Assembly: GCA_964023275.1 (NCBI GenBank)
Contig: OZ029925.1
Span: forward strand, 5,144,003-5,208,002
Reading direction: 5' to 3'
From: Norana najaformis
Taxonomy: Eukaryota > Annelida > Clitellata > Crassiclitellata > Hormogastridae
Length of the DNA stretch: 64,000 nucleotides
A model generated the notes under the pieces. That model was not told where the DNA came from. It saw only the letters and a list, made by a program, of their open reading frames with translations, and searched no databases. The translations under genes were made by a program, and so were the position numbers. Shown in pieces: positions 1-64,000 of this stretch. Positions within the stretch are counted from its first letter, which is position 1; each line of letters opens with the position of its first letter.

Positions 1-699
1 AAGAATGACCGCAGCGATGCAATAAAACGGAACGCATCCGGTAACGAGAAAAATGTTTGCCTCGGAAATTGCCTTTGAAAACCGCGTGCACGGAACCGGA
101 GCATAATAAATACACGCTATTTTAGACCGCGTTATGTGTAACCCGTTATATGCTGCGAACTCCTTGCCTAAGAACAGCACAAGAACACACCAGGAAATAA
201 AACAAAAAAGGAAAACTGTAACGGAAAATCGGCAGAACATCTACAAGACTAGGTAGGAAAAGAAATAAGTTCTTGATTTTGGTCGAAAAAGGAAAACAAC
301 GAACTACCTGACTTTTTGGGAACGCGGTTGCTGTGTGCTGGAAAGACATCGAAGTAATCCTTAAAGCACGATTGCAGTGCTCCGGCCATTCATAGTTTGT
401 TGATAATTGACGCTTAAGAACGTGCAAAATAAAACGCTAATGAAAATAAAAACGCATGAAAATATAAAAGAAAGAGAAATAAAACGCATATAAAATAGAA
501 AACGTACAAAAATAAGATATTAATATTGGATAACAAAAGTAGATGAGAATGAAAAAGTTTGCAATATACAAGAAAAATAATAAAAACGTAAATGTGATTA
601 GGTGGAAAGCAACGGGAAACATTATGGGATTTTGTGACGGTGATCAATCACCTGTTCACGGTGTTGCATTAGCAGCCTATCGAAGCGAATGAAGAAATG
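1..699. other. AT-rich non-coding sequence
   Basis: No gene is recognised. From about 420 to 600 the plus strand is A-rich with a drifting AAAATAAAACGC phrase, which makes minus-strand frames look Phe/Leu-rich and spurious. Confidence 0.6.
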
Positions 700-955
700 T
701 AGGACAGCTGGGAGGACACTTCGTCCTGTAGTTGATAGGGTAGTTGGGAGGGCAGTTGGAAGGGCAGTTGGGAGGGCAGATGGGGTAACAGTTGGAAGGA
801 CAGTCTGAAGGACAGTTGGAAGGACAGTTGGGAGGCAGTTGGAAGGACAGTTTGTAGTGCAGTTGGGATGACAGTTGGAAGGACAGTTGGAAGGGCAGTT
901 TGTAGTGCAGTTGGGATGACATTTGGAAGGACAGTTTATAGGGCAGTTGCTCTCC
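700..955 (+). repeat. 12-bp minisatellite, block 1
   Basis: The unit is close to GGGCAGTTGGGA or GGACAGTTGGAA, repeated about 20 times with drift. Confidence 0.85.
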
Positions 956-961
956 CATCTG

Positions 962-1015
962 TTCTTCTAACTGTCAACCCAAATGCCCTCTCAACTGCCC
1001 TATAAACTCTCCTTC
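962..1015 (-). repeat. Inverted copy of the 12-bp minisatellite
   Basis: CCTCTCAACTGCCCTATAAA on the plus strand is the reverse complement of the TTTATAGGGCAGTTAAGAGG stretch in block 2 (about 1,091-1,110), allowing one mismatch. The two can pair as a hairpin of about 45 bp. Confidence 0.7.
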
Positions 1016-1084
1016 CAGTGGAGATGAATGAAGAAAGACGGAGATAGAAGACTAATACAAAGAGAGAAAAAGAGAGAGGGAGGT

Positions 1085-1200
1085 AGAACAGTTTATAGGG
1101 CAGTTAAGAGGGCAGTTGGGTTGGTAATTAATAGGGTAGATGGTAGAGCAGTTGGGAGGACAGTTAGAAGGGCATCTGGGAAGGCATTTGGTCAACAGCC
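1085..1200 (+). repeat. 12-bp minisatellite, block 2
   Basis: GGGCAGTT units like block 1, separated from it by the inverted copy and an AGAGAGAAAAAGAGAGAGGG purine stretch. Confidence 0.75.
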
Positions 1201-1394
1201 TAAAGAGCCGCGGAAGTTGATCTGACGTAATTATCGGCCATTTGCGACCCCTTAGTCGAAGAATCGCTTTCGTAAACTGAGAGAGCCGATAAAAACATCG
1301 TAAATAAAAATATGAGTCAGCCAGAATCAGCTTCGGGGTTTTAAAAGCGCCGCAGTCGCCGCTAAATGAGAGCGCTACATGAATAAGGTGGATC

Positions 1395-1475
1395 ACTTGC
1401 TTTTGGCAACTACCTGCTTTTGGCAACCACCTGCTTTTGGCAACCACCTGCTTTTGGCAACCACCTGTTCATGGC
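1395..1475 (+). repeat. 17-bp tandem repeat
   Basis: CCACCTGCTTTTGGCAA occurs about 4-5 times at a 17-bp period (TGCTTTT at 1,398, 1,415, 1,432 and 1,449), ending in a diverged CACCTGTTCATGGCGAC unit. Confidence 0.85.
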
Positions 1476-1805
1476 GACCACCTGCCGTTAATTATTGAGA
1501 CCCAGTCAGCACATAAAGCTGACGGCGTGTTTCTTTAGATCATAAGGGGGCTAGGGTCTAATAGGGTTATACACTGCCATCCAAGATCCTGTGTTGTATA
1601 ACTCTCATCTGTCCAAAGCCAGCAGATAATGCTTCGTCGTCATTTAACAGGTGGTTTTCACAAGGGGAAAGTAAATTACCCCATTTTTAGGAACCCTACC
1701 ACTATTCTCCCAAAAATCATATAAAATACATAGCGCTTACACTATTTGATATACATATATATGTATATATATGTATATATATATGTATAAAGCTACGAAT
1801 CAGAA
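1476..1805. other. Non-coding, with a short TATATG tract
   Basis: Unique sequence apart from a TATATATGTA tract at about 1,748-1,790. No gene is seen. Confidence 0.5.
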
Positions 1806-1940
1806 TTTACCGAGGCTTAAACTCCGCCACTGCCTTGTTTGGGGTAGTGCCAGTCCCAATCCTGGATAAAGGAGGAGGGCGACGGCAACGGCCTTTGATG
1901 CCATAAGCTGTCGTTAAACTGAGGAACTACTACTACTACC
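1806..1940 (+). mobile_element. SINE-like repeat, family B, CTA tail
   Basis: CCGCCACTGCCTTGTTTGGG, CCTGGATAAAGGAGGAGGGC and GACGGCAACGGCCTTTGATG are followed by an (ACT)n tail. The same order recurs at 61,145-61,265 and in part at 59,845-59,915. Confidence 0.65.
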
Positions 1941-2098
1941 GAGGCTGATATAAATAGTCATAGCCGTCGCCATATGGCTAATGCAATCTAATTTAATCTA
2001 ATCCAAGTATAGCTAATCTGTTCTCATTTAGCTGCTTTTATAGCGCCATTATACGAACAAACAAGACACCAATCAATCGTCGCAACTAGAACGATCGA

Positions 2099-2455
2099 CT
2101 TCAGACAGACAGACAGACAGACACACAGACAGACACAGACAGACACAGACAGACACACACACATGCAGACACACGCAGACACACATAGACACACAGACAG
2201 ACAGACACACAGACAGACAGACACAGACAGACACAGACAGACACACACGCACACGCACACATAGGCAGACACACACAGACACACACAGACACACAGATAC
2301 ACAGACACACAGACATATATATAGAAATAGGTAGATATATAGATAGATAAACAGATAGACATACATAAAAACAGATATATATATATATATATATAAACTG
2401 ATAGATAGGTAGATATACTGATATATATATATATATATAACATATAAAGACAGAA
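2099..2455. repeat. CAGA/CACA microsatellite passing into GATA/TA repeats
   Basis: 2,099-2,312 is (CAGACA)n and (CACA)n; 2,313-2,455 is GATA and TATATA. Minus-strand Cys/Val/Ser frames are artefacts. Confidence 0.9.
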
Positions 2456-2597
2456 AGATGTGTGTGCCTAGGCAAAGCATGCAACAGTTCAAGAACTGAA
2501 GCAATAACTTCAACGCCGACGCCACTCCTTCATGGCCCCCGGGTCCTTCGTCTGGACGAACCCCCATCGGCCCTCGGCTAATTACATAGGCGACGAT

Positions 2598-2855
2598 CGA
2601 ACGAAATCAGATGAAGAGGACGACGACAAAGAGGAGGATGAGGGAGAAGAAGATGAGGAGGAAGAAGAAGAGGGAAGAGGATGGGAAGAGGATGGGAAGG
2701 GAAAGAGGCAGAGGAGGAATGGGTAGGCGAGGAAAAGGAAGAAGAGGAGGAGGAGGAAAGAAAGAAATGGGGAAAAGAACTGAGTAAGAGGACGCGAAAG
2801 ATTAGAAAGAGGAAGAGGATAGGAGGAGGAGGGGCAAATTAAAGAGGAGGAGATA
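2598..2855 (+). repeat. Polypurine tract (GAGGAA-like)
   Basis: Nearly pure A+G on the plus strand with GAGGAAGAAGA phrases. Confidence 0.85.
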
Positions 2856-2911
2856 CAGGAGGATGGGCCAAGGAATAGGGTCAAATCATGCAAATATACA
2901 CATGAACAACA

Positions 2912-3060
2912 GAGAGACAGACAGACACACACAGACAGACACACAGACACATAGACAGACAGACACACAGACACACAGACACATAGACAGACAGACACAC
3001 AGACACATAGACAGACACAAAAACACACACAGACAGACGCACAGACACACACAGACAAAC
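2912..3060 (+). repeat. CAGACACA microsatellite
   Basis: (CAGACACACAGACACATAGA)-type repeats. Confidence 0.85.
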
Positions 3061-3133
3061 GATGACAGAAAGATACACTGACAAGAACAGAGATACGGTA
3101 ACAATGCCGAGTAGAAGAAAGCTGGGCAACAAA

Positions 3134-3915
3134 CAGAGGCATGCAAAGGCACAGACAGAGACATGCAAAGACACAGACAGAGACATGCAAAGGCACAGAC
3201 AGAGACATGCAAAGGCACAGACAGAGACATGCAAAGGCACAGACAGAGACATGCAAAGGCACAGACAGAGACATACAAAGGCACAGACAGAGACATGCAA
3301 AGGCACAGACAGAGACATGCAAAGGCACAGACAGAGACATGCAAAGGCACAGACAGAGACATACAAAGACACAGACAGAGACATGCAAAGGCACAGACAG
3401 AGACATGCAAAGGCACAGACAGAGACATGCAAAGGCACAGACAGAGACATGCAAAGGCACAGACAGAGACATGCAAAGGCACAGACAGAGACATGCAAAG
3501 GCACAGACAGAGACATGCAAAGGCACAGACAGAGACATGCAAAGGCACAGACAGAGACATGCAAAGGCACAGACAGAGACATGCAAAGGCACAGACAGAG
3601 ACATGCAAAGGCACAGACAGAGACATGCAAAGGCACAGACAGAGACATGCAAGGGCACAGACAGAGACATGCAAAGGCACAGACAGAGACATGCAAAGGC
3701 ACAGACAGAGACATGCAAAGGCACAGACAGAGACATGCAAAGGCACAGACAGAGACATGCAAAGGCACAGACAGAGACATGCAAAGGCACAGACAGAGAC
3801 ATGCAAAGGCACAGACAGAGACATGCAAAGGCACAGACAGAGACATGCAAAGGCACAGACAGAGACATGCAAAGGCGCAGACAGAGGCATGCAAAGGCAC
3901 ACACAGAGACAGGCA
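3134..3915 (+). repeat. 22-bp minisatellite, about 35 copies
   Basis: The unit ACATGCAAAGGCACAGACAG plus AG repeats almost without change. Rare variants are ACATACAAAG (near 3,271 and 3,361), AAAGACACAG (near 3,169 and 3,366) and AAGGGCACAG (near 3,650). All six frames are largely open because the unit lacks stops, so the 260-440 codon frames here are not genes. Confidence 0.95.
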
Positions 3916-4185
3916 GACGAAGGGTGTGGTTGGCGGAGGGTCTGGTGAAGTGACGATTGTTAATGGAGAGAGCGAGCGAACGAGCGAACGAACGAATGCG
4001 TCAATTATTTCAGTTTATTTGACCGACGCCAAGAATTTTGTGTCCAGTTATGGATTCGGCGAAAATCAACAACGACTGAAACATCAGCCTTATTAAAAAC
4101 AACCGTTTAAACCACCTCGCTTTATCTCTCCTGCATTTCCACTGCCTCTTTCTGCCTTTGTTTGTACCCATGTCTCTCACCTGCC

Positions 4186-4490
4186 TCTCTGTCTCAGTCT
4201 GTCTGTCTGTCTGTGTCTGTGTCTCTGTTTCCTTTTCTCTCTCGCTATCTTTCACTCTGTCTGTCTGTTTCTGTCTCTCTTTGTCTCTCTCTCTCTGTCT
4301 CTCTGTCTCTGTCTCCCTCTGCCTATCACCCTCTGTCTCTTTCTCTGTATCTCTTTGTCTCTCTCTCTCTTTCTCTCCCTGCCTGTCTCTCTTTCTTTCT
4401 TTTTCTCTGTCTGTCTGTCTGTCTCTCTGTCTGTCTCTCTCTCGCTCTCTTTCTCTCCTTTCTCTGTCTCCATCCCTACCTACCTCCCTC
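4186..4490. repeat. Polypyrimidine TCTG/TC tract
   Basis: (TCTG)n and (TC)n runs with almost no purines besides G. Confidence 0.9.
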
Positions 4491-4504
4491 TCCTCTCTTT
4501 ATAA

Positions 4505-4728
4505 AGAGATACTTAGATACATACATACATGCATGCATGCATCCATATATACATACATACATACATACATACATACATAGATACATACACACATACATAC
4601 AAACATACATACATACACACATACATACACACATACATACAAACATATATACATACACACATACAGACATACATACATACATACATACACATACAGACAT
4701 ACATACATGAATACATACATAAAAACAT
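4505..4728. repeat. (CATA)n microsatellite
   Basis: CATA repeats with CACA and CAGA interruptions. It is complementary to the TATG array at 4,979. Confidence 0.9.
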
Positions 4729-4978
4729 GGGGTTGGACATAATATCCGCGAGACATAATATGAACGTACGTGGATTATAAACAGAGACCTAGAACAGGCG
4801 AGTGACAAAATGCCTGCGCTCTATCTGTCACACGGCGGTTAAGCCGATCTGGCTAACGGGCGCCATTTTGTTGCTCAACGTTCTGCATCACCAGAGCCGA
4901 CGCCCAATCAGACGCTTGGCGCCATTAGTTTGCTTAACGCATGACCTTTCTCCTTAGACCGAACCGTTTGTCAGGGCC

Positions 4979-5450
4979 ATGTATATGTGTATGTATGCAT
5001 GTATGTATGTATGCATGTATGTATGTATGTATGTATGTATGCATGTATGTATGTATGTATGTATGTATGTATTTATGTATGTGAGTATGTATGTATGTAT
5101 GTATGTATGCATGTATGTATGTATGTATGTATGCATGTATGTATGTATGTATGTATGTATGTATGTATGAATGCATGTATGTATGTTTGTATGTATATAT
5201 GTATGCATGTATGTATGCATGCATGTATGTATCTATGCATGTATGTATGTATGTATGTATGCATGTATGTATGTTTGTATGTATATATGTATGTATGTAT
5301 GTATGTATGCATGCATGTATGTATGTATGTATGTATGTATGTATGTATGCATGTATGTATGCATGTATGTATGTATGTATGTATGTATGTTTGTTTGTAT
5401 GTATGTATGTATTTATGTATTTATGTTTAAATGTATGTATGCATTTTTGA
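4979..5450. repeat. (TATG)n microsatellite
   Basis: About 470 bp of TATG with CATG variants. Many frames stay open by chance of period. Confidence 0.95.
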
Positions 5451-6030
5451 TTGTGTATATGCGTGCGTGTATGCATGCAAGTTTCTTAAGTTACATATGT
5501 ATGTGTATATGAATGTATGTATGCATATATGTACGTAAGTATAAATGTAGGTATTTGTATGTGTGTATATATATGTATGTTTTGTATGAAGGCCTATATG
5601 TGTATGTATACATGAATACATATACGTACGCACCTGCTGTTTGTATGCATGCATATATATATATATGCACGTATGTATGTAAGTAGGTAGGTAGTTATGC
5701 ATGTACATATGTGAGATATATGTATCTGAACATTTATCCTGCGCCTTTAAGGTAAGTACATTTAGCTCTATGTAAATATAAGTAGTTATATATGCCTAAA
5801 CATAGGCATACATACAGCCAGAGCCGCAGTTAATATGTTGCCCGGCTTAAGACCGTTCGATCCCTTCAACGAGTCAGTCGCTTGGCTTCTGATATCGGGC
5901 AAGCTGTGCACGTCCAGCTCTCAATTGCTGCCAAGCGAATTCATGTGGCGCCCTCTGCACCATATCCTACAACGCCTGGAAGTCGTACATAGTGTTCAGA
6001 AACTGGATCAATGCCCCCTACCGTTATATA
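5451..6030. other. Degenerate TATG sequence, then unique DNA
   Basis: TATG decay continues to about 5,725, followed by CTGAACATTTATCCTGCGCC at 5,727-5,746, a phrase also seen near 18,703 and 51,140. The rest is unique; no gene is seen. Confidence 0.5.
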
Positions 6031-6034
6031 TATA

Positions 6035-6655
6035 GATATAGTATTTACCTATATATATATAATAAATGTATATATATATACACATATATATGTAAATATG
6101 TAACGGTCTGGTACAGATCTAGGTCCTGTACGCTATATACCGAAAATAACTTATATATATACTATTTATTAGGCCCCGCTATAAATACATATATAAATGT
6201 GGGAGATATATATGTGTGTATATAGCTTAAATATACATTTCTATAAATATAGTTATCTATATGGGTATTATATAACGGTCTGTTCACTATATAATACTTC
6301 TATACAGTATATATTACGTATAACTTGGACAATTACCTCATCCTCATATACATCACGGTGGGGTAAAGGTTTGTTATATGTACATATGTATATATTATGT
6401 ATATACATGTAAATATATGTATATATAAGGTTACATATATGTTATATTATATATAAGCTATATATATATGTTATATATGACATTATATATGTTACATATA
6501 AGGTTATATATATATATATATGTTATACATATTATACATGTCATATATAACAATATATATGTTATATATAAGGTTGCATATATGTATATATTTGTATATA
6601 TATAAAACGGTGGAACACTGTATATATATAGTACTATATATACTATTATATAAAG
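6035..6655. repeat. AT-rich palindromic TATATA region
   Basis: Repeated TATGTTATATATAAGGTTAC-type phrases and long TA runs, self-complementary at many points. Confidence 0.8.
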
Positions 6656-6955
6656 CAGCGCATTAAGTCAACGGCAGTGGTTGGTCGGGACCTCGTCGTG
6701 TATGCAGGTCTCGTCTAGCGACAACCTGTTCCGTTAATTTGCGAGCAAAGGCGAGGCGGTTTCTCTCTGGTCGCCCGTTCTGTTGCAACGGAGAAGACGT
6801 TGGAGGCGGGTAGGCCATTGGGCCGAGTCTAAGCTGGTCGAGTCGAGATTAGCCGGCGGATTAATTGCAATCATCATTCTCCGTAGCAGCCGACGGACAT
6901 TAGGACCCGTCGGTAAATGGAATACAACATCGCGACCTTCATCTTTGTTTTTACG
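6656..6955. other. Unique GC-richer segment, no gene recognised
   Basis: Mixed composition between two repeat tracts. ORFs here run into the polypyrimidine tract and show no domain. Confidence 0.4.
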
Positions 6956-7660
6956 CTGCGTCGCCTCCTCCTCCTCTTCTTCTTCCTCCTCCTCCTTTTC
7001 TTTCTTTTCTTCTTCTTCTCCTCCGACTCCTTTTCCTTCTCGTTTTCCTAACCCTTCGGGTTTTCTCCTCCTCCTCCTCCTTCTCTTTCTTCTCCTTCTC
7101 CTTCTCCATCTTTTTTTCTTCTCCTCCGCCTTCTCCATCTTTTTCCTTCTCCTCCTCCTTCTTCTTCTCCTCCTCCTCCTTTTCTTTCTTTCTTTCTTTC
7201 TTCTTCTTCTTCTTCTTCTTCTCCTTTTCCTTCTCCTCTTTTTCCTCCTCTTCCGCTTTTTCTCCTCCTCCTTCTTCTTCTCCTCCTCCTTTTCTTTCTT
7301 TTTTTTCTTCTCCCTCTCCTTTTCCTTCTCCTCCTTTTCCTCCCACCTCTGTTTCTTCTTCTCCTCCTTCTCCTTCTCTTTCTTCTTCTCCTTCTCCTCC
7401 TCCACCTTATTCTTCTTCTCCTCATCCTCGTCATCTTGTTCTTTTTCTTTATCATGATCCTCCTCCTCAACTTCTTCATCGTCGTCATCTCCCTCCTCCT
7501 CCTTCTCTCTTTATTCCTCCTCTTTCCTTCTCTTTCTTCTTTTTGTCTACTTAATCTACTTCCTTCTTCTCCTTCTCCTTCCCCTGTACTTCGTCGTCAT
7601 CTGCTTCCTCCTCCTCGTCCTCTTCTTCTTCTTCTGTTCCTCCTTCTCGTTCCTTCCTGA
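6956..7660. repeat. 700-bp polypyrimidine (CTT/CTC) tract
   Basis: Almost unbroken T+C on the plus strand, so polypurine on the minus strand. Long Ser/Phe/Leu and Lys/Glu/Arg frames are artefacts. Confidence 0.9.
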
Positions 7661-7929
7661 TTTTCATATATGGCTTCCATCTCTTCTGACGGCTATTAAT
7701 CGTGACTTAGGTCTACACCATGGCTCAAAAATTATCGCGGCTTCGAAACCGAGATAAAAGACGCGATCTGGAAATTGAGTTTGAGCTTGAAATTGACGAT
7801 GACCTAAATCGGGATTATTTACGAGGTACGTCTGATTTTGCCGGAAAAAAATCATGAAAACTTAAAAACTCAGATTAAATGCTTGGAAAAAGATTGAGAT
7901 TTTGAAATGGAAGAAGGCGAAAGAAAATT

Positions 7930-8260
7930 GATTAACTGGCTAAATGGCTGGCTGGCTAACTGGATGGCTTGCAGGCTGGCTGGCTGGCTGACAGACTGAT
8001 TGGCAGACTTACTAGCTGACAGACTGACTGACTGATTGACTGACAGACTGACTGACTGACTGACTGACTGACTGACCTACTGACTGACTGACTGACTGAC
8101 CTACTGACTGATTGACTGAACTACTGACTGACTGACCTACTGACTGACTGACCTACTGACTGACTGACCTACTGACTGACTGATTGACCTACTGACTGAC
8201 TGACCTACTGACTGACTGACCTACTGACTGACTGACTGACTGAAAGAATGAATGAGTGAA
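7930..8260. repeat. (CTGA)n tract with CCTA interruptions
   Basis: GACTGACTGACCTACTGACT modules repeat, preceded by GGCTGGCT runs from about 7,945. Confidence 0.9.
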
Positions 8261-9344
8261 TGAATGAAATAACTGACTGATTAATGCACGAACCAAGGAA
8301 ATGATTGAATGATCAAAAGAGTGAATAGTGATGACTTGTTGACCAAGTTATTTACTTCCTTACTTATTCACACACTCGCTCGCTCACCGACAAAAGACCT
8401 CAACGACTGAATTGACAGACCTCTCATTGACCGACCGACTGAATGAATGACTGACTGAATGAACGAGGGAATGAATGCTGCCACGTAATTGCCACATTCC
8501 TGAAGACAGCAATAAGAAACGCGATAATTAAGCTGGAGCGAAACATCTGTGCGCATGTCCACAAAGCGTCCATGTCGTGCGCGCCATCTTGCATCCTCTG
8601 ATCATTCGGGGACGTTTTTAAGCGTCGCAATGACCATTAATGTAGCGCCATGCTGTAGTCCTCGTTCATCAATGGACGGCCGACACGTGTAATTGCTTTT
8701 CATGCAGTTCCCCGTTCGGTCGCATCGCCAGCCGAATGTGTTCGGGGCGTACTCGGGAAGTCGCAAGACGGAACTCGGGTGGTATTATAACGGGCGCAGT
8801 AATCAAGTGACTCGGACACTCTCGCAGAGTAATTTATCAGTCGGGTGTATCCGTGGGGGCCGACATGACGTGCTTCACGCCGGCCTGCTCAAATGAAACC
8901 GCAATTCCAACGTGCTGCGTCCATACCCCTCTGAGCATCACACCACCACGACTAACCCTCCAGCAGCAGGACCCAAGCTGACAGAATGTTAACTATAAGC
9001 TGTAGCTCGGCATTCGAGGGTGTGATCGCCAGAGCGGAACTGATTACCTGTCGAAGACCATTATTGGCTTTGCATAGTAGAAGACTTTGGCACCGTTGCT
9101 ACAAGACTTTGGCGTCGCGCTATGAAGGCTGACGTCATTCGTCAGATATGCTCCGCTCGATCGCCCGTCCATTCGTTCATCCATTGCCTACGTCATCGTG
9201 TCACTATTTTGCTTCATTCAGTCTGTGATTCGTTCGCTTCAATTGGCCAATTTGTTTTTTTCTTTCTTCTTTTATTCGACCATCGATTGATGCCATGGGC
9301 ATTGTGCTGCAGATGTCTTTAGAATAGATTAGAGTTCTTTCTTT
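8261..9344. other. Unique non-coding sequence
   Basis: AATGA-rich start, then mixed sequence. Three ORFs of 64-68 codons have no recognisable content. Confidence 0.4.
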
Positions 9345-9640
9345 CATTCATCCTGTTTCAACTTCTTCACTCTCTTCTGCTGTTTTGCGCATTCATTCAT
9401 CAATTCATAAATTCATTTATTACTTCATTCTTTGTTTCTTACTTACTTATTTTCCATTCATCAATTCATAAATTCATTAATTACTTCATTCATTCTTTGT
9501 TTCTTACTTACTTTCATTCACCAATTCATAAATTCATTTATCATTTTTCATTCTTTTTTCCTTCTTACTTATTTTCTTTCTTGACATCTGTTCTTTCTTT
9601 CTTTCATTTTTCTTCCTCCTCTTTTTCTTTCCAGCTGCAG
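9345..9640. repeat. TTCATTCA / CTTT-rich tract
   Basis: CATTCATCAATTCATAAATT occurs about three times with TTCTTACTTACTT runs. Confidence 0.75.
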
Positions 9641-10634
9641 ATGATGAGCCTTGACGGATTTTTGCATTTATCACCCGATGCCAATTCATATCTCAAGCAC
9701 TCCGCAGACATTTACGACAGCATTTAATACATCAAAAACACTTGGACATGATATTTGAGGCCTCCATATACCATGCAATGCATTAATATATCTATATATG
9801 CATGTAGTTTTATATATAATCATAAATACGTGTGTCTATATATCTGTGTGTATGGAGCATATAGACCTATTTTATATACACATTTCTCCTTTGCATTTGT
9901 CAATATTAAATATGCTAAGCAAATGCATACAACTGAACACACACACACGTTCATACACTAGTAGAAATACATGCATATACACAAATTCGACAAATGCGTA
10001 TGTATAATATATGTGTATATCCCATGTATATGTTTGATATTTCATAATCGTAATCGTAACTGTACATTTACATAGCAAGAAAAAATCTCCTGTTCAAGAA
10101 AAACCACTCATGAGAGGTACTCTCCTCTTGATCACAAAAGACAGTGATCAAATAGAATGGCCTTTAAAAGCCCGTTTACCATGAACAGCTCTAGTCACTG
10201 GTATCAATAGAGTAATGCAATCAGATGACCTGGTTGAATAACGATAAGTCTGGGCAATGAGGACTGAGCTTAATCAAACCTATACTTTCAATAAAGCGTA
10301 TGCCACTACATGGATGGCTTGGCACTGAGTCTATAGCGACTGATGTTGCCTTGCCTGATCTGGCATTTGGCTTTCTGATGAGATCGATTAGTCATCGATC
10401 TATCCCCTCGATGACAGTAATTTAGAAAGCACAGAATCTGCCGTTTAACCCACTCCATGTATAACTGATCTCCGACTGTCTTCTTCCGCCGCTGCCGACC
10501 GACCGACTCAGCTGCCTTTTATGCAGCCGACTGCGGCCGGGAATTCGGCGTCGAAACCCGCAAACTCGTAATCATGCATTTTCATCCATCGGAGATTTAT
10601 TTATACATCGGAGATTTCTATACATCGGAGATTT
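9641..10634. other. Unique sequence with a short 3x repeat
   Basis: AT-rich with TATATA stretches to about 10,080. ACATCGGAGATTT or close forms occur three times at 10,585-10,635. No gene is seen. Confidence 0.45.
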
Positions 10635-10840
10635 TTAAGTAATCTGTGCTTACTCTGGGTACAGCTCGACTCTGCTCAGAGTCAAACCATACGGTCGCTA
10701 TAGAAAAACACATACATTTACATTTACTCTAACCAGCTAATATCAACGGCTGCAGGCGGCGTTATCCTGAGGGTCACAGAGGCATTTACATACCTCGGTA
10801 TGTTCCCAGACTATACCCAGAGTAAGTACAGATTACTTAA
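10635..10840. repeat. Inverted repeat pair around a family C SINE tail
   Basis: 10,635-10,661 (TTAAGTAATCTGTGCTTACT...) is the reverse complement of 10,814-10,840 with one mismatch in 27 bases. Between the arms lies the family C end CATACGGTCGCTATAGAAAA plus ACATTTACATTTACT at about 10,690-10,728. A small inverted-repeat element is possible. Confidence 0.6.
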
Positions 10841-11048
10841 GCGACTTCTTGGGCTACTATTTTTCCACTTACTAAATTTTTGTTTCCTATTAAACTTTGC
10901 TGTTAAGGCAAGACGATACATTAAAATTCGCCACACTATATATGTTGCACGTATGAATCAAGATGAACAGTAGAGCGCATTTTGTGAAGGCTATGGTACA
11001 AAAGCTTTGCACACGGGGCTGTCTAAATGATCTCAGCAAGCGCGTTTG

Positions 11049-11164
11049 AACACAGATTTAAAAGTTCACGTTATGCAAAAGTAGGCGGAAGTAGTAGGAA
11101 CCATTTAACACAGTTTTAATAGTTTGCGTTGTGCAAAAGTGGGCGGAGTCGGAACCGTTTTCGC
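11049..11164 (+). repeat. 58-bp tandem duplication
   Basis: AACACAGATTTAAAAGTTCA...CGTTATGCAAAAGTAGGCGG (from 11,049) recurs as AACACAGTTTTAATAGTTTG...CGTTGTGCAAAAGTGGGCGG (from 11,107). A related phrase GTCGGAGTCGGAACCGATTT stands at about 16,190, so the segment is also dispersed. Confidence 0.55.
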
Positions 11165-11457
11165 CCTGGAACCGATCCGACACGACACCGCTCGGCGCGC
11201 CGTACAAAAAACGAGCTGAATGATTCGAAATGGCGCGCCATAGATTTTGGCAACGGTCGACTTATACGCGAGGACCAACGACTAGGATTCGACATGGCGG
11301 ATTTTGCGAATAATCCATTTGGTGGCGCTCAAATCTTCGCCCCGTCGGCCATTTGTCGAACACCGGTCGGCCGACGAAAGCAATAAACGAAATTTCGCCC
11401 ATCTCTCCCGGCGTGAATTTCTTTTATGCTTCGTCTACATGTGTTAGTCTTCGTTTT

Positions 11458-11861
11458 TATGTATACATAATACATGCTTATATGCATGTATATACGCGCG
11501 TTTCTAGATATAGACGTATCGACTGTGAAGGTAATTTCCAAAATACGATATTTTATCTTGTACCTTGCATATTTAGTATATTTATATGATTATACTTATG
11601 TGTTCATACATGCGCGTATCTGGAATGCTGGTCAATATATATATATATATATATTGACGAGCATTCCATTATATATATAATGCTGGTCACTATATATATA
11701 TATATATATGATCATATAAATATACTACATATGCAAGGTACAAGATACAACATAGTATCTTGGAAGTTACCTTCACAGTCTATACATCTATATCTAGATA
11801 CGCGCGTATATACATGCATATAAGCATGCATTATAATGAGCTGGTATATATGTATACATAA
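11458..11861. mobile_element. Foldback element with long inverted arms
   Basis: The left arm 11,458-11,590 is the reverse complement of the right arm 11,711-11,861. The inner 115 bp differ at about 9 positions (roughly 92% identity), and the right arm has a 17-bp insertion near its outer end. The 120-bp spacer holds a smaller hairpin at 11,622-11,667 (GGAATGCTGGTCAATATAT against ATATTGACGAGCATTCC) and a further AATGCTGGTCACTATATA. No transposase is present, so a non-autonomous foldback or MITE-like element is inferred. Matching short open frames on opposite strands only reflect the symmetry. Confidence 0.75.
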
Positions 11862-12039
11862 GTGACACACCACCAGACATGTGGCGTTATATCCCCATAT
11901 CATACATTGAGCATAGATGCACATGATTATATTCGCACACATAGACCTTAGATTCTAGACTTGCAAACGAACCTAACCAAATCTGACTCACTCATTTGTT
12001 TTTGACGCCTATGGTGAGCTTGGGACGGCATTTTTGGAC

Positions 12040-12205
12040 ATCCCCACTGACTTGACGCAGCGCTCGTGAATAAGTTGCTTAGCTTTTTAGTAACGCTTTA
12101 GCAATTTCGAGTTTACGATTACGATAAGCCGGTTCCCACGACTGACTTCTTTAGGCAGTGAAGAAATTCTGAGAGTACGATAACGGTTACGATATCTAAA
12201 TCATT
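12040..12205 (+). mobile_element. Two overlapping LINE 3' UTR fragments, family A
   Basis: GCGCTCGTGAATAAGTTGCT ... TTCGAGTTTACGATTACGAT is followed by CGGTTCCCACGACTGACTTC ... GGTTACGATAT. Both parts match the family A tail, with strong drift. Confidence 0.5.
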
Positions 12206-12490
12206 TCAATATTGAAGCCGATCGACCGAAGGCTTTTGCCATTTAATATTTAATAATATTTAATAACATTTATTAATAAAGTGGTGGATAATAAGGCAAT
12301 TCACCTCACATTACAATTTCGATAAGATTTAGTGCTGGATCACAGCTGTAGAAATCAGCTGGGATCCGTTGCTGGCCCATCGTTCTGCTGCTTGGTCCTT
12401 GCAAGTGTCATGGCGGCGTTGGCGCTGGAAGCATGTGCCGTAACATCGCTCATCAAGTGGAACAAATCGATGCTCTTACCAATCAATATA

Positions 12491-12672
12491 CATTGAATCT
12501 CGGGCAAGCCGGGTCCGTACACAGGGCCCTTAAATGGCGTAACGTAACGTACATGTAATCCCGAGATTTCTACAGCGCCCAACGAAAGCCGCGTCACGGG
12601 GACCACCTTATTCACAGGCGCTCAGTCAAAACAAAATCGATAGGCAAAATGGTTCGGTTCCAGGTCAAGATC
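12491..12672 (-). mobile_element. LINE 3' UTR fragment, family A, joined to a SINE-C fragment
   Basis: Reverse-complement reading of about 12,545-12,672 gives GATCTTGACCTGGAACCGAA, TTTTGTTTTGACTGAGCGCC and GGGCGCTGTAGAAATCTCGG, matching family A. The adjacent plus-strand part (12,491-12,542, TTGAATCTCGGGCAAGCCGG ... GGGCCCTTAAATGGCG) matches the body of the SINE-C copy at 60,556. Confidence 0.6.
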
Positions 12673-12790
12673 TGGTCTGGTCTGGTCTGGACTGTTGTTT
12701 TGGTCTGGTCTTCTTTCGTCTAATTTCTTTTCATCTACTCTGATCGAGACCGTTTTGACCTGGTCTTCTCTGGTTTCGTGTGGTTCAGTT
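12660..12790 (+). repeat. TCTGG/GGTCT-rich short repeat
   Basis: TCTGGTCTGGTCTGGTCTGG at about 12,671-12,690 continues in decayed form to about 12,780. Confidence 0.6.
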
Positions 12791-12904
12791 AGAAGTGACT
12801 TGATTGGAACTGGCCTTGTAATTTATGTAAGACTCCAGCCTAGCGATCAACAACAACTAAATAATGGATTATCTCTTATACAGAAATCAGATATTGGTCA
12901 ATAT

Positions 12905-13505
12905 CAGCATCTGTCTCCCTTGCTCCATCCATCCATCTCTCGATCCCTCCCTCTATCGATGCTTCCATCTCTTCATCCATCCATCCATCTCTCTCTCCTT
13001 CTTTCCATCGTTTTCTTACTCTCTCCATCTCTCTCTTCCTCCCTCTGTCCATCTCTCCCTCATTCTCTTTTCATCCCTCTCTCCCTCTCTCTTCCCGAAT
13101 CTCTGTCACTCTCTCCCCCTTTCTCCATTCCTCTCCCTTTCTCTGTCACCTCTCCATCTCTCCCTTCCTCATTCCCTCTCTCCCTCTCTCCACCCCTCTT
13201 TCCCTCTCTCCATCCCTCTGTCCATCTGTCTTCCTCTCTCCTTCTCTCCGTCTTTTTCTTTCTCTCTCCATACCTCCCTCCCTCTCTCTCTCGCTTGCTC
13301 TCTTCCCTCTCTCTCTTTCTCCATCTCTCTTTCCCTCTCTCCATCCCTCTTTCCCTTCCTCTCTCCGTCTCTCCATTCCATCTGTCTTCCTCCCTCCCTC
13401 CCTCTGTCCATCGTTCTCTCCCTCTCTCTTCCCTTCTCTCTCTCCATTCCTCTTTCCATCCGCCTCTCCCTCCCTTCCTGCCTACAATCCTCCCTCCCTC
13501 CATCC
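12905..13505. repeat. 600-bp polypyrimidine tract
   Basis: CCATCTCTCTCCCTCTCTCC-type sequence, nearly free of purines. Ser/Pro/Leu frames (up to 272 codons) are artefacts. Confidence 0.9.
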
Positions 13506-13734
13506 CACTCTGACACAAATAGAATCACAGCGCGGACAATCCCGCGTGCTACAGCAGCAGCATCAGCAGCAGGAGCCGGCGCAGACGGCTGACCTCTGAC
13601 CCGACCAAATTTACCACCTCGCGACGAGCAGCGAAACTAATACTCGACAGAAATACACTTTTATGGGGAAGAAATTTTCTGCGGAAAAAATTAAGGCGCC
13701 GTCCGACTATGGACACAGGTCTAACTGAGAAAAT

Positions 13735-14032
13735 AATAAATACACACACACATATATATATACATTCACAAATATTTATATAAGGTTAAACTACATATAG
13801 ATATACATTCGCACATGAACATGATATCATGGTATATATATATATATATGCCATACTATTTATATATCCAAATATAAGTATACGTGTAGATAAAAGCATA
13901 TTTAATTACATATCAAGAGGGTATAAATATATACGGTCATATACGCATATATATCTGTAATTGCAATCATATATCATAATATATCCGCAATATACGTACA
14001 AATATATATGTATATACATATATAATATATGT
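13735..14032. repeat. AT-rich TATATA/CATATA region
   Basis: TA and ATATAC runs lead into the 311-bp direct repeat. Confidence 0.7.
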
Positions 14033-14343
14033 ATCAATACAATATACATATAATATGTTCATATATCTATGTATATATGCATATATATCTATAGGATATT
14101 GAATATCTATTCTACGTTAGGCATCATTATCGCCAGCCGGGGGGACGTATATAATTTACGGAGCACGTGAATTCGTAATAGACCATTCTTGTGCAGTTCG
14201 TTACATAGGCGCTATATAAAGGGATTAACACATGGAAGGATATTTACGAGCTCGGTTGTCACTCAGCGTCATTGACGCGTCGTGAGGACGTGTCATAAAG
14301 CGTCAATGGGTGTCAAATGGCGTCACGTTAGACGTCAGCTGCT
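14033..14343 (+). repeat. 311-bp direct repeat, left copy (partner 47,511-47,822)
   Basis: Read side by side with 47,511-47,822, I count about 17 differences including one 1-bp indel, so roughly 94-95% identity. The segment has an AT-rich start, a central GGCGCTATATAAAGGGATTA, and a 3' part dense in GCGTCA/TGACG motifs ending GACGTCAGCTGCT. Flanks on both sides differ. No coding frame is recognised. It is a dispersed repeat or a segmental duplicate. Confidence 0.85.
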
Positions 14344-14419
14344 GGTAACTTGGAGAGGTCGACGCGTGTTAATGATGCAAATTTATTCATGACGTTTCAC
14401 ACTTGTCTTTGGACTGCAT

Positions 14420-14765
14420 TAGTCACGTCGTCGTCATCATCATTAACACCACCGTCATCGTTTCATCGCCGATTCAAAAACAACAACGCTAACGTGGTGA
14501 CATCATCTTCATCATCAGCATCAGCTAGCCATATCGTGCATGATGATTTGGATGTAGATGATGTCATAGTCGTTGACGCGGAGTCATCATCATTATTAAC
14601 AGTAGCGACAATAATAATAACAAAAACATCATCATCGTCGTCGTCGTCGTAGCGTCATCATTATAAACATTTTCAACGCCGTTGTACTCATTGTCATCAC
14701 CACGACCACGACCACTACGACCACGACCACCACCACCATCATCACTATCATCAGGTGCATTATGG
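14420..14765. repeat. CGT/CAT/ATC triplet-rich region
   Basis: GTCGTCATCATCATT and CATCATCGTCGTCGTCGTCG phrases, then CCACGACCACGACCACTACG. Ser-rich frames are artefacts. Confidence 0.75.
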
Positions 14766-14779
14766 TTGCTCTCTATCCT

Positions 14780-14883
14780 AACTGTTTGTCTGTCTGTTTG
14801 TGTGTCCGTCCGTCCGTCTGTCTGTCCGTCTGTCTGTCTGTCTGTCCGTCCGTCCGTCCGTCTGTCCGTCCGTCCGTCCGTCC

Positions 14884-14955
<72 letters not shown>

Positions 14956-14957
14956 CA
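14780..14957. repeat. (TCTG/TCCG)n microsatellite
   Basis: TCCG repeats, then pure TCTG. The TCCG part is the complement of the CGGA/GACG runs in the satellite unit. Confidence 0.9.
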
Positions 14958-15104
14958 ATATTTGTCTGCCTTTCCAGATTCGGAAAGAAACTTCCATTTG
15001 CCAACCAGACGCACACTCAAACGAACAATGTCTGCTTACAGCGTTCACTAGTGTGGTTAGTAAACTCATGTGACAAATTGTCTGCTAGCAAATGACAGTA
15101 GCCT

Positions 15105-15575
15105 ATACATTCATTGGCTGCCCATTGAGCAAAGAATTCTTTTCAAAACCTGTCTTATAGTTCACAAGGTACTACATTTAAATCAGCCGACCTATCTACA
15201 TTCTGTGCTCACCCCTCACTAGTAGACATTGCACTCGATCAGTGGATGCTGTGGCTCTTGCTATGCGCTATACCCCAACAGTACTGGGATCTCCGGCCTC
15301 CTCCGTAGCTGGTCCAAAGTTTTGGAATTCATTGCCCAGTTCAGTTTGTTGTGCCAATTCTTTGATGTCATTCAGGTCTTAAGACACATCTCTTTGAACT
15401 TGCTTACCTACCGTAGCCTAACTTCTGCTTTCTCTGACCTATCGGAATTCGACCCGGCTTCTGCAACGGATTATGATTTAGGGTTGCAATTTTGACTTGA
15501 AGCGACCATCGACTGCTGTCTTGGGCATTATGATCACGGCGCTATAGAAGTCTTTAGATTAGATTAGATTAGTTA
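15105..15575 (+). pseudogene. Decayed LINE reverse-transcriptase C-terminal end
   Basis: From 15,112 the frame reads HWLPIEQRILFKTCLIVHKV, then LHLNQPTYLHSVL, the hallmark stretch near the C-terminus of non-LTR retrotransposon (L2/CR1/RTE-like) ORF2 proteins. Two stops (TAGTAG, about 15,220-15,225) follow. After a gap the frame resumes with a GPKFWNSLPSSV-type motif (about 15,312-15,347), then a shift to LRHISLNLLTYRSL, equivalent to the family's LKTHLF.LAY motif. The element ends with GGCGCTATAGAAGTCTTTAG and a TTAGA tail at about 15,551-15,575. It is 5'-truncated, frameshifted and dead. Confidence 0.8.
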
Positions 15576-15734
15576 AGTACATACTGCTTGGGCGACGGCC
15601 TCAGTTACTATTAGTCCACTTACTAAACTATTACTTCCATTCATATTTTCCTAGCAAAGCACAAGATACGTTCCGTACAATGGGACAATAACGTAACATG
15701 GCATAACATAGCATAGCACAGCATTACATAATAA

Positions 15735-15872
15735 TCTATGGGGGACCTTAAATGGCGTGGCGCCCATTCAAACGGGCAACGGTGGTGAAGGATATCACCT
15801 GATCAATTAATTGAAAAATGAGCAGAGTCTAGGCCATACGGTCGCTATAGAAAATCATGTACATTTACATTT
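15735..15872 (+). mobile_element. SINE-like repeat, family C, 3' part
   Basis: GGGGGACCTTAAATGGCGTG, CATTCAAACGGGCAACGGTG, GAAAAATGAGCAGAGTCTAG and CATACGGTCGCTATAGAAAA are followed by an ACATTTACATTT tail. Confidence 0.65.
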
Positions 15873-16030
15873 CACAAATATTAGGTTGTGCTTAGACACC
15901 TTTAAGTCGCCTTTTGCCGACGCTATATCTTCGCTCAATCGCCAGTACCCGTTATCTTTGCACAAGAATATGTCGACGTCAACGGTCCTGGCAGCCACAA
16001 GATGTCGCTAAACACTGAATACTAGTAGAA

Positions 16031-16154
16031 AGGCGTTGGGCCTGTTCAAACGGGCAGTGGTGGTGAAGGATCTCACCCGATTAATTCATTGCAAACTGAG
16101 CAGGGAAAATAGGTCATACGGTCGCTATAGAAAAACATGTACATTTACATTTTA
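16031..16154 (+). mobile_element. SINE-like repeat, family C, 3' part
   Basis: AGGCGTTGGGCCTGTTCAAA, GGTGGTGAAGGATCTCACCC and CATACGGTCGCTATAGAAAA are followed by ACATTTACATTTTAC. It lies 160 bp after the copy at 15,735 in the same orientation. Confidence 0.65.
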
Positions 16155-16600
16155 CTTTGAAATTAACCTCACCGTTCTGTGCCAAAGTTGTCGGAGTCGG
16201 AACCGATTTTGCTTATGAACGCATTTAACACCACACCGACCGTTTGACTCATTAGTGTTTTAGACACTGTTTGTTGTCTGATGTTTGCAGTCACTATTTT
16301 TACCGGACACAAGTGTTGTCGTTCTCACTAGAGCGACAATCGCTCTAAGCGTTTCAGCAATTAAGTGCTGTCAACAAATCGCTGACGTCGTCGGAATGTC
16401 TACACAGTCCATCGCTTAAGCAATCCGCCAGCATACTCGATCCCCGCCTCTGTGTGTTTTGAAACAGCAGACCACACACGGGATAACACTGTGCTTTATT
16501 CTGAATTATATAGCGCCCCATCAAGAACAGACGTCTCGTTTCAAGATAAGGTCGTGAGATGTGATAAGAGAAGAAACTTGATAGAACTACATCAGATAAG
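16155..16600. other. Unique sequence, no gene recognised
   Basis: The phrase GTCGGAGTCGGAACCGATTT near 16,190 is shared with 11,140-11,165. An ORF on the minus strand (16,354-16,698) runs out of the TATG array and is not credible. Confidence 0.45.
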
Positions 16601-16602
16601 AT

Positions 16603-16955
16603 GTATGTGTATACATGTATGTATGTATGCATGTATGTATGTATGTATGTATGTGTCTGTGTGTATGTGCATATATATGTATGTGTGTATGTATGCATGT
16701 GTATGTATGCATGAGTGTAAGACGCATGTGTATGTATGTATATATGTATTTATGTATGTATGCATGTATGCATGCATGAATGGATGAATGTATGTATTTG
16801 GCTGTATGTGCGTATGTATGTATGTATGCATGTATGCATGTGTATGTATGTATGTATGTATGTGTGTGTATGTATGTATGTATGTATGTGTGTGTATGTA
16901 TGTATGTATGTATGTATGTATGTATGTATGTATGTATGTATGTATGTATGTATGA
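16603..16955. repeat. (TATG)n microsatellite
   Basis: TATG with CATG and TGTG variants; complementary to the CATA array at 17,257. Confidence 0.95.
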
Positions 16956-17256
16956 AGTTACTTAAATACTGACTTTTAGAGCCTCTAAAGGCTGCTCTAA
17001 ACAGGCGCTATAAGATCAGTTGAGATACCAGAGATAACAAAAGCGCTCATAACAAAGGTCGAAAACCTCATTTCCTGTATATGACTGTTCGTAAATTTCT
17101 CGCTTCTGTTATTACATGCATCGCGAACGTTCACAACTCGGACACCCGGAGGCGCCACAGTCGCTTAAACGCAAGACCATCAACGACCAGATGGCGCTGA
17201 AATAAAGTGAAGACTCCGACAAAGAGATAACTTACTGTACCCTATCTGCACCGTTC

Positions 17257-17695
17257 ATGCATACATACACAAAAACATACATTCTTACATACACACATGC
17301 ACATGCATGAACGCATAAATACATACACACATACATACATGCATACATATATATATAAACATGCACACATACGTATATACATACATGCATACACACAAAC
17401 ACACATACATACATACATACATGCACACATATGCATGACTGCATGCAAACATACATACATACATAAATACATACAAAAACATGCATGCATAAATACATAT
17501 ATACACACATACATACATGCAAACATACATACAAAAACATGCACAGATACATACATACATACATGCTTACTTACATACACACATACATACACACATACAT
17601 ACAATTATGCTTATATACATACATACAGACATATATATACATCCAAACGCACATGCATACATGCATATTGCATACATACACACATAGAAATTACT
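17257..17695. repeat. (CATA)n microsatellite
   Basis: CATA with CACA, CATG and AAAA interruptions. Confidence 0.95.
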
Positions 17696-17699
17696 ATTA

Positions 17700-18211
17700 A
17701 TTAAAGGACGAAGCCATAACGGTCGGGGACTCTGCCTGAGGCCTCGAGAGGTCAACGTGTAAGCATCAGGCGGTTCAGCAACTACAACCCCATCGAAGGG
17801 CCATTATTTCTGCTGCCTTGGAGATGAAGGGGTCAAAGGTCAGTACGAAGCCGCGCAGAGTAATATTTTGTTTCGCGCGATGCCTTTCACGGCGGCGTTT
17901 TCAGGAGGAATCTGATTAACGATATGACATCGAACAACTTAAGAAGTTATTGGTCCATCAGCGCTTTACACCGAGTACACCATATCACATATATCACCTG
18001 GGTTTTAATTCATATAGCGCCACAATTTGATGATAGGCTTACACAATGGCGCTAAATAAATGCGCGTTAGGGACACTTAAACTCAAAGTTTATCTGAAGG
18101 CGCTATTATATTATTTCTATACTTTTACATTAGTTTTTTAACTGTATTACATTATCACATCAATTGATATAATTATTATTATTGCATCGTTACGTCAGTA
18201 CATTACTACAC
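17700..18211. other. Unique sequence with a short TE-like piece
   Basis: CATATAGCGCCACAATTTGA ... AATGGCGCTAAATAAATGCG at about 18,012-18,064 looks like a retroposon 3' end. No gene is seen. Confidence 0.45.
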
Positions 18212-18565
18212 CCCTCCACCTCTCTGAAATAAACTCCCACCACCAGAATTACGACGTTTATCTGATACATTATATAAACTCACCATTGTTTCACCCCTTG
18301 CATTCCCTGCGAAGGTCTTCAGCTTAAAACTGAAAACACTCCTCTTTCACAGATCCTATCCTGATTCCTCTTCTTCCCCTTAGCTATCATGTACATCCAA
18401 TTCCAAACACCACCCACCGCAGCCGGTGACTATCTACCTGTCTGACTCTTGGATCTTGACCTGTTGATTTTGTTTTGACTGAGCACCTGTGAATAAGCTG
18501 GTTCCAGCGACTTAGCTTCGTTGGGCGCTGTAGAAATCTCGAGTTTACGATTACTCGAGTTTTAA
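18212..18565 (+). mobile_element. LINE 3' end, family A (5'-truncated)
   Basis: The remnant shows a degenerate 'WNKLPPPE' motif with W mutated to TGA, then FSLKLKTLLFHRSYPD, the typical LINE ORF2 C-terminus. A 3' UTR follows: GACTGAGCACCTGTGAATAA, GGGCGCTGTAGAAATCTCGA and a TTTACGATTAC tail. The same blocks recur at about 47,860, 56,598 and 57,500, and as fragments elsewhere in the window. Confidence 0.7.
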
Positions 18566-18639
18566 GATTACATTTCGCTAATACTCTTATTACATTATTG
18601 CAATAATACTAACGTCTGTCAATTCTTGGTCATTCGGCA

Positions 18640-18759
18640 GAGATATATTCATGTATGTATGAATGCATGTGTGTATGCATGTTTGTATGTATGTACACAT
18701 GTATCTGAACATTAATACAGCGCTTTAAAAGACTTTTCAAAAGCTGATATACATCTACC
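18640..18759 (+). repeat. TATG tract followed by the GAACATT..GCGC phrase
   Basis: TATGTATGAATGCATGTGTG is followed by TCTGAACATTAATACAGCGC at about 18,702-18,721, as near 5,727 and 51,138. Confidence 0.55.
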
Positions 18760-20131
18760 CCAAACGTTTTATTCCTACCCACAGATCGTTACGCCACTCC
18801 ACCCCTTTCAACCACAAATCGGACCCTGTGCAAGTTGTATCTTTCGGGTTACCAGGTTTGGAAAATCGCACCAGATATGGACATGTAAGGAAACACGACA
18901 TATTCTATTCCAGGCCTACGTGTCCTGCCCGGAACCATGAAATATTCAGTCTCCCAAAGCACGTCTAAACATTCCGTGCCCAGAATGAAACGTTCGCCGC
19001 TGCTTGTAATTAAGAGTCACATCGGCTGCGACAAAATTAATGAGCGAACATCACAGACTGATGGCAATTAACCAACGTCAAAGTTGGATCATTGGAGACG
19101 TCATTTCTAAACGCAACCAAATGCTGTGGAACTGCGACAGTAACCACACGGAAGCATCCGAGTCTAAACCCTGGAGCAACACAGGCACTTTTCTGATCTG
19201 TTCCAGTCCAACCAGTCTAGTCTAGCCCTGTCTGATATGATCTCACCTAATGACTTCTATAGCGCCGTTATCATAATGAACAAACAAGTGAAAGTAAGTT
19301 AAAGTGAAACTGAGGCCAAACATCGTAATCCAGCTTGCGAAGCCTGGTCGAAATCAGATATCTTAGAGAAACCAGGAGATTAAACAAGTGGAAAAAGTAT
19401 TATCTCTCATACACCAAATGTCTAGTAATAAAATACAGTCACTATGACCAACATCCAGACATTACTGTGGCATTTTTTAAATAGTTAAAAAAATACTTAG
19501 ACTGGATTGGATTGGATACCTTGCTTTGCTACTAGTGACAATAAGCTTTGACACCAGTGATAGTATGTTTGACACCAGTGACAGTATAGTTTGAAACGAG
19601 TGACGATGTCCTTTGATACTAGCAACCATATGTTTTGACCAAAAAAACAGTATGCTTCGAGGGTGGTTGATGTCTGCCAGCATTCTAACCACGTACAATA
19701 GTATCTGCTCATAACATACATTACTTTCAAGAGGATACGTTACATGAAGTCACGGGCGGCTTTCTATGTAAACCGTCATTTCTATGTAAACTATTTCTAG
19801 GGAAACCGAAAGAGTTGCATAGTGACCAGCGATGACAAAACTTACCCCATTCGTTGCTTGGGGTAGTTTACAATCCATTTCCTTCGTGACGGCTGCAACG
19901 GTGACGAGGCTGGCCATTCAGCTGGGCTCTGCAGGAGGAAGACGGAATACTGAATCCGATGCCGGGGTTGCTGAGACTGCGCATGGATGCTCGCGGACGA
20001 AGCGACGTCGTTATCGGACGAAGCCGGATGCAGGACCCGAGGATGCGACCATCGGAGCTGATGCTACGGAGGCTGGCCGATGGAAATTAGGAGCGGATTA
20101 AGTGCAGATGGAAAGAAAGTGCGCTAGAGAG
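18760..20131. other. Left flank of the satellite, no convincing gene
   Basis: Mostly unique sequence. A short repeated-looking motif CTATAGCGCC...AACAAACAAG at about 19,253-19,292 resembles 2,038-2,067. Between 19,570 and 19,640 a 'gacaccagtga' phrase is repeated several times with drift. An 89-codon ORF at 19,832-20,101 ends just before the array; it has no recognisable domain, and I do not call it a gene. Confidence 0.5.
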
Positions 20132-22699
20132 ACGGACGAACGGAGATCAAGAGAGAGAAGGAAGGAGGGTGGGAGAAGGCGAGGAAGGGAGGGAGGGAGG
20201 GACGGACGGACGAACGGAGATCAAGAGAGAGAAAGAAGGAGGGTGGGAGGAGGCGAGGAAGGGAGGGAGGGACGGACGGACGGACGGAGATCAAGAGAGA
20301 GAAAGAAGGAGGGTGGGAGAAGGCGAGGAAGGGAGGGAGGGACGGACGGACGGACGGAGATCAAGAGAGAGAAAGAAGGAGGGTGGGAGGAGGCGAGGAA
20401 GGGAGGGAGGGACGGACGGACGGACGGAGATCAAGAGAGAGAAGGAAGGAGGGTGGGAGGAGGCGAGGAAGGGAGGGAGGGACGGACGGACGGACGGAGA
20501 TCAAGAGAGAGAAAGAAGGAGGGTGGGAGAAGGCGAGGAAGGGAGGGAGGGACGGACGGACGGACGGAGATCAAGAGAGAGAAGGAAGGAGGGTGGGAGG
20601 AGGCGAGGAAGGGAGGGAGGGACGGACGGACGGACGGAGATCAAGAGAGAGAAGGAAGGAGGGTGGGAGAAGGCGAGGAAGGGAGGGAGGGACGGACGGA
20701 CGGACGGAGATCAAGAGAGAGAAAGAAGGAGGGTGGGAGAAGGCGAGGAAGGGAGGGAGGGACGGACGGACGGACGGAGATCAAGAGAGAGAAAGAAGGA
20801 GGGTGGGAGGAGGCGAGGAAGGGAGGGAGGGACGGACGGACGAACGGAGATCAAGAGAGAGAAAGAAGGAGGGTGGGAGGAGGCGAGGAAGGGAGGGAGG
20901 GACGGACGGACGGACGGAGATCAAGAGAGAGAAGGAAGGAGGGTGGGAGGAGGCGAGGAAGGGAGGGAGGGACGGACGGACGGACGAACGGAGATCAAGA
21001 GAGAGAAAGAAGGAGGGTGGGAGGAGGCGAGGAAGGGAGGGAGGGACGGACGGACGGACGGAGATCAAGAGAGAGAAGGAAGGAGGGTGGGAGGAGGCGA
21101 GGAAGGGAGGGAGGGACGGACGGACGGACGAACGGAGATCAAGAGAGAGAAAGAAGGAGGGTGGGAGAAGGCGAGGAAGGGAGGGAGGGACGGACGGACG
21201 GACGGAGATCAAGAGAGAGAAGGAAGGAGGGTGGGAGGAGGCGAGGAAGGGAGGGAGGGACGGACGGACGAACGGAGATCAAGAGAGAGAAAGAAGGAGG
21301 GTGGGAGAAGGCGAGGAAGGGAGGGAGGGACGGACGGACGGACGGAGATCAAGAGAGAGAAGGAAGGAGGGTGGGAGGAGGCGAGGAAGGGAGGGAGGGA
21401 CGGACGGACGGACGGAGATCAAGAGAGAGAAAGAAGGAGGGTGGGAGAAGGCGAGGAAGGGAGGGAGGGACGGACGGACGGACGGAGATCAAGAGAGAGA
21501 AGGAAGGAGGGTGGGAGAAGGCGAGGAAGGGAGGGAGGGACGGACGGACGGACGGAGATCAAGAGAGAGAAGGAAGGAGGGCGGGAGAAGGCGAGGAAGG
21601 GAGGGAGGGAGGGACGGACGGACGGACGGAGATCAAGAGAGAGAAGGAAGGAGGGCGGGAGAAGGCGAGGAAAAGAGGGAGGGACGGACGGACGAACGGA
21701 GATCAAGAGAGAGAAAGAAGGAGGGTGGGAGGAGGCGAGGAAGGGAGGGAGGGAGGGACGGACGGACGGACGGAGATCAAGAGAGAGAAGGAAGGAGGGC
21801 GGGAGAAGGCGAGGAAGGGAGGGAGGGACGGACGGACGGACGAACGGAGATCAAGAGAGAGAAGGAAGGAGGGTGGGAGGAGGCGAGGAAGGGAGGGAGG
21901 GACGGACGGACGGACGAACGGAGATCAAGAGAGAGAAAGAAGGAGGGTGGGAGAAGGCGAGGAAGGGAGGGAGGGACGGACGGACGGACGAACGGAGATC
22001 AAGAGAGAGAAAGAAGGAGGGTGGGAGAAGGCGAGGAAGGGAGGGAGGGACGGACGGACGGACGAACGGAGATCAAGAGAGAGAAAGAAGGAGGGTGGGA
22101 GAAGGCGAGGAAGGGAGGGAGGGAGGGACGGACGGACGGACGGAGATCAAGAGAGAGAAAGAAGGAGGGTGGGAGAAGGCGAGGAAGGGAGGGAGGGACG
22201 GACGGACGGACGAACGGAGATCAAGAGAGAGAAGGAAGGAGGGTGGGAGGAGGCGAGGAAGGGAGGGAGGGACGGACGGACGGACGAACGGAGATCAAGA
22301 GAGAGAAAGAAGGAGGGTGGGAGAAGGCGAGGAAGGGAGGGAGGGACGGACGGACGGACGAACGGAGATCAAGAGAGAGAAAGAAGGAGGGTGGGAGAAG
22401 GCGAGGAAGGGAGGGAGGGACGGACGGACGGACGAACGGAGATCAAGAGAGAGAAAGAAGGAGGGTGGGAGAAGGCGAGGAAGGGAGGGAGGGACGGACG
22501 GACGGACGGACGGAGATCAAGAGAGAGAAAGAAGGAGGGTGGGAGAAGGCGAGGAAGGGAGGGAGGGACGGACGGACGGACGAACGGAGATCAAGAGAGA
22601 GAAAGAAGGAGGGTGGGAGAAGGCGAGGAAGGGAGGGAGGGACGGACGGACAGACGGAGATCAAGAGAGAGAAGGAAGGAGGGTGGGAGGAGGCGAGGA

Positions 22700-25600
22700 A
22701 GGGAGGGAGGGAGGGACGGACGGACGAACGGAGATCAAGAGAGAGAAAGAAGGAGGGTGGGAGGAGGCGAGGAAGGGAGGGAGGGACGGACGGACGGACG
22801 AACGGAGATCAAGAGAGAGAAAGAAGGAGGGTGGGAGAAGGCGAGGAAGGGAGGGAGGGACGGACGGACGGACGGAGATCAAGAGAGAGAAGGAAGGAGG
22901 GTGGGAGGAGGCGAGGAAGGGAGGGAGGGACGGACGGACGGACGAACGGAGATCAAGAGAGAGAAAGAAGGAGGGTGGGAGAAGGCGAGGAAGGGAGGGA
23001 CGGACGGACGGACGGACGGAGATCAAGAGAGAGAAAGAAGGAGGGCGGGAGAAGGCGAGGAAGGGAGGGAGGGACGGACGGACGGACGGAGATCAAGAGA
23101 GAGAAGGAAGGAGGGTGGGAGGAGGCGAGGAAGGGAGGGAGGGACGGACGGACGGACGAACGGAGATCAAGAGAGAGAAAGAAGGAGGGTGGGAGAAGGC
23201 GAGGAAGGGAGGGAGGGACGGACGGACGGACGGAGATCAAGAGAGAGAAGGAAGGAGGGTGGGAGGAGGCGAGGAAGGGAGGGAGGGACGGACGGACGGA
23301 CGAACGGAGATCAAGAGAGAGAAAGAAGGAGGGTGGGAGAAGGCGAGGAAGGGAGGGAGGGACGGACGGACGGACGGAGATCAAGAGAGAGAAAGAAGGA
23401 GGGTGGGAGAAGGCGAGGAAGGGAGGGAGGGAGGGACGGACGGACGGACGGAGATCAAGAGAGAGAAAGAAGGAGGGCGGGAGAAGGCGAGGAAGGGAGG
23501 GAGGGACGGACGGACGGACGGAGATCAAGAGAGAGAAAGAAGGAGGGTGGGAGAAGGCGAGGAAGGGAGGGAGGGAGGGACGGACGGACGGACGGAGAAC
23601 AAGAGAGAGAAAGAAGGAGGGCGGGAGAAGGCGAGGAAGGGAGGGAGGGACGGACGGACGGAGATCAAGAGAGAGAAAGAAGGAGGGCGGGAGAAGGCGA
23701 GGAAGGGAGGGAGGGAGGGACGGACGGACGAACGGAGATCAAGAGAGAGAAAGAAGGAGGGTGGGAGGAGGCGAGGAAGGGAGGGAGGGACGGACGGACG
23801 GACGGAGATCAAGAGAGAGAAAGAAGGAGGGCGGGAGGAGGCGAGGAAGGGAGGGAGGGAGGGACGGACGGACGGAGAACAAGAGAGAGAAAGAAGGAGG
23901 GTGGGAGAAGGCGAGGAAGGGAGGGAGGGACGGACGGACGGACGGAGATCAAGAGAGAGAAGGAAGGAGGGTGGGAGGAGGCGAGGAAGGGAGGGAGGGA
24001 GGGACGGACGGACGGACGGAGATCAAGAGAGAGAAAGAAGGAGGGCGGGAGAAGGCGAGGAAGGGAGGGAGGGAGGGACGGACGGACGGACGGAGATCAA
24101 GAGAGAGAAAGAAGGAGGGTGGGAGAAGGCGAGGAAGGGAGGGAGGGACGGACGGACGGACGGAGATCAAGAGAGAGAAAGAAGGAAGGAGGGTGGGAGA
24201 AGGCGAGGAAGGGAGGGAGGGAGGGACGGACGGACGGACGGAGATCAAGAGAGAGAAAGAAGGAGGGCGGGAGGAGGCGAGGAAGGGAGGGAGGGAGGGA
24301 CGGACGGACGGAGATCAAGAGAGAGAAAGAAGGAGGGTGGGAGGAGGCGAGGAAGGGAGGGAGGGACGGACGGACGGACGGAGATCAAGAGAGAGAAAGA
24401 AAGAGGGTGGGAGGAGGCGAGGAAGGGAGGGAGGGAGGGACGGACGGACGGACGGAGATCAAGAGAGAGAAAGAAGGAGGGTGGGAGGAGGCGAGGAAGG
24501 GAGGGAGGGACGGACGGACAGACGGACGGAGATCAAGAGAGAGAAAGAAGGAGGGTGGGAGGAGGCGAGGAAGGGAGGGAGGGAGGGACGGACGGACGGA
24601 CGGAGATCAAGAGAGAGAAAGAAGGAGGGTGGGAGAAGGCGAGGAAGGGAGGGAGGGAGGGACGGACGGACGGACGGAGATCAAGAGAGAGAAAGAAGGA
24701 GGGCGGGAGAAGGCGAGGAAGGGAGGGAGGGAGGGACGGACGGACGGACGGAGATCAAGAGAGAGAAGGAAGGAGGGCGGGAGAAGGCGAGTAAGGGAGG
24801 GACGGACGGACGGACGGAGATCAAGAGAGAGAAAGAAGGAGGGTGGGAGAAGGCGAGGAAGGGAGGGAGGGAGGGACGGACGGACGGACGGAGATCAAGA
24901 GAGAGAAAGAAGGAGGGTGGGAGAAGGCGAGGAAGGGAGGGAGGGAGGGACGGACGGACGGACGGAGATCAAGAGAGAGAAAGAAGGAGGGCGGGAGGAG
25001 GCGAGGAAGGGAGGGAGGGACGGACGGACGGACGAACGGAGATCAAGAGAGAGAAAGAAGGAGGGTGGGAGGAGGCGAGGAAGGGAGGGAGGGAGGGACG
25101 GACGGACGGACGGAGATCAAGAGAGAGAAAGAAGGAGGGTGGGAGAAGGCGAGTAAGGGAGGGAGGGACGGACGGACGGACGAACGGAGATCAAGAGAGA
25201 GAAAGAAGGAGGGTGGGAGGAGGCGAGGAAGGGAGGGAGGGACGGACGGACGGACGGAGATCAAGAGAGAGAAAGAAGGAGGGTGGGAGAAGGCGAGGAA
25301 GGGAGGGAGGGAGGGACGGACGGACGGACGGAGATCAAGAGAGAGAAAGAAGGAGGGCGGGAGAAGGCGAGGAAGGGAGGGAGGGAGGGACGGACGGACG
25401 GACGGAGATCAAGAGAGAGAAGGAAGGAGGGCGGGAGAAGGCGAGGAAGGGAGGGAGGGACGGACGGACGGACGGAGATCAAGAGAGAGAAAGAAGGAGG
25501 GTGGGAGAAGGCGAGGAAGGGAGGGAGGGAGGGACGGACGGACGGACGGAGATCAAGAGAGAGAAAGAAGGAGGGTGGGAGGAGGCGAGGAAGGGAGGGA

Positions 25601-28600
25601 GGGACGGACGGACGGACGGACGGAGATCAAGAGAGAGAAAGAAGGAGGGTGGGAGGAGGCGAGGAAGGGAGGGAGGGAGGGACGGACGGACGGACGGAGA
25701 TCAAGAGAGAGAAAGAAGGAGGGTGGGAGGAGGCGAGGAAGGGAGGGAGGGACGGACGGACGGACGGAGATCAAGAGAGAGAAAGAAGGAGGGTGGGAGA
25801 AGGCGAGGAAGGGAGGGAGGGACGGACGGACGGACGGAGATCAAGAGAGAGAAAGAAGGAGGGTGGGAGAAGGCGAGGAAGGGAGGGAGGGAGGGACGGA
25901 CGGACGAACGGAGATCAAGAGAGAGAAAGAAGGAGGGTGGGAGGAGGCGAGGAAGGGAGGGAGGGACGGACGGACGGACGAACGGAGATCAAGAGAGAGA
26001 AAGAAGGAGGGTGGGAGAAGGCGAGGAAGGGAGGGAGGGACGGACGGACGGACGGAGATCAAGAGAGAGAAGGAAGGAGGGTGGGAGGAGGCGAGGAAGG
26101 GAGGGAGGGACGGACGGACGGACGAACGGAGATCAAGAGAGAGAAAGAAGGAGGGTGGGAGAAGGCGAGGAAGGGAGGGACGGACGGACGGACGGACGGA
26201 GATCAAGAGAGAGAAAGAAGGAGGGCGGGAGAAGGCGAGGAAGGGAGGGAGGGACGGACGGACGGACGGAGATCAAGAGAGAGAAGGAAGGAGGGTGGGA
26301 GGAGGCGAGGAAGGGAGGGAGGGACGGACGGACGGACGAACGGAGATCAAGAGAGAGAAAGAAGGAGGGTGGGAGAAGGCGAGGAAGGGAGGGAGGGACG
26401 GACGGACGGACGGAGATCAAGAGAGAGAAAGAAGGAGGGTGGGAGGAGGCGAGGAAGGGAGGGAGGGACGGACGGACGGACGAACGGAGATCAAGAGAGA
26501 GAAAGAAGGAGGGTGGGAGAAGGCGAGGAAGGGAGGGAGGGACGGACGGACGGACGGAGATCAAGAGAGAGAAAGAAGGAGGGTGGGAGAAGGCGAGGAA
26601 GGGAGGGAGGGAGGGACGGACGGACGGACGGAGATCAAGAGAGAGAAAGAAGGAGGGCGGGAGAAGGCGAGGAAGGGAGGGAGGGACGGACGGACGGACG
26701 GAGATCAAGAGAGAGAAAGAAGGAGGGTGGGAGAAGGCGAGGAAGGGAGGGAGGGAGGGACGGACGGACGGACGGAGAACAAGAGAGAGAAAGAAGGAGG
26801 GCGGGAGAAGGCGAGGAAGGGAGGGAGGGACGGACGGACGGAGATCAAGAGAGAGAAAGAAGGAGGGCGGGAGAAGGCGAGGAAGGGAGGGAGGGAGGGA
26901 CGGACGGACGAACGGAGATCAAGAGAGAGAAAGAAGGAGGGTGGGAGGAGGCGAGGAAGGGAGGGAGGGACGGACGGACGGACGGAGATCAAGAGAGAGA
27001 AAGAAGGAGGGCGGGAGGAGGCGAGGAAGGGAGGGAGGGAGGGACGGACGGACGGAGAACAAGAGAGAGAAAGAAGGAGGGTGGGAGAAGGCGAGGAAGG
27101 GAGGGAGGGACGGACGGACGGACGGAGATCAAGAGAGAGAAGGAAGGAGGGTGGGAGGAGGCGAGGAAGGGAGGGAGGGAGGGACGGACGGACGGACGGA
27201 GATCAAGAGAGAGAAAGAAGGAGGGCGGGAGAAGGCGAGGAAGGGAGGGAGGGAGGGACGGACGGACGGACGGAGATCAAGAGAGAGAAAGAAGGAGGGT
27301 GGGAGAAGGCGAGGAAGGGAGGGAGGGACGGACGGACGGACGGAGATCAAGAGAGAGAAAGAAGGAAGGAGGGTGGGAGAAGGCGAGGAAGGGAGGGAGG
27401 GAGGGACGGACGGACGGACGGAGATCAAGAGAGAGAAAGAAGGAGGGCGGGAGGAGGCGAGGAAGGGAGGGAGGGACGGACGGACGGACGGAGATCAAGA
27501 GAGAGAAAGAAGGAGGGTGGGAGGAGGCGAGGAAGGGAGGGAGGGACGGACGGACGGACGGAGATCAAGAGAGAGAAAGAAGGAGGGTGGGAGGAGGCGA
27601 GGAAGGGAGGGAGGGAGGGACGGACGGACGGACGGAGATCAAGAGAGAGAAAGAAGGAGGGTGGGAGGAGGCGAGGAAGGGAGGGAGGGACGGACGGACA
27701 GACGGACGGAGATCAAGAGAGAGAAAGAAGGAGGGTGGGAGGAGGCGAGGAAGGGAGGGAGGGAGGGACGGACGGACGGACGGAGATCAAGAGAGAGAAA
27801 GAAGGAGGGTGGGAGAAGGCGAGGAAGGGAGGGAGGGAGGGACGGACGGACGGACGGAGATCAAGAGAGAGAAAGAAGGAGGGCGGGAGAAGGCGAGGAA
27901 GGGAGGGAGGGAGGGACGGACGGACGGACGGAGATCAAGAGAGAGAAGGAAGGAGGGCGGGAGAAGGCGAGTAAGGGAGGGACGGACGGACGGACGGAGA
28001 TCAAGAGAGAGAAAGAAGGAGGGTGGGAGAAGGCGAGGAAGGGAGGGAGGGAGGGACGGACGGACGGACGGAGATCAAGAGAGAGAAAGAAGGAGGGTGG
28101 GAGAAGGCGAGGAAGGGAGGGAGGGAGGGACGGACGGACGGACGGAGATCAAGAGAGAGAAAGAAGGAGGGCGGGAGGAGGCGAGGAAGGGAGGGAGGGA
28201 CGGACGGACGGACGAACGGAGATCAAGAGAGAGAAAGAAGGAGGGTGGGAGGAGGCGAGGAAGGGAGGGAGGGAGGGACGGACGGACGGACGGAGATCAA
28301 GAGAGAGAAAGAAGGAGGGTGGGAGAAGGCGAGTAAGGGAGGGAGGGACGGACGGACGGACGAACGGAGATCAAGAGAGAGAAAGAAGGAGGGTGGGAGG
28401 AGGCGAGGAAGGGAGGGAGGGACGGACGGACGGACGGAGATCAAGAGAGAGAAAGAAGGAGGGTGGGAGAAGGCGAGGAAGGGAGGGAGGGAGGGACGGA
28501 CGGACGGACGGAGATCAAGAGAGAGAAAGAAGGAGGGCGGGAGAAGGCGAGGAAGGGAGGGAGGGAGGGACGGACGGACGGACGGAGATCAAGAGAGAGA

Positions 28601-29050
28601 AGGAAGGAGGGCGGGAGAAGGCGAGGAAGGGAGGGAGGGACGGACGGACGGACGGAGATCAAGAGAGAGAAAGAAGGAGGGTGGGAGAAGGCGAGGAAGG
28701 GAGGGAGGGAGGGACGGACGGACGGACGGAGATCAAGAGAGAGAAAGAAGGAGGGTGGGAGGAGGCGAGGAAGGGAGGGAGGGACGGACGGACGGACGGA
28801 CGGAGATCAAGAGAGAGAAAGAAGGAGGGTGGGAGGAGGCGAGGAAGGGAGGGAGGGAGGGACGGACGGACGGACGGAGATCAAGAGAGAGAAAGAAGGA
28901 GGGTGGGAGGAGGCGAGGAAGGGAGGGAGGGACGGACGGACGGACGGAGATCAAGAGAGAGAAAGAAGGAGGGTGGGAGAAGGCGAGGAAGGGAGGGAGG
29001 GACGGACGGACGGACGGAGATCAAGAGAGAGAAAGAAGGAGGGTGGGAGA
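22700..29050 (+). repeat. 3,180-bp higher-order tandem duplication inside the satellite
   Basis: Two neighbouring blocks carry the same rare variants at a constant offset of 3,180 bp. GAGAAC replaces GAGATC at 23,595 and 26,775, and again at 23,875 and 27,055. The GAAGGAAGGAGGG insertion variant occurs at 24,181 and 27,361. GCGAGTAAGGG occurs near 24,786 and 27,966, and near 25,148 and 28,328. A few sites differ between copies (for example AAAGAGGG near 24,410 but AAGGAGGG near 27,590), so the duplication is not a pure assembly copy. Block edges are approximate. Confidence 0.85.
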
Positions 29051-29999
29051 AGGCGAGGAAGGGAGGGAGGGAGGGACGGACGGACGGACGGAGATCAAGA
29101 GAGAGAAAGAAGGAGGGTGGGAGAAGGCGAGGAAGGGAGGGAGGGAGGGACGGACGGACGGACGGAGATCAAGAGAGAGAAAGAAGGAGGGCGGGAGAAG
29201 GCGAGGAAGGGAGGGAGGGACGGACGGACGGACGGAGATCAAGAGAGAGAAAGAAGGAGGGTGGGAGAAGGCGAGGAAGGGAGGGAGGGAGGGACGGACG
29301 GACGGACGGAGATCAAGAGAGAGAAAGAAGGAGGGTGGGAGAAGGCGAGGAAGGGAGGGAGGGAGGGACGGACGGACGGACGGAGATCAAGAGAGAGAAA
29401 GAAGGAGGGCGGGAGGAGGCGAGGAAGGGAGGGAGGGACGGACGGACGGACGGAGATCAAGAGAGAGAAAGAAGGAGGGCGGGAGGAGGCGAGGAAGGGA
29501 GGGAGGGAGGGACGGACGGACGGAGATCAAGAGAGAGAAAGAAGGAGGGTGGGAGGAGGCGAGGAAGGGAGGGAGGGACGGACGGACGGACGGAGATCAA
29601 GAGAGAGAAAGAAGGAGGGTGGGAGGAGGCGAGGAAGGGAGGGAGGGAGGGACGGACGGACGGACGGAGATCAAGAGAGAGAAAGAAGGAGGGTGGGAGG
29701 AGGCGAGGAAGGGAGGGAGGGACGGACGGACAGACGGACGGAGATCAAGAGAGAGAAAGAAGGAGGGTGGGAGGAGGCGAGGAAGGGAGGGAGGGAGGGA
29801 CGGACGGACGGACGGAGATCAAGAGAGAGAAAGAAGGAGGGTGGGAGAAGGCGAGGAAGGGAGGGAGGGAGGGACGGACGGACGGACGGAGATCAAGAGA
29901 GAGAAAGAAGGAGGGCGGGAGAAGGCGAGGAAGGGAGGGAGGGAGGGACGGACGGACGGACGGAGATCAAGAGAGAGAAGGAAGGAGGGCGGGAGAAGG

Positions 30000-31790
30000 C
30001 GAGTAAGGGAGGGAGGGACGGACGGACGGACGGAGATCAAGAGAGAGAAAGAAGGAGGGTGGGAGAAGGCGAGGAAGGGAGGGAGGGACGGACGGACGGA
30101 CGGACGGAGATCAAGAGAGAGAAAGAAGGAGGGTGGGAGGAGGCGAGGAAGGGAGGGAGGGACGGACGGACGGACGGAGATCAAGAGAGAGAAGGAAGGA
30201 GGGTGGGAGGAGGCGAGGAAGGGAGGGAGGGACGGACGGACGGACGAACGGAGATCAAGAGAGAGAAAGGAGGGTGGGAGAAGGCGAGGAAGGGAGGGAG
30301 GGACGGACGGACGGACGGAGATCAAGAGAGAGAAGGAAGGAGGGTGGGAGGAGGCGAGGAAGGGAGGGAGGGACGGACGGACGGACGAACGGAGATCAAG
30401 AGAGAGAAAGAAGGAGGGTGGGAGAAGGCGAGGAAGGGAGGGAGGGACGGACGGACGGACGGAGATCAAGAGAGAGAAGGAAGGAGGGTGGGAGGAGGCG
30501 AGGAAGGGAGGGAGGGACGGACGGACGGACGAACGGAGATCAAGAGAGAGAAAGAAGGAGGGTGGGAGAAGGCGAGGAAGGGAGGGAGGGACGGACGGAC
30601 GGACGGAGATCAAGAGAGAGAAGGAAGGAGGGTGGGAGGAGGCGAGGAAGGGAGGGAGGGACGGACGGACGGACGAACGGAGATCAAGAGAGAGAAAGAA
30701 GGAGGGTGGGAGAAGGCGAGGAAGGGAGGGAGGGACGGACGGACGGACGGAGATCAAGAGAGAGAAGGAAGGAGGGTGGGAGGAGGCGAGGAAGGGAGGG
30801 AGGGACGGACGGACGGACGGAGATCAAGAGAGAGAAAGAAGGAGGGTGGGAGAAGGCGAGGAAGGGAGGGAGGGACGGACGGACGGACGGAGATCAAGAG
30901 AGAGAAGGAAGGAGGGCGGGAGAAGGCGAGTAAGGGAGGGAGGGACGGACGGACGGACGGAGATCAAGAGAGAGAAAGAAGGAGGGTGGGAGAAGGCGAG
31001 GAAGGGAGGGAGGGACGGACGGACGGACGGACGGAGATCAAGAGAGAGAAAGAAGGAGGGTGGGAGGAGGCGAGGAAGGGAGGGAGGGACGGACGGACGG
31101 ACGGAGATCAAGAGAGAGAAGGAAGGAGGGTGGGAGGAGGCGAGGAAGGGAGGGAGGGACGGACGGACGGACGAACGGAGATCAAGAGAGAGAAAGGAGG
31201 GTGGGAGAAGGCGAGGAAGGGAGGGAGGGACGGACGGACGGACGGAGATCAAGAGAGAGAAGGAAGGAGGGTGGGAGGAGGCGAGGAAGGGAGGGAGGGA
31301 CGGACGGACGGACGAACGGAGATCAAGAGAGAGAAAGAAGGAGGGTGGGAGAAGGCGAGGAAGGGAGGGAGGGACGGACGGACGGACGGAGATCAAGAGA
31401 GAGAAGGAAGGAGGGTGGGAGGAGGCGAGGAAGGGAGGGAGGGACGGACGGACGGACGAACGGAGATCAAGAGAGAGAAAGAAGGAGGGTGGGAGAAGGC
31501 GAGGAAGGGAGGGAGGGACGGACGGACGGACGGAGATCAAGAGAGAGAAGGAAGGAGGGTGGGAGGAGGCGAGGAAGGGAGGGAGGGACGGACGGACGGA
31601 CGAACGGAGATCAAGAGAGAGAAAGAAGGAGGGTGGGAGAAGGCGAGGAAGGGAGGGAGGGACGGACGGACGGACGGAGATCAAGAGAGAGAAGGAAGGA
31701 GGGTGGGAGGAGGCGAGGAAGGGAGGGAGGGACGGACGGACGGACGGAGATCAAGAGAGAGAAAGAAGGAGGGTGGGAGAAGGCGAGGAA
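30000..31790 (+). repeat. 927-bp higher-order tandem duplication inside the satellite
   Basis: GCGAGTAAGGG near 29,999 recurs near 30,926, and a 4-bp deletion variant (GAGAAAGGAGGGTGGG) near 30,262 recurs near 31,189. Both pairs are 927 bp apart. Within each copy, units alternate regularly between GAAGGAAGG/GAGGAGG and GAAAGAAGG/GAGAAGG types, with GGACGAACGG in every second unit, so a dimer of about 144 bp is the local repeating module. Confidence 0.8.
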
Positions 31791-32840
31791 GGGAGGGAGG
31801 GACGGACGGACGGACGGAGATCAAGAGAGAGAAAGAAGGAGGGTGGGAGAAGGCGAGGAAGGGAGGGAGGGACGGACGGACGGACGGACGGAGATCAAGA
31901 GAGAGAAAGAAGGAGGGTGGGAGAAGGCGAGGAAGGGAGGGAGGGACGGACGGACGGACGGAGATCAAGAGAGAGAAAGAAGGAGGGTGGGAGAAGGCGA
32001 GGAAGGGAGGGAGGGAGGGACGGACGGACGGACGGAGATCAAGAGAGAGAAAGAAGGAGGGTGGGAGAAGGCGAGGAAGGGAGGGAGGGAGGGACGGACG
32101 GACGGACGGAGATCAAGAGAGAGAAAGAAGGAGGGCGGGAGGAGGCGAGGAAGGGAGGGAGGGACGGACGGACGGACGGAGATCAAGAGAGAGAAAGAAG
32201 GAGGGTGGGAGAAGGCGAGGAAGGGAGGGAGGGACGGACGGACGGACGGAGATCAAGAGAGAGAAGGAAGGAGGGTGGGAGGAGGCGAGGAAGGGAGGGA
32301 GGGACGGACGGACGGACGGACGGAGATCAAGAGAGAGAAAGAAGGAGGGCGGGAGAAGGCGAGGAAGGGAGGGAGGGAGGGACGGACGGACGGACGGAGA
32401 TCAAGAGAGAGAAAGAAGGAGGGTGGGAGAAGGCGAGGAAGGGAGGGAGGGACGGACGGACGGACGGAGATCAAGAGAGAGAAAGAAGGAAGGAGGGTGG
32501 GAGAAGGCGAGGAAGGGTGGGAGGGAGGGACGGACGGACGGACGGAGATCAAGAGAGAGAAAGAAGGAGGGCGGGAGGAGGCGAGGAAGGGAGGGAGGGA
32601 GGGACGGACGGACGAACGGAGATCAAGAGAGAGAAAGAAGGAGGGTGGGAGGAGGCGAGGAAGGGAGGGAGGGAGGGACGGACGGACGGACGGAGATCAA
32701 GAGAGAGAAAGAAGGAGGGTGGGAGAAGGCGAGGAAGGGAGGGAGGGACGGACGGACGGACGAACGGAGATCAAGAGAGAGAAAGAAGGAGGGTGGGAGG
32801 AGGCGAGGAAGGGAGGGAGGGACGGACGGACGGACGGAGA

Positions 32841-35814
32841 TCAAGAGAGAGAAAGAAGGAGGGTGGGAGAAGGCGAGGAAGGGAGGGAGGGAGGGACGGA
32901 CGGACGGACGGAGATCAAGAGAGAGAAAGAAGGAGGGCGGGAGAAGGCGAGGAAGGGAGGGAGGGAGGGACGGACGGACGGACGGAGATCAAGAGAGAGA
33001 AGGAAGGAGGGCGGGAGAAGGCGAGGAAGGGAGGGAGGGACGGACGGACGGACGGAGATCAAGAGAGAGAAAGAAGGAGGGTGGGAGAAGGCGAGGAAGG
33101 GAAGGAGGGAGGGACGGACGGACGGACGGAGATCAAGAGAGAGAAAGAAGGAGGGTGGGAGGAGGCGAGGAAGGGAGGGAGGGACGGACGGACGGACGGA
33201 CGGAGATCAAGAGAGAGAAGGAAGGAGGGCGGGAGAAGGCGAGGAAGGGAGGGAGGGACGGACGGACGGACGGAGATCAAGAGAGAGAAAGAAGGAGGGT
33301 GGGAGAAGGCGAGGAAGGGAGGGAGGGAGGGACGGACGGACGGACGGAGATCAAGAGAGAGAAAGAAGGAGGGTGGGAGGAGGCGAGGAAGGGAGGGAGG
33401 GACGGACGGACGGACGGACGGAGATCAAGAGAGAGAAAGAAGGAGGGTGGGAGGAGGCGAGGAAGGGAGGGAGGGAGGGACGGACGGACGGACGGAGATC
33501 AAGAGAGAGAAAGAAGGAGGGTGGGAGGAGGCGAGGAAGGGAGGGAGGGACGGACGGACGGACGGAGATCAAGAGAGAGAAAGAAGGAGGGTGGGAGAAG
33601 GCGAGGAAGGGAGGGAGGGACGGACGGACGGACGGAGATCAAGAGAGAGAAAGAAGGAGGGTGGGAGAAGGCGAGGAAGGGAGGGAGGGAGGGACGGACG
33701 GACGGACGGAGATCAAGAGAGAGAAAGAAGGAGGGTGGGAGAAGGCGAGGAAGGGAGGGAGGGAGGGACGGACGGACGGACGGAGATCAAGAGAGAGAAA
33801 GAAGGAGGGCGGGAGGAGGCGAGGAAGGGAGGGAGGGACGGACGGACGGACGGAGATCAAGAGAGAGAAAGAAGGAGGGTGGGAGAAGGCGAGGAAGGGA
33901 GGGAGGGACGGACGGACGGACGGAGATCAAGAGAGAGAAGGAAGGAGGGTGGGAGGAGGCGAGGAAGGGAGGGAGGGACGGACGGACGGACGGACGGAGA
34001 TCAAGAGAGAGAAAGAAGGAGGGCGGGAGAAGGCGAGGAAGGGAGGGAGGGAGGGACGGACGGACGGACGGAGATCAAGAGAGAGAAAGAAGGAGGGTGG
34101 GAGAAGGCGAGGAAGGGAGGGAGGGACGGACGGACGGACGGAGATCAAGAGAGAGAAAGAAGGAAGGAGGGTGGGAGAAGGCGAGGAAGGGAGGGAGGGA
34201 GGGACGGACGGACGGACGGAGATCAAGAGAGAGAAAGAAGGAGGGCGGGAGGAGGCGAGGAAGGGAGGGAGGGAGGGACGGACGGACGGAGATCAAGAGA
34301 GAGAAAGAAGGAGGGTGGGAGAAGGCGAGGAAGGGAGGGAGGGAGGGACGGACGGACGGACGGAGATCAAGAGAGAGAAAGAAGGAGGGCGGGAGAAGGC
34401 GAGGAAGGGAGGGAGGGAGGGACGGACGGACGGACGGAGATCAAGAGAGAGAAGGAAGGAGGGCGGGAGAAGGCGAGTAAGGGAGGGAGGGACGGACGGA
34501 CGGACGGAGATCAAGAGAGAGAAAGAAGGAGGGTGGGAGAAGGCGAGGAAGGGAGGGAGGGACGGACGGACGGACGGAGATCAAGAGAGAGAAAGAAGGA
34601 GGGTGGGAGGAGGCGAGGAAGGGAGGGAGGGACGGACGGACGGACGGAGATCAAGAGAGAGAAAGAAGGAGGGTGGGAGAAGGCGAGGAAGGGAGGGAGG
34701 GACGGACGGACGGACGAACGGAGATCAAGAGAGAGAAAGAAGGAGGGTGGGAGGAGGCGAGGAAGGGAGGGAGGGACGGACGGACGGACGGAGATCAAGA
34801 GAGAGAAAGAAGGAGGGTGGGAGAAGGCGAGGAAGGGAGGGAGGGAGGGACGGACGGACGGACGGAGATCAAGAGAGAGAAAGAAGGAGGGCGGGAGAAG
34901 GCGAGGAAGGGAGGGAGGGAGGGACGGACGGACGGACGGAGATCAAGAGAGAGAAGGAAGGAGGGCGGGAGAAGGCGAGGAAGGGAGGGAGGGACGGACG
35001 GACGGACGGAGATCAAGAGAGAGAAAGAAGGAGGGTGGGAGAAGGCGAGGAAGGGAAGGAGGGAGGGACGGACGGACGGACGGAGATCAAGAGAGAGAAA
35101 GAAGGAGGGTGGGAGGAGGCGAGGAAGGGAGGGAGGGACGGACGGACGGACGGACGGAGATCAAGAGAGAGAAGGAAGGAGGGCGGGAGAAGGCGAGGAA
35201 GGGAGGGAGGGACGGACGGACGGACGGAGATCAAGAGAGAGAAAGAAGGAGGGTGGGAGAAGGCGAGGAAGGGAGGGAGGGAGGGACGGACGGACGGACG
35301 GAGATCAAGAGAGAGAAAGAAGGAGGGTGGGAGGAGGCGAGGAAGGGAGGGAGGGACGGACGGACGGACGGACGGAGATCAAGAGAGAGAAAGAAGGAGG
35401 GTGGGAGGAGGCGAGGAAGGGAGGGAGGGAGGGACGGACGGACGGACGGAGATCAAGAGAGAGAAAGAAGGAGGGTGGGAGGAGGCGAGGAAGGGAGGGA
35501 GGGACGGACGGACGGACGGAGATCAAGAGAGAGAAAGAAGGAGGGTGGGAGAAGGCGAGGAAGGGAGGGAGGGACGGACGGACGGACGGAGATCAAGAGA
35601 GAGAAAGAAGGAGGGTGGGAGAAGGCGAGGAAGGGAGGGAGGGAGGGACGGACGGACGGACGGAGATCAAGAGAGAGAAAGAAGGAGGGTGGGAGAAGGC
35701 GAGGAAGGGAGGGAGGGAGGGACGGACGGACGGACGGAGATCAAGAGAGAGAAAGAAGGAGGGCGGGAGAAGGCGAGGAAGGGAGGGAGGGAGGGACTGA
35801 CGGACGGAGATCAA
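32841..35814 (+). repeat. 1,954-bp shifted block duplication inside the satellite
   Basis: The run of unit variants from about 32,841 to 33,860 recurs from about 34,795 to 35,814 with a constant shift of 1,954 bp. It includes the uncommon GGGAAGGAGGGAGGG form near 33,100 and 35,054. The inference rests on matching variant order, not on an alignment. Confidence 0.7.
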
Positions 35815-35899
35815 GAGAGAGAAAGAAGGAGGGTGGGAGAAGGCGAGGAAGGGAGGGAGGGAGGGACGGACGGACGGACGGAGATCAAGAGAGAGAAAG

Positions 35900-38800
35900 A
35901 AGGAGGGCGGGGAGGAGGCGAGGAAGGGAGGGAGGGACGGACGGACGGACGGAGATCAAGAGAGAGAAAGAAGGAGGGGTGGGGAGAAGGCGAGGAAGGG
36001 AGGGAGGGACGGACGGACGGACGGAGATCAAGAGAGAGAAGGAAGGAGGGTGGGAGGAGGCGAGGAAGGAGGGGAGGGGAGGGACGGACGGACGGACGGA
36101 GATCAAGAGAGAGAAAGAAGGAGGGCGGGAGAAGGCGAGGAAGGGAGGGAGGGAGGGACGGACGGACGGACGGAGATCAAGAGAGAGAAAGAAGGAGGGT
36201 GGGAGAAGGCGAGGAAGGGGAGGGAGGGACGGACGGACGGACGGAGATCAAGAGAGAGAAAGAAGGAAGGAGGGTGGGAGAAGGCGAGGAAGGGAGGGAG
36301 GGAGGGACGGACGGACGGACGGAGATCAAGAGAGAGAAAGAAGGAGGGCGGGAGGAGGCGAGGAAGGGAGGGAGGGAGGGACGGGACGGACGGAGATCAA
36401 GAGAGAGAAAGAAGGAGGGTGGGAGGAGGCGAGGAAGGGAGGGAGGGACGGACGGACGGACGGAGATCAAGAGAGAGAAAGAAAGAGGGTGGGAGGAGGC
36501 GAGGAAGGGAGGGAGGGAGGGACGGACGGACGGACGGAGATCAAGAGAGAGAAAGAAGGAGGGTGGGAGGAGGCGAGGAAGGGAGGGAGGGACGGACGGA
36601 CAGACGGACGGAGATCAAGAGAGAGAAAGAAGGAGGGTGGGAGGAGGCGAGGAAGGGAGGGAGGGAGGGACGGACGGACGGACGGAGATCAAGAGAGAGA
36701 AAGAAGGAGGGTGGGAGAAGGCGAGGAAGGGAGGGAGGGAGGGACGGACGGACGGACGGAGATCAAGAGAGAGAAAGAAGGAGGGCGGGAGAAGGCGAGG
36801 AAGGGAGGGAGGGAGGGACGGACGGACGGACGGAGATCAAGAGAGAGAAGGAAGGAGGGCGGGAGAAGGCGAGTAAGGGAGGGACGGACGGACGGACGGA
36901 GATCAAGAGAGAGAAAGAAGGAGGGTGGGAGAAGGCGAGGAAGGGAGGGAGGGAGGGACGGACGGACGGACGGAGATCAAGAGAGAGAAAGAAGGAGGGT
37001 GGGAGAAGGCGAGGAAGGGAGGGAGGGAGGGACGGACGGACGGACGGAGATCAAGAGAGAGAAAGAAGGAGGGCGGGAGGAGGCGAGGAAGGGAGGGAGG
37101 GACGGACGGACGGACGAACGGAGATCAAGAGAGAGAAAGAAGGAGGGTGGGAGGAGGCGAGGAAGGGAGGGAGGGAGGGACGGACGGACGGACGGAGATC
37201 AAGAGAGAGAAAGAAGGAGGGTGGGAGAAGGCGAGTAAGGGAGGGAGGGACGGACGGACGGACGAACGGAGATCAAGAGAGAGAAAGAAGGAGGGTGGGA
37301 GGAGGCGAGGAAGGGAGGGAGGGACGGACGGACGGACGGAGATCAAGAGAGAGAAAGAAGGAGGGTGGGAGAAGGCGAGGAAGGGAGGGAGGGAGGGACG
37401 GACGGACGGACGGAGATCAAGAGAGAGAAAGAAGGAGGGCGGGAGAAGGCGAGGAAGGGAGGGAGGGAGGGACGGACGGACGGACGGAGATCAAGAGAGA
37501 GAAGGAAGGAGGGCGGGAGAAGGCGAGGAAGGGAGGGAGGGACGGACGGGACGGACGGAGATCAAGAGAGAGAAAGAAGGAGGGTGGGAGAAGGCGAGGA
37601 AGGGAGGGAGGGAGGGACGGACGGACGGACGGAGATCAAGAGAGAGAAAGAAGGAGGGTGGGAGGAGGCGAGGAAGGGAGGGAGGGACGGACGGACGGAC
37701 GGACGGAGATCAAGAGAGAGAAAGAAGGAGGGTGGGAGGAGGCGAGGAAGGGAGGGAGGGAGGGACGGACGGACGGACGGAGATCAAGAGAGAGAAAGAA
37801 GGAGGGGTGGGGAGGAGGCGAGGAAGGGAGGGAGGGACGGACGGACGGACGGAGATCAAGAGAGAGAAAGAAGGAGGGTGGGAGAAGGCGAGGAAGGGAG
37901 GGAGGGACGGACGGACGGACGGAGATCAAGAGAGAGAAAGAAGGAGGGTGGGAGAAGGCGAGGAAGGGAGGGGAGGGAGGGACGGACGGACGAACGGAGA
38001 TCAAGAGAGAGAAAGAAGGAGGGTGGGAGGGAGGCGAGGAAGGGAGGGAGGGACGGACGGACGGACGAACGGAGATCAAGAGAGAGAAAGAAGGAGGGTG
38101 GGAGAAGGCGAGGAAGGGAGGGAGGGACGGACGGACGGACGGAGATCAAGAGAGAGAAGGAAGGAGGGTGGGAGGAGGCGAGGAAGGGAGGGAGGGACGG
38201 ACGGACGGACGAACGGAGATCAAGAGAGAGAAAGAAGGAGGGTGGGAGAAGGCGAGGAAGGGAGGGACGGACGGACGGACGGACGGAGATCAAGAGAGAG
38301 AAAGAAGGAGGGCGGGAGAAGGCGAGGAAGGGAGGGAGGGACGGACGGACGGACGGAGATCAAGAGAGAGAAGGAAGGAGGGTGGGAGGAGGCGAGGAAG
38401 GGAGGGAGGGACGGACGGACGGACGAACGGAGATCAAGAGAGAGAAAGAAGGAGGGTGGGAGAAGGCGAGGAAGGGAGGGAGGGGACGGACGGACGGACG
38501 GAGATCAAGAGAGAGAAAGAAGGAGGGTGGGAGGAGGCGAGGAAGGAGGGAGGGACGGACGGACGGACGAACGGAGATCAAGAGAGAGAAAGAAGGAGGG
38601 TGGGAGAAGGCGAGGAAGGGAGGGAGGGACGGACGGACGGACGGAGATCAAGAGAGAGAAAGAAGGAGGGTGGGAGAAGGCGAGGAAGGGAGGGAGGGAG
38701 GGACGGACGGACGGACGGAGATCAAGAGAGAGAAAGAAGGAGGGCGGGAGAAGGCGAGGAAGGGAGGGAGGGACGGACGGACGGACGGAGATCAAGAGAG

Positions 38801-40870
38801 AGAAAGAAGGAGGGTGGGAGAAGGCGAGGAAGGGAGGGAGGGAGGGACGGACGGACGGACGGAGAACAAGAGAGAGAAAGAAGGAGGGCGGGAGAAGGCG
38901 AGGAAGGGAGGGAGGGACGGACGGACGGAGATCAAGAGAGAGAAAGAAGGAGGGCGGGAGAAGGCGAGGAAGGGAGGGAGGGAGGGACGGACGGACGAAC
39001 GGAGATCAAGAGAGAGAAAGAAGGAGGGTGGGAGGAGGCGAGGAAGGGAGGGAGGGACGGGACGGACGGACGGAGATCAAGAGAGAGAAAGAAGGAGGGC
39101 GGGAGGAGGCGAGGAAGGGAGGGAGGGAGGGACGGACGGACGGAGAACAAGAGAGAGAAAGAAGGAGGGTGGGAGAAGGCGAGGAAGGGAGGGAGGGACG
39201 GACGGACGGACGGAGATCAAGAGAGAGAAGGAAGGAGGGTGGGAGGAGGCGAGGAAGGGAGGGAGGGAGGGACGGACGGACGGACGGAGATCAAGAGAGA
39301 GAAAGAAGGAGGGCGGGAGAAGGCGAGGAAGGGAGGGAGGGGAGGGACGGACGGACGGACGGAGATCAAGAGAGAGAAAGAAGGAGGGTGGGAGAAGGCG
39401 AGGAAGGGAGGGGAGGGGACGGACGGACGGACGGAGATCAAGAGAGAGAAAGAAGGAAGGAGGGGTGGGAGAAGGCGAGGAAGGGAGGGAGGGAGGGACG
39501 GACGGACGGACGGAGATCAAGAGAGAGAAAGAAGGAGGGCGGGAGGAGGCGAGGAAGGGAGGGAGGGACGGACGGACGGACGGAGATCAAGAGAGAGAAA
39601 GAAGGAGGGGTGGGAGGAGGCGAGGAAGGGAGGGGAGGGACGGACGGGACGGACGGAGATCAAGAGAGAGAAAGAAGGAGGGTGGGAGGAGGCGAGGAAG
39701 GGAGGGAGGGAGGGACGGACGGACGGACGGAGATCAAGAGAGAGAAAGAAGGAGGGTGGGAGGAGGCGAGGAAGGGAGGGAGGGACGGACGGACAGACGG
39801 ACGGAGATCAAGAGAGAGAAAGAAGGAGGGTGGGAGGAGGCGAGGAAGGGAGGGAGGGAGGGACGGACGGACGGACGGAGATCAAGAGAGAGAAAGAAGG
39901 AGGGTGGGAGAAGGCGAGGAAGGGAGGGAGGGAGGGGACGGGACGGACGGACGGAGATCAAGAGAGAGAAAGAAGGAGGGCGGGAGAAGGCGAGGAAGGG
40001 AGGGAGGGAGGGACGGACGGACGGACGGAGATCAAGAGAGAGAAGGAAGGAGGGCGGGAGAAGGCGAGTAAGGGGAGGGACGGACGGACGGACGGAGATC
40101 AAGAGAGAGAAAGAAGGAGGGTGGGAGAAGGCGAGGAAGGGAGGGAGGGAGGGACGGACGGACGGACGGAGATCAAGAGAGAGAAAGAAGGAGGGTGGGA
40201 GAAGGCGAGGAAGGGAGGGAGGGAGGGACGGACGGACGGACGGAGATCAAGAGAGAGAAAGAAGGAGGGCGGGAGGAGGCGAGGAAGGGAGGGAGGGACG
40301 GACGGACGGACGAACGGAGATCAAGAGAGAGAAAGAAGGAGGGTGGGAGGAGGCGAGGAAGGGAGGGGAGGGAGGGACGGACGGACGGACGGAGATCAAG
40401 AGAGAGAAAGAAGGAGGGTGGGAGAAGGCGAGTAAGGGAGGGAGGGACGGACGGACGGACGAACGGAGATCAAGAGAGAGAAAGAAGGAGGGTGGGAGGA
40501 GGCGAGGAAGGGAGGGAGGGACGGACGGACGGACGGAGATCAAGAGAGAGAAAGAAGGAGGGTGGGAGAAGGCGAGGAAGGGAGGGAGGGAGGGACGGAC
40601 GGACGGACGGAGATCAAGAGAGAGAAAGAAGGAGGGCGGGAGAAGGCGAGGAAGGGAGGGAGGGAGGGACGGACGGACGGACGGAGATCAAGAGAGAGAA
40701 GGAAGGAGGGCGGGAGAAGGCGAGGAAGGGAGGGAGGGACGGACGGACGGACGGAGATCAAGAGAGAGAAAGAAGGAGGGTGGGAGAAGGCGAGGAAGGG
40801 AGGGAGGGAGGGACGGACGGACGGACGGAGATCAAGAGAGAGAAAGAAGGAGGGTGGGGAGGAGGCGAGG
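35900..40870 (+). repeat. Satellite sub-region with many single-G indels
   Basis: Here the otherwise strict 70/74/78 bp unit lengths are broken by extra or missing G residues: GGGCGGGGAGG near 35,905, GGAGGGGTGGGG near 35,970 and 37,803, ACGGGACGG near 36,383, 37,548, 39,058 and 39,645, GGGGACGG near 38,483, and GGGGAGGG near 40,364. A second cluster lies at about 43,684-44,045. Such indels are nearly absent from 20.1-35.9 kb. This looks like lower consensus accuracy at G runs, though real slippage is possible. Confidence 0.6.
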
Positions 40871-43800
40871 AAGGGAGGGAGGGACGGACGGACGGACGGA
40901 CGGAGATCAAGAGAGAGAAAGAAGGAGGGTGGGAGGAGGCGAGGAAGGGAGGGAGGGAGGGACGGACGGACGGACGGAGATCAAGAGAGAGAAAGAAGGA
41001 GGGTGGGAGGAGGCGAGGAAGGGAGGGAGGGACGGACGGACGGACGGAGATCAAGAGAGAGAAAGAAGGAGGGTGGGAGAAGGCGAGGAAGGGAGGGAGG
41101 GACGGACGGACGGACGGAGATCAAGAGAGAGAAAGAAGGAGGGTGGGAGAAGGCGAGGAAGGGAGGGAGGGAGGGACGGACGGACGGACGGAGATCAAGA
41201 GAGAGAAAGAAGGAGGGTGGGAGAAGGCGAGGAAGGGAGGGAGGGAGGGACGGACGGACGGACGGAGATCAAGAGAGAGAAAGAAGGAGGGCGGGAGAAG
41301 GCGAGGAAGGGAGGGAGGGAGGGACTGACGGACGGAGATCAAGAGAGAGAAAGAAGGAGGGTGGGAGAAGGCGAGGAAGGGAGGGAGGGAGGGACGGACG
41401 GACGGACGGAGATCAAGAGAGAGAAAGAAGGAGGGCGGGAGGAGGCGAGGAAGGGAGGGAGGGACGGACGGACGGACGGAGATCAAGAGAGAGAAAGAAG
41501 GAGGGTGGGAGAAGGCGAGGAAGGGAGGGAGGGACGGACGGACGGACGGAGATCAAGAGAGAGAAGGAAGGAGGGTGGGAGGAGGCGAGGAAGGGAGGGA
41601 GGGACGGACGGACGGACGGACGGAGATCAAGAGAGAGAAAGAAGGAGGGCGGGAGAAGGCGAGGAAGGGAGGGAGGGAGGGACGGACGGACGGACGGAGA
41701 TCAAGAGAGAGAAAGAAGGAGGGTGGGAGAAGGCGAGGAAGGGAGGGAGGGACGGACGGACGGACGGAGATCAAGAGAGAGAAAGAAGGAAGGAGGGTGG
41801 GAGAAGGCGAGGAAGGGAGGGAGGGAGGGACGGACGGACGGACGGAGATCAAGAGAGAGAAAGAAGGAGGGCGGGAGGAGGCGAGGAAGGGAGGGAGGGA
41901 GGGACGGACGGACGGAGATCAAGAGAGAGAAAGAAGGAGGGTGGGAGAAGGCGAGGAAGGGAGGGAGGGAGGGACGGACGGACGGACGGAGATCAAGAGA
42001 GAGAAAGAAGGAGGGCGGGAGAAGGCGAGGAAGGGAGGGAGGGAGGGACGGACGGACGGACGGAGATCAAGAGAGAGAAGGAAGGAGGGCGGGAGAAGGC
42101 GAGTAAGGGAGGGAGGGACGGACGGACGGACGGAGATCAAGAGAGAGAAAGAAGGAGGGTGGGAGAAGGCGAGGAAGGGAGGGAGGGACGGACGGACGGA
42201 CGGAGATCAAGAGAGAGAAAGAAGGAGGGTGGGAGGAGGCGAGGAAGGGAGGGAGGGACGGACGGACGGACGGAGATCAAGAGAGAGAAGGAAGGAGGGT
42301 GGGAGGAGGCGAGGAAGGGAGGGAGGGACGGACGGACGGACGAACGGAGATCAAGAGAGAGAAAGAAGGAGGGTGGGAGAAGGCGAGGAAGGGAGGGAGG
42401 GACGGACGGACGGACGGAGATCAAGAGAGAGAAGGAAGGAGGGTGGGAGGAGGCGAGGAAGGGAGGGAGGGACGGACGGACGGACGAACGGAGATCAAGA
42501 GAGAGAAAGAAGGAGGGTGGGAGAAGGCGAGGAAGGGAGGGAGGGACGGACGGACGGACGGAGATCAAGAGAGAGAAGGAAGGAGGGTGGGAGGAGGCGA
42601 GGAAGGGAGGGAGGGACGGACGGACGGACGAACGGAGATCAAGAGAGAGAAAGAAGGAGGGTGGGAGAAGGCGAGGAAGGGAGGGAGGGACGGACGGACG
42701 GACGGAGATCAAGAGAGAGAAGGAAGGAGGGTGGGAGGAGGCGAGGAAGGGAGGGAGGGACGGACGGACGGACGAACGGAGATCAAGAGAGAGAAAGAAG
42801 GAGGGTGGGAGAAGGCGAGGAAGGGAGGGAGGGACGGACGGACGGACGGAGATCAAGAGAGAGAAGGAAGGAGGGTGGGAGGAGGCGAGGAAGGGAGGGA
42901 GGGACGGACGGACGGACGGAGATCAAGAGAGAGAAAGAAGGAGGGTGGGAGAAGGCGAGGAAGGGAGGGAGGGACGGACGGACGGACGGAGATCAAGAGA
43001 GAGAAAGAAGGAGGGTGGGAGAAGGCGAGGAAGGGAGGGAGGGACGGACGGACGGACGGACGGAGATCAAGAGAGAGAAAGAAGGAGGGCGGGAGAAGGC
43101 GAGGAAGGGAGGGAGGGACGGACGGACGGACGGAGATCACGAGAGAGAAAGAAGGAGGGTGGGAGAAGGCGAGGAAGGGAGGGAGGGAGGGACGGACGGA
43201 CGGACGGAGATCAAGAGAGAGAAAGAAGGAGGGTGGGAGAAGGCGAGGAAGGGAGGGAGGGAGGGACGGACGGACGGAGATCAAGAGAGAGAAAGAAGGA
43301 GGGCGGGAGGAGGCGAGGAAGGGAGGGAGGGACGGACGGACGGACGGAGATCAAGAGAGAGAAAGAAGGAGGGTGGGAGAAGGCGAGGAAGGGAGGGAGG
43401 GACGGACGGACGGACGGAGATCAAGAGAGAGAAGGAAGGAGGGTGGGAGGAGGCGAGGAAGGGAGGGAGGGACGGACGGACGGACGGACGGAGATCAAGA
43501 GAGAGAAAGAAGGAGGGCGGGAGAAGGCGAGGAAGGGAGGGAGGGAGGGACGGACGGACGGACGGAGATCAAGAGAGAGAAAGAAGGAGGGTGGGAGAAG
43601 GCGAGGAAGGGAGGGAGGGACGGACGGACGGACGGAGATCAAGAGAGAGAAAGAAGGAAGGAGGGTGGGAGAAGGCGAGGAAGGGGAGGGAGGGAGGGAC
43701 GGACGAACGGAGATCAAGAGAGAGAAAGAAGGAGGGTGGGAGGAGGCGAGGAAGGGAGGGAGGGAGGGACGGACGGACGAACGGAGATCAAGAGAGAGAA

Positions 43801-46800
43801 AGAAGGAGGGTGGGAGGAGGCGAGGAAGGGGAGGGAGGGACGGACGGACGGACGGAGATCAAGAGAGAGAAAGAAGGAGGGTGGGGAGAAGGCGAGGAAG
43901 GGAGGGAGGGAGGGACGGACGGACGGACGGAGATCAAGAGAGAGAAAGAAGGAGGGGCGGGAGAAGGCGAGGAAGGGGAGGGAGGGAGGGACGGGACGGA
44001 CGGACGGAGATCAAGAGAGAGAAGGAAGGAGGGCGGGAGGAAGGCGAGGAAGGGAGGGAGGGACGGACGGACGGACGGAGATCAAGAGAGAGAAAGAAGG
44101 AGGGTGGGAGAAGGCGAGGAAGGGAGGGAGGGAGGGACGGACGGACGGACGGAGATCAAGAGAGAGAAAGAAGGAGGGTGGGAGGAGGCGAGGAAGGGAG
44201 GGAGGGACGGACGGACGGACGGACGGAGATCAAGAGAGAGAAGGAAGGAGGGCGGGAGAAGGCGAGGAAGGGAGGGAGGGACGGACGGACGGACGGAGAT
44301 CAAGAGAGAGAAAGAAGGAGGGTGGGAGAAGGCGAGGAAGGGAGGGAGGGAGGGACGGACGGACGGACGGAGATCAAGAGAGAGAAAGAAGGAGGGTGGG
44401 AGGAGGCGAGGAAGGGAGGGAGGGACGGACGGACGGACGGACGGAGATCAAGAGAGAGAAAGAAGGAGGGTGGGAGGAGGCGAGGAAGGGAGGGAGGGAG
44501 GGACGGACGGACGGACGGAGATCAAGAGAGAGAAAGAAGGAGGGTGGGAGGAGGCGAGGAAGGGAGGGAGGGACGGACGGACGGACGGAGATCAAGAGAG
44601 AGAAAGAAGGAGGGTGGGAGAAGGCGAGGAAGGGAGGGAGGGACGGACGGACGGACGGAGATCAAGAGAGAGAAAGAAGGAGGGTGGGAGAAGGCGAGGA
44701 AGGGAGGGAGGGAGGGACGGACGGACGGACGGAGATCAAGAGAGAGAAAGAAGGAGGGTGGGAGAAGGCGAGGAAGGGAGGGAGGGAGGGACGGACGGAC
44801 GGACGGAGATCAAGAGAGAGAAAGAAGGAGGGCGGGAGAAGGCGAGGAAGGGAGGGAGGGACGGACGGACGGACGGAGATCAAGAGAGAGAAAGAAGGAG
44901 GGTGGGAGAAGGCGAGGAAGGGAGGGAGGGAGGGACGGACGGACGGACGGAGATCAAGAGAGAGAAAGAAGGAGGGTGGGAGAAGGCGAGGAAGGGAGGG
45001 AGGGAGGGACGGACGGACGGACGGAGATCAAGAGAGAGAAAGAAGGAGGGCGGGAGGAGGCGAGGAAGGGAGGGAGGGACGGACGGACGGACGGAGATCA
45101 AGAGAGAGAAAGAAGGAGGGTGGGAGAAGGCGAGGAAGGGAGGGAGGGACGGACGGACGGACGGAGATCAAGAGAGAGAAGGAAGGAGGGTGGGAGGAGG
45201 CGAGGAAGGGAGGGAGGGACGGACGGACGGACGGACGGAGATCAAGAGAGAGAAAGAAGGAGGGCGGGAGAAGGCGAGGAAGGGAGGGAGGGAGGGACGG
45301 ACGGACGGACGGAGATCAAGAGAGAGAAAGAAGGAGGGTGGGAGAAGGCGAGGAAGGGAGGGAGGGACGGACGGACGGACGGAGATCAAGAGAGAGAAAG
45401 AAGGAAGGAGGGTGGGAGAAGGCGAGGAAGGGAGGGAGGGAGGGACGGACGGACGGACGGAGATCAAGAGAGAGAAAGAAGGAGGGCGGGAGGAGGCGAG
45501 GAAGGGAGGGAGGGAGGGACGGACGGACGAACGGAGATCAAGAGAGAGAAAGAAGGAGGGTGGGAGGAGGCGAGGAAGGGAGGGAGGGACGGACGGACGG
45601 ACGGACGGAGATCAAGAGAGAGAAAGAAGGAGGGTGGGAGAAGGCGAGGAAGGGAGGGAGGGAGGGACGGACGGACGAACGGAGATCAAGAGAGAGAAAG
45701 AAGGAGGTTGGGAGGAGGCGAGGAAGGGAGGGAGGGACGGACGGACGGACGGAGATCAAGAGAGAGAAAGAAGGAGGGTGGGAGAAGGCGAGGAAGGGAG
45801 GGAGGGAGGGACGGACGGACGGACGGAGATCAAGAGAGAGAAAGAAGGAGGGCGGGAGAAGGCGAGGAAGGGAGGGAGGGAGGGACGGACGGACGGACGG
45901 AGATCAAGAGAGAGAAGGAAGGAGGGCGGGAGAAGGCGAGGAAGGGAGGGAGGGACGGACGGACGGACGGAGATCAAGAGAGAGAAAGAAGGAGGGTGGG
46001 AGAAGGCGAGGAAGGGAGGGAGGGACGGACGGACGGACGGACGGAGATCAAGAGAGAGAAAGAAGGAGGGTGGGAGGAGGCGAGGAAGGGAGGGAGGGAC
46101 GGACGGACGGACGGACGGAGATCAAGAGAGAGAAAGAAGGAGGGTGGGAGGAGGCGAGGAAGGGAGGGAGGGAGGGACGGACGGACGGACGGAGATCAAG
46201 AGAGAGAAAGAAGGAGGGTGGGAGGAGGCGAGGAAGGGAGGGAGGGACGGACGGACGGACGAACGGAGATCAAGAGAGAGAAGGAAGGAGGGTGGGAGGA
46301 GGCGAGGAAGGGAGGGAGGGACGGACGGACGGACGGAGATCAAGAGAGAGAAAGAAGGAGGGTGGGAGGAGGCGAGGAAGGGAGGGAGGGACGGACGGAC
46401 GGACGGAGATCAAGAGAGAGAAAGAAGGAGGGTGGGAGAAGGCGAGGAAGGGAGGGAGGGACGGACGGACGGACGGAGATCAAGAGAGAGAAAGAAGGAG
46501 GGTGGGAGAAGGCGAGGAAGGGAGGGAGGGAGGGACGGACGGACGGACGGAGATCAAGAGAGAGAAAGAAGGAGGGTGGGAGGAGGCGAGGAAGGGAGGG
46601 AGGGACGGACGGACAGACGGACGGAGATCAAGAGAGAGAAAGAAGGAGGGTGGGAGGAGGCGAGGAAGGGAGGGAGGGACGGACGGACGGACGGAGATCA
46701 AGAGAGAGAAAGAAGGAGGGTGGGAGGAGGCGAGGAAGGGAGGGAGGGACGGACGGACGGACGGAGATCAAGAGAGAGAAAGAAGGAGGGTGGGAGAAGG

Positions 46801-47205
46801 CGAGGAAGGGAGGGAGGGACGGACGGACGGACGGAGATCAAGAGAGAGAAAGAAGGAGGGTGGGAGAAGGCGAGGAAGGGAGGGAGGGACGGACGGACGG
46901 ACGGACGGAGATCAAGAGAGAGAAAGAAGGAGGGTGGGAGGAGGCGAGGAAGGGAGGGAGGGACGGACGGACGGACGAACGGAGATCAAGAGAGAGAAAG
47001 AAGGAGGGTGGGAGGAGGCGAGGAAGGGAGGGAGGGACGGACGGACGGACGAACGGAGATCAAGAGAGAGAAAGAAGGAGGGTGGGAGGAGGCGAGGAAG
47101 GGAGGGAGGGACGGACGGACGGACGAACGGAGATCAAGAGAGAGAAAGAAGGAGGGTGGGAGGAGGCGAGGAAGGGAGGGAGGGAGGGACGGACGGACGG
47201 ACGGA

Positions 47206-47510
47206 GTGAGGGATGTTTTCGATTGACCTATAGGTATAAATCTATAAATGTAGATATATTTAGATGGAGGATAGGTGGATGATTAATAGTTAGTTGATAA
47301 GTGGATGATTAACGGACAGACCCTTGATTGTAGGGCGAAAACATATAAGAGGAATTCTGTAGTCTTTATCGACAAAAATAGTTTAATGCTCTTATTCGGA
47401 CAACATTTTCCTCCTATCCCAGTCGCCGGTGCGCCCAGGATTAGAATAACATCTCCCTACTCCTTCCCTCCTTCCCTTCTTAACCACCTGCTAACCTATC
47501 TATAATATAT
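47206..47510. other. Right flank of the satellite, no gene
   Basis: Unique AT-rich sequence after the last satellite unit, starting GGATGTTTTCGATTGACC. Short open frames that read out of the array into it are artefacts. Confidence 0.6.
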
Positions 47511-47822
47511 ATCAATACAAAATACATATAATATGTTCATATATCTATGTATATATGCATATATATCTATAGGATATTGAATATATATTCTAAGTTAGGC
47601 GTCATTATCGGCAGCCTGGGGGACGTATATAATTTACGGAGCACGCGAATTCATAATAGACACTTCTTGTGCAGTTCGTTACATAGGCGCTATATAAAGG
47701 GATTAACACACGGAAAGGATATTTACGAGCTTGGTGGTCACTCAGCGTCATTGACGCACCGTGAGGACGTGTCATAACGCGTCAATGGGTGTCAAATGGC
47801 GTCACGTTAGACGTCAGCTGCT
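47511..47822 (+). repeat. 312-bp direct repeat, right copy (partner 14,033-14,343)
   Basis: Same orientation and order as the left copy, about 33.5 kb away, beginning about 305 bp after the end of the satellite. It carries the same GGCGCTATATAAAGGGATTA core and GCGTCA cluster. Its right edge abuts a LINE 3' end within about 40 bp. Confidence 0.85.
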
Positions 47823-47859
47823 TCCCTCTGCCTACTTGCCTCCCTTCCTGTCAGTACCC

Positions 47860-48155
47860 TACTCTGCACCTTTTGCAATATCTGCTCAGGTCTTTCACTC
47901 AAAACAGAAAACACTCCTCTTTCACTCATCCGATCCTGATTTCTCCTCTTCCCCTTACTTCTCTCGCCGCTCCAGTTCTAAACACCATCCACCGTGGTCG
48001 TCTGACTGTCCGCCTGCCTGGCACTTGGGAATTGACCTGGAACCGAATCTGACCCTACCTGCTAAGCTGCTTGTCGATTTTTTTGACTGAGCGCCTTTGA
48101 ATAAGCTGCTTCCTGCGACTTAGCTTTATAAATCTTGATATTGCAGTCACGATTC
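47860..48155 (+). mobile_element. LINE 3' end, family A (5'-truncated)
   Basis: It shares the CACTCAAAACAGAAAACACT and TCCTCTTTCAC blocks (ORF2 C-terminus), then GACCTGGAACCGAATCTGAC and TTTGACTGAGCGCCTTTGAA, with the other family A copies. It lacks the GGGCGCTGTAG block and ends in a weak CAGTCACGATTC tail. Confidence 0.65.
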
Positions 48156-48179
48156 TCTGCTAAACTAACTTCTTCTTAC

Positions 48180-48590
48180 CCTCCCAACTTGTCTCCCCAC
48201 CTGAATTCCTCTCCGTGTTCCTGCATCCCGCCCTGTTGTCGCACTCCCAATCCTTCCCCCCTTCCTCCGTTTATCCATCCGTCCCTCCCTCCTCCCTCAC
48301 TCCATACCTTCCTACCTCCTTACTTCACTCCATCCCTCCTGGCAACAACTCCTTCCTCCATCCCTCGCTTCTCTGTCTCTCTCTCTCTTTCTCTCTCTCT
48401 CTGCCTCATTAGCTACCTGTCTCAATCCCAGCACACCTTGCCACTCTTAACTGCGTTCCTGTCTTCCTCCTTACCTCCATCCACCCATCCTGCCTTCTTC
48501 ATTACATCTCTCCTTCCCTCCGTCCGTCTTCACACTCTCCCTCTCATTTTATCTGTCTGCCTTCCTCCCCGCTGCTTCCTATTTGCCTAT
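48180..48590. repeat. Polypyrimidine-rich sequence
   Basis: CCTCC/CTTCC/CTCT-rich, low in purines. A 165-codon frame is an artefact. Confidence 0.75.
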
Positions 48591-49300
48591 GTCCCTTCTT
48601 CCTTGTCTCCCTCCTTCCCTACCTGCCTCTAACCCAGCCTTCCTTCATCCTCTATCTGTCTGCCTTCCCCTGCTCCTTCCATTTTGTCCTCTTCCTAACC
48701 TCTCTTCTTCCCTACCTGCCTCTAACCCAGCCTTGCTTCCTCACCACCTGCCTGCCTTCCTCCCTGCTCCTTCCAGTTTGCTTCCTCCCTAATCTCTCTC
48801 CTTTCCTAGCTGCCCCTAACCCAGCCTTCCTTCATCCTCTATCTGTCTGCCTTCTCCTGCTCCTTCCATTTTGCCCCCTTCCTAACCTCTCTTCTTCCCT
48901 ACCTGCCTCTAACCCAGCCTTCCTTCCTCATCACCTGCCTGCCTTCCTCCCTTCTCCTCCCAGTTTGCCTCCTCCCTAACCTCTCTTCTTCCCTATCTGT
49001 CCCAACCCAGCCTTCCTTCCTCCTTACCTGCCTTCCTTCCTGCTCCTCCCAGTTTGCCTCCTCCCTAACCTTTCTCCTTCCCTATCTGCCCTTAACCCAG
49101 CCTTCCTTCCTCCTTACCTGCCTCCTCCTCCCAGTTTGCCTCCTCCCTAACCTCACTCCTTACCATCTCTCCTTAACCCAGCCTTCCCTTCTCCTTACCT
49201 ACCTGCCTTCCTCCCTGTTTTTTCCAGTTTGCCTCCTCCCTCCTTCCCTATCTGCCCCTAACCCAGCCTTCCTTCCTCCTTACCTGCCTGCCTTCGTCCC
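48590..49300 (+). repeat. 93-bp pyrimidine-rich minisatellite
   Basis: The anchor TAACCCAGCC recurs at about 48,630, 48,723, 48,817, 48,910, 49,003, 49,093, 49,174 and 49,259, so the period is 93-94 bp at first and then shortens to 90, 81 and 85. CAGTTTGCCTCCTCCCTAAC is the other recurrent block. Confidence 0.85.
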
Positions 49301-49865
49301 TCTTGCGCCGCGTGGTCGCTCGTCCATCAAATTACGACGTCACCGACCGCAACGTCGTAACGCCAGGCGCCCTTCACTTACACACATGACCGCGCCAAGA
49401 TCCAACTCCTTACCCCTTTTGCCAACATCAATCATAACCGCCAAGTCCCCTAATCGCATCATTCCGTCGCCGAAGAGCGCGCCAGGCAATAACATGTCGC
49501 GAAAATAATGAGAATTAATGAGTGCGTTTTGCCGACGCCCCGAATGGTGCTGTGCCAAATTGGTTTAAGTGCGAAGACGGTTCCGACTGCGTGCCAACTT
49601 TTGGCACAACATAACGAGACAAATTTTCAAGTTTACAATACAACTGATGTTTGATAATCCTCCAAATAAAGTTAATAAGTGCACATTTAACTCGAGCAAT
49701 GGAAAGCAAGCATTAAGAATCCTAAACAGGCTGGAAAACTGTTATCACTCAATAACGCGCTTTGGCAAATAGTGTATCCTGCCGCCTCAATAGCAGTATT
49801 AGATAGGAAACAATATATGAGTCAGTGGAAAACTAGAAGCCCAAGCAGTCACCCCCCTATACTTA
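49301..49865. other. Unique sequence, no gene recognised
   Basis: CpG-containing at 49,305-49,560, then AT-rich. ORFs of 64-72 codons on both strands overlap without similarity to anything known to me. Confidence 0.4.
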
Positions 49866-50165
49866 AAAAGTAAAAGTAAAGTATCCTATATCCCACAAGT
49901 GAGACGTAGAGGAGGCGCTCATTTCCTTGTCTTGGCCCTTGAACCGGCAATGTGTGAATCCCTAGGTCCTGGACACGGGGCCAGTGCATCGCAGGACTTG
50001 CCGTTTACTTCCCAACTTACGCCGGTACCAAATTATACTGCTTGGTGACAGAGGCACAGTGTGCGCAAACAACTTGCCCAGGATCGTTACATGGAGTCGA
50101 ACCCGCAAACACATGCTCAGTGACCAAACGCGTTACCGATAGACCACCATGCCGCACCCATTATA
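49866..50165 (-). mobile_element. tRNA-headed SINE, family A, copy 1
   Basis: Read on the minus strand, the 5' head has an A-box-like GGTCTATCGGTAACGCG and a B box GGGTTCGACTCC, as in tRNA-derived pol III promoters. The body includes CTCTGTCACCAAGCAGTATA and GGCCCCGTGTCCAGGACCTA and ends CTCACTTGTGGGATATAGGA with an ACTTTT-rich tail. Copy 3 (54,686-54,977) matches along its whole length. Confidence 0.8.
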
Positions 50166-50664
50166 CTGATACAGAGGTAATTAGAACTAAACATGATTTT
50201 GACAAAACAAAACGGTATCAACAGAACAGTTCTATTTTTAGAAATACATCCCCTCGTCATCGTCAGGTGAACCAATCGCAGCACTTTTCGGACCTATTTT
50301 CGTCCGGTCCCGATTTGGCTTCACACCGGCGCAGCGAGCAGCAAGCAGTCAACACAGCCTCGCAGCAGTTACTGCGCTACAGTTTTCCAAGGGGATAGTT
50401 ACCGCGCATGCGCAAGCCGAGCGTATTCGCATTTTGCATGAATCTCCGTTATCTGTTGAGCCGCGAGACTTGGAGACGATGACGACGCAGACAATCGTTC
50501 GGTCTGTTTCCAGGGGCGCGAATTTACTCCGATGGGAAAATCGATTTTGTTGAGGAGTCGCAAAACGGTTACGAACGTAACTTGTGTACAGGATGCCAGG
50601 GTATGATCGGTTCTTACAAAGAACGGAACACGTTTTTCTGATTGCCCTAAAAGACTAGGTTAAT
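50166..50664. other. Unique sequence, no gene recognised
   Basis: The 118-codon ORF at 50,042-50,398 starts inside the antisense of SINE family A copy 1, so it is not called. Confidence 0.45.
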
Positions 50665-50696
50665 GTAATAATAATAATATTAATAATAATAATAAT

Positions 50697-50730
<34 letters not shown>

Positions 50731-50915
50731 GTAGTTGTAGCAGCAGTGGTAGTGGTAGTAGTAGTTGTAGTAGTAATAATAATAATATGATAAAAATAAT
50801 AATACTAATACTAATAAAAATAATAGTAATAATAATGATAATATAATAATAACAATCAAAAATAATAATAGTAGTAATAATAATAATAATATTTATTATT
50901 ATTATTATAAAACAA
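50665..50915. repeat. (TAA)n / (GTA)n triplet repeat
   Basis: ATAATAATA runs with a GTAGTGGTAGTAGTAG insert near 50,730-50,770. Confidence 0.9.
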
Positions 50916-50939
50916 TTAATAGAGCTCCAAAAAGATAAT

Positions 50940-51250
50940 TATGTATCTATGTATGTATATATGTATGTATGTATGCATGCATGCATGTATGTATGTATGT
51001 AATGTAATTTTTGCATGCAGCTGTGTATGTATGCGTGTATGTATGTGTATGTGCGTATGTATGTATGTATATATGCATAAGCCTGTCTGTATGTGTATTT
51101 ATATATGCATGCATGTATATATGTATGTATTCATTCATTCAGAACATTTATACAGTGCCCCCTTAAAGTAATACACACAGCGGCGTATGTATGCATTTAT
51201 GAATGTACAGTATGTATATATGTATGCATGTACAGACTGTGTCTATAGGT
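50940..51250 (+). repeat. TATG microsatellite with the GAACATT..GTGC phrase
   Basis: TATG/CATG repeats to about 51,128, then CATTCAGAACATTTATACAG and TGCCCCCTTAAAG to about 51,170, then more TATG-like sequence. Confidence 0.8.
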
Positions 51251-51640
51251 ATACGCTATGTGTAGGCTATAATGGTTTTCATTAGGCGTTCGTTCTTTTC
51301 CCTCTCTTGCCTAGAGCAATACTGCTATCCTTCCCCACCGGCGTTTCTCTATTTCCCTTCTCCTTTCTTCTCTCGTCGTATCTTCTTCCTTTTACCGGCT
51401 TCCCTTTCTTCTAAGAACGTTAAATTCGACCGAGCGGCAACATCAAAGGTCGGCGATTATACGTTGAACGGTCGCCGTCAAAGAAGAATACTATCCAGCA
51501 CAGAATTTAATGTGGACAAGAGACCAAGACATTTAATGTCTCCTCAAAGAGTGTACAGCAAACTGGAAGTCATATGCAAAAATGCAATGTAAACGACAAT
51601 TTATAGACTTAAGGTTACTGCAAATGCTCAATTCCCCGAC
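51251..51640. other. Unique sequence, no gene recognised
   Basis: A pyrimidine-rich start leads into mixed sequence. The 106-codon ORF (51,272-51,592) has no recognisable domain. Confidence 0.4.
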
Positions 51641-51940
51641 AGCAGTGTCATATGTAGGACATAGCAGGCCCATGTGACATCATTCATATGACACATGTAG
51701 TCCATATGGGCTCCATAGGTCACACATATGGTTCCATATGGATTACTTACATGATGACAACATTTCCATATTATTTCCATATGTCCTACATATGGACCCA
51801 TATATACGTACATATGAAGTCGATATGCGAATATTGTCATATGGGTTTTATATGTTCTACATATGGTCCCATATGGCATACTTAGATATAAAGCCCATAT
51901 GGGAATACTGTCACATGGGCTCACATGTCCTACATGCGAT
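51641..51940. repeat. CATATG-rich palindromic repeat, about 70-bp period
   Basis: I count 12 CATATG sites between 51,649 and 51,901. TCCTACATATGGACCCATAT (51,784) recurs as TTCTACATATGGTCCCATAT (51,855) and as a decayed TCCTACATG near 51,927, about 71 bp apart. Each CATATGGxCCCATATG is itself near-palindromic. Confidence 0.8.
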
Positions 51941-52302
51941 GCTACTGCTGAGTTTGGCAGCGAAGGTAATGCGATTGTCACACGAACTGTGGAATTACTG
52001 CAAGATACCGTATAACCACTTCACAGTAAACGAAGAGTTAATGTGATATTGACTTAACTGTTGACACTAGAAATTAATGATTTTTACAGTTTTTTCCCTA
52101 ATATTAGTTTCCTAATTAACTCCCAGACTCCATAATTACAACATTCATCCCAACTTCTAAACCTGGATCAGCCTGTCGGTATAAATTTTGGTTGGATAGA
52201 CTGTGTCTTGCAAGTAGACAATTTTTGTCGATAAATGTTCAATCCACTTTAGTGCCTCGTGTAATCAGAGCTCTTTTGGAGATGTTATTAAGTCAAGCCA
52301 CT
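51941..52302. other. Unique AT-rich sequence
   Basis: No gene or repeat is recognised. Confidence 0.4.
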
Positions 52303-52442
52303 GTGTGTGTGCGTGTGTGTGTGCGTGTGTGCGTGCGCGCGTGTGTGTATGTGTGTGTGTGCGCGCGTGTGTGCGTGCGTGTGTGTGTGCGTGTTTATGT
52401 GTGTGCGTGTGCGTGTGCGTGTGTCCGTGTGTGTGTGTGTGC
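52303..52442. repeat. (GT/GC)n alternating purine-pyrimidine tract
   Basis: About 140 bp of GTGTGCGTGTGTGCGCGCGT-type sequence. Confidence 0.95.
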
Positions 52443-53132
52443 GGCACTCGGGTATTTCTGCGATCGAGATTGAGAATTTCAGGGGCGGGCTTAATTCCGG
52501 GAAAATTGTTACCTCGCTTCGCAGGGCGGGCGCAGGGAGCCGCCTGTTTCTTTTCAGTCAGTGGCCGTTGCACCATCTCACCGCAGAGGTTAATTCCGAC
52601 ACACTCTTGCAAGTAGTGTCTGCTGAAAGGATACATTAATGTGGCTAGAACAAGAATGGACTGAAGTTTAATGTATATTTCTGGTAAAAGCTTTTTTACA
52701 AAAAGTATTTTCCAGTAAAAGCTTCTTTTGCCATTGTGGCTTTTACCATGGTAATAACCGGCTATTCGTCGGCCGGCAAAAACTTGCCAACCCCGATTAA
52801 AATACGTTTAGCTTGTATACACATTTGATGCAACGCCAGACAATTAACATAGCACTTCACAGTTATAAGAAAAAGTCTAAGGCGACATTAGTTGTGCTCC
52901 GCTGTCAGACACTTTGTTCATGAGTGTTGTGCAACGTCCACACTGGAGTCTGCTCTTGCAAGACATTAGACAACTTTTCGGAAGGCAATTTGACTCACGT
53001 GTTATCGAAAAAGAGAGGAGCCATTAATACCTGGAAAGAGCATTATTAAAGTAACAAGTAGGTAGGAAGTCCCATTTATATGGCGCGAATGCATTGGGTG
53101 AGTCAAAAGTGCCTGTTTGCAGCTCTTTGCTG
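52443..53132. other. Unique sequence, no gene recognised
   Basis: A short repeat of GTAAAAGCTTCTTT/GTAAAAGCTTTTTT stands near 52,683-52,730. Nothing else is seen. Confidence 0.4.
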
Positions 53133-53193
53133 AGAAGAAGAAGAAGAAGAAGAAGAAGAAGAAGAAGAAGAAGAAGAAGAAGAAGAAGAAGAA

Positions 53194-53225
<32 letters not shown>

Positions 53226-53480
53226 CGACGAGGATCAAGAAAAAGGTGAAGATGATGTTGTTGGTGATGATGTTGTTGGTGGTAAAGGTATTGTTGTTGT
53301 AGGTGTCTTCATCGTCGCTGTTGTTGGTTGTGTTGTTGTTGAAGGAGGAGGAGGAGGAGAAGAGGAAGAAGAAGAAGAAGAAAAAGAAGAAGGAGAAGGA
53401 GGAGTATAAGGAGAAGGAGGGAAGAAGGATGAATAGGAGTTGGAGGAGGAGAAGGAGAGGAAGAAGAAAGAAAGAAAGCA
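53133..53480 (+). repeat. (GAA)n, (GAT)n and GAGGA polypurine block
   Basis: GAA repeats to about 53,194, GAT to about 53,225, TTGTTGGTG-rich middle, then GGAGGA/GAAGAA to 53,480. Confidence 0.9.
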
Positions 53481-54060
53481 CGAACTAACGAACGAACGAA
53501 GAGATATTGGTGGTGGTGATCATCGCAGTAGTCAGTGGGCATTAATACCGGCACTGGCCTGACATAACTCTTAAAAGAACTTGAGACATTGCCGCATAGC
53601 AGCTCTGAGTAGATTACCCTGGTGCTTCTTCATTTTCTGCCTCTCGCTCCTTTCCTTTCTCTTCCTCTTCCTCCTCTTTCTCGTCATCATCATCTTTCCT
53701 CCCTACTTCATGTTGTCCCTGCTTTTTCTCCTAGTTTTCCAATTCCAGCTTGAACCTCTTTTTAATAGTTCTCTGATGTACCTGGATTAGATGATCTATC
53801 CCTGGCATAGCCCTTGTTGTTGACTTCAACTGCGCCGCATAAGTCGCAAAGCGCGGCAATTAGCAAGTGCGTGCCCAGCTCGAGCCGATAACAAGCCTCA
53901 TCCTCTCAGCCAACAAGATTACCCTGGAATACGTAGACACGATCGTTACTGTTCCACTCAGAGTAATGCCTGCTAAGAGAAGACACTTTTATGGCCAGGG
54001 CAGTCGTGGCCACACAGTTTTTGCCCTGGATAAACAGAAGCTACTGACTGAGTTAGGGTA
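53481..54060. other. Unique sequence, no gene recognised
   Basis: A pyrimidine-rich part lies at 53,630-53,740. The 64-codon ORF at 53,867-54,061 (ending KLLTELG) is not recognised. Confidence 0.4.
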
Positions 54061-54435
54061 ATGAAGTAAAGTTGAACGTAGAAGAGGCGCTTTTCGACCC
54101 TTGTCCACGCCTACGATTCTTCGCTCAGCCGATGGACACATGGCGTTAACAAATGCATTACTTACTTGCTTACTTGCTTATTTACATACACACATACATG
54201 CATCCATACATACTTACTTACTTACTTACTTACTTAAGCAGGCAAAGGACGAATGCAAGGCTCTTGGACACGGAATCAGATCACCGCAGGACTTCCTGTT
54301 TACTCCCCAGCTTATGCAGGCATCAACGTATGCAGTTGTGCGTTAACAACTTGCCTTTCAAGGAGTCCGTTCAAACGACTCGAAACCGCAAACGTTATAT
54401 GACAGGCCAAGCGCGCTACCGAATGGAACACAGTG
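54061..54435 (-). mobile_element. tRNA-headed SINE, family A, copy 2, interrupted by a microsatellite
   Basis: Diverged copy on the minus strand. The head (about 54,345-54,430) and middle (CAGGACTTCCTGTTTACTCC) match copies 1 and 3 in order. A CTTA/CATA microsatellite at about 54,155-54,236 splits the 3' part (GAAGAGGCGCTTTTCGACCC) from the rest. Confidence 0.65.
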
Positions 54436-54685
54436 GAACCGCTAGAGGGAGGGGAAGAAGCGGAATTTAATGAGCAAAAGGGGTGGAGGAAGAAGGATAA
54501 GAGAACGTATCAGGAGGGTTGCATCCGAAGAAGCTGTTGTTCAAATTTCCAGTCCAATGTGGAGACAAAATCAACGAAGGCAAGAAGTAAGGCAGAAATC
54601 TAACAGACACGACCCAAGATGAACAACGAGACTCACTTCGAGCGAGAAAGACAATTAAACTTATAACTAAATATACATATGTAGG

Positions 54686-54977
54686 GTAAAAAAGAAAAGA
54701 ATCCCATATCCCACAAGTGAGACATTGGGGAGGCACTCACTTCCTTTCCTTTAGACCCTTAAGCCGATAATGGACGAATTCCAAGGTCCTGGACACGGGG
54801 CCACTGAATCGCAGGACTTTCCGTTTACTTCCCAGCTTACGCCGGTACCAGATTATACCGCTTGGTGACAGAGGCACGGTGTGCGCAAACAACTTACCCA
54901 AGGTCGTTACACGGAGTCGAACCCGCGACCGCATGATCATTGACCAAACGCGTTACCGATAGACCACCGTACCGCAC
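54686..54977 (-). mobile_element. tRNA-headed SINE, family A, copy 3
   Basis: Minus strand: A-box-like GGTCTATCGGTAACGCG, B box GGGTTCGACTCC, then the body and the CTCACTTGTGGGATATGGGA end with a TTCTTTTCTTTTTTACC tail. It matches copy 1 end to end with scattered substitutions. Confidence 0.8.
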
Positions 54978-55039
54978 TATACATACGTGGACACACACAT
55001 GCATCATACAACTAACAGAGTGATTTATCGAAACATAGG

Positions 55040-55130
55040 CGTCCGCACTTAAGGGCCCAAGGGGCAAGATGAGGCGCTTACCCCTCCTGGAATTAACATT
55101 TGAACGTTTTGGACCACAGCTGGTAGCGAT
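55040..55130 (+). repeat. Dispersed repeat fragment (partner about 58,240-58,330)
   Basis: GGGGCAAGATGAGGCGCTTA, CCCCTCCTGGAATTAACATT and TGAACGTTTTGGACC match GGGGACAAGATGAGGCCGTT, GCCCCTTGTGGAATTTACAT and TGAACACTTTGACCC at 58,260-58,315. A retroposon fragment is likely. Confidence 0.45.
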
Positions 55131-55139
55131 GACATGTTC

Positions 55140-55890
55140 GTTTTCCACGTTTTACCTTTTCTGCACAAATTTAAACGAGCACCCATGCGTGAAAGACACG
55201 GCACCCTTTTTCGGCTAATAAAAAATAATTTAGTTTATAAAAAAGAATTGTGTTACTAAGTTATTTTAATTATGTAATATAATGCAACTTATTTTAATTC
55301 AATTTCAGTGTTTACAACTTTACACTGTTTTCAGTGTTTATTGATTGATGAAAATAATGAAACTTTAGCACAAAATTCCATAATTGTTCAGTTCCGGAAC
55401 CTTTTTTTCTAGAAAAAAGCACCGTATATACATATATATAATATAGACAGTAAACATTGTTTATGTGTATTTATGTATCCACTGTGAGCTGGATCATCTG
55501 TTACTGGCTTCTAACTGTCATTCGGCGATGACTGCGCTGGATCGGTTTTATACTCAACGGCTGAAAGATACAAACCGTCTCCGAGTCGGTGACGTTTTGA
55601 GTGATCTTTTGTGCCTTTAAACGCTCTGCGTTGTAAAGGGTAACTGGCACCCGGTACAGTACGGAATACAAATACATAAGGTTTAGCTAATGTAATGTAA
55701 CCCAGTAGCGTAACCATGTGCCCGTTGGGTACGCAACTGCGGGGTCTGTGCCAAATCTCAAAAAAGGGGTCCGCTGAGAATGCGATAAAGTGCAAAAGAG
55801 GCCCATCTGAGTCATCTGAAGGTGTCTGAAATTTGAAGCTAAGCTATTGTGTAAACCTCCGAAATTTATCGGCACCACATAAAAGTTGCA
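55140..55890. other. AT-rich then mixed unique sequence
   Basis: A minus-strand ORF of 94 codons (55,511-55,795) has no known domain. No gene is called. Confidence 0.4.
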
Positions 55891-55894
55891 TGAG

Positions 55895-56034
55895 GATTGG
55901 TTAGAACGTTCAGCTTGTATATAGGTCACGGTAGCCGATTGGTTAGAACGTTCAGCTTGTATATAGGTCACGGTAGCCGATTGGTTAGAACGTTCACCTT
56001 GTATATAGGTCATGGTAGCCGATTGGTTAGAACT
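55895..56034 (+). repeat. 42-bp tandem repeat, array 1
   Basis: GATTGGTTAGAACGTTCAGC recurs at 55,895, 55,937, 55,979 and 56,021, exactly 42 bp apart; the fourth unit is partial and changes to AACTCTAAGCTAGCCGTCTA. The same unit and the same 3' flank occur at 57,375-57,480. An open frame on the minus strand exists only because 42 is a multiple of 3. Confidence 0.85.
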
Positions 56035-56039
56035 CTAAG

Positions 56040-56597
56040 CTAGCCGTCTAACTGGCTGACTGCCCGGCGCGCTACATAAAATCAAGTTCGCAAAAGCCAG
56101 GGAGTTGAGTCAGTTTCCGTACCATGTCAGGGCAGGGCTCCTAAAGTCAAAAGACTGGGTGGGGGGTTTTGTTTGTGGTTTAGAGTTAAAAAAGGTAAAA
56201 GGCTTAACATTTATCAAGTCACTTTCACGGTTATGAAAATATATTTTGCTCATAAAATATTGAGTGACCAGGTTGATGAATATCAACGACTATTTTATAG
56301 TTTCATAAGTGTATTTAGCTTTTTCTGGCGCTGAACTAATGTAGAGTTTATGATTCCGACTTAAAAGTACAATGTATCACTGGATTACTGCAGTCATGTT
56401 ACCTCGCATACAGTGAAAATCATGTCACAGTGTTGGAATCAAACTCTCCCAGCGCATTTTCTGGGCATTCGTTGATACTGTCATTATAGTAATTGCAATT
56501 CATAGATTTATACTGCGCCTCTTCAATAGAAATTCATGAAACACAATTAACTGGGAAACTGATTCTTTGCAGTTAATTTAGCCACCCCTGGCAATTT
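56040..56597. other. Unique sequence, no gene recognised
   Basis: Mixed composition with no ORF over 60 codons that I can support. Confidence 0.4.
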
Positions 56598-56872
56598 CTC
56601 AAAATGGTCTATCACTCAAAACTGAAAGCATTCCTCTTTCACAGATCCTATCCGACTCCTCTGTTTCCTGTTATCCCTCTTTCCGCTCCAATCCCAAGCA
56701 TCACCCACCGTAGCTGCCACGCTGTCTCTACACAAATTTCAGATTTTCACCTGGAACCGAACCCTTCTTGCCTATCGATTTTGTTTTGACCGAGCGCTTG
56801 TGAATAAGCTGGTCCAGTGACGTGGCTTTCGTTGGGCGCTGTAGAAATCTCGGGATTACGTTTACGATAATT
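56598..56872 (+). mobile_element. LINE 3' end, family A (5'-truncated)
   Basis: The coding remnant reads SKLKAFLFHRSYP, followed by CACCTGGAACCGAACCCTTC, TTTTGTTTTGACCGAGCGCT and GGGCGCTGTAGAAATCTCGG, then TTACGTTTACGATA. It is the best preserved family A copy in the window but still only the last part of the element. Confidence 0.7.
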
Positions 56873-57370
56873 GTAGATAAACCTTGATAAAAAAATTTTT
56901 AAGCTTCTTGCCCCATCCTGTGCGGTTTGCCAGTAATCTCGCGCCGTTAACTTCCATTGGGCGCAGAGACTTCTCTTCCCAGGCACCAATGTTTCCCGAG
57001 GCAGCTACGGTTTAATACTTCCCGCAATATGTCTGCCCGTTGACATTTAGGATTCTATTGACGAAGCTTTGACGCCGGATTATTCAGCGCCTGACATCCG
57101 CACCGCAGCATTATGGACCTTTATATTGCGCCAGGTTGTAATATCTTGCTTAGAAAAGCAATATTTAAGTGCGTTTGGCCGACGACGCGCAGATGTTGCG
57201 TCACGACGAGAGAGACTAATCGCATCGCGAGTGGTAAGATCGACTTCCTACTACTAAAATTTTAAGATCTAGAAAGTTACACAATGATGTGAATCTGACG
57301 CGATGTAATGTTTCCTGATTTTAATATAAATCTTCGTGAATTTCTCGGGGATACATGAAAGCTGCGTGGG
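56873..57370. other. Unique sequence, no gene recognised
   Basis: A minus-strand 80-codon ORF overlaps the LINE end at 56,747-56,872 and is not credible. Confidence 0.4.
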
Positions 57371-57374
57371 ACAC

Positions 57375-57480
57375 GGCAGCCGATTGGTTAGAACGTTCAG
57401 CTTGTATATAGGTTACGGTAGCCGATTGGTTAGAACGTTCAGCTTGTATATAGGTCATGGTAGCCGATTGGTTAGAACTC
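57375..57480 (+). repeat. 42-bp tandem repeat, array 2
   Basis: GATTGGTTAGAACGTTCAGC units start at 57,382, 57,424 and 57,466 (42-bp period), then AACTCTAATCTAGCCGTCTA as in array 1. Here the flank continues into a LINE family A 3' UTR. Confidence 0.85.
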
Positions 57481-57648
57481 TAATCTAGCCGTCTAACTGG
57501 CTGACTGCCTGACTCTTGGATCTTGACCTGGAACCGAACCCTTTTCGCCTATCAATTTTGCTTTGACTGAGCACCTGTGAATAAGCTGTTTCCCGCCACT
57601 TAGCTTTCGTTGGGCGCTGTAGAAATCTCGAGTTTACGATTACGAACA
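57481..57648 (+). mobile_element. LINE 3' UTR fragment, family A
   Basis: It runs from CTGACTGCCTGACTCTTGGA through GACCTGGAACCGAACCC and GACTGAGCACCTGTGAATAA to GGGCGCTGTAGAAATCTCGA with a TTTACGATTACGA tail. It directly follows the 42-bp tandem array at 57,375-57,480, so that array may be an internal part of this element. Confidence 0.65.
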
Positions 57649-57785
57649 CAGAGGGTACAGGTTCGAGCCTTCTCTGAGGCGGTTACTGTGTAGTGACCTT
57701 GAGCAAGTCATTCACTCACAAGTGCTCAATGCCATCGATTGATGCGTGGACAATAGAAAGTGGCGCTTAATAAATGCAGAAATAA
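57640..57785 (+). mobile_element. SINE fragment related to family D
   Basis: B-box-like ACAGGTTCGAGCCTTCTCTG is followed by ACTGTGTAGTGACCTTGAGC and CATTCACTCACAAGTG, parallel to ACTGCGTAGCGACCTTGGAC...GCTCACCCACAATTG in family D. Its end, GGCGCTTAATAAATGCAG, is different. Confidence 0.55.
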
Positions 57786-57904
57786 TAACAAGAGACCAGC
57801 TTTGTTGCAGGCGCTAAAACAAGTCAGTTTCGGTGCAGGGACAGAAACCGGAAGTCAAGGTTGAAAGCGGATTTAGCATTTAAAGGAACGAGGTCTTTCT
57901 AAGT

Positions 57905-58186
57905 TTAAAAAGTGGGACGCGGCGGTGTAGTGGTATGGTCTGTGCCTCGTAACCGGATGGTCGCGGGTTCGAATCTGCCTCAAGCCACTGCGTAGCGACC
58001 TTGGACGAGTTGCTCACCCACAATTGTCTGCGAGGAAGGCAACGGGAAACCACATCACTCATCTCACCCCTGGGTGGCATAAAGCCAATGGACCTGCCAT
58101 CCGGCAGAGAACTTATCATCATCATCATCATCATCATCATCATCGTCATCACCATCATCATCATCATCATCATCATCATCATGTAA
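57905..58186 (+). mobile_element. tRNA-headed SINE, family D, with ATC tail
   Basis: The head GGTGTAGTGGTATGGTCTGT (A-box region) and GCGGGTTCGAATCTGCC (B box) is followed by ACTGCGTAGCGACCTTGGAC, then GAGGAAGGCAACGGGAAACC and CATCCGGCAGAGAAC, and ends in an (ATC)n tail from about 58,116. Layout and length fit a complete tRNA-derived SINE. The AAGGCAACGGGAAACCAC core resembles cores I recall from other animal SINEs; this is not verified. Confidence 0.8.
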
Positions 58187-58239
58187 GTTAATTGTACGGA
58201 CTTTGTCGCGGGTTTACTGGTTCGTTTTGGAAGTCAGAC

Positions 58240-58330
58240 GCATGGGGTCAGCATTTCTATGGGGACAAGATGAGGCCGTTGCCCCTTGTGGAATTTACAT
58301 CTGAACACTTTGACCCAAGTCTCGGGTTTG
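58240..58330 (+). repeat. Dispersed repeat fragment (partner about 55,040-55,130)
   Basis: This is the same phrase as at 55,040-55,130 with substitutions. It lies inside a 90-codon ORF (58,192-58,464) that I therefore do not call a gene. Confidence 0.45.
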
Positions 58331-58875
58331 ATGTTTTTGTCCCCTGCCGCACTGCACGTTACATCATTTCTGTAGAGCCAATTCTCGGACGAAATAATCC
58401 TAATGTAATGCAAAATTTTCTTTTCTCAGCTTCAAACAAGTCCATCGGTGTAAAGTTCGATTAATGTAATTGAGCTGGACGACAATACCTGTTTAAGTTA
58501 GCGATGACAACACGTAGTGGAGATACCAATTTTGATCCTCATCACAGAACAGCAACCTCTCAGACTGCTGGGTGTCGTCTCCGAGTGATATACTGTCTGC
58601 GTCGTACCAGAATTCGCTTTTTCTCAACATGTTGGTTCTCATACTCGGGCGCGATGCGATTTGCCTTTTGAGAGACCAGTGAGTTATGAGGCATTCAACG
58701 TGTTGATTTTAACCCCTTTACCGACGGCGAAGGCTTTTCGAAAAGCCTTAACTGCGGAATGAAAACGCCACACAATAGAACTGTTGTTATACATACAATG
58801 AGGAGGCTTTATTGGGTCGTAACGGCAGACACCACTTGCGTATTTATAAGGTCACAGCATTTTTTATCTCACCTT
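58331..58875. other. Unique sequence, no gene recognised
   Basis: No supported coding signal and no repeat seen by eye. Confidence 0.4.
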
Positions 58876-58962
58876 TCGTAATCGTAATCTCCAGAATTGC
58901 TAAAGCTCTGCTGTAAAGCTAAGCGCAGGGCACCAGCTTATTCACGAGCGCTGCGTCAAGTT
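58876..58962 (-). mobile_element. LINE 3' UTR fragment, family A
   Basis: Reverse-complement reading gives GCGCTCGTGAATAAGCTGGT followed by a CGATTACGA tail, as in the other family A ends. Only about 87 bp are left. Confidence 0.5.
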
Positions 58963-59844
58963 AGAGGGGTTGTCCAAAGATGCTGTAGGAAGAACAAAGT
59001 CCGGTTGCCAGAAGACTAGAGAGAGGTGGGGACAGAGGAGCTGTTACGGTGGGTTTGTGGTTAGGTTGAGAAAAATTAGAAGGCGGTAGACTGAATGAAT
59101 GAGGTGAAGATACCTTGAACAGGTGCGAATTCAGTTTTGAATGGATTGCCGGAGGAATAACAGAGGGGGGGGGTTGAGACAGATAATGGTGAGCGAACGA
59201 CAAGTTCGATCTTGGTTTATTATTCATCGTCCCGCAATTTTTGCGCTCGAAATATTAATTGCTACGTAATTAATTAAATTTACTGTGTTTATCCTTCTTT
59301 GTATCTTTGTATATATATATATATATATATCATCTATGTATGCATGTATATATCATCTATGTATTATATTTGTAGTTTGTATATGTCTTTGTATGTGTAT
59401 ATCTTTGTGTGTATGTAGGCCTATATATAACGTATCATTATGTGTTCGGCCTACATACGGAGACCTACATTCGTGGAGCAAATTGATATGAAGTTATTTC
59501 TGCTTATAATGCCAAAGTTTATACGCAGGTGGACACGTACTGAGCGATAATAGGGAGTAAGTTATAGGAGGCTTTTCCTGCGCGATCATAATTGCCATCG
59601 TAAGGCGCCATTCATCACGATTTATATTGCGCCAGCAGGAACATGTTATGTCCTGCATTCGTGTTTATAAAGTGGGAAACACCTGCATTTAGTTTATAAA
59701 TTGTTGAATGGTTACATCTTTGACGAAGCCTTCTTTACGAACAAAAGATGTAAAGTCGTTGGAATAAGAACTTAATGCCTGGCATCAACTCTGTAAATAA
59801 ATAAATAAATAACAAATAATTAAATAATCCTAAATGTAGGCCAC
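58963..59844. other. Unique sequence with a TA/TATG stretch
   Basis: TATATA and TATG repeats at about 59,310-59,430; AAATAAATAAATAA at about 59,797-59,815. No gene is seen. Confidence 0.4.
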
Positions 59845-60015
59845 AGTGAAATCCCGCCACTGCCTTTGATTGGGTGGTGCCAGTCCGAAGCCTAGATAAA
59901 GGAGGAGGGCGCGTTAGTCATCTTCGGTATGTGAGAAGTATCACGGTGGTATCCAAGTAGCTAACGTATCAGCTATTCACTTCTGCGACGCGGGTTCGAA
60001 TCCCGGGTGAGTCAT
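59845..60015 (+). mobile_element. SINE family B fragment followed by a tRNA-like segment
   Basis: 59,845-59,915 matches family B up to GATAAAGGAGGAGGGCG. A separate segment at about 59,945-60,012 has an A-box-like AAGTAGCTAACGTATC and a perfect-looking B box GGGTTCGAATCCCGGG, so it looks like a pol III-type head. It does not fold convincingly into a full tRNA by eye. Confidence 0.5.
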
Positions 60016-60079
60016 ATAAAGTCAACATGGATTGCAATGTCGAACTGTTAATAGCCTCCCAGGCCATCATCTTCGGTAG

Positions 60080-60375
60080 TCATACATACAAACATACCTA
60101 CAGACGTACGTACGTACGTACATATATATATATACATACATACATACATACAGACAGACATGTACGTACGTACATATATATATATATATACATAAATACA
60201 TATACATTCATGCGTACGTTCATGCATACATACATATAATTCTCGACCCATCTTACACACATACGTACGTTCATACATACATATACATTCATGCTTACGT
60301 GCATACATACATGCATATAATTCGCGGCCCATCTTACATACATACGTACGTACATACATACATACATACATACTA
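60080..60375. repeat. CATA/CGTA microsatellite with a 100-bp internal duplication
   Basis: CATA and ACGTACGTACGTAC runs. CATACATATAATTCTCGACC (about 60,227-60,246) and its neighbour ATCTTACACACATACGTACG recur as CATGCATATAATTCGCGGCC and ATCTTACATACATACGTACG about 80-85 bp later. Confidence 0.8.
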
Positions 60376-60454
60376 ATGCCTACATACCATCTTTCCTTTC
60401 ACTCATTCGCTAATTCATTCGGAGCATTGCTACAACGCTCCCTCATTCACGCTG

Positions 60455-60715
60455 ACCTAGTTAGCTACAGTGGTTAAAAGTGTACGCCAAGGCGCCTCTG
60501 TGCGTGAGGATTCCAGTTCGCATACCGATTGTGGCTAATTTCAGATATTTGAATCTCGGGCTAGCACGGTCCGTACTTACACGGGGACCTTAAATGGCAC
60601 CCATTCAAATGGGCTGCGGTTGGTGAAAGATATCACCCGTTCAACTCACTGAAAAATGAGCAGAGTCGAGGCCATACCGTCGTGTAGAAAAACATCTACA
60701 TTTACGTACATCTAC
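60455..60715 (+). mobile_element. SINE-like repeat, family C, longest copy
   Basis: A tRNA-like head (AGTGGTTAAAAGTG and a decayed B box near GATTCCAGTTCGCATACC) is followed by TTGAATCTCGGGCTAGCACG, GGGGACCTTAAATGGCACCC, GAAAAATGAGCAGAGTCGAG and an ACATCTACATTTACGTACAT tail. Partial copies lie at 10,670, 12,491, 15,735 and 16,031. Confidence 0.6.
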
Positions 60716-61144
60716 CTAGAAGCTCTCCATCACAGACTTTAGCGACTAGACTTTAGGTCTACAGACTTCAACGGCCAATAATTCCACGGGCGTAATGCAG
60801 CAGACTCATTCTTAGCGCCGCGGACAGTGCTGCCACCTAGCGAATGACTATTAACGCTACTCATACAGCTGGTATTCACGGCAGATTCTAAACTGCACTT
60901 GGCTTTGCTATGGTTTAATTTATTCCACGTTAGAGACTTGGAGTCATAACTATTCGTTAATAACCATCCATTTAGAAATATCATCAGGTCTATTTTGAGC
61001 CTGCCTTAAACCAGGATAAAGGAACAGGGTTTCTACTGAAGTCTTACCAGTCACTTTCAACTTGCTTAGCCACCATAACCTGCCTTTTTCTCGAGCGCTT
61101 TGAACAGTTTCTGTCGAAGGTGTGCTATGTAAATGTCCATAAGA
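60716..61144. other. Unique sequence, no gene recognised
   Basis: Two minus-strand ORFs of 81-88 codons have no known content. Confidence 0.4.
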
Positions 61145-61265
61145 GAAAACTTCACCACTGCCTTTAGTCAAGTAACGCCAGTGCCAAGCCTGGATGAAGG
61201 AGGAGGGCGACGTCAACGGCCTTGATGCGGTAAGATACCGTAAAACATTGGAACTACTACTACTA
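61145..61265 (+). mobile_element. SINE-like repeat, family B, CTA tail
   Basis: It contains CACCACTGCCTTTAGTCAAG, GGATGAAGGAGGAGGGCGAC and GTCAACGGCCTTGATGCGG, then (CTA)n. It matches 1,806-1,940 in order. Confidence 0.65.
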
Positions 61266-61426
61266 AAATGTCCAATTACAATTTTCCTTCAACCTCTGGA
61301 ATTCGACTGAATGTCTCCGGCGATTCTTAGCTGCAATTTTATTTAAGTGTCGGAAAGATAAAATAGATAAATATTGATACATAAATTACTACGTTACAAA
61401 TTAAATATGTACATATATATGTGTGT

Positions 61427-61510
61427 AGATACATATACGTAGAAATGTAGTATATATACATATATATATACACGTATGTATATATACTACATTTCTATGT
61501 ATGAGTATCT
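61427..61510. repeat. Long hairpin (36-bp arms, 12-nt loop)
   Basis: 61,427-61,462 (AGATACATATACGTAGAAAT...) is the reverse complement of 61,475-61,510 with about three mismatches; the core AGAAATGTAGTATATATA pairs perfectly. Confidence 0.75.
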
Positions 61511-61599
61511 GCACACACACACACACACTCACATTCCCTTTCCATGAACTTGTGACTGAACGAGAGAAGGTGATAATTGCGCTCACTGGTCGAGCCCAG

Positions 61600-61618
61600 A
61601 GCCCGCATCACCACCATC

Positions 61619-61650
<32 letters not shown>

Positions 61651-61885
61651 CACCATCATCATCATCACCATCATCATCACCATCATCATCATCATAACCA
61701 TCATCCTCATCCTCATCATCATCATCCTCATCACCATCATCATCAGCATCAGCATCATCACCATCATCATCACCATCATCAACATCACCATCATCATCCT
61801 CCTCCTCCTCATCATCATCATCACCATCAACATCATCACCACCATCATGATCATCATCATCATCAGCAGCAGCAGCAAGAGAAGC
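61600..61885. repeat. (CAT)n triplet tract ending in CAG
   Basis: CATCAC/CATCAT/CCTCAT repeats, then CAGCAGCAGCAG. Poly-His, poly-Ile, poly-Met and poly-Asp frames are artefacts of the triplet. Confidence 0.9.
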
Positions 61886-62084
61886 AGCAGCAGCAGCTAT
61901 AACGACATTCATGTATCGTAGGAAAGCTAACATTAGGCGTCCACCGATAGTAACAGGATGAAGTTATTTGTAGCAAAATGCGCTACATGAATCTCTGAAA
62001 GGACTACCGTCTAAGTATATCAGCCAGTTACAGCCTGACCTATTCGTGGAAATGAGGTCAAGGGCGACTCGATCAGAGTCCTGA

Positions 62085-62320
62085 TTGTTCGTCTTATTTA
62101 TATATGTTCACATATGTATGAATATATGCGTGTATATAAATACATATATTTGCCTACATATACTGTGTGTATATATATATATTTCTCACATAATGTATAT
62201 ACCCTTTATATATATATATATCTTATGTATGCCACATATAATGTATATATTATATATTAATGCTTGCATATGTGTATGTCTATAGTATCATGCGTATATA
62301 TATATATATATAAAGAGAGT
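62085..62320. repeat. TA/TATG-rich region
   Basis: TATATA and ATGTATATAC runs; no gene is seen. Confidence 0.7.
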
Positions 62321-62329
62321 ATATTTGCG

Positions 62330-62814
62330 AAAGGAATGACTGCACTGATTGTGGTAAGAATGAGGTTTAGCATAAGATTCGCTCTTTGAGACAGTGTTGC
62401 TATTGTGTGCCATCTTATCCCACTCCGTGCGATTTACCTATTCCGTGTTTGAAGCGTGAAGACCCGTTATCACACAAGACGGCGCTCTGTGCTGGCCGCC
62501 ATGCAGTGGCCTGTATCGCTGCCCCGACGTAGTCCACGGTCCGGGCCGCTGTCCGTGTGTCTGTCTCCGCGTGTACTTCAACACAACTCGACGGACCGAG
62601 TCCATCCCGGGTTGTTTAATATTGCAATTACGGTCCGCGGCGCCATTCTCGTGACCCCAAGAGCACCAACCCCCTCTGTTCAATCCCACCAGCCCCTCGG
62701 GAATCGCGAAACTATTACCACGAACATCGATATAATATTATCTCTGTCCCGCTGTACAGGACGCCATCGATTTTATGTCCATTTAATTTATACACAATAA
62801 TTAATCGAGCATGC
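62330..62814. other. Unique, moderately CpG-rich sequence, no gene recognised
   Basis: From about 62,440 the sequence shifts from TA repeats to mixed, CpG-containing DNA. Overlapping ORFs of 83 and 114 codons lie on opposite strands, with no recognisable domain. It may belong to the upstream control region of the adjacent protocadherin gene. Confidence 0.4.
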
Positions 62815-63280
62815 GAGCCGAAGAAGCCGTTGCATGCAACATCAAAGATCTCGCCTCTTTGCGCATGCGTGCAAACTTCGCGCATGCTTCCACGTGTACA
62901 GAAACCGCGTCAAAGGCCTGTGCTGCGAGGACGGACCCTCTTTTCCCTTCCGAAACAATTCGATACAGCCCGAAGAAAACACGTGGGCACGCAACGCCTG
63001 CATGCGTTTGGCAATCGTGCGACAAGGATGATGCAGCCATCTCCCTCCCTGGAAACGGAGGAAATTCAATCAGGGGCGTTCGCAAGATCTTAAGGGAAAC
63101 GGGACAAGTCTGCATGCAGCTCGCCGGTCATAAACGGATAGCGCATCTTGATTAAATCTGGCCTCCGATGTATTAAACAAGACGTGTGGCGACACTACAA
63201 GGACACGCACGTAAAGCTGTTGTAGTTGGTGGAGAACTGTGTTGTGGAGGTGTTCCGTCGATACGTTAGTGCTGGGGTAC
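62815..63280 (+). promoter_or_regulatory. Probable promoter / 5' region of the protocadherin gene
   Basis: This stretch is CpG-richer than the AT-rich repeats to its left. It holds an NRF1-like palindrome GCGCATGCGT at 62,861-62,870, a second half-match CGCGCATGC at 62,879-62,887, and two CACGTG E-boxes at 62,891-62,896 and 62,980-62,985. These lie about 330-455 bp upstream of the start codon. No TATA box stands out close to the ATG. Several overlapping ORFs of 65-114 codons occur on both strands and resemble nothing I recognise. A transcription start is inferred, not seen. Confidence 0.4.
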
Positions 63281-63316
63281 TAATTAGTTGATAGCAGGAG
63301 ACAACAGACGCCAGAA

Positions 63317-64000
63317 ATGACTTCGGTTGGGTGCATCTTCTCAGTCGTTGGTCTTCTGTTTCTGCTTCGATCAGAAACAGTTCAGTTGGAGGACGTTATT
63401 CTGAGATATCGAATACCAGAGGAGATTTATCGCGGCTCTGTAGTTGGAGATGTCAAGAAAGACTTAAAAGTCGGCTACAGCCGCGAGGTGCTGTCTAAGC
63501 TCGAGTTCCGCATCATCTCCCATGCGGCGATTCCGGTCGTGATCGGTCCCAACAGCGGCGTCATCGTCACAGACGGACGAGTAGACCGTGACGCCCTTAG
63601 GCACTGCGGACAGCAGGACGTCTGCGAGACTGCCATAGACGTAGCCATAATACCAGCAGAGCATTTCCGCATAGTAAAGGTCTCCATCGAGATCGTGGAC
63701 GTGAACGACAACGCGCCCGTGTTCGAAGAGCAGACGGCGGTAGAGATCTCACTGCGCGAGTCTGCTTCCACCGGAAATAGTTTTCCTCTTCCGGTAGCGT
63801 CAGACGCCGACGGCCGTCAGTACGGAATCAAAAGGTACCACCTGACGTCCGATACTTCGTCGCTTGCCCTCAGCGTCGTGGCAAGAAGAGACGGGACCTT
63901 GGAACCACGACTCCTGGTCAAGGAAACACTGGACAGGGAGGCCAAGGACAGGTATCGGCTGTTGTTGACCGCTCATGACGGTGGCCTGCCGTCGAGAAAC
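63317..64000 (+). CDS. Protocadherin-type cadherin, N-terminal 228 residues (3' partial, runs off the window)
   Basis: Protocadherins are single-pass membrane proteins that mediate calcium-dependent, usually homophilic, cell recognition. The ATG at 63,317 has G at -3, and an in-frame TAA lies upstream at 63,281, so this is the first possible start. Residues 6-17 form a hydrophobic signal-peptide core, with cleavage likely near 19-22. Ectodomain EC1 spans about 23-136: a protocadherin-like first strand (RYRIPEEIYRGSVVGDV at 30-46), a DRE-like motif VDRDAL at 89-94, paired cysteines C97 and C103, and the calcium linker DVNDNAPVF at 128-136. EC2 begins with E148, then DADG at 163-166, LDRE at 205-208 and DGG at 221-223. 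The frame is open to the last base with no intron signal needed, as in the large first exons common in this family. The usual Asn after the EC2 DAD motif appears to be Tyr169. The member within the family cannot be told, nor can the number of repeats or the cytoplasmic tail. Confidence 0.95.
   Translation, partial: MTSVGCIFSVVGLLFLLRSETVQLEDVILRYRIPEEIYRGSVVGDVKKDLKVGYSREVLSKLEFRIISHAAIPVVIGPNSGVIVTDGRVDRDALRHCGQQDVCETAIDVAIIPAEHFRIVKVSIEIVDVNDNAPVFEEQTAVEISLRESASTGNSFPLPVASDADGRQYGIKRYHLTSDTSSLALSVVARRDGTLEPRLLVKETLDREAKDRYRLLLTAHDGGLPSRN

Follow-up and report, generated by a model that had tools for sequence, protein, structure and literature searches.

The array and its surroundings

Within the 64-kb window (the whole stretch of DNA that was analysed), a tandem array occupies positions 20132-47205 and consists of 374 head-to-tail units in a single orientation, mostly 70 or 74 bp long. 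Tandem Repeats Finder (TRF) places it at 20131-47206 with a period of 74, 374.2 copies and 93% matches. Our unit count starts from 373 GATC/GAAC anchors, to which the last unit was added and among which a 144-bp double unit was split. The 372 anchor-to-anchor intervals mainly measure 74 bp (192) or 70 bp (139), followed by 78 bp (7) and 66 bp (6); the other 28 include the double unit. Taken together the units range from 66 to 79 bp, and at 374 copies chance is no issue.

The + strand of the array consists for 88.6% of A+G, in agreement with an earlier note on this DNA, made from the letters alone, that had described a 27-kb tandem array with about 89% purines on this strand. The GC content per 2 kb is 0.62-0.63 inside the array and 0.43 in the flanks, and the array is CpG-rich (2018 CpG, observed/expected 1.56; flanks 0.89). 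The ladder that was predicted for a GATC digest holds by site positions (368 GATC sites in the array), supplemented with a few 140-bp bands: there are six such GATC intervals, each where one unit reads GAAC. The main features are the following.

20132..47205, + strand: whole array, 374 units, mostly 70/74 bp; the purine-rich strand is +
20145..22732, + strand: left end, units 0-35, with 8/36 singletons; outside the large block duplications
22733..29092, + strand: two tandem copies of a 44-unit (3180-bp) block; 4 substitutions, no indels
35883..40904, + strand: one-base G-insertion zone, 20/69 odd-length units, GGGG x20; probable consensus error zone
36101..41266, + strand: copy of units 54-124 (24021-29166), 12.1 kb off; 70/71 units identical after removal of extra Gs
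43637..44079, + strand: second, short one-base G-insertion zone, GGGG x5 in 443 bp
47498..47822, no strand assigned: dispersed repeat in the right flank, ~325 bp, 94% identical to 14018-14343
48607..49303, - strand: neighbouring minisatellite with a 93-bp unit, pyrimidine-rich on +, its strand bias opposite to that of the array

Tandem repeats cover 32% and 18% of the two window flanks, and 24% and 30% of the adjoining outer 5 kb. In a 200-kb genome sample (20 stretches of 10 kb) the coverage is 5.2%, with individual stretches at 0-16% and no array longer than 1.2 kb; since this sample was taken from contigs C1-C4 (4 of the 17), and thus from outside the array's own contig C13, these values are an indication only. 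Relative to this sample the array is of great length. The suggestion that its neighbourhood is unique DNA is only partly correct, given the abundance of other tandem repeats in both flanks. The left flank (18900-20131) has a single full-length match, which is itself; the matches elsewhere, with 40 of 347 candidates scored, are short and 72-92% identical.

Several other repeats were observed in the window. A separate 22-bp minisatellite lies at 3129-3915 (36 copies, 97%), and a 42-bp unit occurs in two short arrays (55895-56033 and 57372-57478) about 1.3 kb apart, which are 96% identical over 141 bp. At 11467-11834, 368 bp match their own reverse complement at 83%, resembling a foldback element.

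Ten flanking frames among the 183 listed open reading frames were searched against Pfam, a thin test for intron-bearing genes, and none scored above the curated cut-off: eight were without any match and two gave weak matches below it, to Zip (E 0.0068, 16.1 against 35.1 bits) and RNHCP (E 0.049). A tRNA search with the bacterial code found none, and Rfam gave no match at the gathering score.

Unit anatomy and structural potential

As read from the unit list, each unit consists of a 42-bp core, GATCAAGAGAGAGAARGAAGGAGGGYGGGAGRAGGCGAGGAA, followed by (GGGA)n and then (GGAC)n, with two to five repeats in the first tract and three to five in the second. Units with three GGGA and four GAC are the most numerous (123 units of 70 bp). 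A length of 74 bp is found both with four GGGA and four GAC (105 units, plus 10 with a GAAC variant) and with three GGGA and five GAC (76 units, 47 with the GAAC variant and 29 without), so that this length can be reached by two routes. From unit to unit the number of GGGA repeats changes separately from that of GAC/AAC repeats, by which statistical independence is not implied. The 4-bp steps in unit length that had been noted earlier are real, and the ladder is mostly the work of two tetranucleotide counters located in two short tracts inside each unit. The 78-bp units differ from this pattern: in six of the seven the additional 4 bp sits in the core.

C interrupts the purines every 4 bp in the GGAC tract and the longest unbroken purine run measures 26 bp; the array is therefore not a long homopurine tract. 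This also weakens the idea of triplex formation; the mirror repeats seen in the two commonest units measure 11-17 bp. With respect to G-quadruplexes, 145 consensus motifs were counted, whereas single-base shuffles average 190 and dinucleotide shuffles 117 (20 shuffles of each kind). The count being below the first mean and above the second, the potential is high but mostly due to composition. The motif GGGAGGGAGGG (or a version with longer G runs) is present in 363 of the 374 units; three G-runs of at least three with single A loops, resembling the arrangement that makes human CEB1 unstable in yeast, are seen in 363/374 units, and four such runs in 141. Fifty single-base shuffles contain on average 24 of these triple motifs (363 in the array), which is a weak control since all units share one ancestor. 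As a structural property, a predicted G-quadruplex potential of the + strand, largely a matter of composition, is better supported than a triplex.

Block duplications and assembled length

The array had been described as uniform. It is built of nested blocks of units instead; of 373 units, the noisy ones counted in, 72 are distinct, and one-base insertions of G mark two of its zones. Stretches of as many as 19 units in a row reappear exactly, at several spacings. The copies of the 44-unit tandem block differ by 4 substitutions and 0 indels in 3180 bp, and units 36-78 recur as 80-122 with 40 of the 43 identical. At a larger distance of 12.1 kb (167 units), units 54-124 recur as 221-291, in which 70 of the 71 are identical if extra Gs are discounted. 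Shorter runs recur at 13, 27, 105 and 154 units. Singletons are concentrated at the left end (8/36 in units 0-35), with 0/89 in units 36-124 and 1/93 in units 125-217.

The extra Gs are confined to two places. In the 5.0 kb of 35883-40904, 20 of the 69 units have an odd length and GGGG occurs 20 times; the second zone (43637-44079, 0.44 kb) contains it five times, and the remaining 21,609 bp of the array not once. Outside both zones only three units are of odd length, one of which is the double unit. When aligned to the clean units 51-122, units 218-289 show 25 one-base insertions of G, the deletion of a single G, and 4 mismatches; two of these mismatches seem to be part of a local realignment around the G deletion. 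As real mutation would hardly be limited to one stretch and one base, the zones look like consensus errors. The larger zone nearly coincides with the 71-unit copy, which points to a poor consensus or a false duplication: the copy may be a true one with too little coverage, or else it is false. This suggests that part of the assembled array length is not trustworthy, and the total length is uncertain.

It might thus be argued that the array is real but inflated in length, the block at 24.0-29.2 kb having been falsely duplicated at 36.1-41.3 kb by the assembler. We consider this a serious possibility, though somewhat less likely than not; it qualifies the reading of the array as a minisatellite that is set out below and is compatible with it. 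Apart from the near coincidence of 35883-40904 with 36101-41266, it is favoured by the nature of the one-base indels that separate units 51-122 from units 218-289 (25 of the 26 are G insertions in G runs). Furthermore, passages of PMC9186530 document a loss of HiFi coverage in GA-rich sequence of the human genome, though the platform used here may differ. Against it, the second zone (43637-44079) is not part of the block, so that low coverage may be all that the errors indicate; polishing a true copy would be hard too, and two real-looking substitutions distinguish the copies. In any case the array carries a warning for GA-rich repeats: consensus errors may coincide with apparent duplications, and lengths read from an assembly need the support of reads.

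Genomic distribution, origin and related systems

A search for the core pattern with at most two mismatches yields 359 matches in the complete assembly (608 Mb, 17 contigs) and likewise 359 in the window alone, all forward and none reverse. The places listed for the genome search are the first ones only, all of them in the array, so that the argument rests on the equality of the totals: outside this locus the 608-Mb assembly contains no match at this threshold, and we are dealing with a single-locus minisatellite rather than a dispersed satellite. In minisatellites (VNTRs), units of about 10-100 bp follow one another head to tail at a single locus. The array agrees with this in its 374 units of 66-79 bp and its 359 core matches out of 359, and also in its interspersed unit variants. 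Many loci or megabase arrays, as would be expected of a satellite family, were not found in the assembly, which holds one 27-kb locus.

A looser DNA similarity search returned at least 45 other places in the genome at 65-78% identity (39 scored out of 312 candidates). It missed the window's own array and is therefore no test of uniqueness, for which the pattern counts serve. As relatives of the unit these places were rejected: the four analysed with TRF (out of eight) are all (GGGA)n or GGGA/GGAC microsatellites lacking the unit. They do indicate that the material of the unit's tracts is common in this genome. Beyond the genome, neither viral nor prokaryote contigs contain the exact core (0 in both), which is as expected. 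A text search with three pieces of the unit gave no match in the papers covered, which is weak evidence because papers seldom print such sequence, and the unit is not named in the titles and abstract openings of the listed papers on fitting topics.

Some observations of separate interest were made elsewhere in the genome. A 30-bp minisatellite at L003:2449-3624 has at least 39 copies and reaches the end of that locus. A TTAGGG array starts at C1:34956745, in the interior of a 63.9-Mb contig, and represents interstitial telomere-like repeats or a misjoin. Short COX1-like pieces with stops at C15:412358 and C15:570464 are possibly nuclear mitochondrial copies.

Summarizing, we read the array as a non-coding, single-locus compound of microsatellite and minisatellite that has grown by slippage and block duplication, with a probability of roughly 80%. 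The unit anatomy, the single locus and the block copies belong to what this assembly displays, whereas slippage and unequal exchange are inferred as the processes. Replication slippage may add repeats to the GGGA and GGAC tracts or remove them, which would produce most of the 4-bp steps in length. Growth of the array itself would proceed by unequal exchange or gene conversion, through duplication of runs of units (such as 13 and 44 in tandem, or 71 copied 167 units off). G-quadruplexes on the + strand might promote instability, as they do for human CEB1. This step is suggested by passages of PMC5491262, according to which the greater part of the CEB1 instability in yeast is sustained by three G-triplets whose loops are one base long. 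The same passages report that short loops containing a pyrimidine are more destabilizing and that replacing an A loop of CEB1 by T raised instability; the loops here are A, which counts somewhat against the step. All of this is read from one assembly. The array is probably without selected function, and represents an extreme case of a common type of tandem repeat in a large genome. As a natural case it is clear, combining tetranucleotide length steps with block duplication at two scales, and it would be well suited to experiments on G-quadruplex-driven expansion.

A more specific and rather doubtful version holds that a satellite has been caught at birth. A compound tetranucleotide microsatellite would have gained the 42-bp core, after which G-quadruplexes with one-base loops on one strand would have caused replication forks to stall and entire blocks (of 44 and 71 units) to jump, so that 27 kb was reached at a single locus ahead of any spread.

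The equal core totals and the sole full-length match of the left flank to itself support the local amplification that the earlier note had listed among its options. The pericentromeric or chromosome-wide family that it had also listed is unlikely: the length of the array and its repeat-rich surroundings (18-32% across the window flanks and the adjacent 5 kb on either side) would fit a genome-wide or pericentromeric satellite, but the core is found nowhere else in the assembly at two mismatches or fewer. Collapsed or unassembled copies could escape such a count. The array lies at 5.16 of the 27.5 Mb of its contig. Slightly less probable still is a structural element under selection (triplex or G-quadruplex, for instance a replication barrier), to which the mirror repeats of the two commonest units and the G-quadruplex motifs could be attributed, since motif frequency largely tracks base composition. 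A coding repeat can practically be dismissed: the stop-to-stop open frames on the + strand (up to 3347 codons) are long because T is scarce, which makes stops rare alike in every frame (14 in the three + frames together), while units of 70 and 74 bp shift the frame at each unit and steps of 4 bp are no multiple of three.

Among known systems, human HSat2 and HSat3 occupy many loci and span megabases. The array resembles these purine-rich satellites in being GA-rich and long, and differs from them as one 27-kb locus. With the (GGGA)n and GGGA/GGAC microsatellites of the same genome (L001-L004) it shares the tetranucleotide tracts, but their TRF periods are 4-20 bp, unlike its 70-bp unit. An internal map of unit variants along one array is also known for MVR-typed hypervariable minisatellites (PMC1929145) and for haploid human MSY1 (PMC2599865), a comparison that here covers the variant map of one assembly. 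Unlike CEB1 and CEB25, which are called subtelomeric in the abstract of PMC3486850, the array is interior on its contig. What it has in common with human CEB1 is a G-rich tandem unit carrying three G-triplets with one-base loops (passages of PMC5491262); the likeness to CEB1 and CEB25 thus lies in the G-rich unit and the motif arrangement, with A as the loop base in our array.
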